Below, in pieces: positions 1 through 64,000 of a stretch of 64,000 nucleotides of DNA. Source of the stretch: Caballeronia ptereochthonis (lineage in GTDB: Bacteria > Pseudomonadota > Gammaproteobacteria > Burkholderiales > Burkholderiaceae); NCBI RefSeq assembly GCF_001545075.1, contig NZ_FCOB02000013.1:124001-188000 (forward strand). Direction: 5' to 3'. The stretch's first letter is position 1. Each line of letters opens with the position of its first letter. The notes beneath the pieces were generated by a model. The model saw nothing but the letters and a program-made list of their open reading frames with translations. It was not told where the DNA came from and ran no database searches. The position numbers and the translations under genes were made by a program.

Positions 1-681
1 ATGGCTCGTGCGGATCTCGTCGATCTGACTGAGCGTGCCCGACAGATGCTTGCGCAGCGCCGCCTCCGCGGCATCGGCGTCGCCTTTCTCGATGGCATCG
101 ACGATCTCGGTGTGATCGCGCACCACGGCCATTGTCTTGCCTTCCACCGGAAGATGCAGACGGCGCAGCCGGTCGATGTGCCCGCTCAGCCGGCGCACCA
201 GATCCCATAGCTGCGGCACGCCCGCGGCTTCGTACATCTGCCGGTGAAAAGCGTGGTCGAGCAGCGCGAACTGCTCGACGTCCTTCGGATCGAGCAGCTC
301 CATCTGCTCGGCGATGGTGGCGCGCAACCGCGCGATGAGCGCGGCGCTGTGCCGCTGCGCCAGCGTGCGCACGACTTCCAGTTCGATCGAGCGGCGCAGG
401 AAGTGCGCCTGAAGCGCCGAGGCCACGCTGATCTGGCTGACGACCGTGGCGTGCTGCGGAAAGATGTCGACGAGTCCTTCCTCCCCGAGCTTCATCAGCG
501 CGTCGCGCACCGGCGTCTGACTGAGACCGTAGCGGGTCGCGAGCTCGGTGCGCGACAGCACCGTGCCGGGCGCCAGTTCGAGCGACAGGATCATCTCGCG
601 CAGCCTCTCGAAGACTTGCGGCGCGGCGTGGCGGGACCGGTCGAGGCGATGGACCGCGCGAGGGGAATCGACGTTTTTCAT
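1..681 (-). CDS. GntR-family (FCD-type) transcriptional regulator, C-terminus cut by window edge
   Basis: DNA-binding regulator, probably a ligand-responsive repressor of the divergent dehydratase and transporter genes. Reading from the ATG at 681 gives MKNVDSPRAVHRLD, an N-terminal winged helix with a typical GntR recognition segment (LSRTELATRYGLSQTPVRDAL, residues about 40-60), then an all-helical FCD effector domain containing DHAFHRQMYEAAG, whose Asp and His are usual metal-ligand positions. 227 codons are present and the frame is open to the left edge, so only the last few residues should be missing. It faces away from the sugar-acid genes across a 180-bp intergenic region that contains a perfect 16-bp palindrome, the expected position for its operator. 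The family call is firm; the effector is unknown. Confidence 0.9.
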   Translation of the reverse strand, partial: MKNVDSPRAVHRLDRSRHAAPQVFERLREMILSLELAPGTVLSRTELATRYGLSQTPVRDALMKLGEEGLVDIFPQHATVVSQISVASALQAHFLRRSIELEVVRTLAQRHSAALIARLRATIAEQMELLDPKDVEQFALLDHAFHRQMYEAAGVPQLWDLVRRLSGHIDRLRRLHLPVEGKTMAVVRDHTEIVDAIEKGDADAAEAALRKHLSGTLSQIDEIRTSH

Positions 682-796
682 GTGAGGCGGAAGCGATAAG
701 GCGGCGATGACTGAAACATTAATACTATAGCCCGTCGGAATGCCGGAGCCGCCGCGCATCGCGCCGGTGCTGACGCTAGTGGATTCCCTACTGACA

Positions 797-812
797 CACT
801 AATATATTAGTG
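797..812. promoter_or_regulatory. Perfect 16-bp palindrome, probable GntR operator
   Basis: CACTAATATATTAGTG is identical to its reverse complement. It is an AT-rich island in GC-rich DNA, lies 50 bp upstream of the dehydratase start, and sits between it and the divergent GntR gene. A looser AT-rich relative (ACATTAATACTATAG) lies nearer the GntR start at about 716-730. Operator function is inferred from position and symmetry. Confidence 0.6.
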
Positions 813-861
813 CTTTACCATTCGTCCATCCTCGCTACTACCCATTCGCAGGAACATCGAC

Positions 862-2136
862 ATGACCCGCCAGATCTCCATCTCCCAGGTGCGCATCACC
901 CCCATCGCCTTTCGCGACGGTCCGCTTCTCAACGCCGCGGGCATCCACGAGCCGTGGGCACTGCGCGCCATCGTCGAAGTGGAGACGAGCGACGGGCGCG
1001 TCGGCATCTCCGAGACTTACGGCGACGAACCCATGCTGCGCGTGCTGGCGCAGGCCAGGGATCTCGTCATCGGTCTTTCGCCGTTCGACCTGAACCGGAT
1101 GGAGGAGCGCGTGCGCGCCACGATCAGGGCGACGCCCGGCGCGGTCGAATTCGAGCTCGCGCCCGGCTCGCACACGGCGAAGAACGCGGCGAAGGCCATC
1201 AGCACCTTCGAAGTGGCGATGCTCGATCTGCAAGGGCAGATCGTCGGCGCGCCGATCGTCGATCTGCTCGGCGGCAAGGTCCGCGACGCCGTGCCGTACA
1301 GCGCCTATCTGTTCTTCAAGTACGCGGAGCATGTCGACAAGCCCTATGCGCCGGATGCATGGGGCGAGGGCATCAGCCCGGAGCAGATCGTGGCTCAGGC
1401 GCGCCGCATGATCGGCCTGTACGGCTTTCAGAGCATCAAGCTGAAGGGCGGCGTGTTCGAGCCGGCGCATGAAATCGCGTGCATGAAGGCGCTGGCGAAG
1501 GCGTTCCCCGGCGTGCCGCTGCGCCTCGATCCGAACGCGAACTGGACGCTCGAAACGAGCATCGAGGCCGCGCCCAAACTCGACGAGATCCTCGAGTATT
1601 ACGAAGACCCGTGTCCGGGCCTCGAAGGGATGGCCGAACTGCAGAAGCATACGAAGCTGCCGCTCGCGACCAACATGGTCATCACGACCATGGACGATTT
1701 CCGCCGCGGCTGCGAGATGGGCTCGGTCAAGGTGCTGCTCTCGGACCACCACTACTGGGGCGGCCTGCGCGCGACGCAGACGCTCGCGCGCATGTGCAGG
1801 CTGTGGGACCTGGGCATGTCGATGCATTCGAACTCGCACCTGGGCATCAGCCTGATGGCGATGACGCACGTCGCGGCGAGCATCCCCAATCTCACTTACG
1901 CCTGCGACACGCATTACCCGTGGCAGGAAGAGGAGGTCGTGAAGGGCGGCCGCGTCGTGTTCGACAACGGCGCGGTGCGCGTGCCGACGACGCCGGGTCT
2001 CGGCGTCGAGCTCGATCGCGAGAAGCTTGCGGAGCTGCACCAGCAATATCTGTCGTGCGGCGTGCGCAATCGCGACGACCTCTCGCAGATGCGCAAGTAT
2101 CAGCCGGATTTCAGCGGCAGGAATCCGCGCTTCTGA
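862..2136 (+). CDS. Glucarate dehydratase-like enolase-superfamily enzyme
   Basis: Probable cytoplasmic acid-sugar dehydratase acting by Mg-assisted proton abstraction. At 424 aa it is close to the usual GudD length. The KxK motif (K193, K195, in SIKLKGG), metal ligands D223 (LDPNA), E248 (YEDPC) and N271 (ATNM), D295, and H322 in MHSNSH all match the positions seen in E. coli GudD, so the active site looks complete. The C-terminal TPGLGVELD segment is also GudD-like. It is followed 52 bp downstream by an ACS-type MFS transporter and is divergent from a GntR regulator, a normal catabolic arrangement. No ketodeoxyglucarate aldolase lies beside it, so the exact sugar acid is not certain and a related dehydratase specificity is possible. 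Confidence 0.8.
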   Translation: MTRQISISQVRITPIAFRDGPLLNAAGIHEPWALRAIVEVETSDGRVGISETYGDEPMLRVLAQARDLVIGLSPFDLNRMEERVRATIRATPGAVEFELAPGSHTAKNAAKAISTFEVAMLDLQGQIVGAPIVDLLGGKVRDAVPYSAYLFFKYAEHVDKPYAPDAWGEGISPEQIVAQARRMIGLYGFQSIKLKGGVFEPAHEIACMKALAKAFPGVPLRLDPNANWTLETSIEAAPKLDEILEYYEDPCPGLEGMAELQKHTKLPLATNMVITTMDDFRRGCEMGSVKVLLSDHHYWGGLRATQTLARMCRLWDLGMSMHSNSHLGISLMAMTHVAASIPNLTYACDTHYPWQEEEVVKGGRVVFDNGAVRVPTTPGLGVELDREKLAELHQQYLSCGVRNRDDLSQMRKYQPDFSGRNPRF

Positions 2137-2188
2137 TCCGCACAGACGTCGAAGACGCGTTCGCAGCGCCCATCCAGGAGACAACTTC

Positions 2189-3505
2189 ATGAGCAGTTCC
2201 AGCGCGCTGTCGAGCGCCGTTCGCAAGATCAAGTGGCACGTGCTGCCGCTTTTCGTCGTGATGTTCATCGTCAACTACATCGACCGGGTGAACATCGGAT
2301 TCGTGCGTCAGCATCTGAGCGCGGATCTCGGCATCGGCGCGGCGGCTTACGGGCTCGGCGCGGGCTTGTTCTTCGTGAGCTACGCGGTGTTCGAAGTGCC
2401 GTCGAACATGCTGATGCAGCGCTTCGGCGCGAAGGCGTGGCTCACGCGCATCATGGTCACGTGGGGGCTGGCCGCCGTCGGCATGGCGTTCGTGCAGGGC
2501 GAGACCTCGTTCTATGCGATGCGCCTCCTGCTCGGCGCGGCCGAGGCGGGATTCTTCCCCGGCGTCGTCTTCTACTTCACGCAGTGGCTGCCGCGCGGCG
2601 AACGCGGCAAGGCGATGGCGGTCTTCCTCAGCGGCTCGGCGCTCGCGTCCGTGTTCTCCGGGCCGATCTCGGGCGGGCTGTTGCTGATCGAAGGCGCGGG
2701 CCTGCATGGCTGGCAGTGGATGTTCATCATCGAGGGCATGGCGTCGGTGGTGCTGGCGGGCTTCGTGTGGTTCTGGCTCGATTCGAAGCCGCGCGACGCG
2801 AAATGGCTTACGCGCGAGCAGCAGGACGCGCTCGTCGCCGAGATCGAGGCGGAACAGCGTCAGCGCGATGCGGCGCACACCGTGAAGCCGTCCGCGTGGA
2901 GTCTGCTGCGCGATCCGCTGATCGTGATCTTCTGCCTGATCTACTTCTCGGTGTCGCTCACCATCTACGGCGCGACGTTCTGGCTGCCGAGCATCATCCG
3001 CAAGATGGGGCATCTGAACGACTTCCAGGTCGGGCTGTTCAACTCGATTCCCTGGCTGATCTCCATCGTCGCGATGTACCTGTTCGCCGCGCTCGCCGCG
3101 CGCTTCAAGTTCCAGCAGGCGTGGGTCGCGTGCGTGCTGCTGATCGCGGCGGTCGGCATGTACGCCGCCGGTCTGGGCAGCCCGGTGTTCTCGTTCATCG
3201 CCATCTGCTTCGCGGCGATCGGGTTCAAGGCCGCCTCGTCGCTCTTCTGGCCGATCCCGCAGGGCTATCTCGATGCGCGCATCGCGGCGCCGGTGCTCGC
3301 GCTGATCAATTCGATCGGCAATCTCGGCGGCTTTGTCGCGCCCGCGGCCTTCGGCTTCCTCGAGCAGAAGACAGGCTCGATCCAGGGCGGCCTCACGGGG
3401 CTTGCGCTGATGTCGGTGGTGGCCGCCGCGATCGTCTTCTTCGCGCGCATGACGCCTCGGGCAGGGCGCTCCGCGCTCGAACTTCAACCGGGCGCGCCGA
3501 AATAG
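2189..3505 (+). CDS. MFS transporter, anion:cation symporter (ACS) family
   Basis: Inner-membrane proton-coupled importer of organic acids with about 12 membrane segments and 438 aa. The N-terminal signature NYIDRVNIGF and the following GLGAGLFFVSYAVFEVPSNM block are characteristic of the phthalate/glucarate/tartrate permease group. The start at MSSSSALSS is preceded by a CAGGAG ribosome-binding site; an upstream in-frame extension reads through the end of the dehydratase gene and is rejected. Placement directly after the glucarate dehydratase-like gene suggests uptake of the same sugar acid. Confidence 0.85.
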   Translation: MSSSSALSSAVRKIKWHVLPLFVVMFIVNYIDRVNIGFVRQHLSADLGIGAAAYGLGAGLFFVSYAVFEVPSNMLMQRFGAKAWLTRIMVTWGLAAVGMAFVQGETSFYAMRLLLGAAEAGFFPGVVFYFTQWLPRGERGKAMAVFLSGSALASVFSGPISGGLLLIEGAGLHGWQWMFIIEGMASVVLAGFVWFWLDSKPRDAKWLTREQQDALVAEIEAEQRQRDAAHTVKPSAWSLLRDPLIVIFCLIYFSVSLTIYGATFWLPSIIRKMGHLNDFQVGLFNSIPWLISIVAMYLFAALAARFKFQQAWVACVLLIAAVGMYAAGLGSPVFSFIAICFAAIGFKAASSLFWPIPQGYLDARIAAPVLALINSIGNLGGFVAPAAFGFLEQKTGSIQGGLTGLALMSVVAAAIVFFARMTPRAGRSALELQPGAPK

Positions 3506-3623
3506 GACGTGAAAGCAGCCCTGATTAGCTAAGGCCAAAGCCTTCGTTGGACGGGCGCGGCGCGCGTATTAGCATGAATCGCATCGGGCGATGTTGCCCG
3601 CACGCATTTCTCCGGAAATCCTC

Positions 3624-3851
3624 ATGCGATACAAGGGATACGACGTCGCGCCTTCCGCGCACGCAATGCCAAGCGGCCTGTATGCCGCGAACCTCACCAT
3701 CGAAAGCGGCGCCTCGCCGCGCGGCGCATCGTTCACGTTCGACGCGCTCGACTATTTCTTCGAAGCCGATCACGCCATTGCGTATGCCGCGCGCTGGGCG
3801 CGGCTGTGGATCGATCAGCGCGGCAAGCGGGCAGGGCGACGGCGCGAGTGA
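3624..3851 (+). CDS. Small conserved-looking hypothetical protein
   Basis: 75-residue protein (MRYKGYDVAPSAHAMPSG...) with a mixed alpha/beta look and an Arg/Lys-rich tail. There is no signal peptide or membrane segment. The ATG at 3624 has a GGAAA ribosome-binding site; an in-frame ATG 33 bp upstream is possible. It stands alone between the sugar-acid genes and the first ABC importer. I recognise the style of small Burkholderia proteins but no function. Confidence 0.5.
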   Translation: MRYKGYDVAPSAHAMPSGLYAANLTIESGASPRGASFTFDALDYFFEADHAIAYAARWARLWIDQRGKRAGRRRE

Positions 3852-4061
3852 CGTCGCCCTGACGACGTCAGCAATCCGACCATCCCGCGCGCCCATCCCC
3901 GCCACATAAATCCCTCCCTTCATAAGCTCTTTCGAAACGCAATGCTTTGCATATGCGTATCGATTGGTTCTCTTGCGTGCGACACCGTTTTATCGTGAGC
4001 GACGCGGCAGCATGACGCCGCACCTCTCATTCGAACGACACCACACAAGGAACGGCATCAC

Positions 4062-5666
4062 ATGGCAGGCTTCAGTCGGCGGGAATTTCTGGTTTCATCG
4101 AGCGCGGCAATCGCGTCGGCAAGCCTGTCCTCATTGGCGTTCGCTCAGGACGAGGCCGCGGCGCCGAAGCGCGGCGGCACGCTCAACATGCTGATCAATC
4201 CCGAACCGCCGGATCTCGTCTCCATTTTCCAGACGACCGGACCGGCGCTCGTCGCCAGCTCGAAGGTGCTGGAAGGCCTGCTCGCCTATGACTTCGACCT
4301 GAAGCCGAAGCCGCAGCTCGCGACCGCGTGGAACGTGAGCCCGGACGGCCTCAAGTACACGTTCACGCTGCGTCAGAACGTCAAATGGCACGACGGCCAG
4401 CCGTTCACGTCGGCGGATGTCGCGTTCTCGATCGATCTGCTGAAATCGATTCACCCGCGCGGACGCAGCACGTTCGCCAACGTGGTGCGCGTGTCGACGC
4501 CGGATGCGCGCACCGCCGTCATCGAGCTGTCGAAGCCCGCGCCGTATCTGCTGAAGGCGCTGTCGGCGGGCGAATCGCCGATCGTGCCGAAGCATCTCCA
4601 TGCGACGGGCGACCCGCTCGCGAACCCGCACAACAATGCGCCGATCGGCACCGGCCCGTTCCGCTTCAAGTCGTGGACGCGCGGCGCGAGCATCGTCTAC
4701 GAGCGCAACCCGGACTACTGGGACGCGGGCAAGCCGTATATCGACTCGCTCGTCTTCAAGGTCATTCCCGATGCGGCCGCGCGTTCCGCCGCGTTCGAAA
4801 CCGGCGCGCTCGATCTCGGCGGCGAGAACCCGGTGCCGCTTTCCGACTTGCCGCGTCTCACGCAATTGCCGCAACTCGCGGTGGAAACGCGCGGCTACCG
4901 CTTTCTCGAGCCGCTCTCGGAGATCGACTTCAATCTCGATCATCCGATCCTGAAGGACGTGCGCGTTCGCCAGGCGATCGCGCACGCGATCAATCCGCAA
5001 GTCGTGCAGCGCACGATCGCCTATGGCTATGCCGATCTTTCGCCGACGCCGATCACACCCGCGTCGCCGTATCACGATGCAAAGCTCGCGCCGTATGCGT
5101 TCGATGCCGCCAGCGCCGAAAAGCTGCTCGACGCCGCCGGCTATCCGCGCAAGAACGGCGGCCCGCGCTTTCAGCTGACGCACGATTTTCTGCCCTACGG
5201 CGACATGTACCGGCGCCAGGCGGACTACGTGAAGTCTGCGCTGGCGCGCGTGGGCATCGACGTCACCGTGCGCTCGCAGGATCTGCCGTCGTTCCTGAAG
5301 CGTGTCTACGCGGACCGGCAGTTCGACTTCACGAGCATCGGCGTGAATACGCTCTTCGATCCGAGCGTGGGCGTGCAGCGGCTTTACTGGTCGAAGAACA
5401 TTCGTCCCGGCGTGCCGTTTTCCAACGCGCCGCATTACAGCAACGCGGAGGTCGACACGCTGCTCGAATCCGCGTCGATCGAAACCGACGAGACGAAGCG
5501 CGTCGCGCTGTATCGGCAGTTCCAGCAAATCGTCTATCGCGACCTGCCGATCCTGAATCTCGTCGCGCCGCGCATGGTCACGCTCGCGAACCGCCGCGTG
5601 CGCAACCATACGGTGTCGGCGCAAGGGCTCGAGGGCAATCTCGCCGACGTCTGGCTCGCCGCCTGA
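4062..5666 (+). CDS. Peptide-family (family 5) ABC transporter substrate-binding protein, Tat-exported
   Basis: Periplasmic receptor for a DppA/GsiB-type importer, 534 aa. The N-terminus carries a twin-arginine motif (SRREFL, residues 5-10), a hydrophobic stretch and an AFAQ cleavage site. The mature part has the family-5 signatures: a WxxSPDG-like segment with YTFTLR, WHDGQPFTSADVAFS, and GTGPFRF. It opens a five-gene run with two permeases, a fused double ATPase and a flavin monooxygenase. That setting suggests the ligand is an organosulfur compound rather than a generic peptide, which is inference. Confidence 0.88.
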   Translation: MAGFSRREFLVSSSAAIASASLSSLAFAQDEAAAPKRGGTLNMLINPEPPDLVSIFQTTGPALVASSKVLEGLLAYDFDLKPKPQLATAWNVSPDGLKYTFTLRQNVKWHDGQPFTSADVAFSIDLLKSIHPRGRSTFANVVRVSTPDARTAVIELSKPAPYLLKALSAGESPIVPKHLHATGDPLANPHNNAPIGTGPFRFKSWTRGASIVYERNPDYWDAGKPYIDSLVFKVIPDAAARSAAFETGALDLGGENPVPLSDLPRLTQLPQLAVETRGYRFLEPLSEIDFNLDHPILKDVRVRQAIAHAINPQVVQRTIAYGYADLSPTPITPASPYHDAKLAPYAFDAASAEKLLDAAGYPRKNGGPRFQLTHDFLPYGDMYRRQADYVKSALARVGIDVTVRSQDLPSFLKRVYADRQFDFTSIGVNTLFDPSVGVQRLYWSKNIRPGVPFSNAPHYSNAEVDTLLESASIETDETKRVALYRQFQQIVYRDLPILNLVAPRMVTLANRRVRNHTVSAQGLEGNLADVWLAA

Positions 5667-5677
5667 GGACCCACGCG

Positions 5678-6658
5678 ATGAACCGACGCACGCGCCTTGC
5701 CGCGATCGCTCGACGCACTGCATGGCAAGCGGTGCCGACGATGCTCGCGATCGTGATCGTCAACTTCTTCCTGCTGAAGCTGATGCCCGGCGACGCCGCC
5801 GACGTGCTCGCGGGCGAGGCGGGCTCCGCCACGGCGGAGACCCTGCAAACCATGCGCGCGAAGTTCGGCCTCGATCAGACGGTGCTGCATCAGCTCGGGG
5901 CTTATCTCTCGCATCTCGCGCATGGAAGCCTCGGCTACTCGCCGCGCTATGACGCGCCGGTGATGCAGCTGATCCTCTCGCGCCTGCCCAACACGCTGAT
6001 CCTGATGGGCACGGCGCTCGCGCTCGCCATCGTCGCGGGGATCGTGCTGGGCGCCGTCATGGCGCACTGGGCGGGCAAATGGCCGGACCGCGTGCTCTCC
6101 ATCGTCGCACTGCTGCTGTACTCGACGCCGGGTTTCTGGATCGGCCTGCTCGCCATCGTGCTGTTCTCGGTGCATCTCGGCTGGCTGCCGAGCGGCGGCG
6201 ACGTGACGGTCGGTGCGAACCTGCACGGCTTCGCTTGTCTCGCCGATGTCGCAAAGCACGTGCTGCTGCCAGCCTCGACGCTTGCAACGTTCTTCGTCGC
6301 GATCTACGCGCGTCTCACGCGGGCCGCGATGCTCGAAGTCGCGCGGCAGGACTTCGTGCGCACGGCTCACGCGAAGGGACTGCATCCGCTGCGCGTGACG
6401 GTCCGCCACGTTCTGCGCAATGCGCTGATGCCGCTCACGACGATGGTCGGCATCCACTTCGGCACGCTCCTCGGCGGCGCGGCGGTGACGGAAACCGTCT
6501 TCAGCTGGCCGGGTCTCGGACGGCTGGCGCTCGATTCCGTCATGGCGCGCGACTTCAGCGTGCTGCTCGGCGTGCTGCTGCTTTCGTCGCTGCTCGTGAT
6601 CGTCGCCAACGTGGTGGTCGATCTGCTTCAGGCGTGGCTCGACCCGCGCATCGCCTAA
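5678..6658 (+). CDS. ABC transporter permease, DppB type
   Basis: Inner-membrane subunit of the first importer, 326 aa with about six transmembrane helices. The coupling-helix region (ARQDFVRTAHAKGLHPLRV) followed by HVLRNALMPLTT is the EAA loop of DppB/GsiC proteins, and the segment FGTLLGGAAVTETVFSWPGLGRLA is family-typical. It begins 11 bp after the binding protein stop and is surely co-transcribed. Confidence 0.9.
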   Translation: MNRRTRLAAIARRTAWQAVPTMLAIVIVNFFLLKLMPGDAADVLAGEAGSATAETLQTMRAKFGLDQTVLHQLGAYLSHLAHGSLGYSPRYDAPVMQLILSRLPNTLILMGTALALAIVAGIVLGAVMAHWAGKWPDRVLSIVALLLYSTPGFWIGLLAIVLFSVHLGWLPSGGDVTVGANLHGFACLADVAKHVLLPASTLATFFVAIYARLTRAAMLEVARQDFVRTAHAKGLHPLRVTVRHVLRNALMPLTTMVGIHFGTLLGGAAVTETVFSWPGLGRLALDSVMARDFSVLLGVLLLSSLLVIVANVVVDLLQAWLDPRIA

Positions 6659-6677
6659 CTCTTCAATCCGATAACGC

Positions 6678-7628
6678 ATGGCTTCCGACTCACCCGATCT
6701 CGTTGCACCGGCTTCGTCCGCATGGCGACGCCAGCTCGCGGGCGCGCTCTTCGGCTCGCGCCGCTCGCAGGCATTGCCGTCCGCGGGCGCGTCGCGCGGC
6801 GCCTGGCGCGCGCTGTTGCGCAATCCGTCCGCGCTCGCGGGAATCGTGCTGCTCGCCGCGTTCATCGCGCTCGCGCTCGGCGCTCCGCGTCTCTTTCCCG
6901 GCGATCCGCTCGACATGGTCGCCGCGCCCTTCGAATGGCCGGGCGCCGATCCGCTCTACCGCCTCGGCACCGACTCGCTCGGCCGCGACGTCGCCGCCGG
7001 CGTGGCGCACGGCGCGCGCGTGTCGCTTTTGATCGGCGCGTCGTCGGCGGCGATCGGGCTCGTGATCGGCACGCTCGTCGGCGCGCTCGGCGGCTTCTTC
7101 GGCGGCTTGCTCGACGACCTGCTCGTGCGCATCACCGAGCTCTTTCAAACGGTGCCGTCGTTTCTTCTCGTGATCGTGATCGTCGCGATCGGGCGTCCGA
7201 GCGTGACGATCATCGCGCTCGCCATCGGCATCGCATCGTGGCCGACCGTCGCGCGCATCGTGCGCGCCGAGTTTCGCACCTTGCGCCGGAGCGATTTCGT
7301 GCTCGCCGCGCGCAGCCAGGGCTTCGGCAACGCGCGCATCATCTTCGGCGAGATCCTGCCGAACGCGCTGCCGCCGGTGATCGTCACCGCTTCCGTGATG
7401 GTGGCGAGCGCGATCCTGATCGAATCGTCGCTCTCGTTTCTCGGCATGGGCGACCCCAACGTGGTCACGTGGGGCGGCATGATCGGCGCGGGCCGCGACT
7501 CGTTGCGCACGGCGTGGTATCTCACCGCGGTTCCCGGCGCCGCGATCGTGCTTGCCGTCCTCGCCCTGAACCTGCTCGGCGACGGTCTCAACGACGCGCT
7601 GAACCCGCGCATGCGGCAGCTTTCCTGA
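6678..7628 (+). CDS. ABC transporter permease, DppC type
   Basis: Second membrane subunit of the same importer, 316 aa. It has the cytoplasmic N-terminal extension usual in DppC/GsiD, the GTDSLGRDVAAGVAHGAR motif, an EAA loop (ARSQGFGNARIIFGEILPNALPP) and the SSLSFLGMG block before the last helix. It follows the DppB-type gene by 19 bp. Confidence 0.9.
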   Translation: MASDSPDLVAPASSAWRRQLAGALFGSRRSQALPSAGASRGAWRALLRNPSALAGIVLLAAFIALALGAPRLFPGDPLDMVAAPFEWPGADPLYRLGTDSLGRDVAAGVAHGARVSLLIGASSAAIGLVIGTLVGALGGFFGGLLDDLLVRITELFQTVPSFLLVIVIVAIGRPSVTIIALAIGIASWPTVARIVRAEFRTLRRSDFVLAARSQGFGNARIIFGEILPNALPPVIVTASVMVASAILIESSLSFLGMGDPNVVTWGGMIGAGRDSLRTAWYLTAVPGAAIVLAVLALNLLGDGLNDALNPRMRQLS

Positions 7629-7640
7629 TCGAGGTGCTTC

Positions 7641-9338
<1,698 letters not shown>

Positions 9339-9375
9339 CGCTTGCCGCGTGCAACTCAATCAACAGGGAATAACG

Positions 9376-10599
9376 ATGTCACAACAAGCTCAATCCCGCG
9401 CCGGCGTGCGCGAAGAACTCGACGCCGCGCTCGCCGCCTTGCCCGCTCTCGCGCGGGCTATCGGCGAGGACGCCGCCGCGCGTGAAGCGCGCCGCGAGCT
9501 GCCGTTCGAAGGTTTCACGCTCTTTCGCCGGTCGGGTCTAGGCAAGCTGCGCCTGCCGGTCGAGTGGGGCGGCCTCGGCGGATCGCTCGAAGACGTCTTT
9601 CATGTGATTTCCACGCTCGCCGCGCACGAAAGCAACGTCGCGCATGCGCTGCGTATCCACTTCGATCTGACCGAGGCGCTGCTGCTCTCGCCGCGCACGC
9701 CGTTCAACGAACTGCAGATCCGGCGCGTGGCGGACGGCGCGATCTTCGGCGGCGCATCGACGGAAGCGGGCACGTCGCGTCCCGGCGAAATCACGACGCA
9801 ACTGCGGCGCGAAGGCGATCACTACCGTCTGACCGGCCGCAAGTACTATTCGACGGGCACCGCTTTCTCCGATTACGCGCGACTCAACGTGCAGGACGAA
9901 AACGGCGAGCCGGTCAGCGCGATCGTGCCGGTGAAGCGCGAAGGCTTCGGCGTGATCGACGACTGGGACGGCATGGGCCAGCGCATGACGGCGAGCGGCA
10001 GCCTCGAGTTCGACGATCTGCTGGTGCATGCGGACGAGATCACGCCGCGCGTGCAGACGACGCTCGTCGGCCGGCACGGCGGCGCGTTGCGCCAGTTGCA
10101 TCTGGTCGCGGTGGCGGCGGGCATCGTGCGCAATGTCGTCGCCGATGCGAAGCGTTACGTGCTGCGTCATGGACGTCCCGTGCTGCACAGCCCGGCGCCG
10201 AGCGCGCGCGAGGACGCGTTCATCCAGCAGGTCGTCGGCGAGCTGACGGCGCACAGCCACGCGATCGACGCGCTCATCGGCGACAACGCGCGCGAGCTCG
10301 AGCGCTCCGCGCGCGCAATCCGCAACGGCGCCGCCGATGCCGACGCGCTCGTGCTCGAAGGCGCGCTCGCCACGGCGCGCACGCAACTCGTCGTGAGCAA
10401 GCTCGCGCTTTATGCGGCCGAACGCATGTTCGAAGCGGGCGGCGCCTCGGCGACCTCGCGCGCGCACAACTTCGATCGGCACTGGCGCAATCTGCGCACG
10501 ATCTTCAGCCACAACCCGCTGCTTCACAAGTCGCGCGTGCTCGGCGATTACGAACTGAACGGCGTGACCACGCACCTCACGGAAGGCCGGGTGTTCTGA
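9376..10599 (+). CDS. Acyl-CoA dehydrogenase-fold flavin monooxygenase (DszC/SfnB-like)
   Basis: 407-aa protein of the acyl-CoA dehydrogenase fold, best read as a reduced-flavin-dependent sulfur- or carbon-oxidising monooxygenase. Visible features are LRLPVEWGGLGG, GGASTEAGTSRPGEI, the beta-domain LTGRKYYSTGTAF and a C-terminal HWRNLRTIFSHNPLLHKSR with GDYELNG, the pattern seen in DszC/SfnB proteins rather than true dehydrogenases. The ATG at 9376 has a CAGGGAA ribosome-binding site. It sits between an ABC importer and an LLM monooxygenase, and an FMN reductase gene lies in the same block. The substrate is unknown. Confidence 0.8.
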   Translation: MSQQAQSRAGVREELDAALAALPALARAIGEDAAAREARRELPFEGFTLFRRSGLGKLRLPVEWGGLGGSLEDVFHVISTLAAHESNVAHALRIHFDLTEALLLSPRTPFNELQIRRVADGAIFGGASTEAGTSRPGEITTQLRREGDHYRLTGRKYYSTGTAFSDYARLNVQDENGEPVSAIVPVKREGFGVIDDWDGMGQRMTASGSLEFDDLLVHADEITPRVQTTLVGRHGGALRQLHLVAVAAGIVRNVVADAKRYVLRHGRPVLHSPAPSAREDAFIQQVVGELTAHSHAIDALIGDNARELERSARAIRNGAADADALVLEGALATARTQLVVSKLALYAAERMFEAGGASATSRAHNFDRHWRNLRTIFSHNPLLHKSRVLGDYELNGVTTHLTEGRVF

Positions 10600-10645
10600 T
10601 GGTTCCGCTTTATCGAAAGTCGATTCTTCTCCGGAGTTTCCTGTC

Positions 10646-11989
10646 ATGAGCGCCGCCGCCCCGCGCCAGTTGCATCTGAACATCAACGCGCTTCATTCCG
10701 GCTTCGTGCCTTCGGCATGGCGTCTCGCCGAAGCCGATCCACAGGCATTCATCGATGTCGATCATTACGTGCGCCTCGCGCAGGTCGCCGAACGCGCCTG
10801 TCTCGATGCGATCTTTCTCGCCGATAACGCCGCGATCGCCGACCAGCTCGACATGCGCCCGATCACGGCGCTCGAGCCCACGCTGCTGCTGACGAGCGTG
10901 GCCGCCGCGACCACGCATCTGGGGCTGATCGCGACGGCATCGACGAGCTATAACGAGCCGTACAACATCGCGCGGCGCTTCGCCACGCTCGATCTCATCA
11001 GCGGCGGCCGCGCCGGCTGGAACATCGTGACGACGGCGGATCTGCCTTCCGCACGCAACTTCGGGCTCGACGCGGTGCCGGATCACGCGCAGCGTTACGC
11101 CCGCGCGGACGAGTTCGCGACGCTCGTGAAGGCGCTGTGGAACAGCTGGGAGGACGGCGCGCTCGTCGCCGACAAGGCGACGGGCCGCTTCGTCGATCTC
11201 GACAGGCTGCATCCCGCCGCGCATCGCGGGCGCTTCTTCGGCGTGCAGGGCGCGCTCAATCTGCCGCGTTCGGTGCAAGGCCATCCCGTGCTGGTGCAGG
11301 CGGGCGCATCCGGCGACGGACGCGAACTCGCGGCACGCCATGCGGAAGCGGTCTTTTCGGCCTCGCAATCGTTCGACGAATCGCGCGCGTACCGCGAGGA
11401 TCTCAACGCGCGCGCGGCGCGTCACGGGCGCGGGCCGAATGCGGTGAAGGTGCTCGCCGGATTGACGACGATCATCGGCGCGACGGAAGCCGAGGCGATC
11501 CGCCGGCGCGACGAGCTCGTCGAGCTGATTCCGTGGCGCTACAGCCTGAACCGTCTGGCGGGTACGCTGGGCGTGCCCGTCGAATCGCTCTCGCTCGACA
11601 AGCGCCTGCCGGACGATCTGCCATTGCCCAACAACGGCAACGGCAACCACACGTTCTTCAACGCGACGCTCGCACAGGCGCGCACGCACGGCTACACGGT
11701 GCGCGAGCTCGTGCGCGCGCTTGCGGGCGGAGGCGGGCATCGTGTGATCGTCGGTACGCCGGAGCAGATCGCGGACGACATCACGCACTGGTTCGGCAAG
11801 GGTGCGGCCGATGGCTTCAATCTGATGCCCGATGCGCTGCCCGGCGGACTCGAAGCATTCACGGAAGGCGTCGTGCCGATTCTTCAGCAGCGCGGGATTT
11901 TCCGTCGCGCATATGAAGGGAAGACTTTGCGCAGTCATCTCGGGCTTGGCGTGCCGGCCGGCCGTCATGCGGCGGAACAAGCGGCCTGA
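10646..11989 (+). CDS. LLM-class flavin-dependent monooxygenase (NtaA/SnaA/DszA family)
   Basis: 447-aa TIM-barrel monooxygenase that uses externally supplied FMNH2. Family signs are the start LHLNINALHSGFVPSAWR, FLADNAAIADQLD, the ASTSYNEPYNIARRFATLD segment, SGGRAGWNIVTT, and the HPVLVQAGASGDGRELAARHAE block. In DszA and NtaA this family oxidises sulfones, or aminopolycarboxylates. It follows the DszC-like gene by 46 bp with an adequate GGAG site, so the two enzymes probably act in sequence on what the ABC system imports. Confidence 0.85.
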   Translation: MSAAAPRQLHLNINALHSGFVPSAWRLAEADPQAFIDVDHYVRLAQVAERACLDAIFLADNAAIADQLDMRPITALEPTLLLTSVAAATTHLGLIATASTSYNEPYNIARRFATLDLISGGRAGWNIVTTADLPSARNFGLDAVPDHAQRYARADEFATLVKALWNSWEDGALVADKATGRFVDLDRLHPAAHRGRFFGVQGALNLPRSVQGHPVLVQAGASGDGRELAARHAEAVFSASQSFDESRAYREDLNARAARHGRGPNAVKVLAGLTTIIGATEAEAIRRRDELVELIPWRYSLNRLAGTLGVPVESLSLDKRLPDDLPLPNNGNGNHTFFNATLAQARTHGYTVRELVRALAGGGGHRVIVGTPEQIADDITHWFGKGAADGFNLMPDALPGGLEAFTEGVVPILQQRGIFRRAYEGKTLRSHLGLGVPAGRHAAEQAA

Positions 11990-12087
11990 CGCGCCGCGCG
12001 CGTGCAATGCATTGCAGAAAACCTTGTTTGCGGAGCCTTTTTTATCGGTCTAGATTTGAGGTATCCATGCATTGCGGGGGAACCGCC

Positions 12088-12348
12088 ATGCCGCATATCC
12101 TGACGCGTTACTGGCAGAGCCTGTCGGCTTCGGCGAAAGACATGCGCGATCGCAGGCGCATCCGCGCGTTCGAGCGCGTCAGGAATGCATGCGCCTGCAC
12201 GGCTTCCGCAACGGACGAGCACGCAAGCGATGCGGCGAACCGCACGGAGCGCCTCGAACGCATCGCGCTCTACGCGCGCGCGGGCTATTTCAACATGGGC
12301 TATACGGTCGACGTGTTTCAGTCGCCCGCCGACTTGCCGCCGGAGTGA
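12088..12348 (+). CDS. Small hypothetical protein
   Basis: 86-aa, Arg-rich, non-membrane protein (MPHILTRYWQSLSAS...). A GGGGGAA site about 6 bp upstream supports the ATG at 12088 over the in-frame ATG 21 bp earlier. No family recognised. It lies between the first sulfur operon and the second ABC importer, and may simply be a Burkholderia-type orphan. Confidence 0.45.
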   Translation: MPHILTRYWQSLSASAKDMRDRRRIRAFERVRNACACTASATDEHASDAANRTERLERIALYARAGYFNMGYTVDVFQSPADLPPE

Positions 12349-12383
12349 TCCGGCGGCGTTCATTCCAGCGCTTCTCCGCTGTA

Positions 12384-12437
12384 TTCATATGGCCATACGA
12401 AGCAATCCTGTCGAATGCGCGCAGCCATAACGTTATG
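12384..12437. promoter_or_regulatory. Two palindromes upstream of the second ABC importer
   Basis: An 18-bp near-perfect dyad, TTCATATGGCCATACGAA (12384-12401), and a perfect 12-bp palindrome, CATAACGTTATG (12426-12437), lie within 54 bp in the 195-bp gap before the importer operon. Symmetry and position suggest regulator binding sites; the regulator is not identified. Confidence 0.4.
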
Positions 12438-12543
12438 AGCTTTGCTTGGTTGCCTCCGACCTTCGCGCGCCCTTAAGCTTGGTCCTCTCTCCGTGACGCG
12501 GTCTCCGGATTCGCGCACGTGTCTTCCAAGGACCTCCTGATAG

Positions 12544-14211
12544 ATGAACCAAAAACAACCGGCGCCGCTGAGCGTCCTGGCCCTTCCCATTTTCGTCGCA
12601 ATCGGCGTGGCGATCAGCGGCTGCAGCAAATCCGAATCGGCGGCACCCGTGCAGGGCGTCGCGAAGCAGGCGGTGTCGGGCGGCGAGCTGACCTGGGGCG
12701 TGACCACCGAGCCCGCCTGCTTCGATCCGCATCGCTCGTCGCAACAGAACGCATTCTGGGTCATCCGCAATTTCATCGATTCGCTGATTTCGAAGCGCAC
12801 CGACGGCACCTATGCGCCGTGGCTCGCGAAGTCATGGAGCATCGCCGATGACGGCAAGAGCTACACCTTCAACCTTCGCGACGACGTCAGGTTCACCGAT
12901 GGCACGCCGTTCAACGGCGAAGCGGTCAAGGCGAACTTCGATTACATCCTGAAGAACGTCAGCACGACTTCGGCCTCCGCGTCGCTGCTCGTCAACTTCG
13001 ATCGCGTCGATGTGGTCTCGCCGTATGTCGTGAAGCTCGTGATGAAGCAGCCCGATTCGACGACGCTCGAATCGCTTTCGAGCGTGAAGCTCGGCTTCAT
13101 CTCGCCGAAAGCGCTGGCCGAGAACAAGGATCTGTGCGGCGGCGGGCCGGGCATCGTGGGGACGGGACCGTTCGTCTTCAAGTCGTATCAGCGTGGACAG
13201 CAGGCCACCTTCGAGCGCAATCCGGACTACCGGTGGGCGCCCGGCAATGCGGCGCATCAGGGGCCGGCGTATCTGGATCGCGTCACGTATCGGTTCCTGC
13301 CGGAATCGGCCGTGCGCACCGGCGCGCTGAGTTCCGGACAAGTCGATCTGATCGAAGGCGTGCAGCCGACCGACATCGCCGTGTTCGACAAGGTCGACGG
13401 CTTCCAGTATGTGCGCGGTCCTTCGGCGACGACCTCGTTCACGCTCAACGTCAACTACACGGTCGCGCCCGCCAGCGACGTGCGCGTGCGCCGCGCGCTG
13501 CGCGACGGCTTCGATCTCGACGCCATCGTGAAGAGCGTCTATCTCGGCACGGTGCAGCGCGCCTGGTCGAACATCGGTCCGGACAATCCCGACTACAACA
13601 GGGGGCTCGCGGGTTCGTGGGGCAACAACGTGGCGGCGGCGAACAGGCTGCTCGACGAAGCGGGCTGGACCGCGCGCGACAGTGAAGGCTTCCGCACGAA
13701 GGACGGCAAGCGGCTCTCGATCGAAGTCGGCTATCCGCAGCCGTATGTGCGCGACAGCCGCGACGTGCTGATCCGCGCGGTGCAGTCGGCGCTGCGGCAG
13801 AACATCGGGCTCGATCTGCATCTGCGCATCACGACGGCGGGCGACTTCGCCAATCAGAAAGCGACGGGCGTGTGGTTCATCTACCCGAATACCGACAACC
13901 CGTCCGATGTGGCGATGGAGCTGTGGGACATGCTCGGCGACAAGGGCTTTCTCTACAGCGCGATTCCGAATCCCGACGCGACCATCGTCGGGCAGATCAA
14001 TCGTTCGCGCCTGATGCCGGTGGGCGACGAGCGCCGCAAGCTGCTCGGCGAAATCCAGAAGCGCGCCGTCGATGAAGCGTTCATCGTGCCGCTGTTCGCG
14101 CCGGTGTATCACCTCGCCGCCAAGTCGACGGTGCATGGAATCGGTTTCGAACCGCAACTCGATGGTCCCGCGAGCGCGTATGACATCTGGATAGACAAGC
14201 GAGGAGCATGA
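12544..14211 (+). CDS. Peptide-family ABC transporter substrate-binding lipoprotein
   Basis: 555-aa receptor of a second family-5 importer. The N-terminus is a lipoprotein signal with a lipobox ending at C27 (AISGC, 23-27), so it is anchored to a membrane rather than free in the periplasm like the Tat-exported protein of the first system. The mature chain shows WGVTTEPACFDPHR, YTFNLRDDVRFTDGTPFNGEAVKAN and GTGPFVFKSYQRG. It leads an operon with two permeases and a fused ATPase whose genes abut or overlap. Confidence 0.9.
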   Translation: MNQKQPAPLSVLALPIFVAIGVAISGCSKSESAAPVQGVAKQAVSGGELTWGVTTEPACFDPHRSSQQNAFWVIRNFIDSLISKRTDGTYAPWLAKSWSIADDGKSYTFNLRDDVRFTDGTPFNGEAVKANFDYILKNVSTTSASASLLVNFDRVDVVSPYVVKLVMKQPDSTTLESLSSVKLGFISPKALAENKDLCGGGPGIVGTGPFVFKSYQRGQQATFERNPDYRWAPGNAAHQGPAYLDRVTYRFLPESAVRTGALSSGQVDLIEGVQPTDIAVFDKVDGFQYVRGPSATTSFTLNVNYTVAPASDVRVRRALRDGFDLDAIVKSVYLGTVQRAWSNIGPDNPDYNRGLAGSWGNNVAAANRLLDEAGWTARDSEGFRTKDGKRLSIEVGYPQPYVRDSRDVLIRAVQSALRQNIGLDLHLRITTAGDFANQKATGVWFIYPNTDNPSDVAMELWDMLGDKGFLYSAIPNPDATIVGQINRSRLMPVGDERRKLLGEIQKRAVDEAFIVPLFAPVYHLAAKSTVHGIGFEPQLDGPASAYDIWIDKRGA

Positions 14212-14212
14212 G

Positions 14213-15127
14213 ATGCGCCAAAAAATCGCGACACGGCTCATGACGGGACTCCTCGTGCTATGGCTCGCCGCCTCGGCGGCGTTCGTGGCGATCCACGCGC
14301 TGCCGGGCCGCATCGAGGACGTGCTGGCGGGCGACCTCGCGTATCCCGGTCTGCGCGAGGCGATCGCGGCGCAATGGGGCCTCGATCGCAGTCTGTTGTG
14401 GCAGTACGGGCAGTTCCTGTTGCGCCTCGCGCACGGGGATCTCGGCACGTCGTTCGTGATGCAGCAGCCCGTGCTCGACGTTCTGAAGAGCCAGTTGTGG
14501 CCGACGATGCAGCTCGCGGCATCGGCGGGACTGCTGGCGATCGTGCTCGCGATTCTGGTCGCGACCTTGACCGCGGGCGGGCGCTGGAGTACGCGCATCG
14601 CGTCGCTGGTCGAGCTCACCTGCACGTCGACGCCCGTATTCTGGCTCGGCATGCTGCTGCTGATTGCATTCTCGTTCGAGCTGCGGCTCTTTCCGGTATC
14701 CGGCGCGAAAGGCTGGCGCTCGCTGGTATTGCCCGCCGTGACGCTCGCATTGCCGACGGCGGGAATTCTTTCGCAGGTGATGCGCGAAGCGCTCGAAGCC
14801 GCGCTCGCGAAGCCCTTCGTGACGACGGTGCGCGCGCGCGGCGTGTCCGAGCTCGCGCTGCGCGTGCGGCACGTGTTGCGTCATGCCTTGCTGCCGGTCG
14901 TGACGCTGGGCGGCTGGCTGATCGGCAGCCTGCTCGGCGGCGCGGTCATCACCGAGAAGATGTTCGGCCGGCCGGGCATCGGCAGCGTCACGCTCAATGC
15001 GGTGACGTCGCAGGACGTGCCGGTCGTGCTCGCGGTCGTGCTGCTCGCCGCGTTCGTGCACGTCTTCATCTCGACGCTGCTCGATATCGCTTATCTCTTC
15101 ATCGATCCGAGGTTGCGCAGCCAATGA
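14213..15127 (+). CDS. ABC transporter permease, DppB type
   Basis: 304-aa inner-membrane subunit of the second importer. It has the DppB topology with a first helix, a periplasmic loop containing WGLDRSLLWQYGQFLLRLAHGDLG, and the EAA loop TTVRARGVSELALRVRHVLRHALLP followed by GSLLGGAVITEKMFGRPG. It starts one base after the binding-protein stop and its own stop overlaps the next start, indicating translational coupling. Confidence 0.9.
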   Translation: MRQKIATRLMTGLLVLWLAASAAFVAIHALPGRIEDVLAGDLAYPGLREAIAAQWGLDRSLLWQYGQFLLRLAHGDLGTSFVMQQPVLDVLKSQLWPTMQLAASAGLLAIVLAILVATLTAGGRWSTRIASLVELTCTSTPVFWLGMLLLIAFSFELRLFPVSGAKGWRSLVLPAVTLALPTAGILSQVMREALEAALAKPFVTTVRARGVSELALRVRHVLRHALLPVVTLGGWLIGSLLGGAVITEKMFGRPGIGSVTLNAVTSQDVPVVLAVVLLAAFVHVFISTLLDIAYLFIDPRLRSQ

Positions 15128-15981
15128 GCACCATCGACCGTTTCGTTCTCGTCGAGCGCAGGCGTCCGCGTCCCGCATCGCCGTTGCCCGCCGGCGTGTT
15201 GCTGGCCGTGGCGTTTCTCGTCGTGCTCGCCGTCGCCATGGCGTTTCCGCGCCTGCTTACGCCTTACGATCCGCTCCTGAGCGACGTCGCGCAGACGCTT
15301 CAGGCGCCGGGCGGGCAGCACTGGTTCGGCACGGACCGCATCGGCCGCGACGTGCTTTCGCGCGTGATCTACGGCGCGCGTTACTCGTTGCTGATCGGAC
15401 TTGCGAGCATGATCGTGAGTCTTGCCATCGGGCTCGTCATCGGTCTGTTCGCGGGACTGTCGAATCGTCTCGCCGATGAAGGCGCGTCGCGCATCTTCGA
15501 CGTGCTTTCCGCATTCCCGCCGATTCTGCTCTCGCTCTTCGTCGTCACGTTTCTCGGGCAGGGCATCGTCAATATCGCGATCGCGGTGGGCATCGCCGGC
15601 ATACCGAAGTTCGGACGCGTGCTGCGCTCGCAGGCGCTCGTCGTGCGCCGCGCCGATTACGTCACGCATGCGGTGAGCTTCGGGCTTTCGCGCAGCCGCA
15701 TCTTCTTTCGCCACGTGCTGCCGAACGTGCTCGTCGCGGTGCCGGTGATCGCGACCATCGATATCGGCAGCGCGATCATCGCGGTGTCGGGCCTCAGCTT
15801 TCTCGGGCTCGGCCCGCAGCCGCCGACGCCCGAGTGGGGCGTCATGCTTGCGGAAGGGCGCGACGTGCTGCGCGTCGCGTGGTGGCCGAGCGTGTTTCCC
15901 GGCATGGCCATCACACTGACGGTGCTTTCGTTCGCCGTGATCGGCCGCTTCCTGCAACGCAAGTTCGAGGTGCGCGCATGA
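15124..15981 (+). CDS. ABC transporter permease, DppC type
   Basis: 285-aa partner permease. FGTDRIGRDVLSRVIYGARYSLLIG, the EAA loop around VTHAVSFGLSRSRIFFRHVLPN, and SGLSFLGLGPQPPTPEWG are family hallmarks. Its ATGA overlaps the previous stop, and its stop overlaps the start of the ATPase gene, so three reading frames are coupled end to end. Confidence 0.9.
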   Translation: MSTIDRFVLVERRRPRPASPLPAGVLLAVAFLVVLAVAMAFPRLLTPYDPLLSDVAQTLQAPGGQHWFGTDRIGRDVLSRVIYGARYSLLIGLASMIVSLAIGLVIGLFAGLSNRLADEGASRIFDVLSAFPPILLSLFVVTFLGQGIVNIAIAVGIAGIPKFGRVLRSQALVVRRADYVTHAVSFGLSRSRIFFRHVLPNVLVAVPVIATIDIGSAIIAVSGLSFLGLGPQPPTPEWGVMLAEGRDVLRVAWWPSVFPGMAITLTVLSFAVIGRFLQRKFEVRA

Positions 15982-17705
15982 CTTCACCGGCTTCAGGTCC
16001 GGCCCGGCCGCTCGTCGATATTCGCGGGCTTTCCATCGGCTTCGCGCATGCGAACGGCGGCGCGCCGCTCGTGCGCGACGTCGACCTGACGATTCGCCCC
16101 GGCGAATGCGTGGCGCTGGTCGGCGAATCGGGCTCGGGGAAGAGCCTGACCGCGCGAAGTCTGATCGGCCTCTCGGGGCCGGGCGCGCGCATCGACGCGC
16201 AGCGCTTCGAGATCGACGGGCGCGATGCGCGGGCATTCACCGAACGCGACTGGCGCACGCTGCGCGGACCGTTCGCGGGTCTCGTCATGCAGGATGCGCT
16301 CGTCTCGCTCGATCCGCTGCGCACGGTCGGCGCGGAGATCACGGAAGTGCTGGCGCATCATCGCGTGCTGCGTTCGCGCGGCGAGCGGCAGGCGCGCGTG
16401 CGTGAAGTGATGGCCGATGTCGGCATTCCCGATCCCGCGATGCGCGCGCATCAGTACGCGCACGAACTGTCGGGCGGTTTGCGGCAGCGTGCGCTGATCG
16501 CGGCGGCGATCGCGGCGGGACCGGCGCTCGTCATCGCCGACGAGCCGACGACCGCGCTCGACGTCACCGTGCAGGCGCAGGTGCTCGCCGTGCTCGCGGA
16601 GCGTCTCGCGCAGGGCGTGGGCGTGCTCCTGATCAGTCACGATCTGGCGGTGGTTTCGGGCATCGCGGACCGCGTCATCGTGATGCACGACGGCATCGTG
16701 GTCGACAGCGGCGCGACCGGCGATGTGCTCAATCGTCCCGTGCACGACTACACGCGGCAGTTGCTGGCCGCGCAGCCTTCGCTGGAATCGCGCGGGCATC
16801 GGCTGAGCTCGGCGCGCATCGTGCGTGCCGCGCGTGATGATGTCGAGGCGCTATCGATCGTTCGCGATCCGCTGCCGCCGCGCGTCGCCGGTTCGGGGCG
16901 TGAAGTGCTGCGTGTCGAAGGCATCGGCAAGACCTATCGACGTCGCGGCGGCGCGCACGACGAACGCTTCACCGCGCTCGACGACGTCTCGTTCATCGTT
17001 CGCGAAAGCGAAGTGCTCGGCATCATCGGCGAATCGGGATCGGGGAAGAGCACGTGCGGCAACATCGTGCTCGGCTTGCTCGCGCCTGATCGCGGCAAGG
17101 TTCGTTTTCTCGATGCCGAATGGAACGGTCGGGGCGTCACGGAGAAGATGCGGCGCGCGTTGCGTCCCCGCATGCAATACATTCCGCAAGACCCGCTGAG
17201 CTCATTCGATCCGCGACATTCGGTGCGCCAGTTGCTTGAAGAAGGACTCTATCCACAACGGCTTTCCAAGGCCGATACGCTCGCGCGCAGCGTCGAATTG
17301 CTGGAGCAGGTCGGACTGGGTGTTGCGTTTCTGGAGCGTCGTCCCGTATCGCTGTCGGGCGGGCAGCGGCAACGCGTCGCCATCGCGCGTGCGCTTGCTT
17401 CGGAGCCCGCGCTGATCGTCTGCGACGAGCCGGTTTCCGCGCTCGATGTCTACGTGCAGGCGCAGGTGCTCGATCTGCTCGTGTCGTTGCAGGCGCGTCA
17501 TTCGACAGCGCTGCTCTTCATCTCGCACGATCTCGACGTGGTCGGGCATCTGAGCGATCGCGTGCTCGTGTTCAAGGACGGGCACATCGTGGAGGAGGGC
17601 GATGTCGAACGCGTGTTCGCCCGGCCGCAGCACGCCTATACGCGCTTGTTGAAGGCATCCGCGCCGACGTTGTGCGGTGAAGAGCGGGAGCTCGCAGCGA
17701 GCTGA
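15978..17705 (+). CDS. Fused double ATPase of the second peptide-type ABC importer
   Basis: 575-aa chain with two nucleotide-binding domains. Domain 1 has Walker A GESGSGKS at 49-56, signature LSGGLRQR and [12 protein letters not shown]. Domain 2 has a second GESGSGKS, IPQDPLSSFDPRHSVR, signature LSGGQRQR and [12 protein letters not shown]. The first-domain signature reads GGLR rather than GGQR, a tolerated variant. It completes a second full importer beside the first, both with the ATPases fused. Confidence 0.92.
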   Translation: MTSPASGPARPLVDIRGLSIGFAHANGGAPLVRDVDLTIRPGECVALVGESGSGKSLTARSLIGLSGPGARIDAQRFEIDGRDARAFTERDWRTLRGPFAGLVMQDALVSLDPLRTVGAEITEVLAHHRVLRSRGERQARVREVMADVGIPDPAMRAHQYAHELSGGLRQRALIAAAIAAGPALVIADEPTTALDVTVQAQVLAVLAERLAQGVGVLLISHDLAVVSGIADRVIVMHDGIVVDSGATGDVLNRPVHDYTRQLLAAQPSLESRGHRLSSARIVRAARDDVEALSIVRDPLPPRVAGSGREVLRVEGIGKTYRRRGGAHDERFTALDDVSFIVRESEVLGIIGESGSGKSTCGNIVLGLLAPDRGKVRFLDAEWNGRGVTEKMRRALRPRMQYIPQDPLSSFDPRHSVRQLLEEGLYPQRLSKADTLARSVELLEQVGLGVAFLERRPVSLSGGQRQRVAIARALASEPALIVCDEPVSALDVYVQAQVLDLLVSLQARHSTALLFISHDLDVVGHLSDRVLVFKDGHIVEEGDVERVFARPQHAYTRLLKASAPTLCGEERELAAS

Positions 17706-17756
17706 CGATGCGCTGATCCATCGCCGATTTGCTGCAATGGTTATCACGATTGCTCA

Positions 17757-17784
17757 CTTAGCGCTGGCGGCATGCATTGCTAAG
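17757..17784. promoter_or_regulatory. Inverted repeat upstream of ssuA
   Basis: CTTAGC and its complement GCTAAG are separated by 16 bp, in the gap between the second importer and ssuA, about 55 bp before the ssuA start. A comparable dyad with TTAAGCG arms lies between ssuE and the nitroreductase gene at 22498-22523. CysB/SsuR-type control of sulfonate genes is known in related bacteria, but this site cannot be assigned by eye. Confidence 0.35.
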
Positions 17785-17839
17785 ATCGACGGACTATACG
17801 GCATCGGGAATGCCGTCGTTCATTGCCCGAGGAATCCTT

Positions 17840-18814
17840 ATGTTCGATCTGAAGAATGCGTCTCGCCGTCGCGCGCTCATCAAGCTCGCGGCTCTCGGTG
17901 CGGGTGCATCGGGCGCATTCGCCACCAGCGGCGCGCGCGCCGCCGATGCGCCCGGGACGCTGCGCATCGGCTATCAGAAGTATGGCAACTTCGTCGTCTT
18001 GAAGGCGCGCGGCACGCTCGACAAGCGGCTCGCGGCGCAGGGCGTCACCGTGCAATGGCTCGAGTTTCCCGCGGGGCCGCAATTGCTCGAAGGTCTCAAC
18101 GCGGGCGCGGTGGACATCGGCACGGTCGGTGAAACGCCGCCCATCTTCGCGCAGGCCGCGGGCGTCGATTTCGTCTATGTGGCCAACGAGCCGCCCGCGC
18201 CCAGGGCCGAGGCGATCGTCGTGCCGCAGAATTCGGCGATCCGTTCGGTGGCGGAACTGCGCGGCAAGAAAGTGGCCTTGAACAAGGGCTCGAACGTTCA
18301 TTATCTGCTGGTCGAAGCGCTGAAGAAGGCGGGGCTCACCTATGCCGATATCCAGCCCGTCTATCTCGCGCCGGCCGATGCGCGCGCGGCCTTCGTGCAA
18401 GGCAGCATCGACGCATGGGTGATCTGGGACCCGTATCTCGCCGCCGTCGAAAAACAGGCGAATGCGCGCCAGCTCGCCGACGGCACGAACCTCGTGCGCA
18501 ACATCCAGTACTACCTCGCCACGCGCAAGTTCGCCACCACGCGGCCGCAACTCGTGCATGCGGTGCTGGACGAACTCGATCAGGTCGACCGCTGGGCGCA
18601 CGACAATGTGCCCGCGGTGGCCGCGCAACTCTCGCCGCTCGTCGGGCTCGACGCGGGCATCCTCGAAGTCGCGCTGAAGCGCACGGCGTATGGCGTGCAG
18701 CCGGTCGCGCCCGCGACGCTCTCGTATCAGCAGCAGATCGCCGACGTGTTCACCGATCTCAGGCTGATTCCGAAGAAGCTCGATGTGACCGAGGCGCGCT
18801 GGAACGTCGCCTGA
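17840..18814 (+). CDS. ssuA: Sulfonate ABC transporter substrate-binding protein
   Basis: Periplasmic aliphatic-sulfonate receptor, 324 aa. A twin-arginine-like leader (SRRRALIKLAALGAGASG) ends near ARAA. The mature protein begins TLRIGYQKYGNFVVLKARG and continues with EFPAGPQLLEGLNAGAVDIGTVGETPPIFAQAAG, the SsuA signature. The ATG at 17840 has a GAGGAATC site; longer in-frame starts lack one. It is the first gene of ssuA-ssuD-ssuC-ssuB. Confidence 0.92.
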   Translation: MFDLKNASRRRALIKLAALGAGASGAFATSGARAADAPGTLRIGYQKYGNFVVLKARGTLDKRLAAQGVTVQWLEFPAGPQLLEGLNAGAVDIGTVGETPPIFAQAAGVDFVYVANEPPAPRAEAIVVPQNSAIRSVAELRGKKVALNKGSNVHYLLVEALKKAGLTYADIQPVYLAPADARAAFVQGSIDAWVIWDPYLAAVEKQANARQLADGTNLVRNIQYYLATRKFATTRPQLVHAVLDELDQVDRWAHDNVPAVAAQLSPLVGLDAGILEVALKRTAYGVQPVAPATLSYQQQIADVFTDLRLIPKKLDVTEARWNVA

Positions 18815-18874
18815 GCGCCGCATCCCGACATTCACGATATTCACGACACGACGATTTCGAAAGGCAGGCCCGCA

Positions 18875-20023
18875 ATGAATGTTTTCTGGTTCATTCCCAC
18901 ACACGGCGACAGCCGCTATCTCGGCACGACGCAAGGCGCGCGCGCGGCGAATTACGACTACTTCCGGCAGATCGCGACAGCCGCCGATACGCTCGGCTAC
19001 GAAGGCGTCCTGCTGCCCACGGGCCGCTCCTGCGAGGATGCGTGGGTGGTGGCTTCGAGCCTCATCCACGCCACGCGGCGTCTCAAGTTCCTCGTCGCGG
19101 TGCGGCCGGGCCTGAGTTCGCCGGGTCTTTCGGCGCGCATGGCGTCGACCTTCGACCGGCTCTCGAACGGGCGTCTGCTCATCAACGTCGTAACCGGCGG
19201 CGATCCGGGGGAACTGGCGGGCGACGGCGTGTTTTACGACCACGACACACGCTACGAAATCACCGACGAGTTTCTGAGCATCTGGCGGGGCCTGCTCGAG
19301 ACCTCGCACGAGAACGGCAGCTTCGACTTCGACGGCCGGCATCTGCGCACGCAGGGCGGCAAGGTGCTGTATGCGCCGGTGCAGAAGGCGCATCCGCCGC
19401 TGTGGTTCGGCGGTTCGTCGCCGGCGGCGCACGAGATCGCGGCGAAGCATATCGACACCTATCTGACTTGGGGCGAGCCGCCCGCCGAAGTCGAGAAGAA
19501 GCTTGCCGATATTCGCCGCCGCGCCGCCGATGCGGGGCGCACGATCAAGTTCGGCATTCGTCTGCACGTGATCGTGCGCGAAACGGAGAGCGAAGCGTGG
19601 ACGGATGCGGAGCGTCTCATCAGCAAGCTCGACGACGAAACCATCCGCCGCGCGCAGGCCTCGTTCGCGAAGATGGATTCGGAAGGCCAGCGCCGCATGG
19701 CCGCGCTGCACGGCGGCAGCCGCGAGAAGCTGGAGGTGTATCCGCATCTGTGGGCCGGTGTCGGGCTCGTGCGGGGCGGCGCGGGCACGGCGCTCGTCGG
19801 CAATCCGGAGCAGGTGGCCGGCTTGATGAAGCAATATGCGGACCTCGGCATCGAGACCTTCATCCTGTCGGGTTATCCGCATCTCGAAGAGTCGTATCGC
19901 TTCGCCGAACTCGTGTTTCCGCTTCTGCCGCGGGCGCAGAAGGAGAAGGCGACGGGGCCGTTGTCCGGACCGTTCGGCGAAGTGATCGGCACATCCGAAT
20001 TGCCGAAGGCGGCGCAAGGCTGA
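18875..20023 (+). CDS. ssuD: FMNH2-dependent alkanesulfonate monooxygenase
   Basis: 382-aa bacterial-luciferase-fold enzyme that releases sulfite from alkanesulfonates using FMNH2 and O2. It aligns by eye over its whole length with E. coli Ssu[82 protein letters not shown] and [18 protein letters not shown]. Reduced flavin would come from the FMN reductase encoded convergently 1.6 kb downstream. Confidence 0.95.
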
Positions 20024-20031
20024 ACATCACG

Positions 20032-20826
20032 ATGACGCTCAACTCTGCTCTTCGGCGCGCGAGCGCGCGGGCCTTGCCCTGGGTCGTGCCGCTTCTGATC
20101 CTGATCGCGTGGGAAGGCGCGGCGCGCGCGGGCGGCCTGTCCGCGCGCGTGCTGCCCGAGCCGCTCGCGGTGGTGAAGGCGGCGTGGGCGCTGATCCTGT
20201 CCGGCGACCTTTGGGCCAACGTCAAGGTGAGCGCGTGGCGCGCGTTCGCCGGGTTCGCGATGGGCGGCTCCGCCGGCTTCGTGCTCGGTCTGGCCACGGG
20301 GCTCTTCAAGCCCGCGGAGGTCGCGCTCGATTCGACCGTGCAGATGGTCCGCAACATCCCCGCGCTCGCCATGATTCCGCTGCTCATCCTGTGGTTCGGC
20401 ATCGGCGAGGAGGCGAAGCTCGTGCTCGTCGCGCTGGGCGTGTTCTTTCCCGTCTACGTGAACACGTACCACGGCATCCGCTCGGTCGACCGCGATCTGA
20501 TCGAGATGGCGAAGAGTTACGGACTCTCCGGGCCGGCGCTGTATCGGCATGTGATCCTGCCGGGCGCGCTGCCCTCGATTCTCGTCGGCGTGCGCTTCGC
20601 GTTCGGGCTGATGTGGGTGATGTTGATCGTCGCGGAGACCATTTCCGCCCAATCGGGCATCGGCTACATGACGATGAACGCGCGCGAGTTCCTGCAGACC
20701 GATGTGGTGCTGGTCGGCATCCTGCTCTATGCGTTGCTCGGCAAGCTCGCCGACATGGCCGCCCGCGCGATCGAACGCGCGACCCTGCGCTGGCATCCGG
20801 CCTATCAGAACAAGGTGCAAACATGA
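20032..20826 (+). CDS. ssuC: Sulfonate ABC transporter permease
   Basis: 264-aa permease with about six helices. The motif [35 protein letters not shown] is the EAA loop of SsuC/TauC proteins, and [24 protein letters not shown] is the usual C-terminal block. It starts 8 bp after ssuD and overlaps ssuB by ATGA. Confidence 0.93.
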
Positions 20827-21629
20827 CTTCGATGAATTCGACGATCGAACGCAACGGCGATGCCTTCGCGCGGACCTTGCAGCGTCCGTCGCCGGTCGCG
20901 CACTTGCCGGTCGGGCGCGATCCGGCCGTCTCGCTGAGAGGCGTCGAGAAGCGCTTCGGCGAGCGCCGCGTGTTGCGGGACCTGGACTTGTCGATCGAAC
21001 GCGGCGGTTTCGTGTCGATCGTCGGGCGCAGCGGCTGCGGCAAGTCCACGTTGCTGCGGCTGATCGCGGGACTCGAAGACACGACGGGCGGTGCCGTGCA
21101 GCATCATGCGGCGTCGCCCGACGACGCGCTGCGCATTCGCATCATGTTTCAGGATGCGCGGCTTCTGCCTTGGAAGAGCGTGCTCGACAACGTGATGCTC
21201 GGCCTGCCGCGCAGCGCACGCGACGAAGCGCGCGCGACGCTCGCCGAAGTGGGATTGAGCGAGCGCGAACGCGACTGGCCTTCGCGGTTGTCGGGCGGCC
21301 AGCGCCAGCGCGTGGCGCTCGCGCGGGCGCTGGTGCATCGGCCGGATCTGCTGCTGCTCGACGAGCCGCTCGGCGCGCTCGACGCATTGACGCGCATCGA
21401 AATGCAGGGCTTGATCGAAAGGCTCTGGCGCGAGCATCGCTTTACGGCGTTGCTCGTCACGCACGATGTGCAGGAAGCGGTGTCGCTCGGGGATCGCGTC
21501 GTGCTGATCGAGGAGGGGCGCATCACGCTCGATACCGAAGTGGCGCTGCCGCGCCCGCGTGCGCGCACGGCGGAGAGGTTCGCCGAACTGGAAGAACAGG
21601 TGCTGTCGCGCGTGTTGCGAACGGACTGA
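20823..21629 (+). CDS. ssuB: Sulfonate ABC transporter ATPase
   Basis: 268-aa ATPase: Walker A GRSGCGKS at 68-75, [20 protein letters not shown], signature [15 protein letters not shown], Walker [13 protein letters not shown] and switch His in THDVQEA. The Q-loop context [11 protein letters not shown] is typical of nitrate/sulfonate/taurine importer ATPases. It is translationally coupled to ssuC. Confidence 0.93.
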
Positions 21630-21635
21630 GGCGAG

Positions 21636-21660
21636 AAAAGGTCGGGGCGTTGCCTCGACC
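21636..21660 (-). terminator. Hairpin with T-tract downstream of the FMN reductase gene
   Basis: Read on the minus strand, the arm GGTCGAGGC, loop AAC and arm GCCCCGACC form a nine-pair stem with one non-Watson-Crick pair, followed at once by TTTTC. It lies 11 bp past the stop of the minus-strand reductase gene and just after the convergent ssuB stop, a good position for an intrinsic terminator. Confidence 0.55.
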
Positions 21661-21670
21661 GGGCGATCAC

Positions 21671-22330
21671 TCAGCTTTGAGCGATGACGGATTCGCGTTG
21701 TTCCACTGCGTGATGTTGTTCCACTGCGTGATAGGCGTCGGATTGTTGCGTGCCGAAAGCCAGCGCGAAGCTCGACGCCTGGCGGCCCACTGTCCTGAGC
21801 TGCTCGACGACCTTCGGGTCCGAGCAGGTGTCGGCCGTCTCGAAGCGCGTTTCGAGCGTATTGACCGTGGCGCCGAACGGCGTCGGCCAGCCGCGCAGCG
21901 CATGAACGATCGAGCGCAGCGACGTCAGCACCGTCCCCGCCGCCTGCCAGCCATACGCGGTCACGATGCTGCCGACCGCGCGCCCGTCGAGGTACGGACG
22001 ATCGTCGAGCCGGAGTTCCTCCAGCATATCGAGCGCGTTCTTCACCAGACCCGAGATGCCGCCGTGATAGCCCGGCGTCGCGATGACGAGCGCATCGGCG
22101 GCGCGCACGGCTTCGATGAGTTCGTGCTGTTCGTCGGTGAGTTCGCGCGTCTCGGGCGCGTAGTGAGGCAGCGTGTGCAGGAACGCGCCGCCGAAGAGCT
22201 GAACGCGCGCGCCGGCTTCCTGTGCGCCCTTCAATGCAAATGCGAGCGCGCGTTCCGTCGACGATGCGGGCCGTGTCGTGCCGCCGATTCCGACCACGAG
22301 CGGGCGGCGCGATGAATGAATTCGAGTCAA
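21671..22330 (-). CDS. NADPH-dependent FMN reductase (SsuE/MsuE-like)
   Basis: Supplies FMNH2 to the LLM and SsuD monooxygenases of this block. Signatures are LVVGIGGTTRPASSTERAL (phosphate-binding loop), ATPGYHGGISGLVKNALD and GSIVTAYGWQAAGTVLTSLR. The frame is open to 22450, but family members begin a few residues before VVGIG; a TTG at 22328-22330 with GGAG eight bases upstream fits best, giving about 219 aa. ATG starts further upstream (for example near 22411) would add an unlikely leader. The C-terminus contains a tandem 18-bp duplication. It is convergent with ssuB and divergent from the nitroreductase gene. Confidence 0.85.
   Translation of the reverse strand: MTRIHSSRRPLVVGIGGTTRPASSTERALAFALKGAQEAGARVQLFGGAFLHTLPHYAPETRELTDEQHELIEAVRAADALVIATPGYHGGISGLVKNALDMLEELRLDDRPYLDGRAVGSIVTAYGWQAAGTVLTSLRSIVHALRGWPTPFGATVNTLETRFETADTCSDPKVVEQLRTVGRQASSFALAFGTQQSDAYHAVEQHHAVEQRESVIAQS
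21697..21732. repeat. Tandem 18-bp duplication inside the FMN reductase gene
   Basis: GTTGTTCCACTGCGTGAT occurs twice head to tail (21697-21714 and 21715-21732). In the protein this gives two near-identical hexapeptides, HAVEQH/HAVEQR, close to the C-terminus, after the last conserved helix. The reading frame is preserved. Confidence 0.9.
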
Positions 22331-22497
22331 GATCAATGCTCCAGATGAAGGGGGCGGCGCTGCACGCGGTGCGTGACGAACCGTCAGGCTAAACATCATA
22401 GCCAGCGGCATCACGGACCGGAACGCATGATTTTCGCTAAGGATATACATGAACGTTTCATTCCTGCCCGAGCGCTTTGCTTAGTCAGGTAAATTGT

Positions 22498-22523
22498 TTA
22501 AGCGCGCGGGGTTCGCCGCTTAA
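22498..22523. promoter_or_regulatory. Inverted repeat between reductase and nitroreductase genes
   Basis: TTAAGCG and CGCTTAA are separated by 12 bp in the 226-bp divergent intergenic region. Another GCTTAG-like half-site lies at about 22487-22493. Likely regulatory by position; no factor assigned. Confidence 0.35.
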
Positions 22524-22556
22524 GCTTTTCGGCTCGTCTTCTTTAACAAATACGCC

Positions 22557-23159
22557 ATGACACATCGACCCGCTCAAACCGATATCGACATTCATCCCCT
22601 GATCGCCGCACGCTGGAGTCCGCGCGCCTATGCGGAGCGGCCGGTCGCGCATGAACAGGTCCTTGCTCTGCTGGAGGCGGCCCGCTGGGCGCCATCCGCG
22701 TTCAATGCGCAACCGTGGCGCTTCGTCGTCTTCGAGAAAGGCCAGGACCCGGATGCGTTCGCGCGCGCGTTCGCGACGCTCATTCCCTTCAATCAGACGT
22801 GGAATGCGCCCGCGCAGGTATTGATCGTCGTGCTCGCGGATACGCTGACCTCGAAAGGGACGGTCAACCCGAGCGCAAGCTACGACGCAGGCGCCGCCGC
22901 GATGGCGCTGTTGTTGCAGGCGCAGGCGCAAGGACTCGCCGCGCATCCGATGAGCGGATTCGATGCGAGCGCCTTTCGACAGGCCTTCGTGATTCCCGAG
23001 CGCTACGCCGCGCTCAGCGTGATCTCCGTGGCGCATCACGGCGATGCCCAGGCGCTGCCCGCCGCGCTGGCCGAGCGCGAAGCCGCGCCGCGCGCCCGGC
23101 TGCCGCTCGACGAGATCGCGCGATTCGGCGGATGGCAGGCCCCGGTTCGCGAACAATAA
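22557..23159 (+). CDS. Nitroreductase-family FMN oxidoreductase
   Basis: 200-aa cytoplasmic flavoprotein. SPRAYAERPV with LLEAARWAPSAFNAQPWRF is the nitroreductase FMN-binding start, and the QAQAQGLAAHPMSGFD segment lies in the usual dimer-interface region. It is divergent from the FMN reductase gene, and a role in redox or flavin supply to the sulfur block is plausible but not shown. Substrate unknown. Confidence 0.85.
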   Translation: MTHRPAQTDIDIHPLIAARWSPRAYAERPVAHEQVLALLEAARWAPSAFNAQPWRFVVFEKGQDPDAFARAFATLIPFNQTWNAPAQVLIVVLADTLTSKGTVNPSASYDAGAAAMALLLQAQAQGLAAHPMSGFDASAFRQAFVIPERYAALSVISVAHHGDAQALPAALAEREAAPRARLPLDEIARFGGWQAPVREQ

Positions 23160-23816
23160 AGTCAAAACGAGAGAGATTCGCGTGCACCATCGTAGGGAAT
23201 GGCGCTGCAAATAAGGCGTCCCGTTTGTCGATCATCTGATCGAGGCGGTGCGCGGGACAGAGTTCGAGCGCTAGCGGGCGGCTCGCACGCATCGAGGCGC
23301 CGGATTGGATCGTCGCGGCGGTGCTCGCGAGCGCTGTCCGCCGCCGCGCATCGACTCCCTTGCGCCTACTGCGCGGCCACCACAGCGATCTCGACAGCAG
23401 ATGCGGTGCGGCGAGCTTCGCTTCGACCGTCGCGCGCGGGGCGTGCGGCCGTCGTATATAAGGCCGAAGATTTGCGCTGTTTCGCCTACCCCATGCCGAG
23501 ACGGGTAACGGGGACGCTGCCACTTCGCCCCATTCAACTGGAGTCTTTAATCGATCTTAAGACGATGCTGGTCTGTCGCATATGTATCAACACACAATGA
23601 AGTTAGCTTTTTTTCCATAGAGGTAGAGTCAATCTTTTGGCGAAGCGGGATCTGCCGCTCGACACGCTCAGATGATCGAGATGGTCTATATGCCGTCAAA
23701 AGGCAGGATTCGCGATCCATGACAGGGAAAAATCGTGGGCAACGATTCCATGGCGTCCGCCACGGCTTCGACATCGATGAGCGCTCCGACGCATGCGCGC
23801 CGGAGCGTTTCGAGCT
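23160..23816. other. 657-bp gap between convergent genes, no supportable gene
   Basis: Open frames here are short, Arg/Ser-rich and resemble no family. Base composition shifts to AT-rich near 23535-23640, where a T-tract (TTTTTTTCC) occurs. It could hold a transcription end for either convergent gene. I see no repeat or RNA gene. Confidence 0.5.
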
Positions 23817-25169
23817 TCACGCGCGCAAGGGCCTTAACCCCGAGCGTACTTCATTCGCGAAGATCATCGGCTCTTCCCATGCCGCGAAGTGGCCGCCCGT
23901 TTCGGGCTTGTTGAAGTAAATCAGCTTGTGATAGGCCTTTTCCGTCCAGCTCTTCGGCGCCTGGTAGTTTTCTCCGGGAAATGCGCTCACGGCAGCAGGC
24001 ACATTGACGTCGGCTGTGAGAAAGAAGTTCGCATGCGACTCCCAGTAGAAACGCGCTGCCGAGATACCGGTGTTGGTCAGCCAGTAAAGCGTGATGTCGT
24101 CGAGTATGTCGTCTCGCGTCAGCGCGCCTGCTGAGTGACCGTTGACGGGGTGACCAAGGACGGCCGCACTCAGCGCAGCGGCGGGCTGGCCGTAGCCGTC
24201 GCCGTGGTCGAGTAGCCAGGAAGCCAGCGCGACGGGCGAGTCGGCGAGTCCGTACAGCGTCTGCGGGCGCGTGCCCATTTCGAATGCGTAGCCGCGCTTC
24301 TTCTTGAAGTTGGCACTCAACTGCTCATACGCGTGCTTTTCCTCCTCCGATAATCCGGCGGGCATCGATTCACCGGCAGCCAGCGACTTCAGAATCTCCG
24401 CTGGAACGGAGGCAGGGAAGTTCACATGAATGCCGATCAGTTCGGGCGGCGCCTGTTTGGCCATGATGTTCGTGACGATCCCGCCGAGATCGCCGCCCTG
24501 CGAAGCAAAACGCTCATAGCCGACGCGTTTCATCAATGTGACCCACGCGTGTGCGGTGCGCTCCGGTCCCCATCCTGTCGTGGTCGGTCTGGCCGAAAAG
24601 CCGTAACCGGGCAAAGAGGGAATCACGAGATGGAAGGCATCCGATGCCGGCGCGCCATACGCGGTCGGATTGACGAGCGGATCGATGATCTTGAACTGTT
24701 CGATGACCGACCCGGGCCATCCATGCGTGACGATCAACGGCATGGCGTCGTCGTGCTTCGAGCGCACATGGATGAAATGGATATCGAGTCCGTCGATCTC
24801 CGTGATGAATTGCGGATACGAATTCAGTCGCGCCTCGCATTTACGCCAGTCGTATCCGGTCGCCCAGTATTGAGCGAGTCCCTGGATAGTGGCGAGCTGA
24901 ATACCCTGCGATTCGTCGGGCACGGTTTCGCGGTCCGGCCAGCGCGTCGCCTTGATGCGCCGCCGCATGTCGACGAGCTGCGCTTCAGGAACGTGAATGC
25001 GGAACGGGCGCAGCGCTGTCTTGTCGCCATTCGCGGGTTCCGTGATCGTGCCGACAGTCGGGAACGCGTTAGCCAAGGCGAGCCGGCTCGGCGAGCCTGC
25101 CGCGAGCGCCGCAGCGGCCATGCCGACGAAATGGCGGCGCGATGAGGATTGGGAAGCGTTGTTTGACAT
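23817..25169 (-). CDS. Exported epoxide hydrolase (EHN-type alpha/beta hydrolase), Tat substrate
   Basis: 450-aa alpha/beta hydrolase that opens epoxides through an aspartyl ester. The leader has a twin-arginine motif (SRRHFVGMAAAALAAG, 10-25). The mature part carries the N-terminal EHN domain (FRIHVPEAQLVDMRRRIKATRWPD), oxyanion HGWPG (149-153), nucleophile D227 in QGGDLGG and catalytic His 427 in GGHFAAWEEP. It is a clear paralog of the Sec-type epoxide hydrolase gene 12 kb away. It heads the leftward group with the NmrA-like and alpha/beta hydrolase genes. Confidence 0.9.
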   Translation of the reverse strand: MSNNASQSSSRRHFVGMAAAALAAGSPSRLALANAFPTVGTITEPANGDKTALRPFRIHVPEAQLVDMRRRIKATRWPDRETVPDESQGIQLATIQGLAQYWATGYDWRKCEARLNSYPQFITEIDGLDIHFIHVRSKHDDAMPLIVTHGWPGSVIEQFKIIDPLVNPTAYGAPASDAFHLVIPSLPGYGFSARPTTTGWGPERTAHAWVTLMKRVGYERFASQGGDLGGIVTNIMAKQAPPELIGIHVNFPASVPAEILKSLAAGESMPAGLSEEEKHAYEQLSANFKKKRGYAFEMGTRPQTLYGLADSPVALASWLLDHGDGYGQPAAALSAAVLGHPVNGHSAGALTRDDILDDITLYWLTNTGISAARFYWESHANFFLTADVNVPAAVSAFPGENYQAPKSWTEKAYHKLIYFNKPETGGHFAAWEEPMIFANEVRSGLRPLRA

Positions 25170-25190
25170 AGGATGGGGCTCGAGCGGCGA

Positions 25191-26123
25191 TCAGTGCGTT
25201 GCCTTGCGCGTGAAGTCGGCTGCGTGCAGCTTCACGAAGTCGTACATGCTCATCGGCTTGCGGCCCGTGAGCTCGAACAGGTCGTTCGTCATGCGGTCGT
25301 ATCGTCCCTGTGCATGCAGATCGGTCATCACGGCGAGGTGCGCGACGACGTGATCGGGAATGCCGAGCTCGCGCAATTTGTCGGACCATGGTGCGACCGG
25401 CACATTGCGGTAGCGGATGGGCCGACCGAGCGCCTCCGAGAAGACGCGTGCGGCATGTTCGGGATCCGTCGATTCGAGACCCGTCAGGTTATAGATCTTG
25501 CCGATATGCGGCGCCGGGTTCTCGAGAATCACCGATACGGCGTGCGCAACGTCGACTGCGGAAATGGGCGACGTCCTGCTGTCGCCGAGCGGCAGCGCGA
25601 GTTCGTCGTTATCGCGCACGCCGGCGGCGCCCAGTGTCAGGAAGAAGCTCTCGAGAAACGCTGTCGGTCGCATCGTGACGACGGGCAGCCCCGACCACTG
25701 CAAGACCTGTTCGGCGAGCCAGTGCAGCTTGTGCTGGGGACTGTCGGTCGTCTCCGTGATGCTCATTTCCGTGACCGTCATCTGCGACATGTTCACGATG
25801 GCTTCGACGCCATGATTACGCGCCGCCGCGGCGAAGTTCACGGTTGCCTCCAGGTAGGCGGGGGAGACCGACATGCCGAAGTAGACCCGCGAGCAGCCTT
25901 CGATCGCGCGGTGCATCGCCGTGAGATCGGTGAGATCGCCGACCACGACTTCGGCGCCAAGCCGGCGCAGCTCGTCCGCACGTGCGTCCTCTTTGCGGAC
26001 CAGCGCCCGGACCTTGTAGCCCTTCTCGAGCAAGGACGTGGTCACGCTTCGGCCGATTCCACCGATCGCGCCTCCAGCTCCCGTCACGAGGATGGGTCTA
26101 TCGTGTGCAAGTTGAGTGTTCAT
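25191..26123 (-). CDS. NmrA-like NAD(P)-binding oxidoreductase or sensor
   Basis: 310-aa Rossmann-fold protein of the atypical short-chain dehydrogenase (NmrA/YtfG-like) group: ILVTGAGGAIGGIGRSVTTSLLEKGYKVRALVRK, then EVVVGDLTDLTAMHRAIEG, and MSQMTVTEMSITE with MRPTAFLESF. The active-site Tyr-x-x-x-Lys of classical enzymes is not obvious, as in this group. Start chosen at MNTQLAHDRP, preceded by a GGAAATG context; a longer frame to 26207 lacks support. It may be a quinone-type reductase or a redox sensor. Confidence 0.8.
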   Translation of the reverse strand: MNTQLAHDRPILVTGAGGAIGGIGRSVTTSLLEKGYKVRALVRKEDARADELRRLGAEVVVGDLTDLTAMHRAIEGCSRVYFGMSVSPAYLEATVNFAAAARNHGVEAIVNMSQMTVTEMSITETTDSPQHKLHWLAEQVLQWSGLPVVTMRPTAFLESFFLTLGAAGVRDNDELALPLGDSRTSPISAVDVAHAVSVILENPAPHIGKIYNLTGLESTDPEHAARVFSEALGRPIRYRNVPVAPWSDKLRELGIPDHVVAHLAVMTDLHAQGRYDRMTNDLFELTGRKPMSMYDFVKLHAADFTRKATH

Positions 26124-26193
26124 TTCCAGATACCTTTTTGAATTGGGTTCAATTACGTCGAGTCGCACGTTCGACTTCATTTCATTTATGTAC

Positions 26194-26205
26194 GTGCATA
26201 TGCAC
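26194..26205. promoter_or_regulatory. Perfect 12-bp palindrome upstream of the NmrA-like gene
   Basis: GTGCATATGCAC is self-complementary and lies about 70 bp before the NmrA-like start, in the gap following the alpha/beta hydrolase stop. A second dyad (AGTCG, 6-bp gap, CGACT) lies between it and the start. Probably operator sequence, by position only. Confidence 0.35.
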
Positions 26206-26240
26206 ATCGAATGGCGAGATTGTTTGCAAGCCCGCGTTGC

Positions 26241-27275
26241 TCATCCGCGTGCGCCTTGCAGAAAGCCGAGCATTGTTTTCGTGACCAACTCGGGCTGTTC
26301 CTCCTGGATGAAGTGTCCGCTGTTCTCGATGTCGACGGCGCTCATGTTGGCCGCCTTCTGTCCAACGACCATCTTCATCCACTTGTATGCGGGACCACCC
26401 ATCACGAGCACGGGCATTTGCAGCGGGCCGTAGTTCTTGTTGTCGCTGACGTCCTGAGGGAAGGCCTGATACCACGCGTTGCCTGCGCGGATGGCGGCGG
26501 CACTGTCGTAGGCGTGCTCGTACACGGCGCGGTCGCGCGCGTCGACTGCTTTCTCATTCACGAGAAAGTAGTGGAAGAGCCAGTCCTGTTCAAGCCGGAC
26601 GCGCCCTGCCAGCAGTTGCTCCGGCAAACCTCTGACCTGATTGAACGCGAACCACCATAGGTTCGGGCGCGCCGAACCCAGCCTGTCACCGTATGCGCCC
26701 TGGGCGGGTAGAAGCGGAAGCGTCTGCAAGCTATCGTCGGGATGCGGAAACTCCATCATCACCAGTTTGTCGGTGGCTTCCGGATAGTTCTCCGCATAGG
26801 CGAACGCCACGGCCGAGCCGATGTCGTGTCCCGCGATCGTAACCTTGTCGTATCCAAGCGATTGCGTCAGCTGATGGATATCAGCGGCCATCGTTTTCTT
26901 GTCATAGCCGTCAGCGGGTTTCGACGATGCGCCCATGCCGCGCAGATCCACCACGATCACGGTGTAATGCTCGGCGAGCGCCGGCATGATCTTGTGGAAG
27001 GTCCACCATGTTTTGGGCCAACCAGGAAGCAACACGAGCGGCTCGCCCTTGCCACCGATCACATAATGCAGCCGTACGCCATTCACGGTTGCATGGCCAT
27101 TTCTGAATCCGGGCAGCGACTTCACCAGCGTGAGATCCGAGACATCGGTCTTGGCGGCCGCCGGCTTGCGTGCATGCGTGGCGACTGGCGTATGCATTGC
27201 AGACGTCTGCGCGTAGCCGGGCGAGACTGTCGCCATCAGCGCCGCAACGACGCCGGTCCTGATCATTGCTTTCAC
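26241..27275 (-). CDS. Exported alpha/beta hydrolase (epoxide hydrolase/haloalkane dehalogenase-like)
   Basis: 344-aa secreted hydrolase. A perfect AGGAGG six bases before GTG at 27273-27275 fixes the start, giving a Sec signal (KAMIRTGVVAALMATVSPGYAQ). Core motifs are VLLPGWPKTWWTFHKIMPAL, VVDLRGMGASSKP, nucleophile Asp in AGHDIGS (residue about 151) and the late His in ENSGHFIQEEQPE. An Asp rather than Ser nucleophile points to epoxide hydrolase, dehalogenase or fluoroacetate-dehalogenase chemistry. It lies 38 bp downstream of the nitrilase remnant and was probably in its operon. Confidence 0.85.
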   Translation of the reverse strand: MKAMIRTGVVAALMATVSPGYAQTSAMHTPVATHARKPAAAKTDVSDLTLVKSLPGFRNGHATVNGVRLHYVIGGKGEPLVLLPGWPKTWWTFHKIMPALAEHYTVIVVDLRGMGASSKPADGYDKKTMAADIHQLTQSLGYDKVTIAGHDIGSAVAFAYAENYPEATDKLVMMEFPHPDDSLQTLPLLPAQGAYGDRLGSARPNLWWFAFNQVRGLPEQLLAGRVRLEQDWLFHYFLVNEKAVDARDRAVYEHAYDSAAAIRAGNAWYQAFPQDVSDNKNYGPLQMPVLVMGGPAYKWMKMVVGQKAANMSAVDIENSGHFIQEEQPELVTKTMLGFLQGARG

Positions 27276-27313
27276 AGCAATCCTCCTATCGAGGCAGTTC
27301 GACGTTCGCAGGT

Positions 27314-28120
27314 TCATGCAGCATGGGTGCGCAGATCGTCGGAACTCTGGTCGTCGACGATCATCGGGCGCGAAGCACGTTCGTGAATATGCGCCGCCGG
27401 CATACGGTCGATCATCAGACTTAGCAGTTCAGGGCGGTTGTAGTGGCCGGCCGAGTCCATCAGCATCTTGCGGCGGTCGATCTGTGTGAAGTCGAGATCG
27501 ACGATCACTTCGCCTTCACCCGAGCGAAGGGGCTCTGCCATCAGCATGCCGTCAGGAGAGACGATGGTAGTCAAGCAGCCGCCCGAGATCGGACCGATTG
27601 GACAACCGGTGTCCTTCATGGTTTGCGCCTGCTGGTCGGCGTCAAGCCACGCCGTTGCGTTGACGACGAAAGCGCCGGACTCGAGCGCATGCTGGCGGAT
27701 GTTGATCTCCATACGCTGGGCGAAGCCCTCGCCAAAGGCCGAGCCAGGGTACATCGCCGAATGAATCTGCTCGCCGTCGGCGATCATTGCGTAACGTGCA
27801 AGCGGGTTGTTGTGCTCGAAGCATGCGAGCTGGCCGATGCGGCCGACTGCGCTGTCGACTGCACGCAAGCCGGAGCCATCTCCTTGCCCCCAGATCATGC
27901 GTTCGAAATGGGTCGGCGTGATCTTGCGGCGGCGCTGGATCAGCGTACCGTCGGCATCGAAGAGCAGTTGCGTGTTGTACAGCGTGCCGCCGTCGCGCTC
28001 ATTGACGCCGATGGACACGACCATGCCGGCCTGTCGCGCGGCTTCGCCGATTGCGTCGGTAGCAGCGGAGGGCACAGTCACGGCCTGTTCGAGCAGGCGC
28101 AGATGTTCGGCTCTGCGGCT
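27314..28120 (-). pseudogene. Nitrilase, N-terminally truncated remnant
   Basis: The open part encodes about 255-268 residues of a carbon-nitrogen hydrolase. Catalytic Lys ([12 protein letters not shown]) and catalytic Cys in [10 protein letters not shown] are present, but the first third of a normal 330-350-aa nitrilase, including the catalytic Glu, is missing. In-frame homology continues upstream of the apparent GTG start ([15 protein letters not shown]) to about 28118, then stops abruptly where LysR coding sequence begins in the opposite direction. It therefore reads as the survivor of a deletion rather than a short natural enzyme. Confidence 0.75.
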
Positions 28121-28125
28121 CGGCT

Positions 28126-28584
28126 CTCCGGGCCCTGACTCTCTCTATGCGACGAGAGTGGCCAGCGTTGCATTTGGACTATATGCGTCGAAGGAGTACA
28201 TCCGTGTACACGGGCTACCGGGACATGACGGCGATCTGGCGAAGCATCGCTTTATAGGGATGTCGGGCAAACTTGCCAGATTTGAGCCATCTGTTTGGTT
28301 GAATGATTTTGCGCCGCAGGAAATGTATGGCGATATCGTCCGATAGCTTAGGGTTCGGCTATGTGGCGGCGGAGAAGGGGTTAGGTATCGCCTTACTGGC
28401 CTGTATCGTCGGTAACAGCTCGGCTAACCTTGTGCGTGTACCGATCAAGAGCAAAGTGCCTGTGTTGCCTTTGTGGCTGGTCACGCACGAAGGAACGCGA
28501 AAGCTGCCCGGCGTTAAAGCGCTGGCGCATTACATTCGAACCCAGGCCCAGCATAAGGCCGCCGATTTTGGCTGCAGTAACTGA
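28126..28584 (+). pseudogene. LysR-family regulator remnant, 5' deleted and frameshifted
   Basis: Only the effector-domain part of a LysR regulator survives. The first piece reads [22 protein letters not shown], then AKHRFIGMSGKLARFEP and FAPQEMYGDIVR, and hits a stop at 28344. Homology resumes in the next frame with DSLGFGYVAAEKGLGIALLA through PLWLVTHEGTRKLPGVKALA, ending at 28584. The HTH and promoter are gone. It faces away from the nitrilase remnant, so the two were once a divergent regulator-target pair whose shared 5' region has been lost. Confidence 0.75.
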
Positions 28585-28766
28585 ATGAGTGTACGGAGCG
28601 AAGATAGACGATCGCTGACTGCGTATGCCGTCTCGAGGAGCTGGCTTGGGCGCCCGATCCGCTCAGCCACATGACTTGCTCGATGCCTGCCTGTAATGGG
28701 CGTTCATGGGGGTGAGGTAGCTGAAAGGATCATACCAATCGTGACCCCTAAGCCCCATGTGCCGCT

Positions 28767-30308
28767 TCAACAATGGGAAGAGGGTGGGGGCAGTCGTTTG
28801 AATCTGTTCCACAGTATCTTCATCGAATCATGGTCCTGGGCGACGCGCGATGCGAAATAACCGCGAGCGAAACCGGCTCCGGAGGCTGTTTCGGGCGTCG
28901 TCGTCGCCAACGACTTGAGCAACTCATCCGCGACAACAATGTCGTTACGCCAGCCGAGGTCATCCTGAAGTTCACTGAGTGCGCTGACATACGATTGAAC
29001 GGACCGACGCGGAAATAGTGACGCAAAAAACTCAGTCGCATATCGAACTTTCTTCGCTGCGATGCGCGCACGATGCCGAGCCTCGTCGTCGAGTTCGGCG
29101 AGACCGCGGCCACGCTTGAGGAGCTTCTTGTGACGGGCTGTCAAGGTCGCTTTGGCGAACTTCCCGACTCGCTTTTCACAGCGCTTGCGCTCGTCGTCGG
29201 CCTGTCCATTACGCCATCCCATTGTCTCGATCCAAAGCGTGAGCTTGAGCACGAGCCGGGTATAGCGCACCGAATCGACCGCAGCCGCGGCCGTTTTGCG
29301 ATTTTGCACCGCGCGCTCTTTGGCGGCCTGCCGGGTGGCGTTCGCGTCTTCACCGCCTTCGACCGAATCGAAGGCCTGATCGAGCGTTGGCCCCGCCAGA
29401 ACTTCCCAGTCGCGTGCACCGCCGAGTTCGCCCGCGATCCATCTGAGTTCCGAATCGAACTGCGCCGGGACCGTAATCACATTCGCGAACAAGTTCAGCG
29501 CCGAGCGCAATCGACGCAGCCCGACACGCATCTGATGCACGCTTGATGGATCATGTCCCGACACGACACCCCGTTCGTTGCCGTGGACTTGTGCAAGACA
29601 ATTCTTCGCAATATGCTGGAACGCCTCTTCGATCGTGTAACGCTTCTTGAGCTTGAGCGGATTTGCTCGCACGGGCGTCCGGTGCTCCTGCACGAGCAAC
29701 TCGTATCCTCGGTCGCCCTTGCTCATGTAGTCGATGCGAAGAGGAATATCGTCGAGGAGCGAAAGCGCCAACTCGTAAAGCTGCTCGGGCGCGCCGGTTT
29801 TCAATTCCATCTCGACACCGTGGATCGCTGTAGAACCGGCTTGAGCTTCGATGACCCCGTCATCCACTGCCAGCTCGACCTCTGCGTCCCGCGGCAATCG
29901 AAGCACCGCAGTGGAGCGTTTGACACGCGTAACAAATAACGGCTGAAGTTGGGACGCGAGTTCCTCATTCTTCAGAAGCTTCCGGCCCTTTTTGCGAGCC
30001 GGAATCAACCGTTGTAATCGTTCAAGGTCCGGCGAATCGCCGCTCACAGGGCTCTCGAATTCGTCTCGCTCGAAGAATCCCGCGGCGACAGTGCCGTCCA
30101 GCTTGAGGGTCTGCGAGCGTTCGGCGCCGTCAGCCCGCACTCGTAGGGAGGCTCCGTTCCTATGCAAGTGCAAGTCGGGCGTGTCGAAGTAGGTGCTCGT
30201 GAGCTCGTGGGTCGTGCTCGAGTCACGCAATAGTCGACTGATCGCGGGAGCATGCAGGATCTGGCTCGCCTTACCTGCGGATACGTGTAATTTGAGTTCG
30301 CTTTCCAT
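28767..30308 (-). CDS. CYTH and CHAD domain protein (triphosphatase/polyphosphate-associated)
   Basis: 513-aa protein with two polyphosphate-linked domains. The N-terminal CYTH domain begins with the ExExK motif (ESELK, residues 2-6), followed by YFDTPDLHLHRNGASLRVR and TLKLDG. The C-terminal CHAD domain is rich in His/Arg/Lys, with VHQMRVGLRRLRSALNLF and RHRARIAAKKVRYATEF. Such proteins cleave inorganic triphosphate or bind polyphosphate granules. The start MESELK has GGAGGA just upstream. The extreme C-terminus (RFKRLPPPSSHC) lacks the usual PFW-like ending, and it abuts unrecognisable DNA. It is unrelated to its neighbours. Confidence 0.88.
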   Translation of the reverse strand: MESELKLHVSAGKASQILHAPAISRLLRDSSTTHELTSTYFDTPDLHLHRNGASLRVRADGAERSQTLKLDGTVAAGFFERDEFESPVSGDSPDLERLQRLIPARKKGRKLLKNEELASQLQPLFVTRVKRSTAVLRLPRDAEVELAVDDGVIEAQAGSTAIHGVEMELKTGAPEQLYELALSLLDDIPLRIDYMSKGDRGYELLVQEHRTPVRANPLKLKKRYTIEEAFQHIAKNCLAQVHGNERGVVSGHDPSSVHQMRVGLRRLRSALNLFANVITVPAQFDSELRWIAGELGGARDWEVLAGPTLDQAFDSVEGGEDANATRQAAKERAVQNRKTAAAAVDSVRYTRLVLKLTLWIETMGWRNGQADDERKRCEKRVGKFAKATLTARHKKLLKRGRGLAELDDEARHRARIAAKKVRYATEFFASLFPRRSVQSYVSALSELQDDLGWRNDIVVADELLKSLATTTPETASGAGFARGYFASRVAQDHDSMKILWNRFKRLPPPSSHC

Positions 30309-31507
30309 CATTCCTCCGTCGAGCGCGGCCACAAAGGTACTCTCACGATATAAGCATTAAACGTTCTCGGATCGGATGCAGCCCGGCTGCCGAGCCTCTG
30401 ATGGCGGCGAAGGCGCAGACACGTCCCATTTCCCCGAAGTCTGGGTCCCGGCTAAAGGCTGGCTGACGCATATCCGGGTTCACAAGTTTGTGAAAACGAT
30501 CTTGTTGGCGCATCACAGGTGCGAGGTCGGCGGAGGCCAAAGCTGGAAGGGCGATTGGTGCTCGTGACGTCATTTATCCGGTAACCGCTGTAGTCGGGAC
30601 GCAACTACCTTTACCGCCGCAGGCCCGGTGCGGCTCGCCGATGCGAAGCAGAATGACCGTGCATGTGGATATTTACAGAAATGCACAAACTCAATCCATG
30701 CGTCCTCGTAGTGACCTTCACGTGAGAGTTCGAATGGCCTTCCAGCCGTAGCATGCGATGCGAGTTTCATGAACTGTTTCTCAAGTGGCCGGCACGTCTG
30801 ACTGACGTATGCGTCGGCTGCCTGCGATGAAGAACCTCTCGTCGCATCGACCATGCTCTCACGCGCAACAGGAGACAAAAAATGGGCCTCGCGAATCGAA
30901 GACGCAATCTCGTGAACGATCGCGGCATCATTGCGGTAACGCGAAAGCAGAGATGACGGCAATGGGCCCACTGTCGGCTACGGATGGCGGTCACATGCGG
31001 ACCGCTTGTGGCACCCGACGGGGACTTCCCGTTGCGCTCGCCGCCACTCTGCGACCGAATCGTGAACGAACAAGCAGGAATCGTGATTTTGCGAAGTTGC
31101 GTTGTCGTGTCCATGATTTGACGCGCGATTGCGCAACTCGCGGGTTCACGTAGTCATGGTACCGAGGGGCAAGCTCGGTTCTCGCGGGAATCGTCGGCGT
31201 TCATCCGCGATGCGGGCGCGCGTCAAATGATTGTCGCTGCACTCATGCCGCCTGTTTTGCCAAGCGTACTGTATGCGCGGCGCACTTCCGTCCGCGCGTT
31301 TTGCTGATGATGCGGATCGGGATCGAAACGGGACCGGACGCTTCCCCCATGCGCCACAAAGTGGCTTTTCCGGGAACGTGACTGCTGGTTCTACGCCCGA
31401 GGGCCGTCGTTTGCTGTTCTTGCCTTGTCGCACAACCACTGCGTCTAGCGCGGTCGTCCAAAGAAATACCTCGTTGGTGGGAAGCTTGGAGGCGTCGATG
31501 AATACGG
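30309..31507. other. 1.2-kb region without a supportable gene
   Basis: The longest open frame (30570-30971, minus strand, 133 aa) resembles no family I know and has no convincing start signal. Other frames are short and low-complexity. Composition is less GC-rich than the flanks. It may be relic DNA between the CYTH-CHAD and Old Yellow Enzyme genes. Confidence 0.45.
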
Positions 31508-32581
31508 TCAGGCAAGCGCCGGGTAGTCGGTATACCCATCCGACCCCGATTGATAGAACGTCTCAGGCCGCGGCTCATTGACCGATGCGCCCAATTGAAG
31601 TCGCCGCGGCAGGTCCGGGTTGGCGATGAACATTTGCCCAAAAGCCACGGCGTCCGCCTCACCGGCAGCGAGCAACCGTTCGGCCGTGTTCTTCGTCATC
31701 TGTTCGTTGGCGATATAGACGCCGCCGAACGCTGCTTTCAGTGCGGGACCGAGTCGGTCGTTGCCTAGCGCTTCGCGCGCGCAGATGAAGGCAATGCTGC
31801 GTTTGCCGAGTTCACGTGCGACATAGCCAAAGGTGTCCGCAGGATCCGAATCGCCCATCGATTTCACGTCACCGCGCGGCGACAGGTGTACGCCAACCCG
31901 GTTGGCGCCCCATACGGCGACGCAGGCGTCTGTGACTTCGAGCAGCAGTCGGGCGCGATTCTCGATCGGACCACCATAGGCGTCAGTGCGCTTATTGGTG
32001 GAGTCCTGCAAGAACTGGTCAAGCAAATAACCGTTGGCACCATGAACTTCCACGCCGTCGAATCCTGCCTTCCTTGCGTTTTCAGCGCCCTGCCGGAAGG
32101 CCGCAACCACACCCCCGATCTCCTCGGTTTCTAGAGCGCGCGGGGTGACGTATGCGCGCTCGGTCCGGACCAGGCTCACATGTCCGGCGGCGGCGATAGC
32201 GCTCGGCGCCACTGGTAAATCGCCGTCCAGAAAGATTGGGTCCGAGATTCGGCCAACATGTCACAGTTGCAGGAAGATGCAGCCCCCGACAGCGTGTATT
32301 GCGTCGGTGACCTGTTTCCAGCCTAGCACCTGCTCATCGCTCCAGATCCCGGGCGTGTTGGCGTAGTCGACACCTTGTGGCGTCACCGCAGTGGCTTCTG
32401 AAATGATCAGGCCGGCAGAGGCGCGCTGAACATAATACTCAGCCATCAGCGCGTTTGGGACGCGTTGACCACCGATGGCGCGTGAGCGTGTCAGCGGCGC
32501 CATGACGATGCGGTTGGGCAGGTCGAGGTCGCCGATGCGGATGCGATCGAAAAGGGTATTCACAAAGTATTTGCCTTTCAT
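31508..32581 (-). pseudogene. Old Yellow Enzyme (alkene reductase, NemA-like) with in-frame TGA
   Basis: Full-length 357-codon FMN alkene/nitroester reductase sequence, in one frame, interrupted only by TGA at 32261-32263. Upstream: FDRIRIGDLDLPNRIVMAPLTRSRA to GGCIFLQL. Downstream: HVGRISDPIFLDGDLPVAPSAI, then VEVHGANGYLLDQF (substrate-binding His and Asn), RTDAYGG and FGQMFIANPDLPRRL. The stop replaces the Trp of the family motif QLWHVGR, so TGG to TGA is one base change. As read, the product ends at 106 aa and lacks most of the barrel. Either a recent nonsense mutation or a sequencing error. Confidence 0.85.
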
Positions 32582-32962
32582 GCGAGAGCGAGTGTTATGT
32601 GATGGGGTTTAGATATAGCCCTGGGGTCAGACGTTTTTCTGTTGCCACGGCGGGTTGATGTTCTCCGATTCATGGTCGCGGTGCATGGGCGAGGATCGGG
32701 CACGAAGTCGGTGACTGCTGCGGCGCGTTCCCTCTCTGCGCCATGGACAAGACCCGTGCGGTGTTGAACCGCAGACTCAAACCTCCAGGTGCGGTCGATG
32801 AGCCCGGCATACATGCACATCCATCACAGGGCAAAGTGCTGGGCAGGCAAGTCATCCACGACTCCTCCGTCTGTCCCATATCGGCTGCCTTGAGAGACAC
32901 GCGAGGCGCTTGCACGCCGGACTCGTCAAACGGTCCTTCGATGAGATCAGCGAAACGGCACC
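32582..32962. other. Spacer upstream of the Old Yellow Enzyme gene, no clear gene
   Basis: Between the Old Yellow Enzyme start and the promoter copy at 32963-33008. Minus-strand frames through it have no recognisable domain, though GGAGG before ATG near 32858 would allow a short leader peptide. If the promoter copy is active, this would be a 380-base untranslated leader or the relic of a lost first gene. Confidence 0.4.
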
Positions 32963-33008
32963 ATCGTAGACCTGACAAGCAATACATCCAATCAATTGTC
33001 GTGCATAC
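32963..33008 (-). promoter_or_regulatory. Promoter copy D of the four-copy 46-bp family
   Basis: On the minus strand: box GTATGCACGACAAT, three bases, -35 TTGGAT, exactly 17 bp, -10 TACGAT. The box differs from copies A and C at two positions. Reads toward the Old Yellow Enzyme gene. About 30 bp beyond the -10 also resemble the start of the tauE leader, suggesting descent from a duplicated promoter. Confidence 0.6.
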
Positions 33009-33192
33009 ACTTCGACATGCGTACGAGGGTGATGTATGCGTCACGAGAAGTGTGCCGCGTCGCGTACAACCGATGCGTACAAGGACGGCGAGCACACAGG
33101 TGAGCGTAGCAGCGGCGTCTTATGCCTCCGTAGACTTCGATCGGCGGGAAATCCACCGGTTGCTGGCGGATGCTCGCATTGGAAATAACTCT

Positions 33193-33238
33193 GTATCCAT
33201 GACAATAGTTTGATTGTCGTGATTGACCAGACTACGAT
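33193..33238 (+). promoter_or_regulatory. Promoter copy A of the four-copy 46-bp family (tauE promoter)
   Basis: Box GTATCCATGACAAT, three bases, -35 TTGATT, exactly 17 bp, -10 TACGAT. It ends 34 bp before the TauE start. GACAAT and ATTGTC form a short dyad across the -35 element. The box is identical to that of copy C. Confidence 0.7.
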
Positions 33239-33272
33239 GGCATCGCTCTTGGTCGATGAAGGGAATCGCAAC

Positions 33273-34030
33273 ATGGAACTGAACGCCACCACCATCCTCG
33301 TCACATTTGCGGGTGTCTTCCTCATCTGCTTCATGAAAGGTGCCTTCGGTGGTGGCTTTGCCATCGTTGGTATTCCGCTGCTGTCGCTTGTGATGGATCC
33401 GGTGACTGCGGGCGGCCTGCTTGCTCCGTTGTTTGTCGCTATGGATCTCTTCAGCCTTCGTTACTGGAAGCCGTCGACGTGGTCCAAGCCCGACCTCCTT
33501 GTGTTGGTGCCAGGGCTAGTAGTCGGCATTGGCGTCGGCTACCTGCTATTTAGGGTGCTGGATCATCGCGCGATCGCCATCGTGATGGCAGCAGTCACAC
33601 TGATTTTCGTCGGCTTGTGGTTCTCACGCGGTGGAGAGGTCGCGGTTCGGCCACGCTCGTCGGCCCGGGCTGTCACCGCTGGTATGACGTCCGGCGTTAC
33701 TACCATGGTTGCGCACTCTGGCGGACCGCCGCTGCGATGTATCTGCTGCCGCTCGGCCTCAGCAAGCAGGTCTACGCCGGTACGACCAGCCTGTTCTTCA
33801 CGGTAGGCAACATCATCAAGGCGGCACCTTGGTTGGCCTTGGCCAGGCCGGCGACCACCGTCTGGACGTTGATGGCGATCTGCCTGCTTGCCGTTCCGTC
33901 TGGCGTCTGGTTGGGCTGGCGCCTGCACGCCAGGTTGGGCCAGCGCCAGATGTACAGGGCCTGCTACGGCCTGCTCCTGGTCACGGCCATGAAGTTGCTG
34001 TGGGATGGAGCGTCCGGGTATCTGCGATGA
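33273..34030 (+). pseudogene. TauE/SafE-family transporter with a frameshift
   Basis: About 250 codons of a membrane permease of the sulfite exporter TauE/SafE family (MELNATTILVTFAGVFLICF, KGAFGGGFAIVGIPLLSL). The frame runs to VAHSGGPP near 33730, where one base appears to be missing. The rest (AAMYLLPLGLSKQVYAGTTSLFFTVGNIIKAAPW to the stop) continues in the next frame. As read, the protein loses its last three or four helices. The start at 33273 has a GAAGGGAA site and lies downstream of promoter copy A. Confidence 0.8.
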
Positions 34031-34224
34031 ATATCAGCAGCACGCATCGGTGAACGCATCGCGCGGGCATTCGGAAATGCGATATGTCGCCAATGCCGCA
34101 GTGCGTTTTGCGCGATGAGCCCAGGGAAGGCATGTTGCAGGGCGGCTTACCGGGGAAGCCGTCGGGAAGGCGGCAAAGTCGTCGTCCGATCCTGCCGGAC
34201 AGACTGCGCCCTCGCAAACCTGCG

Positions 34225-35556
34225 TCAGTAGGTATGTTCCGCAATAACGCGAGCCACTGCTTTCAGCGATTGTCGGAGCGTGGGCAGATCGACCGACCCA
34301 ATCGCCAGTCGAATGGCGTGAGGTACCTGAGTCGATGTAGCGAAGGGCAGGGCGGTCGAAACCGAGATGCGTTCGCGCATCAGCGCCATCGCGACAGCGT
34401 CGGCGCGAACTTCCTGCGCGAGAGGAATCCAGATGAAGTACGCGGCGGGATGGGTGATCGTCCTGAGCTTGCCGAGAGCTTCGGCAGCAAGACTTTGCCG
34501 CATCGTGGCGTCCCGCCGCTTCTCGTTTTCGAGCCGCACCACCGTGCCGTCGTTTATCCAGTTGCAGGCGATCGCCGTCATGGTCGCCGGTGTGTTCCAA
34601 GTCGTTGCCCGGATCGCCCGTTCAAACTTGGGAATCCATTCGCGTGGTGCGCAGACGAAACCTACGCGCAGACCCGTTGCGACACTCTTCGATAAGCTTG
34701 AGACATAGACCGTCGTTTCCGGAGCAATCGATGCTAACGGTGGCGGAGCATCTTCAGCGAGGTACGCGTAGGCCGCGTCCTCGATGAGGACCAGTCCATG
34801 TTGTCGAGCGATGCTGACAAGCTCGCGGCGCCGGCTGGCGCTCATTACCCAGCCGAGCGGGTTGTGCAGCGTAGGCATCGCGTATACGGCGCGTACGCGT
34901 CGTCGCTTGCACAGGGCCGTCAATGCGTCCAGATCGGGGCCACGCCCGGCGACCGGAATCGGCGCGAGTTCCAATCGATTGGCCTCGGCGGCCAGCTTGA
35001 ATCCCGGGTAGGTTAGTGCGTCCACGGCAACCACGTCGCCGGGTTCGAGCAGCGCCATGGCGGACGTCGTCAGTCCGTGCTGTGCCCCACTCACGAGCAA
35101 CGTCGTTGCGGCCGTCGCTGCCAGACCCCGGCTGGCTAGATGGCGTGCCGCCGTCTCGCGCTCGTGCTCTCGCCCGCCGTGCGGCTGGTATCGAAGCAGC
35201 GACTCCAGATCGCCGGCCGCCGAGAGCTGGCGCAGCGCTGAGCGGAAAAGGTCGGTCTGACCCGGCGCAGACGGAGAGTTAAAGCTCAGGTCAATCGTAA
35301 GTGAACTCCACGCATGCAAGTCAACCCCCTCACCACGGGGGAGAGGCTCCTTGACGAAGGTGCCACGCCCGATTTCGCCGCTAACCAGACCCATCGTGCG
35401 TAGCTCCGCATACACACGAGTTGCTGTCACGAGGGCGAGGCCCTCGCGAGCAGCCAGTTCGCGATGCGTAGGCAGACGCGTCCCGGGACGTAGGCGGCCG
35501 TCGCGAATGTCAGTTGCAAGGCGGTCAACGATTTGCTTGTAGCGGGCCTCAGGCAC
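34225..35556 (-). CDS. MocR-type regulator (GntR HTH fused to aminotransferase domain)
   Basis: 443-aa PLP-dependent transcription factor. Residues 1-70 form a GntR winged helix (IRDGRLRPGTRLPTHRELAAREGLALVTATRVYAEL). The rest is an aspartate-aminotransferase fold with N232 (TLHNPLG), D260 (LIEDAAYAY) and PLP Lys K290 (SSLSKSVATG), so cofactor binding looks intact. It starts with GTG only 9 bp from the box of promoter copy B, which faces the other way, an arrangement typical of MocR proteins that control a divergent gene and themselves. It is convergent with the broken tauE gene. Confidence 0.9.
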   Translation of the reverse strand: MPEARYKQIVDRLATDIRDGRLRPGTRLPTHRELAAREGLALVTATRVYAELRTMGLVSGEIGRGTFVKEPLPRGEGVDLHAWSSLTIDLSFNSPSAPGQTDLFRSALRQLSAAGDLESLLRYQPHGGREHERETAARHLASRGLAATAATTLLVSGAQHGLTTSAMALLEPGDVVAVDALTYPGFKLAAEANRLELAPIPVAGRGPDLDALTALCKRRRVRAVYAMPTLHNPLGWVMSASRRRELVSIARQHGLVLIEDAAYAYLAEDAPPPLASIAPETTVYVSSLSKSVATGLRVGFVCAPREWIPKFERAIRATTWNTPATMTAIACNWINDGTVVRLENEKRRDATMRQSLAAEALGKLRTITHPAAYFIWIPLAQEVRADAVAMALMRERISVSTALPFATSTQVPHAIRLAIGSVDLPTLRQSLKAVARVIAEHTY

Positions 35557-35564
35557 GGCTCAGT

Positions 35565-35610
35565 GTATCCACGACAATTATTTGATTGTATCGATTATCG
35601 ACCCTACCAT
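35565..35610 (+). promoter_or_regulatory. Promoter copy B of the four-copy 46-bp family, divergent from mocR
   Basis: Box GTATCCACGACAAT, three bases, -35 TTGATT, exactly 17 bp, -10 TACCAT, reading rightward. The gene it once drove seems lost: a 60-codon frame follows (from the GTG near 35641), matching no family. ACAAT and ATTGT form a dyad around the -35. It begins 9 bp from the MocR start codon, so MocR binding could serve both directions. Confidence 0.65.
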
Positions 35611-35785
35611 ACTGTCATACAAGCTCTCCGTGAGGACGCCGTGCGCATCGCCAAGTTGCGGTCGATGAACGGCGTGGTGCTGCAGGCGCAAGCATCGAGC
35701 ATCCCGAGCTTGCACGGACTCGACACGTCTCATTCGGCCGACGCCGCGCACATCGGCCGGGCGATGTCGATATGCACTGACACCG

Positions 35786-37072
35786 TTAGCGCAAGGTCTT
35801 GAACGCGGCTCTGATCTCTTCCGAGAACAACTGAGGCTGTTCCCATGCCGCGAAGTGACCTCCCTTATTTACTTCGTTGAAGTAGATGAGATCGTGATAG
35901 CTTCGTTCGGCCCAACTGCGCGGCGCCTGATAGATCTCGCCGGGGAAGACGGTGACGGCCGCGGGAATCGAAATGTCGACGGCGTTGAAGTTGTTCGCGT
36001 TGTTCGTCCAGTAGAGCTGAGCCGCCGACGTCGACGTGTTCGTCAGCCAGTACAGGGTGATGTCGTCGAGCATCTCGTCCTTCGTTAGCGCACGCTCGGG
36101 ATTGCCGCCGCTGTACGTCCAGTCTGAGAACTTATCGTACATCCATGCAGCTTGACCGACCGGCGAATCCGCGAGCGCATAGCCTATGGTTTGCGGACGC
36201 GTCACCATCATCGCAGCGTAACCGCCGCCGCGCGTGTAGAGGTTGTCGAGCGACTTATAGGCGGCGGTTTCCTTGGCGTCGAGTCCGGGTGGCGGCGGGT
36301 CGCCTGCCTTCAGGGACTTCGCGACTTCCGGCGGCACGGTCGCCGGCATGTTGACGTGAATGCCGATCAAGCCGGGCGGTTTCTGCGCGGCCATCTTGTC
36401 GGCGATGACCGAGCCCCAGTCACCGCCCTGCGCGACATAGCGCTGATAGCCCAGCCGATGCATCAGTTCATCCCATGCGCGCGCGATGTGATCCGGAGTC
36501 CAGTCGGCGGTTTTCGGTTTGCCGGAGAAGCCGTAGCCGGGCATCGAAGGCAGGACCAGATCGAACGAATCTTCGGCGCGCCCGCCATATGCGACGGGAT
36601 TCGTCAGCGGCCCGATGACCTTCAGTTCTTCGAAGACCGATCCGGGCCAGCCATGCGTCATGATGAGCGGCAGCGCATTCTGGTTCTTCGAACGAACCCA
36701 GATGAAATGAATATCGACGCCATCGATCGTGGTCACATACTGCGGCAACGCATTGAGCTGCGCCTCCGCGCGTCGCCAGTCATAGCCGTTGCCCCAATAC
36801 TTCACGAGCGCCTGCAACCTCGCTAGCTGCACGCCCTGCGAACGATCCGTGACCGATTCTGGATCCGGCCAGCGCGTCGCGGCGATGCGCTGGCGCAGAT
36901 CGGCGAGTTGGGTGTCCGAGAAGTGCGCCTTGAACGGGCGTATCGACACGTCATCGCCGGATATGGCGGACGGTAGGGAAGCGTCGGCGGCGCGCGCGGA
37001 CCCGGTCGCATAGGCGAACGGAGTCGCGACGAGTGCAGCACTGACGACGATGGACTTCAAGCCTTTCATCAT
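35786..37072 (-). CDS. Exported epoxide hydrolase (EHN-type alpha/beta hydrolase), Sec substrate
   Basis: 428-aa paralog of the Tat-type epoxide hydrolase, with a Sec signal peptide (MMKGLKSIVVSAALVATPFA, cleavage near ARAAD). EHN domain FKAHFSDTQLADLRQRIAATRWPD, oxyanion HGWPG (140-144), nucleophile D218 in QGGDWG and catalytic His 406 in GGHFAAWEQP. AGGA eight bases before the first ATG supports the start; a longer frame to 37162 reads through promoter sequence. Divergent from glxA-like gene across a 195-bp region with an element repeated at 50.9 kb. Confidence 0.9.
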   Translation of the reverse strand: MMKGLKSIVVSAALVATPFAYATGSARAADASLPSAISGDDVSIRPFKAHFSDTQLADLRQRIAATRWPDPESVTDRSQGVQLARLQALVKYWGNGYDWRRAEAQLNALPQYVTTIDGVDIHFIWVRSKNQNALPLIMTHGWPGSVFEELKVIGPLTNPVAYGGRAEDSFDLVLPSMPGYGFSGKPKTADWTPDHIARAWDELMHRLGYQRYVAQGGDWGSVIADKMAAQKPPGLIGIHVNMPATVPPEVAKSLKAGDPPPPGLDAKETAAYKSLDNLYTRGGGYAAMMVTRPQTIGYALADSPVGQAAWMYDKFSDWTYSGGNPERALTKDEMLDDITLYWLTNTSTSAAQLYWTNNANNFNAVDISIPAAVTVFPGEIYQAPRSWAERSYHDLIYFNEVNKGGHFAAWEQPQLFSEEIRAAFKTLR

Positions 37073-37186
37073 GACGTTTTCCTGACTTTGGACCAACCGA
37101 ACGAGAACTAGAATGGGAGCTGGAGGAGTCGATATGCTGCTTTGCGGCCGATGCGGCGTCAAAGATCAATCGCGTTCCATGCATCC

Positions 37187-37252
37187 ATAGCGTAGTTATA
37201 TGGCGTGCAGCCGATGTCGCAAAGGACGTAGAACCTACGCTTTCAGGACGTC
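37187..37252. promoter_or_regulatory. Divergent control region with repeated element E1
   Basis: The core at 37211-37252 is 39 of 42 bases identical to 50918-50959, and the block extends left to a shared GTTATA. On the minus strand both copies give TTGCGA, 16 bp, TATAAC, a plausible promoter for the hydrolase. Above the -35 lies a dyad CGTAG-AAC-CTACG, a probable operator for the GlxA-type regulator encoded 15 bp to the right. Confidence 0.6.
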
Positions 37253-37267
37253 AACCGAGGAGTCACC

Positions 37268-38212
37268 GTGCCGACAATCGCGTTCGTCGTGTTCGATGGA
37301 TTTCACGTGATGGCGCTGGCCGCGCAGCCCGTGTTTTCGTTCGCCAACCGGAAGTACGGTCAGCCGTTCTACGACACGCTCACGCTGTCGGAAAACGGCG
37401 CGCCGGTTCAACCGGTCGACGGCCCGGCCGTGATGACCGAGCCTTTTGGCAACCAAACGTTCGACACAGTGATCTTCGCCGGCGGCGATCCGACCGACGT
37501 GCCGTCGTCGCGGGGATTGCTTGAGTTCGTGCGCCATAGCGCGTCAACGGCCCGGCGTGTCGCGTCCATCTGCACGGGTGCGTTCGTGCTGGGCGAGGCG
37601 GGCTTGCTGGATGGCCGTCGGGTCACCACGCACTGGATCTATGCGCGCGCGTTGAGCAAGCGCTATCCCGAGGCGCGCGTCGAAGCGGACCGGATCTATG
37701 TCATCGATGGTCCGGTGTGGACATCGGCTGGAATGACGGCGGGAATCGACCTCGCGCTCGCGATGGTAGAAGCCGATCTCGGCACCGATCTCGCGCGAGC
37801 GGTGGCGCAAACGCTTGTCGTGTCTCACCGGCGCGCGGGTGGCCAGTCCCAGCATTCCGCGCTGCTCGAAATCGACGCCAAGTCGGATCGGATACAGTCC
37901 GCGCTGACATATGCGAAGAAGCATCTCGCGCAGTCGCTGTCGGTTGAACAGTTGGCCGAAGTCGCGCGTCTCAGTCCCCGCCAATTCAGCCGCGCGTTTC
38001 GTGCAGAAACGGGGCAGTCGCCCGCGAAAGCCGTCGAGCGATTGCGGCTGGAGGCGGCGCGGCTGATGCTGGAGCGAAGCCGCCATAGCGTCGAGCAGAT
38101 CGCGCAGCAGACGGGCTTTGCCGATTCCCGGCGCATGCGCGAAGCGTTCACGCGTGCGTTCGGACAGCCGCCTCAGGCGATTCGCAGAAACGGTCGCGCG
38201 GCGGTTGCGTGA
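37268..38212 (+). CDS. GlxA-family transcriptional regulator (DJ-1/PfpI domain plus AraC HTH)
   Basis: 314-aa regulator. Residues 1-190 form a DJ-1/PfpI-like domain with the nucleophile-elbow Cys C102 (ASICTGAFVLGEAGLLDGRRVTTHW). The C-terminal 100 residues carry two AraC-type HTHs (LSVEQLAEVARLSPRQFSRAFRAETGQSP and VEQIAQQTGFADSRRMREAFTRAFG). The GTG start has a GAGGAG site. Divergent from the Sec-type epoxide hydrolase gene, its most likely target. Confidence 0.9.
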   Translation: MPTIAFVVFDGFHVMALAAQPVFSFANRKYGQPFYDTLTLSENGAPVQPVDGPAVMTEPFGNQTFDTVIFAGGDPTDVPSSRGLLEFVRHSASTARRVASICTGAFVLGEAGLLDGRRVTTHWIYARALSKRYPEARVEADRIYVIDGPVWTSAGMTAGIDLALAMVEADLGTDLARAVAQTLVVSHRRAGGQSQHSALLEIDAKSDRIQSALTYAKKHLAQSLSVEQLAEVARLSPRQFSRAFRAETGQSPAKAVERLRLEAARLMLERSRHSVEQIAQQTGFADSRRMREAFTRAFGQPPQAIRRNGRAAVA

Positions 38213-38317
38213 AGGGTGGCCCTTACTGTCGAGCGAAAGCCGCATCGGGCAGTTCCATCGACGCAAGACGTACCTGTCTCCCGCAGTACAAAAATTCCGC
38301 GCGGCATTGCATGATGC

Positions 38318-38337
38318 GTTGTCCGCCGCAGGACAAC
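38318..38337. promoter_or_regulatory. Inverted repeat upstream of a LysR gene
   Basis: GTTGTCC and GGACAAC, seven perfect pairs around a 6-bp loop, 22 bp before the LysR start and 105 bp after the GlxA stop. No T-tract follows, so an operator is as likely as an attenuating hairpin. Confidence 0.35.
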
Positions 38338-38359
38338 GATAGATACGCACTGACGCCTC

Positions 38360-39271
38360 ATGGACCTGAACCTCATCCGCCTGTTCGTCGAGATCGTCGA
38401 ATCGCGCAGCCTGAGCGCCGCGGCGCGCAAGCTCGACATGACGCGCGCGAACATCAGCCAGCGGCTCAAGCTGCTGGAACGCGAAACCGATGCGCAACTA
38501 CTGCGACGCTCCACGCGCAGCCTCGAGCTGACGCAAGCCGGCCACACGCTCTACGACTGCGGCAAGCGCATGCTGGAAGATCTGTGCGCGGCGCGCGCGT
38601 CGATCGACAGTCTCGGGCAAACCCTGAGCGGCCGCGTGCGCATCAGCGTGCCGACGGGCTTCGGCCGAATGTTCATCGGATCGAAGCTGCTCGAATTCGC
38701 GCGCGCGCATCCGGGCATCACGCTCGATGTCACGTTCAATAATCGCATCGAGGATCTGATCGCGTCCGAAGTCGACGTCGCGCTGAGAATCACGCGCACG
38801 CCGCCGCTCGATTGCGTCGCGCGCGACATCTGTCTGATCGACTGGCGTCTCTACGCATCGCCGGATTACATGAAGGCGCATGGGCCCGTTCAATCGCCCG
38901 CCGACCTTCAGGGGCAGACGTTCGTCGCATCGCCGCATCCGGAGCGGCGCGTGACGATGACGCTCACGCACCGGCAGGACGAAAACGACGTTCACGAGAT
39001 CACGATTCAATCCGTGCTGCAGTCATCCGACTATCCGTTTCTCACCGAAGCCGTGGCTCAAGGTCTCGGCATCGGGCTCTTGCCGGCATATATCCAGTAC
39101 GCGCCCGCGAGTCAGGGATTCGTGCGCATCCTGCCGGAGTATCGCGTGCTGGGGCCACAAAACACGCTGTATATCGTGACGCTGCCGAATCGCTATCCTT
39201 CGGCGGCGACGCAGGCATTGATTGATTTTCTGCGAGCCGAAGTCATCGCCCTCTCGCAAACCTGGGCCTGA
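38360..39271 (+). CDS. LysR-family transcriptional regulator
   Basis: 303-aa regulator of the CrgA/DsdC-like LysR group: LNLIRLFVEIVESRSLSAAARKLDMTRANISQRLKLLERETDAQLLRRSTRSLELTQAG at the N-terminus, then an effector domain with GLGIGLLPAYI. It precedes the beta-oxidation operon in the same direction (115 bp gap) and is its likely local regulator, though it could act on the GlxA side too. Confidence 0.9.
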   Translation: MDLNLIRLFVEIVESRSLSAAARKLDMTRANISQRLKLLERETDAQLLRRSTRSLELTQAGHTLYDCGKRMLEDLCAARASIDSLGQTLSGRVRISVPTGFGRMFIGSKLLEFARAHPGITLDVTFNNRIEDLIASEVDVALRITRTPPLDCVARDICLIDWRLYASPDYMKAHGPVQSPADLQGQTFVASPHPERRVTMTLTHRQDENDVHEITIQSVLQSSDYPFLTEAVAQGLGIGLLPAYIQYAPASQGFVRILPEYRVLGPQNTLYIVTLPNRYPSAATQALIDFLRAEVIALSQTWA

Positions 39272-39385
39272 AAAGAAGCGCCATCGTCAAGTCTCAGTTA
39301 ACAGTGCGTTAATCGCCAGTTGGATTGTCAAGGCAATAGCGGCCTCCCACAATCGCCCTACACACATTACACGGAGACAAGGGCG

Positions 39386-41506
39386 ATGACCCCAGAAGCA
39401 TCCGCGGATGCCGTGAGGCAGGCAGTGCACGGCCGCGTTTTCGTTGTCACTGTCGACAATCCGCCCGTCAATGCGCTCGGCGCACAGGTGCGCTCCCAGT
39501 TGCGCGCAGCGATCGAAGCTGCCGATACCCATCCCGAAGTCGATGCCGTGCTGCTGCTCGGCGCGGGCCGCAATTTCATCGGCGGCGCGGATATCCGCGA
39601 GTTCGGCAAGCCGCCCGTGCCGCCATCGTTGCCCGAGGTCTGCAACTACATCGAAGCGAGCGCGAAGCCGGTGGTCGCCGCCATTCATGGCGTCGCGCTG
39701 GGTGGCGGCCTCGAAGTCGCGCTGGCGGCGCATTACCGGATCGCGTCGTCCGACGCGAAGCTCGGCCTGCCCGAAGTGACGCTCGGCTTGCTGCCGGGCG
39801 CGGGCGGCACGCAGCGCGCGCCGCGTCTCATCGGCGCGAAGGCAGCGCTCGATCTGATGCTGAGCGGCCGTCAGATCGGCGCCAAGGAAGCGCGCGCGCT
39901 CGGTCTCATCGACGAAATCGCCACAACGGACGACGCGCTCGCCGAAGGTCTCGCCTACACGCAAGGCCTGCTGGCCGCGCGTGCTCCGGCACGCCGCACA
40001 CGCGACGCGCAAGGACTCGCGGATCGCACGGCAAGCCGGACGGCTATCGAAGCGGCGCGCACTGAAGTATCGAAGAGCACGCGGCATCTCTTTTCGCCGA
40101 TGAAGATCGTCGATGCCGTTCAGGCCGCACTCGAAATGCCCTTTGACGATGGCCTGTGCCACGAACGTCAACTGTTTCTGCAATGTCTCGACAGCCCGCA
40201 GCGCGCGGGTCTGGTTCATGCGTTTTTTGCGGAGCGCGAGGCGCGCAAAGCGCCTGAAACGCGCAAGGCGAAGCCGCGCGCGATACGAAGCGTCGGCGTG
40301 ATCGGCGGCGGCACGATGGGCGCGGGCATCGCGGTGGCGCTGCTGGACGCGGGCCTACCGGTGGCGATGATCGAGCGCGACGATGCATCGCTGCTGCGCG
40401 GCGAAGCGCTCGTCGAAAAGGTCTACGACAGGCTCATCGCAGGGGGCCGCATGTCGCTGCAAGAGAAGGCCGATATCCTCGCGCGCCTGCATGGCAGCAC
40501 GTCGTATGACGCGCTCGATAAAGCCGATCTCGTGATCGAAGCGGTCTTCGAAGACATGGCCGTGAAGAAGGCCGTATTCGCCGAGCTCGACCGCGTGTGC
40601 AAGCCGGGTGCCGTACTCGCGACCAACACGTCGTATCTAGACATTGATGCGATCGCCGCGAGCATCTCGCGTCCCGCCGATGTCGTCGGCCTGCACTTCT
40701 TCTCTCCGGCGAACGTGATGAAGCTGCTGGAAGTCGTGGTGCCCGCACAGTCCAGCGCGGATGTGATCGCCACCGCGTTCGACCTCGCGAAGAAGCTGCG
40801 CAAGGTGCCGGTGCGCGCGGGCGTATGTGACGGCTTTATCGGCAATCGCGTGCTCGCGATCTATCGCGCGGCAGCGGATCACATGATGGAAGACGGCGCG
40901 TCGCCGTATCAGATCGATCGCGCGGTGCGCGACTTCGGTTTCCCGATGGGACCGTTTCAAGTGTCCGACCTCGCGGGCGGCGATATCGGCTGGGCGACGC
41001 GCAAGCGCCGCGCCGCGACACGCGATCCGAAGCTGCGTTACGTGCAGATCGCCGACCGCATCTGCGAGCGTGGCTGGTTCGGGCAGAAGACGGGACGCGG
41101 CTTCTATCTCTATACCGATGGCGGGCGCACCGGCAAACCCGATCCCGAAGTCGAAGCGATCATCGATGCGGAACGCAAACGCGCCGAGATCACGCCGCGC
41201 ACCTTCACCGACGACGAAATCATGCGCCGCTACATGGCCGCGATGATCAACGAAGCCGCGAACGTCGTGCATGAAGGCATCGCGCTGCGTCCGCTTGATG
41301 TCGACGTCACGTTCGTTCATGGCTACGGCTTTCCGCGTCATCGCGGCGGCCCGATGAAGTACGCCGATACCGTCGGCCTCGCCAGCGTGCTCGCCGATAT
41401 CCGCGAGTTCGCGCAAGAAGATCCGCTCTTCTGGAAGCCGTCGACGCTCATCGTCGATCTGGTCGAACGCGGCGCCACGCTCGCGAGCCTCAATCAATCC
41501 GCCTGA
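39386..41506 (+). CDS. Bifunctional enoyl-CoA hydratase/3-hydroxyacyl-CoA dehydrogenase (FadJ/PimF-like)
   Basis: 706-aa two-activity beta-oxidation enzyme. The crotonase part (1-190) has oxyanion GGADIREF, and catalytic Glu at E110 (GGGLEVAL) and E130 ([18 protein letters not shown]). The dehydrogenase part begins with the NAD fingerprint [18 protein letters not shown] near 305 and continues with [16 protein letters not shown] and DGFIGNRVL. The final domain has [16 protein letters not shown]. The ATG at 39386 follows GAGACAAGGG. First gene of a seven-gene operon. Confidence 0.92.
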
Positions 41507-41520
41507 CGCAGGAGTAACTC

Positions 41521-42702
41521 ATGCGCGAAGCAGTCATCGTTTCCACCGCACGCACGCCGCTCACCAAGGCGCATCGCGGCGAATTCAACATCACGCCGGG
41601 TCCGACGCTTGCATCGTTCGCGGTGCGTGCAGCCGTCGAGCGCTCGGGCATCGATCCGGAGCTCATCGAGGACACAATCCTCGGTTGCGGTTATCCGGAA
41701 GGCCTCACGGGACGCAACGTCGCGCGTCAGGCCGTGATCCGCGCGGGTCTGCCGCTGTCGATCGCGGGCACTACCGTCAACCGCTTCTGCGCGTCCGGCC
41801 TTCAGGCGATCGCGATGGCGGCGGGGCGCATCGTCGCCGAGGGCGCGCCGGCGATGATTGCGGGCGGCGTCGAAAGCATTTCGGGCATCCGCACGCGTGA
41901 AGACGGCGTGAGCGGGCTCGACCCGTGGATCGTCGAGCACAAGCCCTCGCTCTACATGGCGATGATCGATACCGCCGATATCGTCGCACAGCGTTACGGC
42001 ATCAGCCGCGAGGCGCAGGACCGCTTCTCCGAACAAAGCCAGCGCCGCACGGCCGAAGCGCAGCGTGCGGGCCGTTATGCCGATGAGATCGTGCCCGTCA
42101 CGACGACGATGTCCGTCACCGACAAGGAAACGCGCGTCGTTAGCTATCGCGAAGTGACGGTATCCGCCGACAACTGCAACCGTCCCGGCACGACCTACGA
42201 AGGGCTCGCGAATCTCGTGCCCGTTAAAGGGCCGGACAAGTTCATCACGGCGGGCAACGCATCGCAGAACGCGGATGGAGCATCGGCTTGCGTGCTGATG
42301 GACGCGAAGGCCGCCGAGCGCGCGAACATCGCTCCGCTGGGCGCGTTTCGCGGGCTCGCGGTCGCGGGCTGCGAACCCGACGAAATGGGCATCGGTCCCG
42401 TGCTCGCGGTGCCGAAGCTGCTCGCGCGTCATGGCCTGACCGTCGACGACATCGGCCTGTGGGAGTTGAACGAAGCGTTCGCGTCGCAGGCGATCCACTG
42501 CCAGAAGAAGCTCGAGATTCCGTCGGAGCGTCTCAACGTGAACGGCGGCGCGATCTCCATCGGGCATCCGTTCGGCATGACGGGCTCGCGTCTCGTCGGC
42601 CACGTTCTCATCGAGGGACGGCGGCGCGGCGTGAAGTACGCGATCGTCACGATGTGCATGGCCGGCGGCATGGGCGCCGCGGGCCTCTTCGAAATCTATT
42701 GA
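41521..42702 (+). CDS. Acetyl-CoA acyltransferase (thiolase)
   Basis: 393-aa biosynthetic/degradative thiolase completing the beta-oxidation spiral. Nucleophile C90 (NRFCASGLQA), H349 in NGGAISIGHPFG and second Cys C379 in MCMAGGMGAAG are all in place. It starts 14 bp after the bifunctional enzyme with AGGAG upstream. Confidence 0.93.
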   Translation: MREAVIVSTARTPLTKAHRGEFNITPGPTLASFAVRAAVERSGIDPELIEDTILGCGYPEGLTGRNVARQAVIRAGLPLSIAGTTVNRFCASGLQAIAMAAGRIVAEGAPAMIAGGVESISGIRTREDGVSGLDPWIVEHKPSLYMAMIDTADIVAQRYGISREAQDRFSEQSQRRTAEAQRAGRYADEIVPVTTTMSVTDKETRVVSYREVTVSADNCNRPGTTYEGLANLVPVKGPDKFITAGNASQNADGASACVLMDAKAAERANIAPLGAFRGLAVAGCEPDEMGIGPVLAVPKLLARHGLTVDDIGLWELNEAFASQAIHCQKKLEIPSERLNVNGGAISIGHPFGMTGSRLVGHVLIEGRRRGVKYAIVTMCMAGGMGAAGLFEIY

Positions 42703-42714
42703 GAGAAGCGATTC

Positions 42715-43923
42715 ATGGATCTGAAGTTCACTCCCGAAGAGGAAGCGTTTCGCGCAAGCGTCGTGCGCTTTCTCGATGAAAAGCTGCCCGCCCGGCTTGC
42801 CGACAAGGCGCGCAACGGCGTGCGCCTCACGCGCGACGACATGGTCGAATGGCACGCCATTCTCAACGAACGAGGCTGGCTCGCGAATCACTGGCCGAAG
42901 GAATACGGCGGCCCCGGCTGGAACACCGCGCAGAAGTTCATCTTCGAGAACGAGTGCGCGCTCGCGGGCGCGCCGCGCATCCTGCCGTTCGGCGTGAACA
43001 TGCTCGGGCCGGTGCTCATCAAATACGGAAGCGAGGCCCAGAAGCGCTACTGGCTGCCGCGCATTCTCGATGGCTCCGACTGGTGGTGCCAAGGCTATTC
43101 GGAGCCTGGCTCGGGATCAGATCTCGCATCGGTGAAGACGACCGCGGTGCGCGGCATCGACGATCAGGGCGAGCATTACATCGTCAATGGCCAGAAGACA
43201 TGGACCACGCTCGGGCAGCACGCGAACATGATCTTCTGCCTCGTGCGCACCGCTAACGACGTGCGCAAGCAGGAAGGCATCAGCTTTCTGCTCGTCGATA
43301 TGAAGGCACCCGGCGTCGACGTGCGTCCGATCATCACGCTCGACGGCGATCACGAAATCAACGAAGTGTTCTTCACCGACGTGCGCGTGCCCGCCGCCAA
43401 TCTCGTCGGCGAGGAGAACAAGGGTTGGACGTACGCGAAATATCTGCTGACCTACGAGCGCACGAACATCGCGGGCGTTGGCTTTTCGATGGCGGCGCTG
43501 GCGCGCCTGAGGCGCGTCGCGGCGAAGGTGAAGCGCAACGGCCGTCCGCTCGCCGACGATTCGCTCTTCGCCGCGCGCCTCGCCCGCGTCGAGATCGATC
43601 TGGAAAACATGAAGACGACCAACCTGCGCGTGGTCGCGGCCGTGTCGGGCGGAGGCGTCCCGGGCGCGGAAAGCTCGATGCTAAAGGTTCGCGGCACCGA
43701 GATCCGTCAGGAGATTGCATCGCTGATGCGTCGCGCGATGGGTCCGTATGCGCAGCCGTTCATCGAGGAAGCGCTCGAAGAAGGTCATGACGAAGCGCGC
43801 ATCGGTCCGCAAGGGGCCGCGAGCGCCGCCGCGCAGTACTTCAACAACCGCAAGCTGTCGATCTTCGGCGGCTCCAACGAAATCCAGAAGAACATCATCT
43901 CGAAGATGATCCTGGGACTGTGA
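42715..43923 (+). CDS. Acyl-CoA dehydrogenase (PimC-like large subunit)
   Basis: 402-aa FAD enzyme. MDLKFTPEEEAFRASVVRFL, WPKEYGGPGWN, YSEPGSGSDLASVKTTA, NGQKTWTTLGQHA and the C-terminal SIFGGSNEIQKNIISKMILGL are typical of the dehydrogenases paired in pimeloyl-type clusters. It lies directly before a second, shorter and divergent dehydrogenase gene, as in pimCD, so the two probably form a heteromer acting on a dicarboxyl or bulky acyl-CoA. The substrate is inferred only. Confidence 0.88.
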   Translation: MDLKFTPEEEAFRASVVRFLDEKLPARLADKARNGVRLTRDDMVEWHAILNERGWLANHWPKEYGGPGWNTAQKFIFENECALAGAPRILPFGVNMLGPVLIKYGSEAQKRYWLPRILDGSDWWCQGYSEPGSGSDLASVKTTAVRGIDDQGEHYIVNGQKTWTTLGQHANMIFCLVRTANDVRKQEGISFLLVDMKAPGVDVRPIITLDGDHEINEVFFTDVRVPAANLVGEENKGWTYAKYLLTYERTNIAGVGFSMAALARLRRVAAKVKRNGRPLADDSLFAARLARVEIDLENMKTTNLRVVAAVSGGGVPGAESSMLKVRGTEIRQEIASLMRRAMGPYAQPFIEEALEEGHDEARIGPQGAASAAAQYFNNRKLSIFGGSNEIQKNIISKMILGL

Positions 43924-43933
43924 AGGCACGACG

Positions 43934-45058
43934 ATGAATTTCCAGCACACAGAAGACCGCCGCATGCTGGCGGATTCGCTGAACCGCTTCGTCGCCGAGC
44001 GGTACGACTTCAAGACACGCGAGGCGGGTTTCAGCGCCGACATGTGGCGGCGCTTCGCCGAACTGGGCGTGATCGGCGCGCTCTTCGATGAGGCCGATGG
44101 CGGCTTTGGCGGCGATGGCTTCGATATCGCCGTCGTGTTCGAAAGCCTCGGGCGCGGCCTCGTTGTCGAGCCGTTTCTCGGCGCGCTCGTCGTCGGCCAT
44201 GCATTGACTCACGCCGGCAACGACGCGCAGAAGGCGCTCGTCGCGTGCCTGATCGACGGACGCTCCGTCGCCGCCATTGCGCATGAAGAATGCGATTTGC
44301 ACTATGAATTGACGAATGTTTCGACACGCGCCGTGCGCAGTTCGAACGGCTGGGTACTGACGGGCGCGAAAGCGGTCGTGCAGCAGGGCGAGCACGCGGA
44401 TTTCTTCCTCGTCTCGGCGCGCACGAGCGGCGCGCATGACGCTGAAGACGGCATTTCGCTCTTCATCGTCGCGCGTGATGCGGCGGGTGTCGACGTGCGC
44501 GGCTATCCGAAGATCGATGGCGGGCGTGCCGCCGAGCTGCGTCTGAACGAAGTCCGCGTCGACGATCACGCGCTCGTCGGCGAACGCGATGCGGGTTTCG
44601 CGACGCTCGAACGTGCGATCGGCGCGGGCGTGCTCGCGCTCTGCGCGGAAGCGCTCGGCGCGATGGATGTCGCGAAAGAACACACGCTGGAGTATCTGCG
44701 CACGCGCAAGCAGTTCGGCGTCGCGATCGGGACGTTCCAGGCGTTGCAGCACCGCATGGCCGACATGCTGCTCGAAATCGAGCAGGCGCGCTCGGCGGTC
44801 ATCAACGCGGCCGCTCTTTTGGGCGCGGAGCGCATCGAGCGCGAGCGCGCGCTGTCGGCGGCGAAGTACTCGATCGGGCGCATCGGCGCGCTGGTCGCCG
44901 AAGAGAGCATCCAGATGCACGGCGGCATTGGCATGACGTGGGAACTGCCGCTCGCGCATTACGCCAAGCGCCTTGTGATGGTCGACCATCAACTCGGCGA
45001 CGAAGATCACCATCTCCAACGCTATATCGCATTGACCCGGAGCCAACGTCATGAATGA
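43934..45058 (+). CDS. Acyl-CoA dehydrogenase (PimD-like small subunit)
   Basis: 374-aa dehydrogenase-fold protein. MNFQHTEDRRMLADSLNRFV, GGFGGDGFDIAVVFESLGRGLVVEPFL and the C-terminal HGGIGMTWELPLAHYAKRL place it in the small-subunit group. The substrate-loop SEP motif of the large subunit is replaced (HEECDLHYELTN), usual for this partner. Starts 10 bp after the large subunit, and its last 8 bases overlap the next gene. Confidence 0.87.
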   Translation: MNFQHTEDRRMLADSLNRFVAERYDFKTREAGFSADMWRRFAELGVIGALFDEADGGFGGDGFDIAVVFESLGRGLVVEPFLGALVVGHALTHAGNDAQKALVACLIDGRSVAAIAHEECDLHYELTNVSTRAVRSSNGWVLTGAKAVVQQGEHADFFLVSARTSGAHDAEDGISLFIVARDAAGVDVRGYPKIDGGRAAELRLNEVRVDDHALVGERDAGFATLERAIGAGVLALCAEALGAMDVAKEHTLEYLRTRKQFGVAIGTFQALQHRMADMLLEIEQARSAVINAAALLGAERIERERALSAAKYSIGRIGALVAEESIQMHGGIGMTWELPLAHYAKRLVMVDHQLGDEDHHLQRYIALTRSQRHE

Positions 45059-45863
45059 AGCCATCCTTTCGCGCCGCGAGGGCGCGGTGCAAGTGCTGTC
45101 GATGAACAATCCCTCCGCGCGCAATGCACTCACCGCGGAAACGTACACGGCGCTGCCGGCCGCGCTCGCAAAGGCAGAGCGCGATCCTGACGTCGGCGCA
45201 ATCGTGTTGACGGGCGCAGGCGGCGTGTTCTGCGCGGGCGGCGATCTGAACCGTCTCGCGCAACGCCGCGCGATGACGCCGACGGACCGGCGCGCCGGCG
45301 TCGAAGTCTTGCACACGATGATTCGCGCGATCCGCGATTGCAGCAAGCCGGTGATCGCGGCGGTCGAAGGCGCGGCGGCAGGCGCGGGGCTGTCGATTGC
45401 GCTCGCGTGCGATCTGCTCGTTGCCGCACGCAATGCGTCGTTCTCGGTCGCCTATGTAAAGGTTGGACTTTCGCCCGATGCCGGCGCGACCGCGTTTCTC
45501 TCCGGCTGCGTCTCGCGTCAATTGCTGACCGAGTTGTGTCTGCTGGGCAAGCCCGTGACGGGGGAACGCATGCATGCGCTCGGCGTCGCGAATCGGCTCA
45601 CGGAACCCGAAGGCGCGCTCGCGGAAGCCATCGCGATGGCGCAACTGCTCGCGGCCGGTCCGGAGCGCGCGATTGCCCGCATCAAGAGCTTGTGCCGCCA
45701 TGCGGGCGAGAACACGCTCGACGCGCAACTCGATCTCGAAGCGGATTACATGACCGAATCGCTCGGCGACGACGAGTCCGCCGAAGGCATCGGCGCGTTC
45801 TTCGGCAAGCGTCCCGCCGATTACGCCGCGTTGCGCCGCGGCGCGGCCGTGCAGTCTTCATAA
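45051..45863 (+). CDS. Enoyl-CoA hydratase/isomerase family protein (PaaG-like active site)
   Basis: 270-aa crotonase-fold enzyme. The oxyanion segment FCAGGDLNRLA and GAAAGAGLSIALACDL are clear. The first catalytic Glu position is Ser (GAGLS) and the second is Asp in LSPDAGATAFL, the pattern of PaaG-type isomerases rather than hydratases. An isomerase role for unsaturated or ring-derived acyl-CoA is therefore more likely than hydration, which the bifunctional enzyme supplies. Start overlaps the previous gene by 8 bp. Confidence 0.85.
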   Translation: MNEAILSRREGAVQVLSMNNPSARNALTAETYTALPAALAKAERDPDVGAIVLTGAGGVFCAGGDLNRLAQRRAMTPTDRRAGVEVLHTMIRAIRDCSKPVIAAVEGAAAGAGLSIALACDLLVAARNASFSVAYVKVGLSPDAGATAFLSGCVSRQLLTELCLLGKPVTGERMHALGVANRLTEPEGALAEAIAMAQLLAAGPERAIARIKSLCRHAGENTLDAQLDLEADYMTESLGDDESAEGIGAFFGKRPADYAALRRGAAVQSS

Positions 45864-45874
45864 ACGGATCTGTC

Positions 45875-47086
45875 ATGTCGAATCCGGTTTCCTCACTGCC
45901 GCTCGCCGGCGTTCGCATTCTCGATCTGTCTCGCGTGCTCGCGGGTCCGTGGTGCGCGATGGTGCTCGGCGATCTCGGCGCCGAAGTCATCAAGGTCGAG
46001 CACCCGAAGCGCGGCGACGACACGCGCGACTGGGGCATTCGCGTCGGCGCGACCGAGACGACGTATTTCAACAGCGTCAACCGCAACAAGCGCTCGGTGT
46101 GTCTCGATCTACAAAGCGCCGAAGGACAGCGCATCGCACGCGAGCTCGCGGCACAGTGTGATGTCGTGATCCAGAACTTCAAATACGGCGGCGCGGAAAA
46201 GCTCGGCCTGGGCTACGCACAACTCGCCGAAGGCCGCGAGGATCTCATCTATTGCTCGATCTCTGGCTACGACCGCCACGGACCGGAAGCCGCGCGTCCC
46301 GGCTACGACATCGTCGTGCAGGGCGAGGCGGGACTGATGGCGATGAATGGCACCGCCGATCAACCGCCGCTCAAGTTCGGCGTCGCGGCCGTCGATCTGT
46401 TCACCGGCATGTATTCCGCGCAAGCCGTGCTGGCCGCGCTCTTCGAGCGTCAGAAGACCGGCAGGGGGCGTCACATTGAAATGGCACTCTTCGATTGCGG
46501 CCTGATGATCACGTCGTACTACGGGCTCGAGTCGATGTTGCTAGAGGATGATCCGCCGCGCTACGGCAACGCGCATCCGTCGATCGTGCCTTACGGCGTG
46601 TTCGACGCGGTCGATGGACCGGTCGTCATCGCGGTAGGAACGAATCGCCAGTACGAGCGCTTTTGCCGCGAAGTGATCGAGCGTCCCGAGCTTTTCGATG
46701 ACGAGCGATATTGCACGAATCTCGTCCGTGCCGCGAATCGCGACGTGCTCGTGCCCGCACTCACGCGTGCGATCGGCTCGCTGAATCGCGCGGTGTTGCT
46801 GGAGCGGCTCACGGGCGCAGGCATTCCGTGCGGCGAAGTGCTCGGTCTTCACGACGCGCTCACATCGCAGCGCGCGAAGGAAGCCGGGCTTCTGACGACG
46901 GTTCCGCATCCTGAAGCGGGCAGCACGCACGTGCTCGCGCCGCCCTGGCGATTCGACGGTGCGCGCCTGCCCGTGCGCAGCGCGCCGCCACCCCTCGGCG
47001 AAGGCACGAGCGACGTGCTTCGTTCGCTGCTCGGCCTGTCTGACGAAGACGTTTCACGACTGAAGGCGCAGGAGATCACATCATGA
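45875..47086 (+). CDS. CaiB/BaiF type III CoA-transferase
   Basis: 403-aa cytoplasmic transferase that moves CoA between carboxylic acids. LPLAGVRILDLSRVLAGPWCAMVLGDLGAEVIKVEHPKRGDDTRDW is the family start, and SVNRNKRSVCLDLQ, SGYDRHGPEAARPGYD with GLMAMNG are also diagnostic. The operon contains no acyl-CoA ligase, so this enzyme is the likely activation step. The ATG at 45875 sits 11 bp after the previous stop. Its stop overlaps the next start. Confidence 0.9.
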   Translation: MSNPVSSLPLAGVRILDLSRVLAGPWCAMVLGDLGAEVIKVEHPKRGDDTRDWGIRVGATETTYFNSVNRNKRSVCLDLQSAEGQRIARELAAQCDVVIQNFKYGGAEKLGLGYAQLAEGREDLIYCSISGYDRHGPEAARPGYDIVVQGEAGLMAMNGTADQPPLKFGVAAVDLFTGMYSAQAVLAALFERQKTGRGRHIEMALFDCGLMITSYYGLESMLLEDDPPRYGNAHPSIVPYGVFDAVDGPVVIAVGTNRQYERFCREVIERPELFDDERYCTNLVRAANRDVLVPALTRAIGSLNRAVLLERLTGAGIPCGEVLGLHDALTSQRAKEAGLLTTVPHPEAGSTHVLAPPWRFDGARLPVRSAPPPLGEGTSDVLRSLLGLSDEDVSRLKAQEITS

Positions 47087-48069
47087 GTCAGCGCTTCTTT
47101 GCCAATGCCGTCACGGAACTATTCGGCACGCGTCTGCCGATCGTCGCGGGCGGGTTGATGTGGCTCGCGGACGCGGAGTATGTCGCGGCTGCATCGCGTG
47201 CGGGCATCATTGGCTTCATCACGGCAGCGAGCTTTCCTGAGCCGCAAGCATTGCGCGCGGAAATCAGGCGCTGCCGCGAGTTGTGCGCGGGCGGCCCTTT
47301 CGGCGTCAACGTGTCGATGCTGCCGAAGCTCGTGCCGGGCGAGAAGACGCGCGAAGTGTTCGAACTGATCGTCGATGAAGGCGTGAAGTTCGTCGAAACC
47401 TCCGGACGCAATCCCGAGGAATTCATACCACTTCTGAAGAGCGCGGGTATCAAGGTGCTGCACAAGGTTCCGTCGGTGCGCTACGCAGTAAAGGCGGCGT
47501 CGGTTGGCGTCGATGCGGTCGCGATCGTCGGCGCTGAATGCGGCGGGCATCCGGGACTCGACATGGTCGGCTCGTTCGTCAACGCGGCGTGGGCCGAAAG
47601 CCAGCTCGACATTCCGTATCTAATCGGCGGCGGCATCGGACGCGGCTCGCAACTCGCCGCCGCGCTCGCGATGGGCGCATCCGGCGTCGTGGTCGGCACG
47701 CGCTTCGTCGTCGCCGAAGAGATCTGGGCGCATGACGATTACAAGCGTCGCCTCGTCGAAGCCGGACCGACCGACACTGATCTGTGCATGGAGTCCGTAC
47801 GCAACACCGTGCGCACGCTGCGCAACGAAACCTCGGCTGCGGTGAAGGACTTCGAGGCGCGCAACGACAACGTCACCATTCAGGATCTGATGCCGATGGT
47901 GTCGGGCAAGATCGGCCGCGAAGCCTATATCACCGGAGACTGGCGCAAGGGTCTGCTCGCGGCAGGGCAGTCGCTCGCGTTCACGGACCGCATCGAACCG
48001 CTCGCGGATATCGTGCATCGCTTCGAGAGCGACATGATGCACGCGATGAAACGCGTGGCGATCAGCTAA
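47083..48069 (+). CDS. Nitronate monooxygenase-family FMN oxidoreductase
   Basis: 328-aa TIM-barrel flavoprotein of the 2-nitropropane dioxygenase/FabK-like group: PIVAGGLMWLADAEYVAAASRAG, GVNVSMLPKL, HKVPSVRYAVKAASVGVDAVAIVGAECGGHPG and GGGIGRGSQLAAALAMGASGVVVGTRF. The AECGGH motif includes the His usual in nitronate monooxygenases. In this operon it could serve as an enoyl-CoA reductase rather than act on nitronates. ATGA overlap with the CoA-transferase gene. Confidence 0.85.
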   Translation: MSQRFFANAVTELFGTRLPIVAGGLMWLADAEYVAAASRAGIIGFITAASFPEPQALRAEIRRCRELCAGGPFGVNVSMLPKLVPGEKTREVFELIVDEGVKFVETSGRNPEEFIPLLKSAGIKVLHKVPSVRYAVKAASVGVDAVAIVGAECGGHPGLDMVGSFVNAAWAESQLDIPYLIGGGIGRGSQLAAALAMGASGVVVGTRFVVAEEIWAHDDYKRRLVEAGPTDTDLCMESVRNTVRTLRNETSAAVKDFEARNDNVTIQDLMPMVSGKIGREAYITGDWRKGLLAAGQSLAFTDRIEPLADIVHRFESDMMHAMKRVAIS

Positions 48070-48088
48070 TCAATGCAAGGAGAGTGCA

Positions 48089-48387
48089 GTGAAGGTATTG
48101 GTCCCTGTCAAGCGCGGCTCTGGGCGCATCGCGCGCGGCAGTCGATGCGGGCTACGTGCCGAACGATTACCACCAGGTCGGTCAGACGGGCAAGATCGTC
48201 GCGCCGCAGCTGTATGTGGCGGTCGGCATCTCGTGCGCGATTCAGCACCTCGCGGGTATGAAGGAATCGAAAGCGATCGTCGGGATCAGCAAGGACTCCG
48301 GAAGCGCCGATCTTCAGCGTGGTCGATTACGGCCTCGTCGGCGATCCGTTCGCAGTTTTACCGGAGTTGATCGACGGACTGAACTGA
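48089..48387 (+). pseudogene. Collapsed etfB-etfA remnant
   Basis: A well-placed AAGGAG and GTG start give MKVLVPVKR, the universal start of EtfB, but after nine codons the sequence jumps to the last quarter of Etf[59 protein letters not shown]. One extra base near 48296 shifts the frame again, and the EtfA end ([27 protein letters not shown]) finishes at 48387. About 1.6 kb of etfBA has been lost. The operon's dehydrogenases must use electron-transfer flavoprotein made elsewhere. Confidence 0.85.
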
Positions 48388-48438
48388 CAGCGGCCCGCGT
48401 CAAAGCGACGTCATTCAAAAAATGAAGGAGACAGCATC

Positions 48439-48756
48439 ATGCAGCAAGTTCATATCGACCGAACGGCGGCGAGTCCCGCTTACCGGCGGCTCGTCGCGCA
48501 ACGACGCCGCTTCAGCTTGACGCTGACCGCGTTGATGGTCCTCACCTATTACGGCTTCGTCCTCTTCGTCGCGCTGGCGCCGCATCTCCTGGCGCGTCCG
48601 CTCTATGCTGGCGCGACGATGACGATCGGAGTCGTCGCGGGCGTGGCCATCATCCTCATCGCGCTCGGCATGACCGCATGCTACGTGCTGCGCGCGAACC
48701 GAACATTCGACCCTTCGATGAACGCGCTGCTCGCCAGCGTCCAGCAAGGAGGCTGA
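48439..48756 (+). CDS. DUF485 small membrane protein (YjcH-like)
   Basis: 105-aa inner-membrane protein with two transmembrane helices (LTLTALMVLTYYGFVLFVALAPHLL and a second ending IILIALGMTACYVL). The N-terminal SPAYRRLVAQRRRFS is a DUF485 signature. It precedes actP by 3 bp, as yjcH precedes actP in E. coli. Confidence 0.9.
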   Translation: MQQVHIDRTAASPAYRRLVAQRRRFSLTLTALMVLTYYGFVLFVALAPHLLARPLYAGATMTIGVVAGVAIILIALGMTACYVLRANRTFDPSMNALLASVQQGG

Positions 48757-48759
48757 GCG

Positions 48760-50442
48760 ATGAACCGTCTTCACATCATTCTCGCAGGCCTCGTCTCGAT
48801 GCCCGCGCTCGCCAACGCGTCGTCCATCGAAGGGCCGGTGCCCGATCACGTTGAACTGAATCCGATCGCGGTCGCCACGTTCCTGCTGTTCGTGCTGGTT
48901 ACCCTGGGCATCACGCGCTGGGCATCGCGCAGAACGCGCACGACGAAGGACTTTTACAGCGCGGGCGGCGATCTCACCGGCTTCCAGAACGGGCTCGCCA
49001 TCGCGGGCGACTATATGTCCGCGGCTTCGTTTCTCGGTCTGTCTGGCATGGTCTTCGTGTTCGGCTTCGATGGCCTCATCTATTCGATCGGCTTTCTCGT
49101 CGGCTGGCCGTTCGTGATGTTCCTGCTCGCCGAACCCTTGCGCAATCTCGGCAAATTCACATTCGTCGATGTCGTCGCGTACCGCTTCGAACAAGCACCG
49201 ATTCGCCTTCTGACCGCGAGCACGTCCCTTGTCGTCGTGATCTTCTATCTGGTCGTGCAGATGGTCGGCGCGGGCAAGCTGATCCAGTTGTTGTTCGGCT
49301 TGCCTTACGGGATGGCCGAAGTGATCGTCGGCGCGCTGATGGTCGTGTACGTGTTCTTCGGTGGCATGACCGCGACGACCTGGGTGCAGATCATCAAGGC
49401 TGTTCTGCTATTGTGCGGCGCGACCTTCATGGCCGTCACCGCGCTCGCTCAATTCGGCTTCAGCCTCGACGAGATGTTCCGCCGCGCGGTCGACGTTCAT
49501 CCCGGCGCGCTCAGCATCATGGCGCCCGGCAAGCTGCTCTCCGATCCGCTCAACGCGCTTTCGCTCGGCATCGCATTGATGTTCGGCACCGCGGGCTTTC
49601 CGCATATCCTGATGCGCTTCTTCACGGTGCCGAGCGCAAAGGAAGCGCGCAAATCGGTGTTCGTGGCGACGAGCTTTATCGGCTATTTCTATCTGCTGAC
49701 GTTCGTGATCGGTTTCTCCGCGATTGCCTTGCTCGCGCAGCACCCGGAGTTCTTCAAGACCGCGGCCGACGGCCACTTCAACCTCACGCACGATCTGCTC
49801 GGCGGCTCGAACATGGTTGCCGTCAGGCTCGCGCAGGCGCTGGGCGGCAATCTGTTCTACGGCTTCATCGCGGCCGTGACCTTCGCGACGATCCTCGCGG
49901 TCGTGGCGGGCCTCACGCTGTCCGGCGCGACCACGGTGTCGCACGATCTCTACGCATGCTGGCTCTCGCGCGGGAAGGGCGACGATGCAAGCGAGATGCG
50001 CGTATCACGGATCGCGACCGTGGTCCTCAGCATCGTCGCGATGGGGCTGGGCGTCGCGTTCGAACACGTCAACGTCGCGTTCCTCGTCGGTCTGGTCGCG
50101 GCGGTGGCGGCGAGCGCGAACTTCCCGATTCTGGTGTCGTCGATTTTCTGGCGCGGCATGACGACGCGCGGTGCCGTCGTAGGCGGGAGTCTCGGGCTGA
50201 TCAGCGCCGTGCTGCTGACGCTGTTCTCGAAAGCCGTTTGGGTCGATGTGCTGCATCAGGCGCACGCGCTCGTATCGCTCGACAATCCGGCGCTGGTTTC
50301 GGTGCCGCTTGCCTTCGCGGGAATCTGGGCTTTTTCGATGCTGGATCGCGGTGCGCGTGCGCACCGGGAGCGTGACGCCTTCGCGATGCAGGAATTCCAT
50401 GGCCAGACGGGTGTATTGCCCGTAAAGGCGGCCGATCACTGA
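48760..50442 (+). CDS. actP: Cation/acetate symporter of the SSS family
   Basis: 560-aa sodium:solute symporter with about 13 helices and an N-terminal signal-like helix. TTKDFYSAGGDLTGFQNGLAIAGDYMSAASFLGLSG, FVDVVAYRFEQAPIRLLTA and FGTAGFPHILMRFFTVPSAKEARKS match ActP over its length. It probably imports short-chain carboxylates. Position after a beta-oxidation operon fits, but no acetyl-CoA synthetase lies beside it. Confidence 0.9.
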   Translation: MNRLHIILAGLVSMPALANASSIEGPVPDHVELNPIAVATFLLFVLVTLGITRWASRRTRTTKDFYSAGGDLTGFQNGLAIAGDYMSAASFLGLSGMVFVFGFDGLIYSIGFLVGWPFVMFLLAEPLRNLGKFTFVDVVAYRFEQAPIRLLTASTSLVVVIFYLVVQMVGAGKLIQLLFGLPYGMAEVIVGALMVVYVFFGGMTATTWVQIIKAVLLLCGATFMAVTALAQFGFSLDEMFRRAVDVHPGALSIMAPGKLLSDPLNALSLGIALMFGTAGFPHILMRFFTVPSAKEARKSVFVATSFIGYFYLLTFVIGFSAIALLAQHPEFFKTAADGHFNLTHDLLGGSNMVAVRLAQALGGNLFYGFIAAVTFATILAVVAGLTLSGATTVSHDLYACWLSRGKGDDASEMRVSRIATVVLSIVAMGLGVAFEHVNVAFLVGLVAAVAASANFPILVSSIFWRGMTTRGAVVGGSLGLISAVLLTLFSKAVWVDVLHQAHALVSLDNPALVSVPLAFAGIWAFSMLDRGARAHRERDAFAMQEFHGQTGVLPVKAADH

Positions 50443-50456
50443 GCTAGTCGATGCAA

Positions 50457-50846
50457 TCAGTAGCTGGCGACCTCGATGACCGCTTCCGCGAAAGCCTCAG
50501 GTGCTTCTTGCGGAAGGTTCTGGCCGACGCCGCCAGTGATAGTGCGATGGGTGTACCTGCCGACGAATTTCTTTGCATAAGATGCGGGCTCGGGATGCGG
50601 CGCACCGTTCGCATCGCCTTCGAGCGTGATGGTCGGCACGGCGATGACGGGCGCCGCTGCAAGACGCATTTCCAGCGCGTCGTATTCCGCCTCTCCGTGA
50701 GAAATGCCGAGGCGCCAGCGATGCCACACTGCTCGCGGTTGCGGCTATGTCGGACGACACGCATGCGCGCGACCGGTTAGAAGCATATTCATCGCGGCGA
50801 CGCTGGCCGCGGCGCTTGCCATGAAGCGTCGACGACGCCCGTTCAT
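50457..50846 (-). pseudogene. Exported alpha/beta hydrolase, internally deleted remnant
   Basis: The minus strand from ATG at 50844-50846 encodes an Arg-rich Tat-like leader (NGRRRRFMASAAASVAAMNM, ending GRAHA) and soon stops. The last 70 or so residues of an alpha/beta hydrolase follow in another frame: AAPVIAVPTITLEGDANGAPHPEP, FVGRYTHRTITGGVGQNLPQEAPEAFAEAVIEVA. The catalytic core is gone. The promoter upstream (50.9 kb) is the twin of the epoxide hydrolase promoter at 37.2 kb. Confidence 0.7.
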
Positions 50847-50847
50847 T

Positions 50848-51168
50848 TCATTCGGTACCGGAGTCTCTCCTGTACGCCACGCAATCGGAATTCACAGCGC
50901 CGTTATACGACTCGTCTCCGATATCGCAAAGGACGTAGAACTTACGCTTTCGGGACGTCGACTTTGCGCAACGCTGCAACCGCAGACGCGATGTGCCTCG
51001 CCGCTCGCGGAGATGCGACGTCGGCATGATGACTTCTCTGCCAGGCCAACGAGGAAGCTCGCAAGACGATGGGACGTCGGGTTCGGATGTCGCGAAGTGA
51101 TGTGCCAGAACGGCATACACGCAGATCAAAACCCATAGCGTGCCGAACGCGATCAGAAAGTGATTCAT
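50848..51168 (-). CDS. Hypothetical protein with one N-terminal membrane helix, possibly a remnant
   Basis: 106-aa frame beginning MNHFLIAFGTLWVLICVYAVLAHH, one hydrophobic helix, then an Arg/Ser-rich tail that runs across element E2. AGGAG five bases before the ATG and promoter copy C 37 bp upstream make the start convincing. The tail, which overlaps a regulatory element, looks like read-through after a deletion. No family recognised. Confidence 0.4.
   Translation of the reverse strand: MNHFLIAFGTLWVLICVYAVLAHHFATSEPDVPSSCELPRWPGREVIMPTSHLRERRGTSRLRLQRCAKSTSRKRKFYVLCDIGDESYNGAVNSDCVAYRRDSGTE
50894..50959. promoter_or_regulatory. Repeated control element E2, twin of E1
   Basis: 50918-50959 differs from 37211-37252 at only three of 42 positions, and the shared GTTATA lies at the same distance to the left. 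On the minus strand TTGCGA, 16 bp, TATAAC points at the decayed hydrolase gene. The dyad is slightly degraded (CTTACG instead of CTACG context). Confidence 0.6.
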
Positions 51169-51204
51169 GTGGGCTCCTGTCACTTATGCGGCGGTGTCGA
51201 GGAT

Positions 51205-51250
51205 ATGCTAGGCCTGAAGTCAATTACATTCAAATGATTGTCATGGATAC
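51205..51250 (-). promoter_or_regulatory. Promoter copy C of the four-copy 46-bp family
   Basis: On the minus strand: box GTATCCATGACAAT (identical to copy A), three bases, -35 TTGAAT, exactly 17 bp, -10 TAGCAT. It is 18 kb from the other copies and points at the small membrane-helix gene 37 bp away. Confidence 0.65.
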
Positions 51251-51377
51251 GCATTCGACGCCCGCGTCGCCGATCGAGCATGAAGCATGAGTTGGGTTGG
51301 CGATGCGACAGATGGCTTGGACAATGGCCCTGAGTTCCTCCGCTCGCGAGGAAGAAACACAAAAACGCGAAGACGAC

Positions 51378-51590
51378 ATGTATCTGACCCAAGGCCTGCA
51401 TCGTTGCGTGCAGCGTTCGCCCGACCGGGTGACGATCACCTTCGGCGAACGCTCGGAGACCTGCGGCGAACTGCAGGGCCGCGTCGCCCCGGCGGGCACG
51501 CTTTCATTCGAGGCGCTGATAGCCGGCGGGGCGCCCGTCGATGATGCCTTCTGCGTCGGCAACGATCTCGCCTGGTTCACTGCAATTCAG
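51378..51590 (+). pseudogene. Acyl-CoA ligase (AMP-binding) N-terminal remnant
   Basis: Begins like a long-chain acyl-CoA ligase: MYLTQGLHRCVQRSPDRVTITFGERSETCGELQGRVA. It then jumps about 100 residues ahead to TLSFEALIAGGAPVDDAFCVGNDLAWF, the stretch just before the AMP-binding signature, which is itself absent. The ATP-binding and C-terminal domains are gone. This may be the ligase missing from the nearby beta-oxidation operon. Confidence 0.65.
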
Positions 51591-51671
51591 GCTCGAGCCG
51601 ATCGATTGATGCACACCTGTGCTTGTTCGCGATGGCAAACGCCTGCACGGCCGTAGTTGCTCCGGAGCTTC

Positions 51672-51983
51672 TCACCTGGGCTGAGACTGCTTGCACTCCG
51701 TTTCGAACCAATGGTCGACTCGGCGCTGCGCCGCGTGTAGATCCGCCGGGTAGTTTGGGTCGTCGTGCCATGGTGATGGGCTGTACCCTGCTTTGCTCAG
51801 CGCGGATATTTCGCTTCGGTGTTGTGACCTCGTCCGAGGCGCATTGCTTTTAGCCGCGGCCAGATGGTGACATTCGGTCGGGGTCAGATGTGGGCCGCTG
51901 TGCGGTAAGCCGGCGGCGGCATAGCCAGTCAGAAGGAGCGCCAACGCAGCAGCCGTCGAGCAGCTTTTCGTAAGCAATTCCAT
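51672..51983 (-). CDS. DUF4148-like small exported protein
   Basis: 103-aa protein with a Sec signal (MELLTKSCSTAAALALLLTG, cleavage near YAAAG). The C-terminal ISALSKAGYSPSPWHDDPNYPADLHAAQRRVD matches the DUF4148 pattern abundant in Burkholderiales: a KAGYNP-like turn, a DPxYPxDIxAA motif and a final Arg helix. Function unknown; likely periplasmic. An in-frame ATG 30 bp upstream is rejected because it precedes the signal peptide. Confidence 0.75.
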   Translation of the reverse strand: MELLTKSCSTAAALALLLTGYAAAGLPHSGPHLTPTECHHLAAAKSNAPRTRSQHRSEISALSKAGYSPSPWHDDPNYPADLHAAQRRVDHWFETECKQSQPR

Positions 51984-52364
51984 AGCGCATCTCCGTGCGT
52001 CCAATTGGCGCAACGCAAGCGGCGCGATGCCGCCGGTCGCGCGTAACTTCTTTACCTATTTTGCCGAGTCCAGTCATCGGAAGAGGCACACCGGTACAAC
52101 CGGAAGAAAGCCAGGCGCCTCGAATGACCATCGCATATCCGAAAGGGAAATACGCCAATCCGATGTCGAGCGTCCGAGGAGCGTCGCGTCGTTCTGCGGA
52201 CCGCGTCGGACAGCAGTCGGCCAGTTTCCGCCGCTCGTCCGAGCCATGAAGCGCTCACTCGAACGGCTGAACTTACCCGAAACCCGCCCGATGTTGAGGG
52301 CACGCATCTCGGTGGAAGCGAACTTCGAGCGGAGCCAGCTTGCTCGAAAAATCGAGCGGCAGGT

Positions 52365-52811
52365 TCAACCTTGATTGCCCCAAAGATCGTCAACCGCGCG
52401 GATCGCCAGCAAGTAGCCGTTCGCGCCAGCCCCGCAGATCACCACCGTAGACGCCACCGAGATTGTCGAGTGACGGTATTCCTCGGAGCGCCGGTGGATG
52501 TTCGTGATATGCACTTCCACCACCGGCCGGCGGATCAGCTTGACCGCGTCGAGCACCGGAATTCGCCCGAACGAAAAGCCGGCCGGGTTGATGATCAGCG
52601 CGGCGTCGTGCAGGAATGCTTCCTGGATCCAGTCGATCAACTGGCTTTCGCTGTTGGTCTGACGGAACACGCAATCGAACTTGAGATCTTCGGCCAGTGC
52701 GAGGCAGTTCTGTTCGATATCCTTCAGCGTCGTATGGCCATAAATGTGCGGCTCCCGTACGCCCAGCATGTTCAGGTTGGAGCCATTGAGGATGTAGAGT
52801 TTGCGGGTCAT
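52365..52811 (-). CDS. aroQ: Type II 3-dehydroquinate dehydratase
   Basis: 148-aa dodecameric enzyme interconverting 3-dehydroquinate and 3-dehydroshikimate. NGSNLNMLGVREPHIYG supplies the lid Arg R19 and catalytic Tyr Y24. NPAGFSF, the substrate-binding segment VEVHITNIHRRSE and GAGANGYLLAI follow as usual. It lies 4 bp downstream of an MHS transporter gene, which suggests a catabolic quinate/shikimate role rather than aromatic amino-acid synthesis. Confidence 0.92.
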   Translation of the reverse strand: MTRKLYILNGSNLNMLGVREPHIYGHTTLKDIEQNCLALAEDLKFDCVFRQTNSESQLIDWIQEAFLHDAALIINPAGFSFGRIPVLDAVKLIRRPVVEVHITNIHRRSEEYRHSTISVASTVVICGAGANGYLLAIRAVDDLWGNQG

Positions 52812-52815
52812 GGTT

Positions 52816-54159
52816 TCAATGTGTAGCGCTACGTTCGAGGGCCGTGTTTTTGGTTTCCCGCGACGTCGCGATCATGAGGAAGGAGAGCAGGTTCAGCGAG
52901 CCGCAGACAGCGACGATGGCCCACGGTGAACCATGAAAGGCATTGAGCAGGGCCACGGCGACGATCGGCATCGGTCCGCCAGTGAGCAGGTTGGCCCCCG
53001 AGTACGAAAGTGCGGACCCGGTGTAGCGCGCTTCGGTCGGGAAGGATTCGGCGAACCACACCGGCTGGATGCCGCTCTGGAACTGCGTGAAGCCGAGGAA
53101 GGCGCCCATTACGGCCATTGTCATGGCGACCGAGTGCTGGTCGAGGATTGGAAAGTAGATTAGGCAACAGACCAGCGTGCAGAACGAGCCGATCAGCAGG
53201 GCGCCTTTACGCCCGATCCGGTCGCTCAGATGGCCGCCCGCGAGTGCGCCCACGATGGCGCAGACATTCGCCACCATCAGCAGCATGAAGCCGGTCTGCT
53301 TGGGCACGCCGAGGTTCTTCGTGAGATAGCTGAGCGAGAAGACCACGATCAGGTAGAAGAGCGCCGCCGGGCCGCAGAAGAACAGAGTCAGACGCAGCGC
53401 GGTCCGCCAGTGAAACTTGAAGACGATGCCGAGTGGATTGGCGGCGCGCGCGCCTTCGCCTTTCTTCTTGAGCGCCTCGAAGGCCGGCGTCTCGCTGACC
53501 TTCATGCGGATATAGATGCCCAGCAGCACGAGCACGAAACTGGCGAGGAACGGGATTCTCCATCCGAACGATTCGAAGTCATCGGCTGAAAGCAGACTGG
53601 ACAACGCGAAGAGGGCGAAATTGGCGAGGATCTGGCTGAGCGGCGAGCAGATGCCGAGCAGGCCCGAATACAGCCCGCGTTTCGTCGCGGACGCGTGTTC
53701 GACCGCCATCAGTTGCGCACCCGTCGATTCTCCGCCAAGCGCGAATCCTTGAACGATGCGCAACGAGACCAGCAACGTCGGCGCAAGAATGCCGACTTGC
53801 TGGTAAGTGGGCAGCAGGCCCATCAGGAACGACGACGCGCCCATCACCGACACCGTGACGAGCATCAGGTTGCGCCGTCCCCAGCGGTCGCCGAGCATGC
53901 CGCAGATAACCGCGCCGAGCGGACGTGCGGCGAGCCCCGCCCAGAAGCTCGCCAGCGATGCGAGCAACGACGTGGTCGAGTCGAGCGACGGAAAGAACAG
54001 CTTTGGAAAGATCGTAGCTGCGACGACGCCGTACAACGCGAAGTCGAACCATTCCAGCGCCGTGCCGACGGTGGCGCCCGCCACCGCGCGACGGGCCATC
54101 AAGTGAGCCTGTGGGGACCGTTCGCCTGCGGCCACGTTTGGGTCAGCTATATCTGACAT
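52816..54159 (-). CDS. MFS transporter, metabolite:H+ symporter (MHS) family
   Basis: 447-aa inner-membrane importer with 12 helices. ALEWFDFALYGVVAATIFPKLFFP, RPLGAVICGMLGDRWGRRNLML, RIVQGFALGGESTGAQLM and GWRIPFLASFVLVLLGIYIRMKVSETPAF are diagnostic of the MHS group, which includes the shikimate importer ShiA. Paired with aroQ and facing an IclR gene, it probably imports a hydroaromatic acid. Start at MSDIADPNVA, after GGAGAC; the longer frame to 54267 crosses the promoter. Confidence 0.88.
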   Translation of the reverse strand: MSDIADPNVAAGERSPQAHLMARRAVAGATVGTALEWFDFALYGVVAATIFPKLFFPSLDSTTSLLASLASFWAGLAARPLGAVICGMLGDRWGRRNLMLVTVSVMGASSFLMGLLPTYQQVGILAPTLLVSLRIVQGFALGGESTGAQLMAVEHASATKRGLYSGLLGICSPLSQILANFALFALSSLLSADDFESFGWRIPFLASFVLVLLGIYIRMKVSETPAFEALKKKGEGARAANPLGIVFKFHWRTALRLTLFFCGPAALFYLIVVFSLSYLTKNLGVPKQTGFMLLMVANVCAIVGALAGGHLSDRIGRKGALLIGSFCTLVCCLIYFPILDQHSVAMTMAVMGAFLGFTQFQSGIQPVWFAESFPTEARYTGSALSYSGANLLTGGPMPIVAVALLNAFHGSPWAIVAVCGSLNLLSFLMIATSRETKNTALERSATH

Positions 54160-54190
54160 GGTGTCTCCTGGATTTTCGGTATGTTGTAAC

Positions 54191-54252
54191 GTTCGCTTCT
54201 CGCGACGAACAGGTGCTATTGTTTGCGCTGCGAAAGGGGTGCGTTCCGCACC
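54191..54252. promoter_or_regulatory. Two dyads in the MHS/IclR divergent region
   Basis: GTTCG, 10 bp, CGAAC (54191-54210), and a tight dyad GGTGCG-TTC-CGCACC (54238-54252). Both lie between the divergent transporter and IclR genes, where IclR-type regulators commonly bind. Confidence 0.45.
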
Positions 54253-54287
54253 GGAACTGCATTTCATATCACGAAAATTGACGAACG

Positions 54288-55073
54288 ATGTCGCTCAAGA
54301 ACGGCCTGAGAATGCTCGATTTCCTCGCATCGCAAGGCGAGGGCGCGGGGCTGGTCGAGATCGCGGATGCGCTGGGCATGCCACGCAGTTCGTGCCATCG
54401 CGTCCTCGCCGAACTCGTCGAGAGCGGATATGTGCGGCAATTGACCGACCACAGCCGCTACATCCTGACCATGCGCATGACGTCGAACGGCTTGGAGTTC
54501 CTGAGCTTGACCGGCATCGCGGATATCGCCCAGCCGATCATCGAACGCGCCGCGGCGCACACTGGCGAGCTGGCGCGACTGTCGCTGGTGGACGGTGAGG
54601 CGATCATTTGGGTGGGAAAGGCGGATGGGCAGCGCACCGGCTTTCGTTACGATCCCGACATGGGGCAGGCAGCACGGCTTTCATGCACATCGACTGGACA
54701 CGCATGGCTCATGACGATGTCCGACGAACAGGCGGCTGCGCTCGTCCTGAAGCAGGGCTTCGGTCAGCCGAACGAGTTCGGCCCCAACGCGCCGACAACG
54801 CTAAAAGCACTGCTCGGTTTCCTGCACGCCGCGCGGGTGCGCGGCTACGCGATGATCGACGAGGTCTTTGCGCCGAGAATGTCGGCGGTCGCGGCGCCCG
54901 TGGTCAGCGGCTCGCGTTGCGTCGGCGTCATTAGCCTGGCGGGTCCGCGGGCGCGGCTGACGGTCGAGAAGATTCACGAATACTCGGTGCTGCTACGCGA
55001 GGCGGCCAACGAACTCGCGCAGTTGAGCAATATGGCTGGATTTCCCACTCGGCCACCTCTCGGCAAAGGATGA
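54288..55073 (+). CDS. IclR-family transcriptional regulator
   Basis: 261-aa regulator. The winged HTH occupies residues 1-65 (LKNGLRMLDFLASQGEGAGLVEIADALGMPRSSCHRVLAELVESGYVRQL). The effector domain contains IIERAAAHTGELARLSLVDGEAIIWVGK and LSCTSTGHAWLM. It is divergent from the MHS transporter-aroQ operon, its likely target, with hydroaromatic acids as plausible effectors. Confidence 0.9.
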   Translation: MSLKNGLRMLDFLASQGEGAGLVEIADALGMPRSSCHRVLAELVESGYVRQLTDHSRYILTMRMTSNGLEFLSLTGIADIAQPIIERAAAHTGELARLSLVDGEAIIWVGKADGQRTGFRYDPDMGQAARLSCTSTGHAWLMTMSDEQAAALVLKQGFGQPNEFGPNAPTTLKALLGFLHAARVRGYAMIDEVFAPRMSAVAAPVVSGSRCVGVISLAGPRARLTVEKIHEYSVLLREAANELAQLSNMAGFPTRPPLGKG

Positions 55074-55490
55074 CCAGGAACGAGTCCAACGCTCTCCAGC
55101 CAGCGAACCCATGCGCTTCGAACGACTTTCTCCGATATTTCGGCGTGGATGACGGGATCGCTGTGTTGGCGGCCCCTGAATGCCCGACTGCGTGGCCGGC
55201 TGAAGTGGGTCGCGTTCTGCCGCGCGCTGAGGAGCGAGCATCGATCGAACGGTGATTGACAAGGCTAAGCCATGAGCCGTCGTGCGTCTGTATCCGCATT
55301 CAGGCATTCGGGCGACTGCTTCGCTCAGTAAGCGACCATTCGGCAATAGTTGGAGACGGACATGGCTGGGTACGGCTGACGCAACGTGTCCTATGATTGG
55401 CCAGGGTAGCAAGTTTTGAACTTGCGATCTCCGCGTCCCGAATGCGGCGCCTTTTTTGCCCGCGCGCTCCCCCTGAAGACGGAGTCAATC
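55074..55490. other. 417-bp gap, no supportable gene
   Basis: Only short frames without recognisable domains. The right end provides the leader of the channel gene. No strong hairpin or repeat noted. Confidence 0.45.
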
Positions 55491-55931
55491 ATGCTACACA
55501 ATGTACTGGCCGCCGCTCCGGCCATGGTCCTGTGCCTGCTGCTGCAAGGCGTGGTGGTAGCCATCTGCCTACGCCGGTACGCGCGCTTCCGGCGCAACGT
55601 TAAGAGTCAGGACTTGCTATGGGTGGACGTCCTGCTATTGATAACCGTGATGCTGCTGACCTTGCTCTGCAATTTCGCCCAAATGGCGATCTGGGCGGCG
55701 TTGTTCATGTTCTTAGACGAGTTTTCCGATTTCGCCACTGCTCTGTATCACTCCGCGGTCAACTTCATCACGCTGGGCTACGGCGACATTGTCATGTCCA
55801 AGCAATGGCGCATGCTTGGCCCAATCGAAGCTGCCAACGGCATCCTTATGTTCGGAGTCTCAACCTCGGTGATGACGGCTGCGGTCATGGATGTGATCAA
55901 ATACCATCAGGCCCGGACGCAGCAGGAGTAG
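55491..55931 (+). CDS. Small potassium-channel-like membrane protein
   Basis: 146-aa protein with three predicted helices: residues 5-27, 43-73 and about 112-134. Between the last two is a pore segment ending in the selectivity filter TLGYGD (94-99), the ion_trans_2 signature. There is no RCK or voltage sensor, so gating is not apparent. GGAG eight bases before the ATG supports this start. It probably assembles as a tetramer in the inner membrane. It is unrelated to its neighbours. Confidence 0.8.
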   Translation: MLHNVLAAAPAMVLCLLLQGVVVAICLRRYARFRRNVKSQDLLWVDVLLLITVMLLTLLCNFAQMAIWAALFMFLDEFSDFATALYHSAVNFITLGYGDIVMSKQWRMLGPIEAANGILMFGVSTSVMTAAVMDVIKYHQARTQQE

Positions 55932-56330
55932 CCGCGAAAGCACTGCACATGAGGCGCTGAAGGAATGAAAATCGGCAGCATCGGGCCGGGGCAGCTGCTC
56001 GAAGTGACCGTTGTACCTTACATGTGCTCGTTGATAGCCCGAGGAGGTGAAGGGCCGAAGGGGGGCGCGTGCTTCTGTTCGCAGGTTCGAACGTTCGAAC
56101 GGTGAGCGGCGAGGCTCGCCCAGTTACGGGCATCACTCCCCGCGTCCGAGGCGATATTCAAACGTCTCGTGCACTCCGATCAAAGACTCCGTGCGCCGAC
56201 GCTATCTTCGCTCAGCGGATAGCGCTAAAAGCGAGAGACGAGACGTTAAAGGAGATGTTCCTGCGCGCTTCACACTTACGACCCGCAAGACTAACCTGTT
56301 CATCGCAATTGAAGCCGTACCGCTTCGCGC
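55932..56330. other. 399-bp gap between convergent genes, no supportable gene
   Basis: Lies between the channel gene and the end of a minus-strand LysR gene. Frames are short and Arg-rich. Nothing further seen. Confidence 0.45.
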
Positions 56331-57239
56331 TTACTCGACCTTCGTTTTTCGCGGTGCGTGCGCGGCTATCTCGCGCGCTAGTTGAACAAAAGAGCCGAGC
56401 GCAGCGGGCGGATTGGGTTCCTTCCACGCGAGGTAGAGTTCGCTTTTCGCGTGCTGTTCGCGCAGAGGACGATAGACGACGTTGTCCATGTGCGTTCGTT
56501 GAACTGACGCCGGTACGAGCGTCACGCCAAACCCGGCGCTTACGAGGCCAAGGGAGGCGTAGATTTGCCCCATTTCAAAGCTCGTGGAAGGAGAAAATCC
56601 GGCAAGTGCGCACAACTGGTTGATGGTGGCGTGATAGTCCGGCGCGACATCTTTACGGTAATTAATGACGCGCAGGTGCATACAGTCCTTGATGGAAATC
56701 TGCCGTTTGGCTGCGAGAGGGTTGTCCTTAGCGATGGCAACGTAAAACGGCTCCTGAAGCAACAAGACGCTGTTCAGTCGAGTATTCGGCGGCAAAGAGC
56801 GGACGAACGCCAGATCGACGTCCCCTCGGTCCAGAGCATTGATCTGTTCCGCAGAGGAAAACCATCGAAGTTCGATTGTTACCGCGGGATAACGCTGCTG
56901 GAATTCACGCAAGAGCGGTGGCAGCAGTGTGTACGCGATGTGCTCGAAGAACCCGACCGCCACCCGGCCGACTTCCCCTCTTGCTGCGCGTTGCGAATCC
57001 ACGATCGCGGAGTTCGTTTCCGTCAGAATTCGCTTGGCCCGTTCTTCGAAAACCTGGCCCGCCGATGAAAGAAACACTCGTTTGCCCCGGCGCTCAAATA
57101 GCGCTACTCCGAGTTCCTCTTCCAGTTCCCGTATCTGCCGGCTCAACGGCGGCTGCGCCATGTGCAGTTCATCCGCCGCCTTCGTAAAGTTGAGTGTGCG
57201 TGCCACCACCAGAAAGTAGCGAAGATGACGTAGCTCCAT
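56331..57239 (-). CDS. LysR-family transcriptional regulator
   Basis: 302-aa regulator of the CatR/BenM-like class: MELRHLRYFLVVARTLNFTKAADELHMAQPPLSRQIRELEEELGVALFERR, then an effector domain with FVRSLPPNTRLNSVLLLQEPFYVAI and GFGVTLVPASVQ. It is divergent from the first PhyH dioxygenase gene over 104 bp, and so the most likely regulator of that cluster. Start at MELRHL rather than an upstream in-frame ATG within the promoter. Confidence 0.9.
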   Translation of the reverse strand: MELRHLRYFLVVARTLNFTKAADELHMAQPPLSRQIRELEEELGVALFERRGKRVFLSSAGQVFEERAKRILTETNSAIVDSQRAARGEVGRVAVGFFEHIAYTLLPPLLREFQQRYPAVTIELRWFSSAEQINALDRGDVDLAFVRSLPPNTRLNSVLLLQEPFYVAIAKDNPLAAKRQISIKDCMHLRVINYRKDVAPDYHATINQLCALAGFSPSTSFEMGQIYASLGLVSAGFGVTLVPASVQRTHMDNVVYRPLREQHAKSELYLAWKEPNPPAALGSFVQLAREIAAHAPRKTKVE

Positions 57240-57253
57240 TTGGAACCTTTTAG

Positions 57254-57263
57254 GTATCGATAC
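57254..57263. promoter_or_regulatory. Palindrome in the LysR/PhyH divergent region
   Basis: GTATCGATAC is a perfect 10-bp palindrome 15 bp upstream of the LysR start, next to an AT-rich stretch (TTATTATATCTTTTACATT) likely to contain the promoter for one or both genes. Confidence 0.35.
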
Positions 57264-57343
57264 GCAACTTATTATATCTTTTACATTGGACGCGACGGGT
57301 CTTACGATCATGACATCACACCGACGAGCCAGGAGATCCCTTC

Positions 57344-58150
57344 ATGAGACTTACCGCGTCACAGTTGGATGCGTACGAGCGCGATGGGTTCGTTGTGCTG
57401 CCCGAGCTTTTCTCGGAAGAAGAAATCGCGCATATGAAGTGCGAGTTGCGCCGAATCCAGGAGATTGACACCGACCATCTTGTCCGGGAAAAAACGGGTG
57501 GCATCGCAAAAACGATCTACAAGGTTCACGAGACTGAAAGTCCGACGGCATCGGCGGTTTTTCACTGCGCAGTGCGCTCTCCCAGATTGCTCGAGCCGGC
57601 ACAGCAACTGATCGACGATACCCAACTCTACGTCTATCACACGAAGTGCAATTTGAAGACGGCAATCGACGGTTCCGTCTGGCAATGGCATCAAGACTTC
57701 GGCACCTGGCATATCGACGGCGTGAAAGAGCCGAAGATGACAACCGCGTTGGTCATGCTCGACGAGCCGACCGAAATGGGCGGATGTCTCTACTTCATCC
57801 CGGGAAGCCACAAACTAGGTTCACTCGATCCGGCGTTCGATGAAGCAACCGGTTACCGCTTCTACGTGCTACCCAAGCCGACCATGCTTGATATTTTGTC
57901 TAGCCATCCCAAGGCCGTGCCTATCATCGGCCGCCCGGGGACAGTCGTGTTCTTCGACGCCAACATTGTGCATTCTTCGGGTCACAATCTGTCCGGTGAC
58001 GATCGATGGCAGGCCTATGTCGTCTACAACCAGTTGAAGAACAAGCCTGAGGAAGTCGAGCAGCCGCGACCGGATTATGTGCGTTCGACCAATTTTGCTC
58101 CTCTTGAGGTTGGTTCAGACGAGATTCTCGATAGCGTTCAGATCGGCTGA
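57344..58150 (+). CDS. Phytanoyl-CoA dioxygenase (PhyH)-family Fe(II)/2-oxoglutarate oxygenase, copy 1
   Basis: 268-aa cytoplasmic oxygenase predicted to hydroxylate a small substrate using Fe(II), O2 and 2-oxoglutarate. The iron triad is H116 and D118 (WQWHQD) with H210 (IVHSSGHN). R221 (RWQAY) is placed to bind 2-oxoglutarate, and YFIPGSHKLG is family-typical. It begins MRLTASQLDAYERDGFVVLPELF, the normal PhyH start. It is a paralog of the next PhyH gene, sharing the whole architecture but with a different substrate-side segment (VKEPKMTTALVML against PDDDLLTAMVML). Confidence 0.88.
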   Translation: MRLTASQLDAYERDGFVVLPELFSEEEIAHMKCELRRIQEIDTDHLVREKTGGIAKTIYKVHETESPTASAVFHCAVRSPRLLEPAQQLIDDTQLYVYHTKCNLKTAIDGSVWQWHQDFGTWHIDGVKEPKMTTALVMLDEPTEMGGCLYFIPGSHKLGSLDPAFDEATGYRFYVLPKPTMLDILSSHPKAVPIIGRPGTVVFFDANIVHSSGHNLSGDDRWQAYVVYNQLKNKPEEVEQPRPDYVRSTNFAPLEVGSDEILDSVQIG

Positions 58151-58635
58151 ATTGCCGCGGGCGTCGCTCGCCAGCGCGCGCGTGCCTGGGGGGAGCGGCG
58201 AGCCAGAACGTGATTGCCCATCTTCATTTTCGGCAACCGGCCAGGAAGAGACATTCGACCCAGCGCCAGAAATCGTTAGCAATGTGCCTTCGATTGATAC
58301 CACTCTTCGACGTACAACTTTTACTGTGAGCAAGCTCAACGAATGGTGGCGGGCGGGGAGCTTTGCACACGGTTGAATCGCAAAAGGCCTGCACTCATTC
58401 GTCGGAATCGCATCCGTCACGGATGTAATGCGGGTTTACCGAATCACCAATGAAGATTAAGCCAGTTTGGGCTGCCATCTCCGCAGGAGATGGCTCCATC
58501 GCTATCTACGTCTTTACATCATTAGACAGCCAAATGCATCATCAAGCCATATTCCTTGACAACGTGATTCTTGGGCTAACGCGCATTGCCCAGCAGGTTA
58601 CTCGGTAAACAATGCCCTTAAGAACGGAGACAAAA
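58151..58635. other. 485-bp spacer between the two PhyH genes
   Basis: No coding sequence recognised. The right half is AT-rich for this window (58440-58610) and includes TTGACA at about 58555, so a separate promoter for the second PhyH gene is possible. Confidence 0.45.
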
Positions 58636-59454
58636 GTGCAACTTACGAAACAACAGATTGCAGAGTATCACCGCGACGGTTTTCTGATCATCCCAGACGT
58701 GTTCGACGCGGAAGAGGTCAACGCTCTTAGGTCTGAGATCGAACGCCTGAAGCAAGTGGAGTTCAAGACTATCTTCCGCGAGCGTGAAGGCGCGGTACGT
58801 TCAATCTTCCAGGCACATGACGACACTGTGCCGGTCTACTCACCCGCGATTCGGGCGCTGACCCGCTCGCCGAAAACCCTGGCGCCGGCCATGCAACTCC
58901 TGGGCGACGACAAGGTGTACGTTATGCACACCAAGATCAACGTCAAGCCAGCGCTTGAAGGCACCGGTTGGCTGTGGCACCAGGATCATGGCTATTGGGT
59001 GCACGACGGGTATCCGGACGACGACCTGCTTACCGCCATGGTGATGTTGGGCGACACTAAGGAAATCCAGGGCGCGCTCTACATCATTCCCGGCAGCCAC
59101 AAATTCGGCCTTCAGGATCACTACTTCGACGACAGCAAGGCAGCGTACCAACTGCCACAGCGCGCCGTGCAGATCGATCGCCTTAAGGAAGTGATGGAGA
59201 AATCCCCCGAGCCGATCCCCATCGTCGGCAAGGCCGGTACGCTGGTGCTGTTCCACTGCCTGACGATCCACGGTTCGGGTGTGAACATGTCGCGCGACAG
59301 CCGCTGGCAGGCCTACATTACCTACAACCGCTGCGCCAATCCCCCGCGCGAGGTCGAGAAGCCCCGTGGCGAGTTCACGCGTTCGATGAACTGGGCGCCC
59401 GTCCCAGTCGAACACGACCGAGCAATCGTCGAGGGTGCGCACGCGCCATCATAG
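58636..59454 (+). CDS. Phytanoyl-CoA dioxygenase (PhyH)-family Fe(II)/2-oxoglutarate oxygenase, copy 2
   Basis: 272-aa paralog of copy 1. Iron ligands are H115 and D117 (WLWHQD) and H212 (TIHGSGVN); R223 (RWQAY) completes the co-substrate site. GTG at 58636 has GGAGA nine bases upstream and gives MQLTKQQIAEYHRDGF, which lines up with copy 1. The ATG 24 bp earlier has no ribosome-binding site. Copy 2 keeps a conserved YVMHTKINVKPALEGTGWLW segment. The pair may act on successive positions of one substrate or on two related substrates. Confidence 0.88.
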   Translation: MQLTKQQIAEYHRDGFLIIPDVFDAEEVNALRSEIERLKQVEFKTIFREREGAVRSIFQAHDDTVPVYSPAIRALTRSPKTLAPAMQLLGDDKVYVMHTKINVKPALEGTGWLWHQDHGYWVHDGYPDDDLLTAMVMLGDTKEIQGALYIIPGSHKFGLQDHYFDDSKAAYQLPQRAVQIDRLKEVMEKSPEPIPIVGKAGTLVLFHCLTIHGSGVNMSRDSRWQAYITYNRCANPPREVEKPRGEFTRSMNWAPVPVEHDRAIVEGAHAPS

Positions 59455-59464
59455 TGCCCGCGAT

Positions 59465-59486
59465 GCGGGCGGCAGGTGTTGCCCGC
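59465..59486 (+). terminator. Hairpin after the second PhyH gene
   Basis: GCGGGC and GCCCGC pair around a 10-base loop, 10 bp past the stop. No strong T-tract follows, so termination is tentative. Confidence 0.3.
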
Positions 59487-59810
59487 ATACCGCTCCAGTT
59501 TCCGTCGGTGGCGCTGCAACGCGTCGGGCGAGGCTGCGCACTACCTTGGCGGCCGAGTTGCCAAAATCCGCAGAACGAGTCAGTCAACAAAGTGTCGAGG
59601 CACGTTGTGCAATTCCCCGCGATGAGCGCGACGGGAAGTGCCTGCCTATTCCGGACCGGAGGCAGGAGCCTGACAAGATTGGCACCGTAGGCCAGAGATG
59701 TAGTTGAACCAAGCGGCATCGCCGTCCCTTGAACGATCGGACTTCAGGTGACTCAGGGGCGCGGATGTCGCGAGGTTACCCAGGCGAGAACAACACTAGG
59801 AGACAAGGTC
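59487..59810. other. Spacer before the MFS gene, no supportable gene
   Basis: Short frames only. Carries the leader and probably the promoter of the MFS-aldehyde dehydrogenase genes. No palindrome stands out. Confidence 0.4.
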
Positions 59811-61112
59811 ATGTACAACCACGCGATCGAATACGAACCGACACGGGAAGAGCAGTCGCATGCTTACGCCAAGGTCACGGCGCGAATTATCCCATTCCTG
59901 TTCCTTTGCTATGTCGCGGCCTATCTCGACCGCGTGAACGTCGGTTTCGCAAAGCTCCAGATGATGAGCGACCTCGGCCTGAGCGATGCCGCGTATGGAC
60001 TGGGCGCCGGCGTGTTCTTTATCGGGTATTTGCTGTGCGAAGTCCCTAGCAACCTTATTATGATGAAGGTGGGTGCGCGCCGCTGGATCGCTCGGATAAT
60101 GATCACATGGGCCCTGGTCTCCGCGGCGATGATGCTCGTCAAGTCGCCGACCAGTTTCTATATCACCCGCTTCCTGCTGGGCGTCGCGGAGGCCGGCTTC
60201 TTTCCTGCGGTCGCGCTGTACCTGACGTACTGGTTCCCGCCGTCGCGCTGCGCCAAGGCCACCGCGTTGTTCATGACCGCGATCCCGATGTCCGGCGTGT
60301 TCGGCGGTCCGCTGTCCGGCTACATCCTGCACTCGATGAGCGACCTCGGCGGCCTCGCTGCCTGGCAGTGGCTGTTCCTGATCGAAGCGCTACCTTCGCT
60401 TATCCTTGGCGTCGCTGCGTTCTTTTTCCTGGACGACCGGGTAGAGGATGCGAAGTGGCTGACCGCGCAGGAGCGCGCCATATTGGCCACCAATCTCAAG
60501 AGCGAGCAACACCATCGGCACCTTAACTCGCTGCGCGAAGGCTTTGCGAACAAGAAGATCTGGGTGCTGAGCATCATGTTCCTGTTCTTTACGATGGGCC
60601 TGTACGGAATCAGTTTCTGGCTTCCCACCATCATCAAGCAGAGCGGCGTCGCCGATCCGCTCAATGTCGGGCTGCTAACGGCCCTGCCATACGGCGCGGC
60701 CGCCATCGCGATGGTCATGGTCAGCAGGAGTTCCGACGCGCGACGCGAACGCCGCTGGCACGTTGCAATCCCTGGTCTGATCGGATCATTGGGCCTGCTG
60801 GTGAGCGCACTCAATTCGCACGACACGACGATCTCGCTCGTCGCGCTGACGTTCGGCACCGCCGGAGTGCTGACCACTATCTCGCAGTTCTGGGTGCTTC
60901 CGCCGAGCTTTATGGGCGGCGCTGCGGTTGCTGCGGGCTTCGCGGTCGCAAACACGATAGGGAGCGTCTCTGGTCTCGTTGCGCCGTATCTGATTGGCCT
61001 CGTGCAGGGGGTCTCCCATAGCACCACCGGCGGCGTCCTTGCGCTTGCGGCGTGTGGCGTCCTCGGCAGCGTCATGGTGTTCATGATCGATTCAAAGTCG
61101 GTGAACCACTGA
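59811..61112 (+). CDS. MFS transporter, anion:cation symporter (ACS) family
   Basis: 433-aa importer of organic anions with 12 helices. YLDRVNVGFAKLQMMSDLGLSDAAYGLGAGVFFIGYLLCEVPSNLIMMKVGAR is the ACS signature, and FLLGVAEAGFFPAVALYLTYWFPPSRCAKATALFM is motif-typical. The ATG at 59811 follows GGAGACAAGG; a longer frame from 59748 lacks this. It probably brings in the substrate of the PhyH oxygenases as a carboxylate. Confidence 0.87.
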   Translation: MYNHAIEYEPTREEQSHAYAKVTARIIPFLFLCYVAAYLDRVNVGFAKLQMMSDLGLSDAAYGLGAGVFFIGYLLCEVPSNLIMMKVGARRWIARIMITWALVSAAMMLVKSPTSFYITRFLLGVAEAGFFPAVALYLTYWFPPSRCAKATALFMTAIPMSGVFGGPLSGYILHSMSDLGGLAAWQWLFLIEALPSLILGVAAFFFLDDRVEDAKWLTAQERAILATNLKSEQHHRHLNSLREGFANKKIWVLSIMFLFFTMGLYGISFWLPTIIKQSGVADPLNVGLLTALPYGAAAIAMVMVSRSSDARRERRWHVAIPGLIGSLGLLVSALNSHDTTISLVALTFGTAGVLTTISQFWVLPPSFMGGAAVAAGFAVANTIGSVSGLVAPYLIGLVQGVSHSTTGGVLALAACGVLGSVMVFMIDSKSVNH

Positions 61113-61159
61113 CTCGCCGGGGCAGTCTGGTTCGTTACCTACGTCATTTTGAGGACAGC

Positions 61160-62647
61160 ATGGAAAACCTGAAGAAGTATCAGATGTACATCGGCGGGGA
61201 GTGGGTCGATGCCGCCTCGGGTGATTATTTCGAAACCGATAACCCCTACACGGGCAGGCCGTGGGGCCTGATTCCGCGAGGCGGCCAGCAGGACGTCGAT
61301 AGTGCGGTGAACGCCGCTCACCGCACTCTGAACTCTGTCGAGTGGCGCGGCATGACAGCCTCCAAGCGCGGGCAACTGCTGCGTGCGCTAGGCGATATGC
61401 TGGGCGAACACGCGCCGCACTTGGCCGAGATCGAGGTGCGCGATAACGGCAAGCTCTATGCCGAGATGAGCCAACAGACGGAATACCTTCGGCAGTGGTA
61501 TTACTACTTCGGCGGCCTCGCAGACAAGATCGAAGGCGCGGTCATCCCGATCGACAAGGCTGACAATTTCACGTTCACTCAATACGAACCGCTCGGGGTG
61601 ATTGCCGCGATCATTCCTTGGAACTCACCTCTGTTCCTGGCCGCGTGGAAAATCGCGCCGGCGCTCGCCGCAGGAAATACGCTCGTCATCAAGCCGTCCG
61701 AGTTTACCTCGGCATCGATGCTGGAATTCGCCAAGATCTTTGAGAAGGTCGGCTTACCGGCCGGCGTCCTGAACGTCGTCACCGGGTTCGGCGTCGAGGT
61801 GGGCGCCCCGCTGGCGGTGCATCCGCTGGTTGCCAAGGTCGCGTTCACTGGCTCGGAGACGACCGGCAAGCGGATCTATGCCACTGCCGCCGAAGGCCTT
61901 AAGAAGGTGTCTCTCGAGCTGGGCGGAAAGTCTGCCAACATGGTTTTCGAGGATGCGCATCTGGACAACGCAGTCAAGGGCGTCATCTCGGGCATCTTTG
62001 CTGCCTGCGGCCAGACCTGCGTCGCAGGCTCGCGGCTGCTCGTGCAACGTAGCATTCACGACAATTTCGTCCACAAACTGGTCGATCTTGCGCGCACCGC
62101 GCGCCTCGGCGATCCCATGCTGTCGACAACGCAGCTGGGCCCGGTCACGAATCGCCCTCAGCTGTCGAAGATCCTTGATTACATCGGCATCGCGAAGCAG
62201 GAGGGCGCCGAGGCGGTGATCGGCGGCAAGCAGCCGAAGGAAGCCTCGTTGCAAGCGGGCTGGTTCGTCGAACCCACGATTTTCATAGGGATCGCCAATT
62301 CGATGCGGATCGCTCGGGAAGAGGTCTTCGGGCCGGTGCTGTCGGTCATCCCGTTTGACGACGAAGAAGAGGCGGTTGCCTTAGCCAACGACTCAAACTA
62401 CGGCCTCGCCGCGGGCCTTTGGACCAGCGACTACCGCCGCGCCTTGCGGCTTCCTTCGCAGTTGCAGGTGGGCACCGTATGGGTCAACACTTACCGAGCG
62501 ATGAGCTACATGGCGCCGTTCGGCGGCTACAAGCAGAGCGGCATCGGCAAGGAGAGTGGCCAGGACATGATCAAGGACTATCTCCAGAAAAAGACTGTCT
62601 GGATGTCGACGCAAGAAGAAGTCCCCAACCCGTTCATCATTCGGTGA
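61160..62647 (+). CDS. NAD(P)-dependent aldehyde dehydrogenase
   Basis: 495-aa aldehyde dehydrogenase. Catalytic N155 (IIPWNSPLF), E253 (SLELGGKSA) and C287 (GQTCVAG) are all present, along with cofactor segment KPSEFTSAS and FTGSETTGKRIY. It starts 47 bp after the MFS gene with GAGGAC. In the cluster it would oxidise an aldehyde, for example one released when a PhyH enzyme hydroxylates a carbon next to a heteroatom and the product fragments. Confidence 0.92.
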   Translation: MENLKKYQMYIGGEWVDAASGDYFETDNPYTGRPWGLIPRGGQQDVDSAVNAAHRTLNSVEWRGMTASKRGQLLRALGDMLGEHAPHLAEIEVRDNGKLYAEMSQQTEYLRQWYYYFGGLADKIEGAVIPIDKADNFTFTQYEPLGVIAAIIPWNSPLFLAAWKIAPALAAGNTLVIKPSEFTSASMLEFAKIFEKVGLPAGVLNVVTGFGVEVGAPLAVHPLVAKVAFTGSETTGKRIYATAAEGLKKVSLELGGKSANMVFEDAHLDNAVKGVISGIFAACGQTCVAGSRLLVQRSIHDNFVHKLVDLARTARLGDPMLSTTQLGPVTNRPQLSKILDYIGIAKQEGAEAVIGGKQPKEASLQAGWFVEPTIFIGIANSMRIAREEVFGPVLSVIPFDDEEEAVALANDSNYGLAAGLWTSDYRRALRLPSQLQVGTVWVNTYRAMSYMAPFGGYKQSGIGKESGQDMIKDYLQKKTVWMSTQEEVPNPFIIR

Positions 62648-62677
62648 CCGTAACTATCACCTTCCACGCCTGCACAA

Positions 62678-63577
62678 ATGAAGCTCGACCCTTACTCCCT
62701 GCGGCTATTCGTTCGAGTTGTCGAAGAGGGCACGATCATGGGCGCCGCCGAACGTGAGCACATCGCGCCATCTGCAGTGAGCAAGCGGGTCAGCGAGCTT
62801 GAGACCATCCTCAACACACACTTGATCGAGCGAAGCAACAAGGGGATCTTGCCTACCGAGGCGGGTGTCGCGCTGCTCGGGCTCGCGCGCAACGTGTTGC
62901 ACGGCCTGGATGATATTTATTTCCAGATGCGTGACTACTCCAGCGGTACGCGGGGCTACGTGCGGATGTACGCGAACATCTCTGCGATCACGCAGTTCCT
63001 GCCGGCAGAGTTGAACTTGTTCCTAGCCAAGTTTCCGCTGGTGGAGGTGCATCTTGAGGAGAAGATCAGCTCGACGATCACTAAATCTTTGGCGGAATCG
63101 GTTGTCGACATCGGGATATTCACATCCGGCACGCACGCCGGAGAGATCGAGACATTTCCATATCGCGCTGACGACCTGGTGTTGATTACCCCAGTGAATC
63201 ATCCGCTTGCTGCCAAAGATGCGGTCTCGTTCAGCGATACCTTGGAATTCCAGTATGTCGGTCTGCATGCCGGCGGTTCGATGAACATAGCCCTGACTAA
63301 CGCCGCGAGCCGCGCGAACCGGCCCATGAAGATCCGCGTGCAGGTGACAAGCTTCGATGCGCTATGCCTGATGGTCGAAGCAGGCCTGGGAATTGGCATC
63401 TTGCCGAGGATCAGCGCAGAGCTTTTCGTCAGGGCGTTGAAGGTCAGGATGTTGACGCTCGAGGAGCCCTGGGCGAATCGCGAACTCGTAATTGGAGTAC
63501 GCAGCTACGTTGCGCTCCCGGCTGCAGCGCGGTGCCTGGTCGATCACCTGCGCAGGCCATCCTTCGAAGCTCTTTGA
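62678..63577 (+). CDS. LysR-family transcriptional regulator
   Basis: 299-aa LysR regulator with HTH LRLFVRVVEEGTIMGAAEREHIAPSAVSKRVSELETILNTHLIERSNKGILPTEAG and an effector domain ending GLGIGILPRISAELFV. It lies inside the cluster in the same direction, between the aldehyde dehydrogenase (30 bp) and a CoA-transferase (61 bp), so the module has two LysR proteins. Confidence 0.9.
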   Translation: MKLDPYSLRLFVRVVEEGTIMGAAEREHIAPSAVSKRVSELETILNTHLIERSNKGILPTEAGVALLGLARNVLHGLDDIYFQMRDYSSGTRGYVRMYANISAITQFLPAELNLFLAKFPLVEVHLEEKISSTITKSLAESVVDIGIFTSGTHAGEIETFPYRADDLVLITPVNHPLAAKDAVSFSDTLEFQYVGLHAGGSMNIALTNAASRANRPMKIRVQVTSFDALCLMVEAGLGIGILPRISAELFVRALKVRMLTLEEPWANRELVIGVRSYVALPAAARCLVDHLRRPSFEAL

Positions 63578-63582
63578 ATCGC

Positions 63583-63606
63583 GCGTCGATCCGTTAGGAT
63601 CGACGC
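63583..63606 (+). terminator. Perfect 10-bp stem hairpin between LysR and CoA-transferase genes
   Basis: GCGTCGATCC and GGATCGACGC pair perfectly around GTTA, starting 5 bp after the LysR stop. There is no U-tract beyond CCTATTG, so it may act as a weak terminator, an RNA processing stop or an operator. Confidence 0.4.
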
Positions 63607-63638
63607 CCTATTGAACAACAACGCGATCCAAACCAAAC

Positions 63639-64000
63639 ATGGACACAAACAAAGCACTGCCGCTGGCTGGCATTCGCATATTGGAGATGGGCTCGTTGAT
63701 CGCAGGTCCGTTCGCCGCCAAGATTCTGGGCGAATTCGGCGCCGAGGTCATCAAGATCGAGCCGCCCGTTGCCGGCGACCCGTTACGCAGATGGCGCAAG
63801 ATGCACCAAGGGACGTCGCTCTGGTGGCAGGTTCAATCGCGTAACAAAAAGTCCGTCGCGGTCGACCTCAAGTCGGAGAAGGGGCGTGAGCTCGTTCGAA
63901 AGCTTGCCTGTTCGTGCGACATCGTGATCGAGAATTTTCGTCCCGGCACGCTAGAGGGTTGGGATCTCGGCTGGGAGACATTGTCGGCACTCAACCCACG
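63639..64000 (+). CDS. CaiB/BaiF type III CoA-transferase, C-terminus beyond window
   Basis: First 120 codons of a CoA-transferase: LPLAGIRILEMGSLIAGPFAAKILGEFGAEVIKIEPPVAGDPLRRWRKM, then WWQVQSRNKKSVAVDLKSEKGRELVRKL and IVIENFRPGTLEGW. The frame is open to the right edge. As the last visible gene of the PhyH cluster it suggests that the acid made by the aldehyde dehydrogenase is activated to a CoA ester. Confidence 0.9.
   Translation, partial: MDTNKALPLAGIRILEMGSLIAGPFAAKILGEFGAEVIKIEPPVAGDPLRRWRKMHQGTSLWWQVQSRNKKSVAVDLKSEKGRELVRKLACSCDIVIENFRPGTLEGWDLGWETLSALNP

Follow-up and report, generated by a model that had tools for sequence, protein, structure and literature searches.

The 64,000-nucleotide stretch of Caballeronia ptereochthonis DNA analysed here (the window) contains four copies of a 46-bp element. 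Judged from sequence comparison, these are with roughly 90% probability operators of the MocR-type regulator encoded at 34225-35556, each placed within a sigma-70-type promoter. MocR would most likely repress the genes behind them until a ligand binds. The four copies look like the ordinary control sites of this regulator, preserved although most of the genes they precede are broken. Because the target genes have been deleted, frameshifted, stop-interrupted or altered, the operators in the window have outlived the genes of their regulon.

The mocR gene (34225-35556, minus strand) is intact and encodes a 443-residue protein with a GntR winged helix and a fold-type-I aminotransferase domain. Both parts place it in the MocR subfamily: the N-terminus matched PF00392 (GntR winged helix-turn-helix) with 47 bits against a cut-off of 27, and the C-terminus matched PF00155 (fold-type-I aminotransferase) with 125 bits against 19.7. 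The predicted PLP lysine, K290 in the motif SLSK, had a frequency of 1.0 across 114 unique aligned homologues, among which the mean top residue frequency was 0.848 in the winged helix and 0.749 elsewhere. A further mark of the subfamily, a repeated-box operator adjoining the regulator gene, was found by sequence comparison as a dyad with a 6-bp gap. A second MocR, 70% identical, is encoded with its own site on contig C61 of the same genome, where both it and its DJ-1 partner are intact and the site is a perfect one; this paralogue probably also acts on the four sites of the window.

Direct reading bore out the coordinates, spacings and hexamers that a first-pass annotation had given for the four sites, as well as the relations among their 14-bp boxes, two of which are identical and the fourth of which differs at one further position. 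The site at 35565-35610 (plus strand; GTATCCACGACAAT-TAT-TTGATT-17-TACCAT; 70.4 bits in a position weight matrix, PWM) lies, as extrapolated from BLAST, 9 bp off the start codon of mocR. It does adjoin mocR, as had been noted, but it faces away from the regulator, toward a stub left from a deleted DJ-1/PfpI gene (35641-35697, plus strand), in which two-piece alignment to the DJ-1 loci L029, L087 and L124 recognized the first codons, an internal deletion and a short internal stretch. The site at 33193-33238 (plus strand; GTATCCATGACAAT-AGT-TTGATT-17-TACGAT; 54.6 bits) precedes a TauE/SafE-family gene (33273-34030, plus strand) that is split by a frameshift near 33734, so that its two parts lie in different reading frames; they share 88% and 86% identity with the Cupriavidus necator protein. 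The site at 51205-51250 (minus strand; GTATCCATGACAAT-CAT-TTGAAT-17-TAGCAT; 52.5 bits) precedes a small membrane-protein gene (50848-51168, minus strand) encoding an N-terminal helix and a basic C-terminus, the latter unlike that of its relatives. A Pfam search with this window copy returned no match, and the homologue in L183 showed a weak FixQ resemblance (E 0.018). The weakest copy, at 32963-33008 (minus strand; GTATGCACGACAAT-TGA-TTGGAT-17-TACGAT; 33.5 bits, genome-search E 1.5e-5), diverges from the site at 33193-33238 and lies about 380 bp ahead of a NemA-like Old Yellow Enzyme (OYE) gene (31508-32581, minus strand), which has one in-frame stop between its pieces 32261-32581 and 31508-32260; the true target of this site is uncertain.

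Since these target genes are broken, it is possible, at odds not far short of even, that the window sites are relics, former MocR operators that control nothing useful now, which is compatible with the operator reading given above. The DJ-1 stub, the TauE frameshift, the in-frame stop in OYE and the altered C-terminus of the small membrane protein all point this way, as do the five mismatches of the weakest site from the consensus. However, mocR itself is intact, the other three sites are at or within one mismatch of the consensus, and the intact MocR/DJ-1 pair with its perfect site on C61 likewise argues against decay of the system.

The box and the -35 hexamer of the 46-bp promoter layout did not prove to be separate elements and instead form one palindromic operator. 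In 53 sites the two make up an imperfect dyad around ACAAT-N6-ATTGT, in full ATCCATGACAAT-N6-ATTGTnnTGnnT, with the -35 hexamer inside the right half and the conserved block extending through it to about 32 bp. Over 12 pairs, 68% of the cells were complementary, and other centres scored worse. As a search pattern supplied most of the sites, much of the conservation in the logo columns is imposed by that selection, and the inner dyad cells, 262/265 of them complementary, are likewise largely fixed by the search pattern; loci added by searches such as the MocR protein-first scans are free of this bias. Among the free outer columns of the 53 sites, three were mostly complementary (48/53, 41/53 and 32/53) and four mostly not (7-18/53).

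The dyad is centred near -35.5 of the predicted transcription start and covers the -35 hexamer. From this position, a short distance from where mocR begins, MocR would most likely repress both its own gene and the targets, with a dimer binding the dyad head to head. A primary-amine ligand would then form an external aldimine with PLP on K290 and release the protein, as described for EnuR. A GabR-like arrangement, in which MocR activates its targets and represses only mocR, has in our view an appreciable, though clearly minority, chance of being correct. The hexamers of the four sites share just 8, 8, 8 and 7 of 12 bases with the sigma-70 consensus, and a promoter scan of 32600-36000, a range with three of the four sites, reported no promoter at a 9/12 cut-off; the left half-site sits directly upstream of -35, the usual position for an activator, and MocR-type activators such as TauR exist (PMC5320631). 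Against activation stand the dyad centre over the -35 hexamer and the closest named relative, EnuR, which represses from operators over the promoter core (PMC8739950). Repression of both mocR and the targets remains the preferred reading.

Genome comparison supported the earlier suggestion that the MocR protein binds these sites and that they mark its regulon. A MocR start lay 3-30 bp from the site in 135/155 instances (153 loci, some of them duplicates), at 9 bp in 62 and at 8 bp in 29; the locus held no adjoining MocR start in the remaining 20, two of which are cut by the locus end. Scans that began from the MocR protein and counted a site within 2 mismatches gave the same picture. Among relatives, the site was present in 30/30 MocR-bearing genomes and 2/71 others (Fisher 1e-23, kinship ignored), so that the site tracks MocR in the related genomes whose scanning had been proposed. 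The two relatives with a site and no MocR were G010 (2 mismatches) and G034 (1 mismatch). An order-level sample contained six genomes with both, one with MocR only, one with the site only (G102, a weak site) and 391 with neither (Fisher 9e-12, kinship again ignored), the site being present in 6/7 MocR-bearing genomes. Counted per gene, it adjoined 30/33 MocR matches in relatives. The other three, second copies in G057 and G014 (51% identical) and a copy in G023 (80%), each have a variant dyad upstream, as does the seventh MocR-bearing genome of the order sample (G192, MocR 53% identical). In the G057 copy both outer arms are altered together, GTAGGACAAT-N6-ATTGTCCTAC, and G014 is nearly the same; this joint change speaks for a true palindrome. 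In L137 (Cupriavidus sp. U2), no good site accompanies MocR; the site there lies 1.5 kb off, before TauE. An owner other than MocR, be it a different regulator or a sigma factor, whose motif merely tends to be near mocR, is very unlikely: the 20 instances without an adjoining MocR start would fit such an owner, but MocR occurs in 30/32 site-bearing relatives, the distance from site to mocR start is nearly constant, and where MocR copies have diverged, the dyad in that position is altered yet keeps its symmetry. The regulator had also been called local; this does not hold, as the operator recurs with divergent mocR genes across Beta- and Gammaproteobacteria and this genome carries the second MocR with its site.

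The 14-mer box alone, at up to 3 mismatches, occurred 10 times in the window against 4.68 expected, a number reached by 4/100 shuffles and thus barely above chance. With the full 46-bp layout, the next best PWM score in the window after the four sites was -16.8 bits, and the maximum over 200 dinucleotide shuffles was -13.6. This PWM was built from 94 sites; loci with Caballeronia or C. turbans in the title were excluded, as were three TauE loci, whereas the fourth, L098, was included. A sequence-only covariance model of 53 sites, among them one Caballeronia and four TauE loci, matched only these four sites in the window (E 9e-15 to 1e-7). Across the whole 7.7-Mb genome, scanned as had been suggested, it gave five matches at E<=10, the four window sites and one beside the second MocR, so the box is not a dispersed repeat. 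A repeat or a chance resemblance, to which the near-chance count of the 14-mer lends itself, is refuted by the PWM shuffles and the five-match genome search and has a negligible probability, the reversed pattern also giving zero matches in the genomes scanned and a repeat search pairing three copies in 32000-37500 across only 47-58 bp.

Elsewhere, the mocR-adjacent site is usually about 57 bp from an EamA, DJ-1/PfpI or TauE gene and once, in L142, from a cyanase gene; sites away from mocR precede TauE/SafE, the small membrane protein or another DJ-1. Cyanase homologues also occur in L125 and L052, and were not counted because they lie on the far side of mocR. Two of the genes first assigned to the window sites recur behind sites in other genomes. 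TauE does so in L057, L098 (cut by the locus end), L107 and L137; ten further TauE loci, 56-63% identical, had no site, and these are not informative because none of their genomes has a MocR match. The small membrane gene is preceded by a site in five other Caballeronia genomes and was found in 4/61 genomes, all four with the site. The same assignment found no support for OYE. The best 15 of 44 matches were examined as loci, one being the window itself; the highest PWM score per locus ranged from -29.5 to -53.4 in the other 14, and from -27.8 to -53.4 in 11 loci added by searching with DNA. Together these sets cover 22 genomes, seven of them MocR-bearing, with 0/22 carrying a site at the homologous locus, and OYE is unsupported as a regulon member.

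The operator-MocR pair spans Pseudomonas, Enterobacterales and Burkholderiales. For a MocR clade to which the literature searched assigns no function, it supplies a candidate operator, a list of targets and a regulon at genome scale. We consider it conceivable, if rather doubtful, that the conserved pair is a fixed switch with exchanged targets (an EamA exporter, a DJ-1/PfpI enzyme, a TauE/SafE exporter, cyanase and, in Caballeronia, an undescribed membrane protein of about 88 residues that faintly resembles FixQ), all of which would answer one reactive amine or cyano-type ligand via PLP, with the diverged MocR copies having re-drawn both dyad arms together. As regulator and operator stay while targets change, the pair is a convenient case for asking what signal EamA, DJ-1/PfpI, TauE and cyanase share and for finding the ligand. 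The present strain illustrates operators and a regulator outliving their target genes.

GabR of Bacillus subtilis has a divergent regulator-target layout, activates its targets and represses its own gene. The window MocR shares its MocR architecture and divergent layout, but scores 61 on the NCBIfam GabR model against a cut-off of 600; it was under the curated cut-off for PdxR, YczR, GabR, PtsJ and rhizopine MocR alike. A PDB sequence search at E<=1e-10 returned 25 sequences, nearly all named aminotransferase or aminotransferase-like, and 7pq9 alone aligned from residue 2, through the DNA-binding part of MocR. Among the titles and abstracts listed by literature searches none described the operator, and a search for the motif letters matched only four P450 papers.

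Suvorova and Rodionov (2016, RegPrecise) described 86 orthologous groups of MocR transcription factors, with inverted two-box motifs in 20% of regulons and DMT-superfamily and RhaT-family transporters in several regulogs, including groups of unknown function (PMC5320631). The present system resembles these regulogs in having a MocR that adjoins its own operator and few targets, and its group may well be listed among them. The compared sections of that paper do not print the motif, and DJ-1, PfpI, ThiJ and EamA are absent from its main text. MpaR, the cyanide-responsive MocR of Pseudomonas aeruginosa, is also a PLP-type MocR near few promoters with a shared palindrome, but that palindrome is a different one (ATCTGAT), it lies 61-62 bp upstream of the start, and the targets differ (PMC10790758). 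Cyanide sensing of the MpaR kind was considered; as the motif differs, the L142 cyanase is the one observation in its favour.

The closest named relative is EnuR (EhuR, EutR), the MocR-type repressor of ectoine catabolism. EnuR/EhuR NF052286 was the best NCBIfam match of the window MocR, at 384.4 bits under a curated cut-off of 480, and the Cupriavidus sp. U2 homologue reached 373.8 bits. According to PMC8739950, EnuR operators are superimposed on a sigma-70 promoter whose hexamers are 17 bp apart, and the consensus quoted there from Suvorova and Rodionov is ATTGTnnnnnnACAAT, two 5-bp arms 6 bp apart. The window sites share this two-arm operator over a sigma-70-type promoter; in contrast, their arms are swapped in order, ACAATnnnnnnATTGT, and outer arms are conserved in addition, so that they are distinct from the EnuR operator. 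Across the loci compared, a site is directly followed by EamA, DJ-1/PfpI, TauE, cyanase or the small membrane gene.

The first-pass annotation had described four 46-bp copies of one promoter layout, and all four (35565..35610 (+), 33193..33238 (+), 51205..51250 (-) and 32963..33008 (-)) indeed matched that description when read in place. Because the 14-bp box alone was barely above chance (10 found vs 4.68 expected with 3 mismatches; 4 of 100 shuffles reached 10), the whole layout was tested. A position weight matrix (PWM) was derived from 94 sites in named genomes; it excluded three TauE loci and every locus with Caballeronia or C. turbans in its title, and still included the TauE locus L098. 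It scored the site at 35565 at 70.4 bits, 33193 at 54.6 bits, 51205 at 52.5 bits and 32963 at 33.5 bits; the next-highest score in the rest of the window was -16.8 and the top score in 200 dinucleotide shuffles -13.6. A sequence-only covariance model (53 sites) returned these four as its sole matches in the window. In a genome-wide scan of the kind that the annotation had proposed, the same model (E<=10) found five matches in 7.7 Mb, namely the four window sites and one on contig C61, and a pattern search also gave five sites, with none in the reversed-pattern control. The motif is real, and it is rare in this genome.

The protein encoded at 34225..35556 (-) is a MocR, with a winged helix conserved above the rest of the protein and the PLP lysine K290 at a frequency of 1.0. 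An EnuR/EhuR identity was rejected (384 vs an NCBIfam cut-off of 480). Since our locus survey starts from the motif, we used the MocR protein as an independent starting point (E<=1e-90). Among 101 relatives, MocR occurred in 30, all of which had a site within 2 mismatches, as did only 2 of the 71 relatives without MocR (G010 and G034; Fisher 1e-23, a p-value that ignores relatedness). Counted by gene, such a site adjoins 30 of the 33 listed MocR matches in relatives, and a variant dyad lies just upstream of each of the remaining three: the 80% identical MocR of G023, a genome with an exact site elsewhere, before DJ-1, and the second copies (51%) of G057 and G014. Across 399 genomes of the order, MocR was found in 7, the site in 7 and both in 6 (Fisher 9e-12, likewise ignoring relatedness). 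G192, with MocR and no 2-mismatch site, does have one with 4 mismatches immediately before mocR, in which the ACAAT-N6-ATTGT core is unchanged, and the site of G102, which lacks MocR, is poor (-3.2 bits by PWM). The site is paired with this MocR. The source genome also encodes a second MocR, 70% identical, on C61, where the site is perfect and the DJ-1/PfpI gene intact; at this locus (L186, G000:C61:184000-192000, 2090-7429) the two genes are divergent, and next along are genes for a GntR/UTRA regulator and methylthioribose kinase and isomerase. In Caballeronia sp. INDeC2 (L028 and L139), the MocR match is split over two frames, and the operator and DJ-1 gene are kept.

An exact pattern scan of genome contigs found at least 119 stretches, which, judging from their titles, we take to be from Beta- or Gammaproteobacteria (Pseudomonas, Burkholderiales and relatives, some Enterobacterales). 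The 155 site instances that we sorted by neighbouring genes come from 153 loci; where loci overlap, or a genome occurs in both collections, the instances count twice. In 82/155 instances the site lies between MocR and EamA; MocR is paired with DJ-1/PfpI in 47, with TauE in one and with cyanase in one, and stands alone in four. Instances without an adjacent MocR precede the small membrane gene (6/155), DJ-1 (6/155), TauE (5/155) or none of the listed genes (1/155), or are the OYE-side site (two readings of one site); at L101 and L107, both in this group, MocR is not visible because the loci end there. Pfam confirmed the EamA, DJ-1_PfpI, TauE and cyanate lyase identities in one example each. By BLAST extrapolation, the site is 9 bp from the MocR start in 62/135 cases and 8 bp in 29/135 (full range 3-30 bp). 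The median distance to the target start is 57-61 bp for EamA, DJ-1, TauE and small membrane genes, and the individual distance falls within 45-70 bp for EamA in 65/82 and for DJ-1 in 51/53. In Collimonas (L142:4146-4586), cyanase lies directly behind the operator, followed by DJ-1/PfpI.

Three of the four window operators are at consensus or within 1 mismatch, and the genes behind all four are broken, deleted or altered (31508-32581, 33273-34030, 35641-35697 and 50848-51168), while mocR is intact (443 aa). The copy said to adjoin the MocR gene does lie 9 bp from its start, but it points away, toward DJ-1/PfpI remains: in alignments with the DJ-1 loci L029, L087 and L124, 35561-35653 and 35657-35697 fall on two separate pieces, and L030 and L169 match less well. 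Two epoxide hydrolase-like genes, 52% identical, lie ~11 kb apart at 23823-25097 and 35786-37162. The TauE gene (33273..34030 (+)) is frameshifted as described, with the break near 33734, and shares 86-88% identity with the Cupriavidus necator protein; the site precedes TauE by 49-62 bp in C. necator (L057), Delftia (L098, where only the first 22 TauE residues are present in the locus), Bordetella pseudohinzii (L107) and Cupriavidus sp. U2 (L137). Near the C. necator operator are MocR gene fragments in opposite orientations (L057:3237-3633). Five other Caballeronia genomes carry homologues of the small membrane gene (50848..51168 (-)), each preceded by the site as had been claimed for the window, and a protein search blind to the site detected the gene in 4/61 genomes, with the site in 4/4. 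These homologues (L183:3921-4184, and in L177, L180, L182 and L184) encode an undescribed membrane protein of ~88 residues that weakly resembles FixQ (E 0.018 for L183) and, among the samples searched, was seen in Caballeronia alone, behind the operator. In L177, L180, L184 and the window, genes or gene fragments for ActP-like symporters are found nearby. The OYE leader found no support as a regulon target: homologous loci lack the site in 22 relatives, only 7 of them with MocR. The OYE gene (31508..32581 (-)) is interrupted by a stop, and among 100 relatives no DNA match between it and the site at 32963 extended beyond about 32566.

When 53 sites were aligned, 262/265 cells of the five inner dyad pairs proved complementary, most of those bases being fixed by the search pattern. 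Of seven free outer right-arm columns, three mostly pair with the left arm (48, 41 and 32 of 53) and the other four mostly do not (18, 15, 7 and 9 of 53); counted across 12 pairs, complementary cells make up 68%, compared with 44% at the next separate centre. A perfect 12+12 dyad occurs at one site in Buttiauxella. Beside the diverged MocR copies, the two outer arms have changed in concert, to GTAGGACAAT-N6-ATTGTCCTAC in G057 and to one mismatch from symmetry in G014; this sister dyad, of the TAGGACAAT-N6-ATTGTCCTA type, occupies the usual place by the ~51% copies (L238, G057:C4:252300-257000, 1502-1547; L239, G014:C249:4500-9000, 1917-1962). The operator lies in promoter-like sequence: the -35 hexamer TTGATT falls within its right arm, and a -10-like hexamer starts at column 40 in 113/142 sites and column 41 in 20, and was not found in 9. 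The window hexamers match 7-8/12 bases of the sigma-70 consensus and fall under the cut-off of a promoter scan. With transcription assumed to start 7 bp after the -10, the dyad centre is near -35.5.

It is likely that MocR binds this operator directly, presumably as a dimer spanning the dyad, and that a PLP-ligand would control it. Activation, as reported for TauR (PMC5320631), is a viable alternative. Repression by MocR is nevertheless favoured, since the -35 lies under the operator and the mocR start is close by; EnuR offers a parallel, with operators that overlap core elements of the promoter (PMC8739950). Suvorova and Rodionov 2016 (PMC5320631) do not print the motif in the text of their Results, and YdcR or other groups of that study could include this MocR. 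Half-sites of the operator are similar to the consensus given for EnuR (PMC8739950), with the order reversed.
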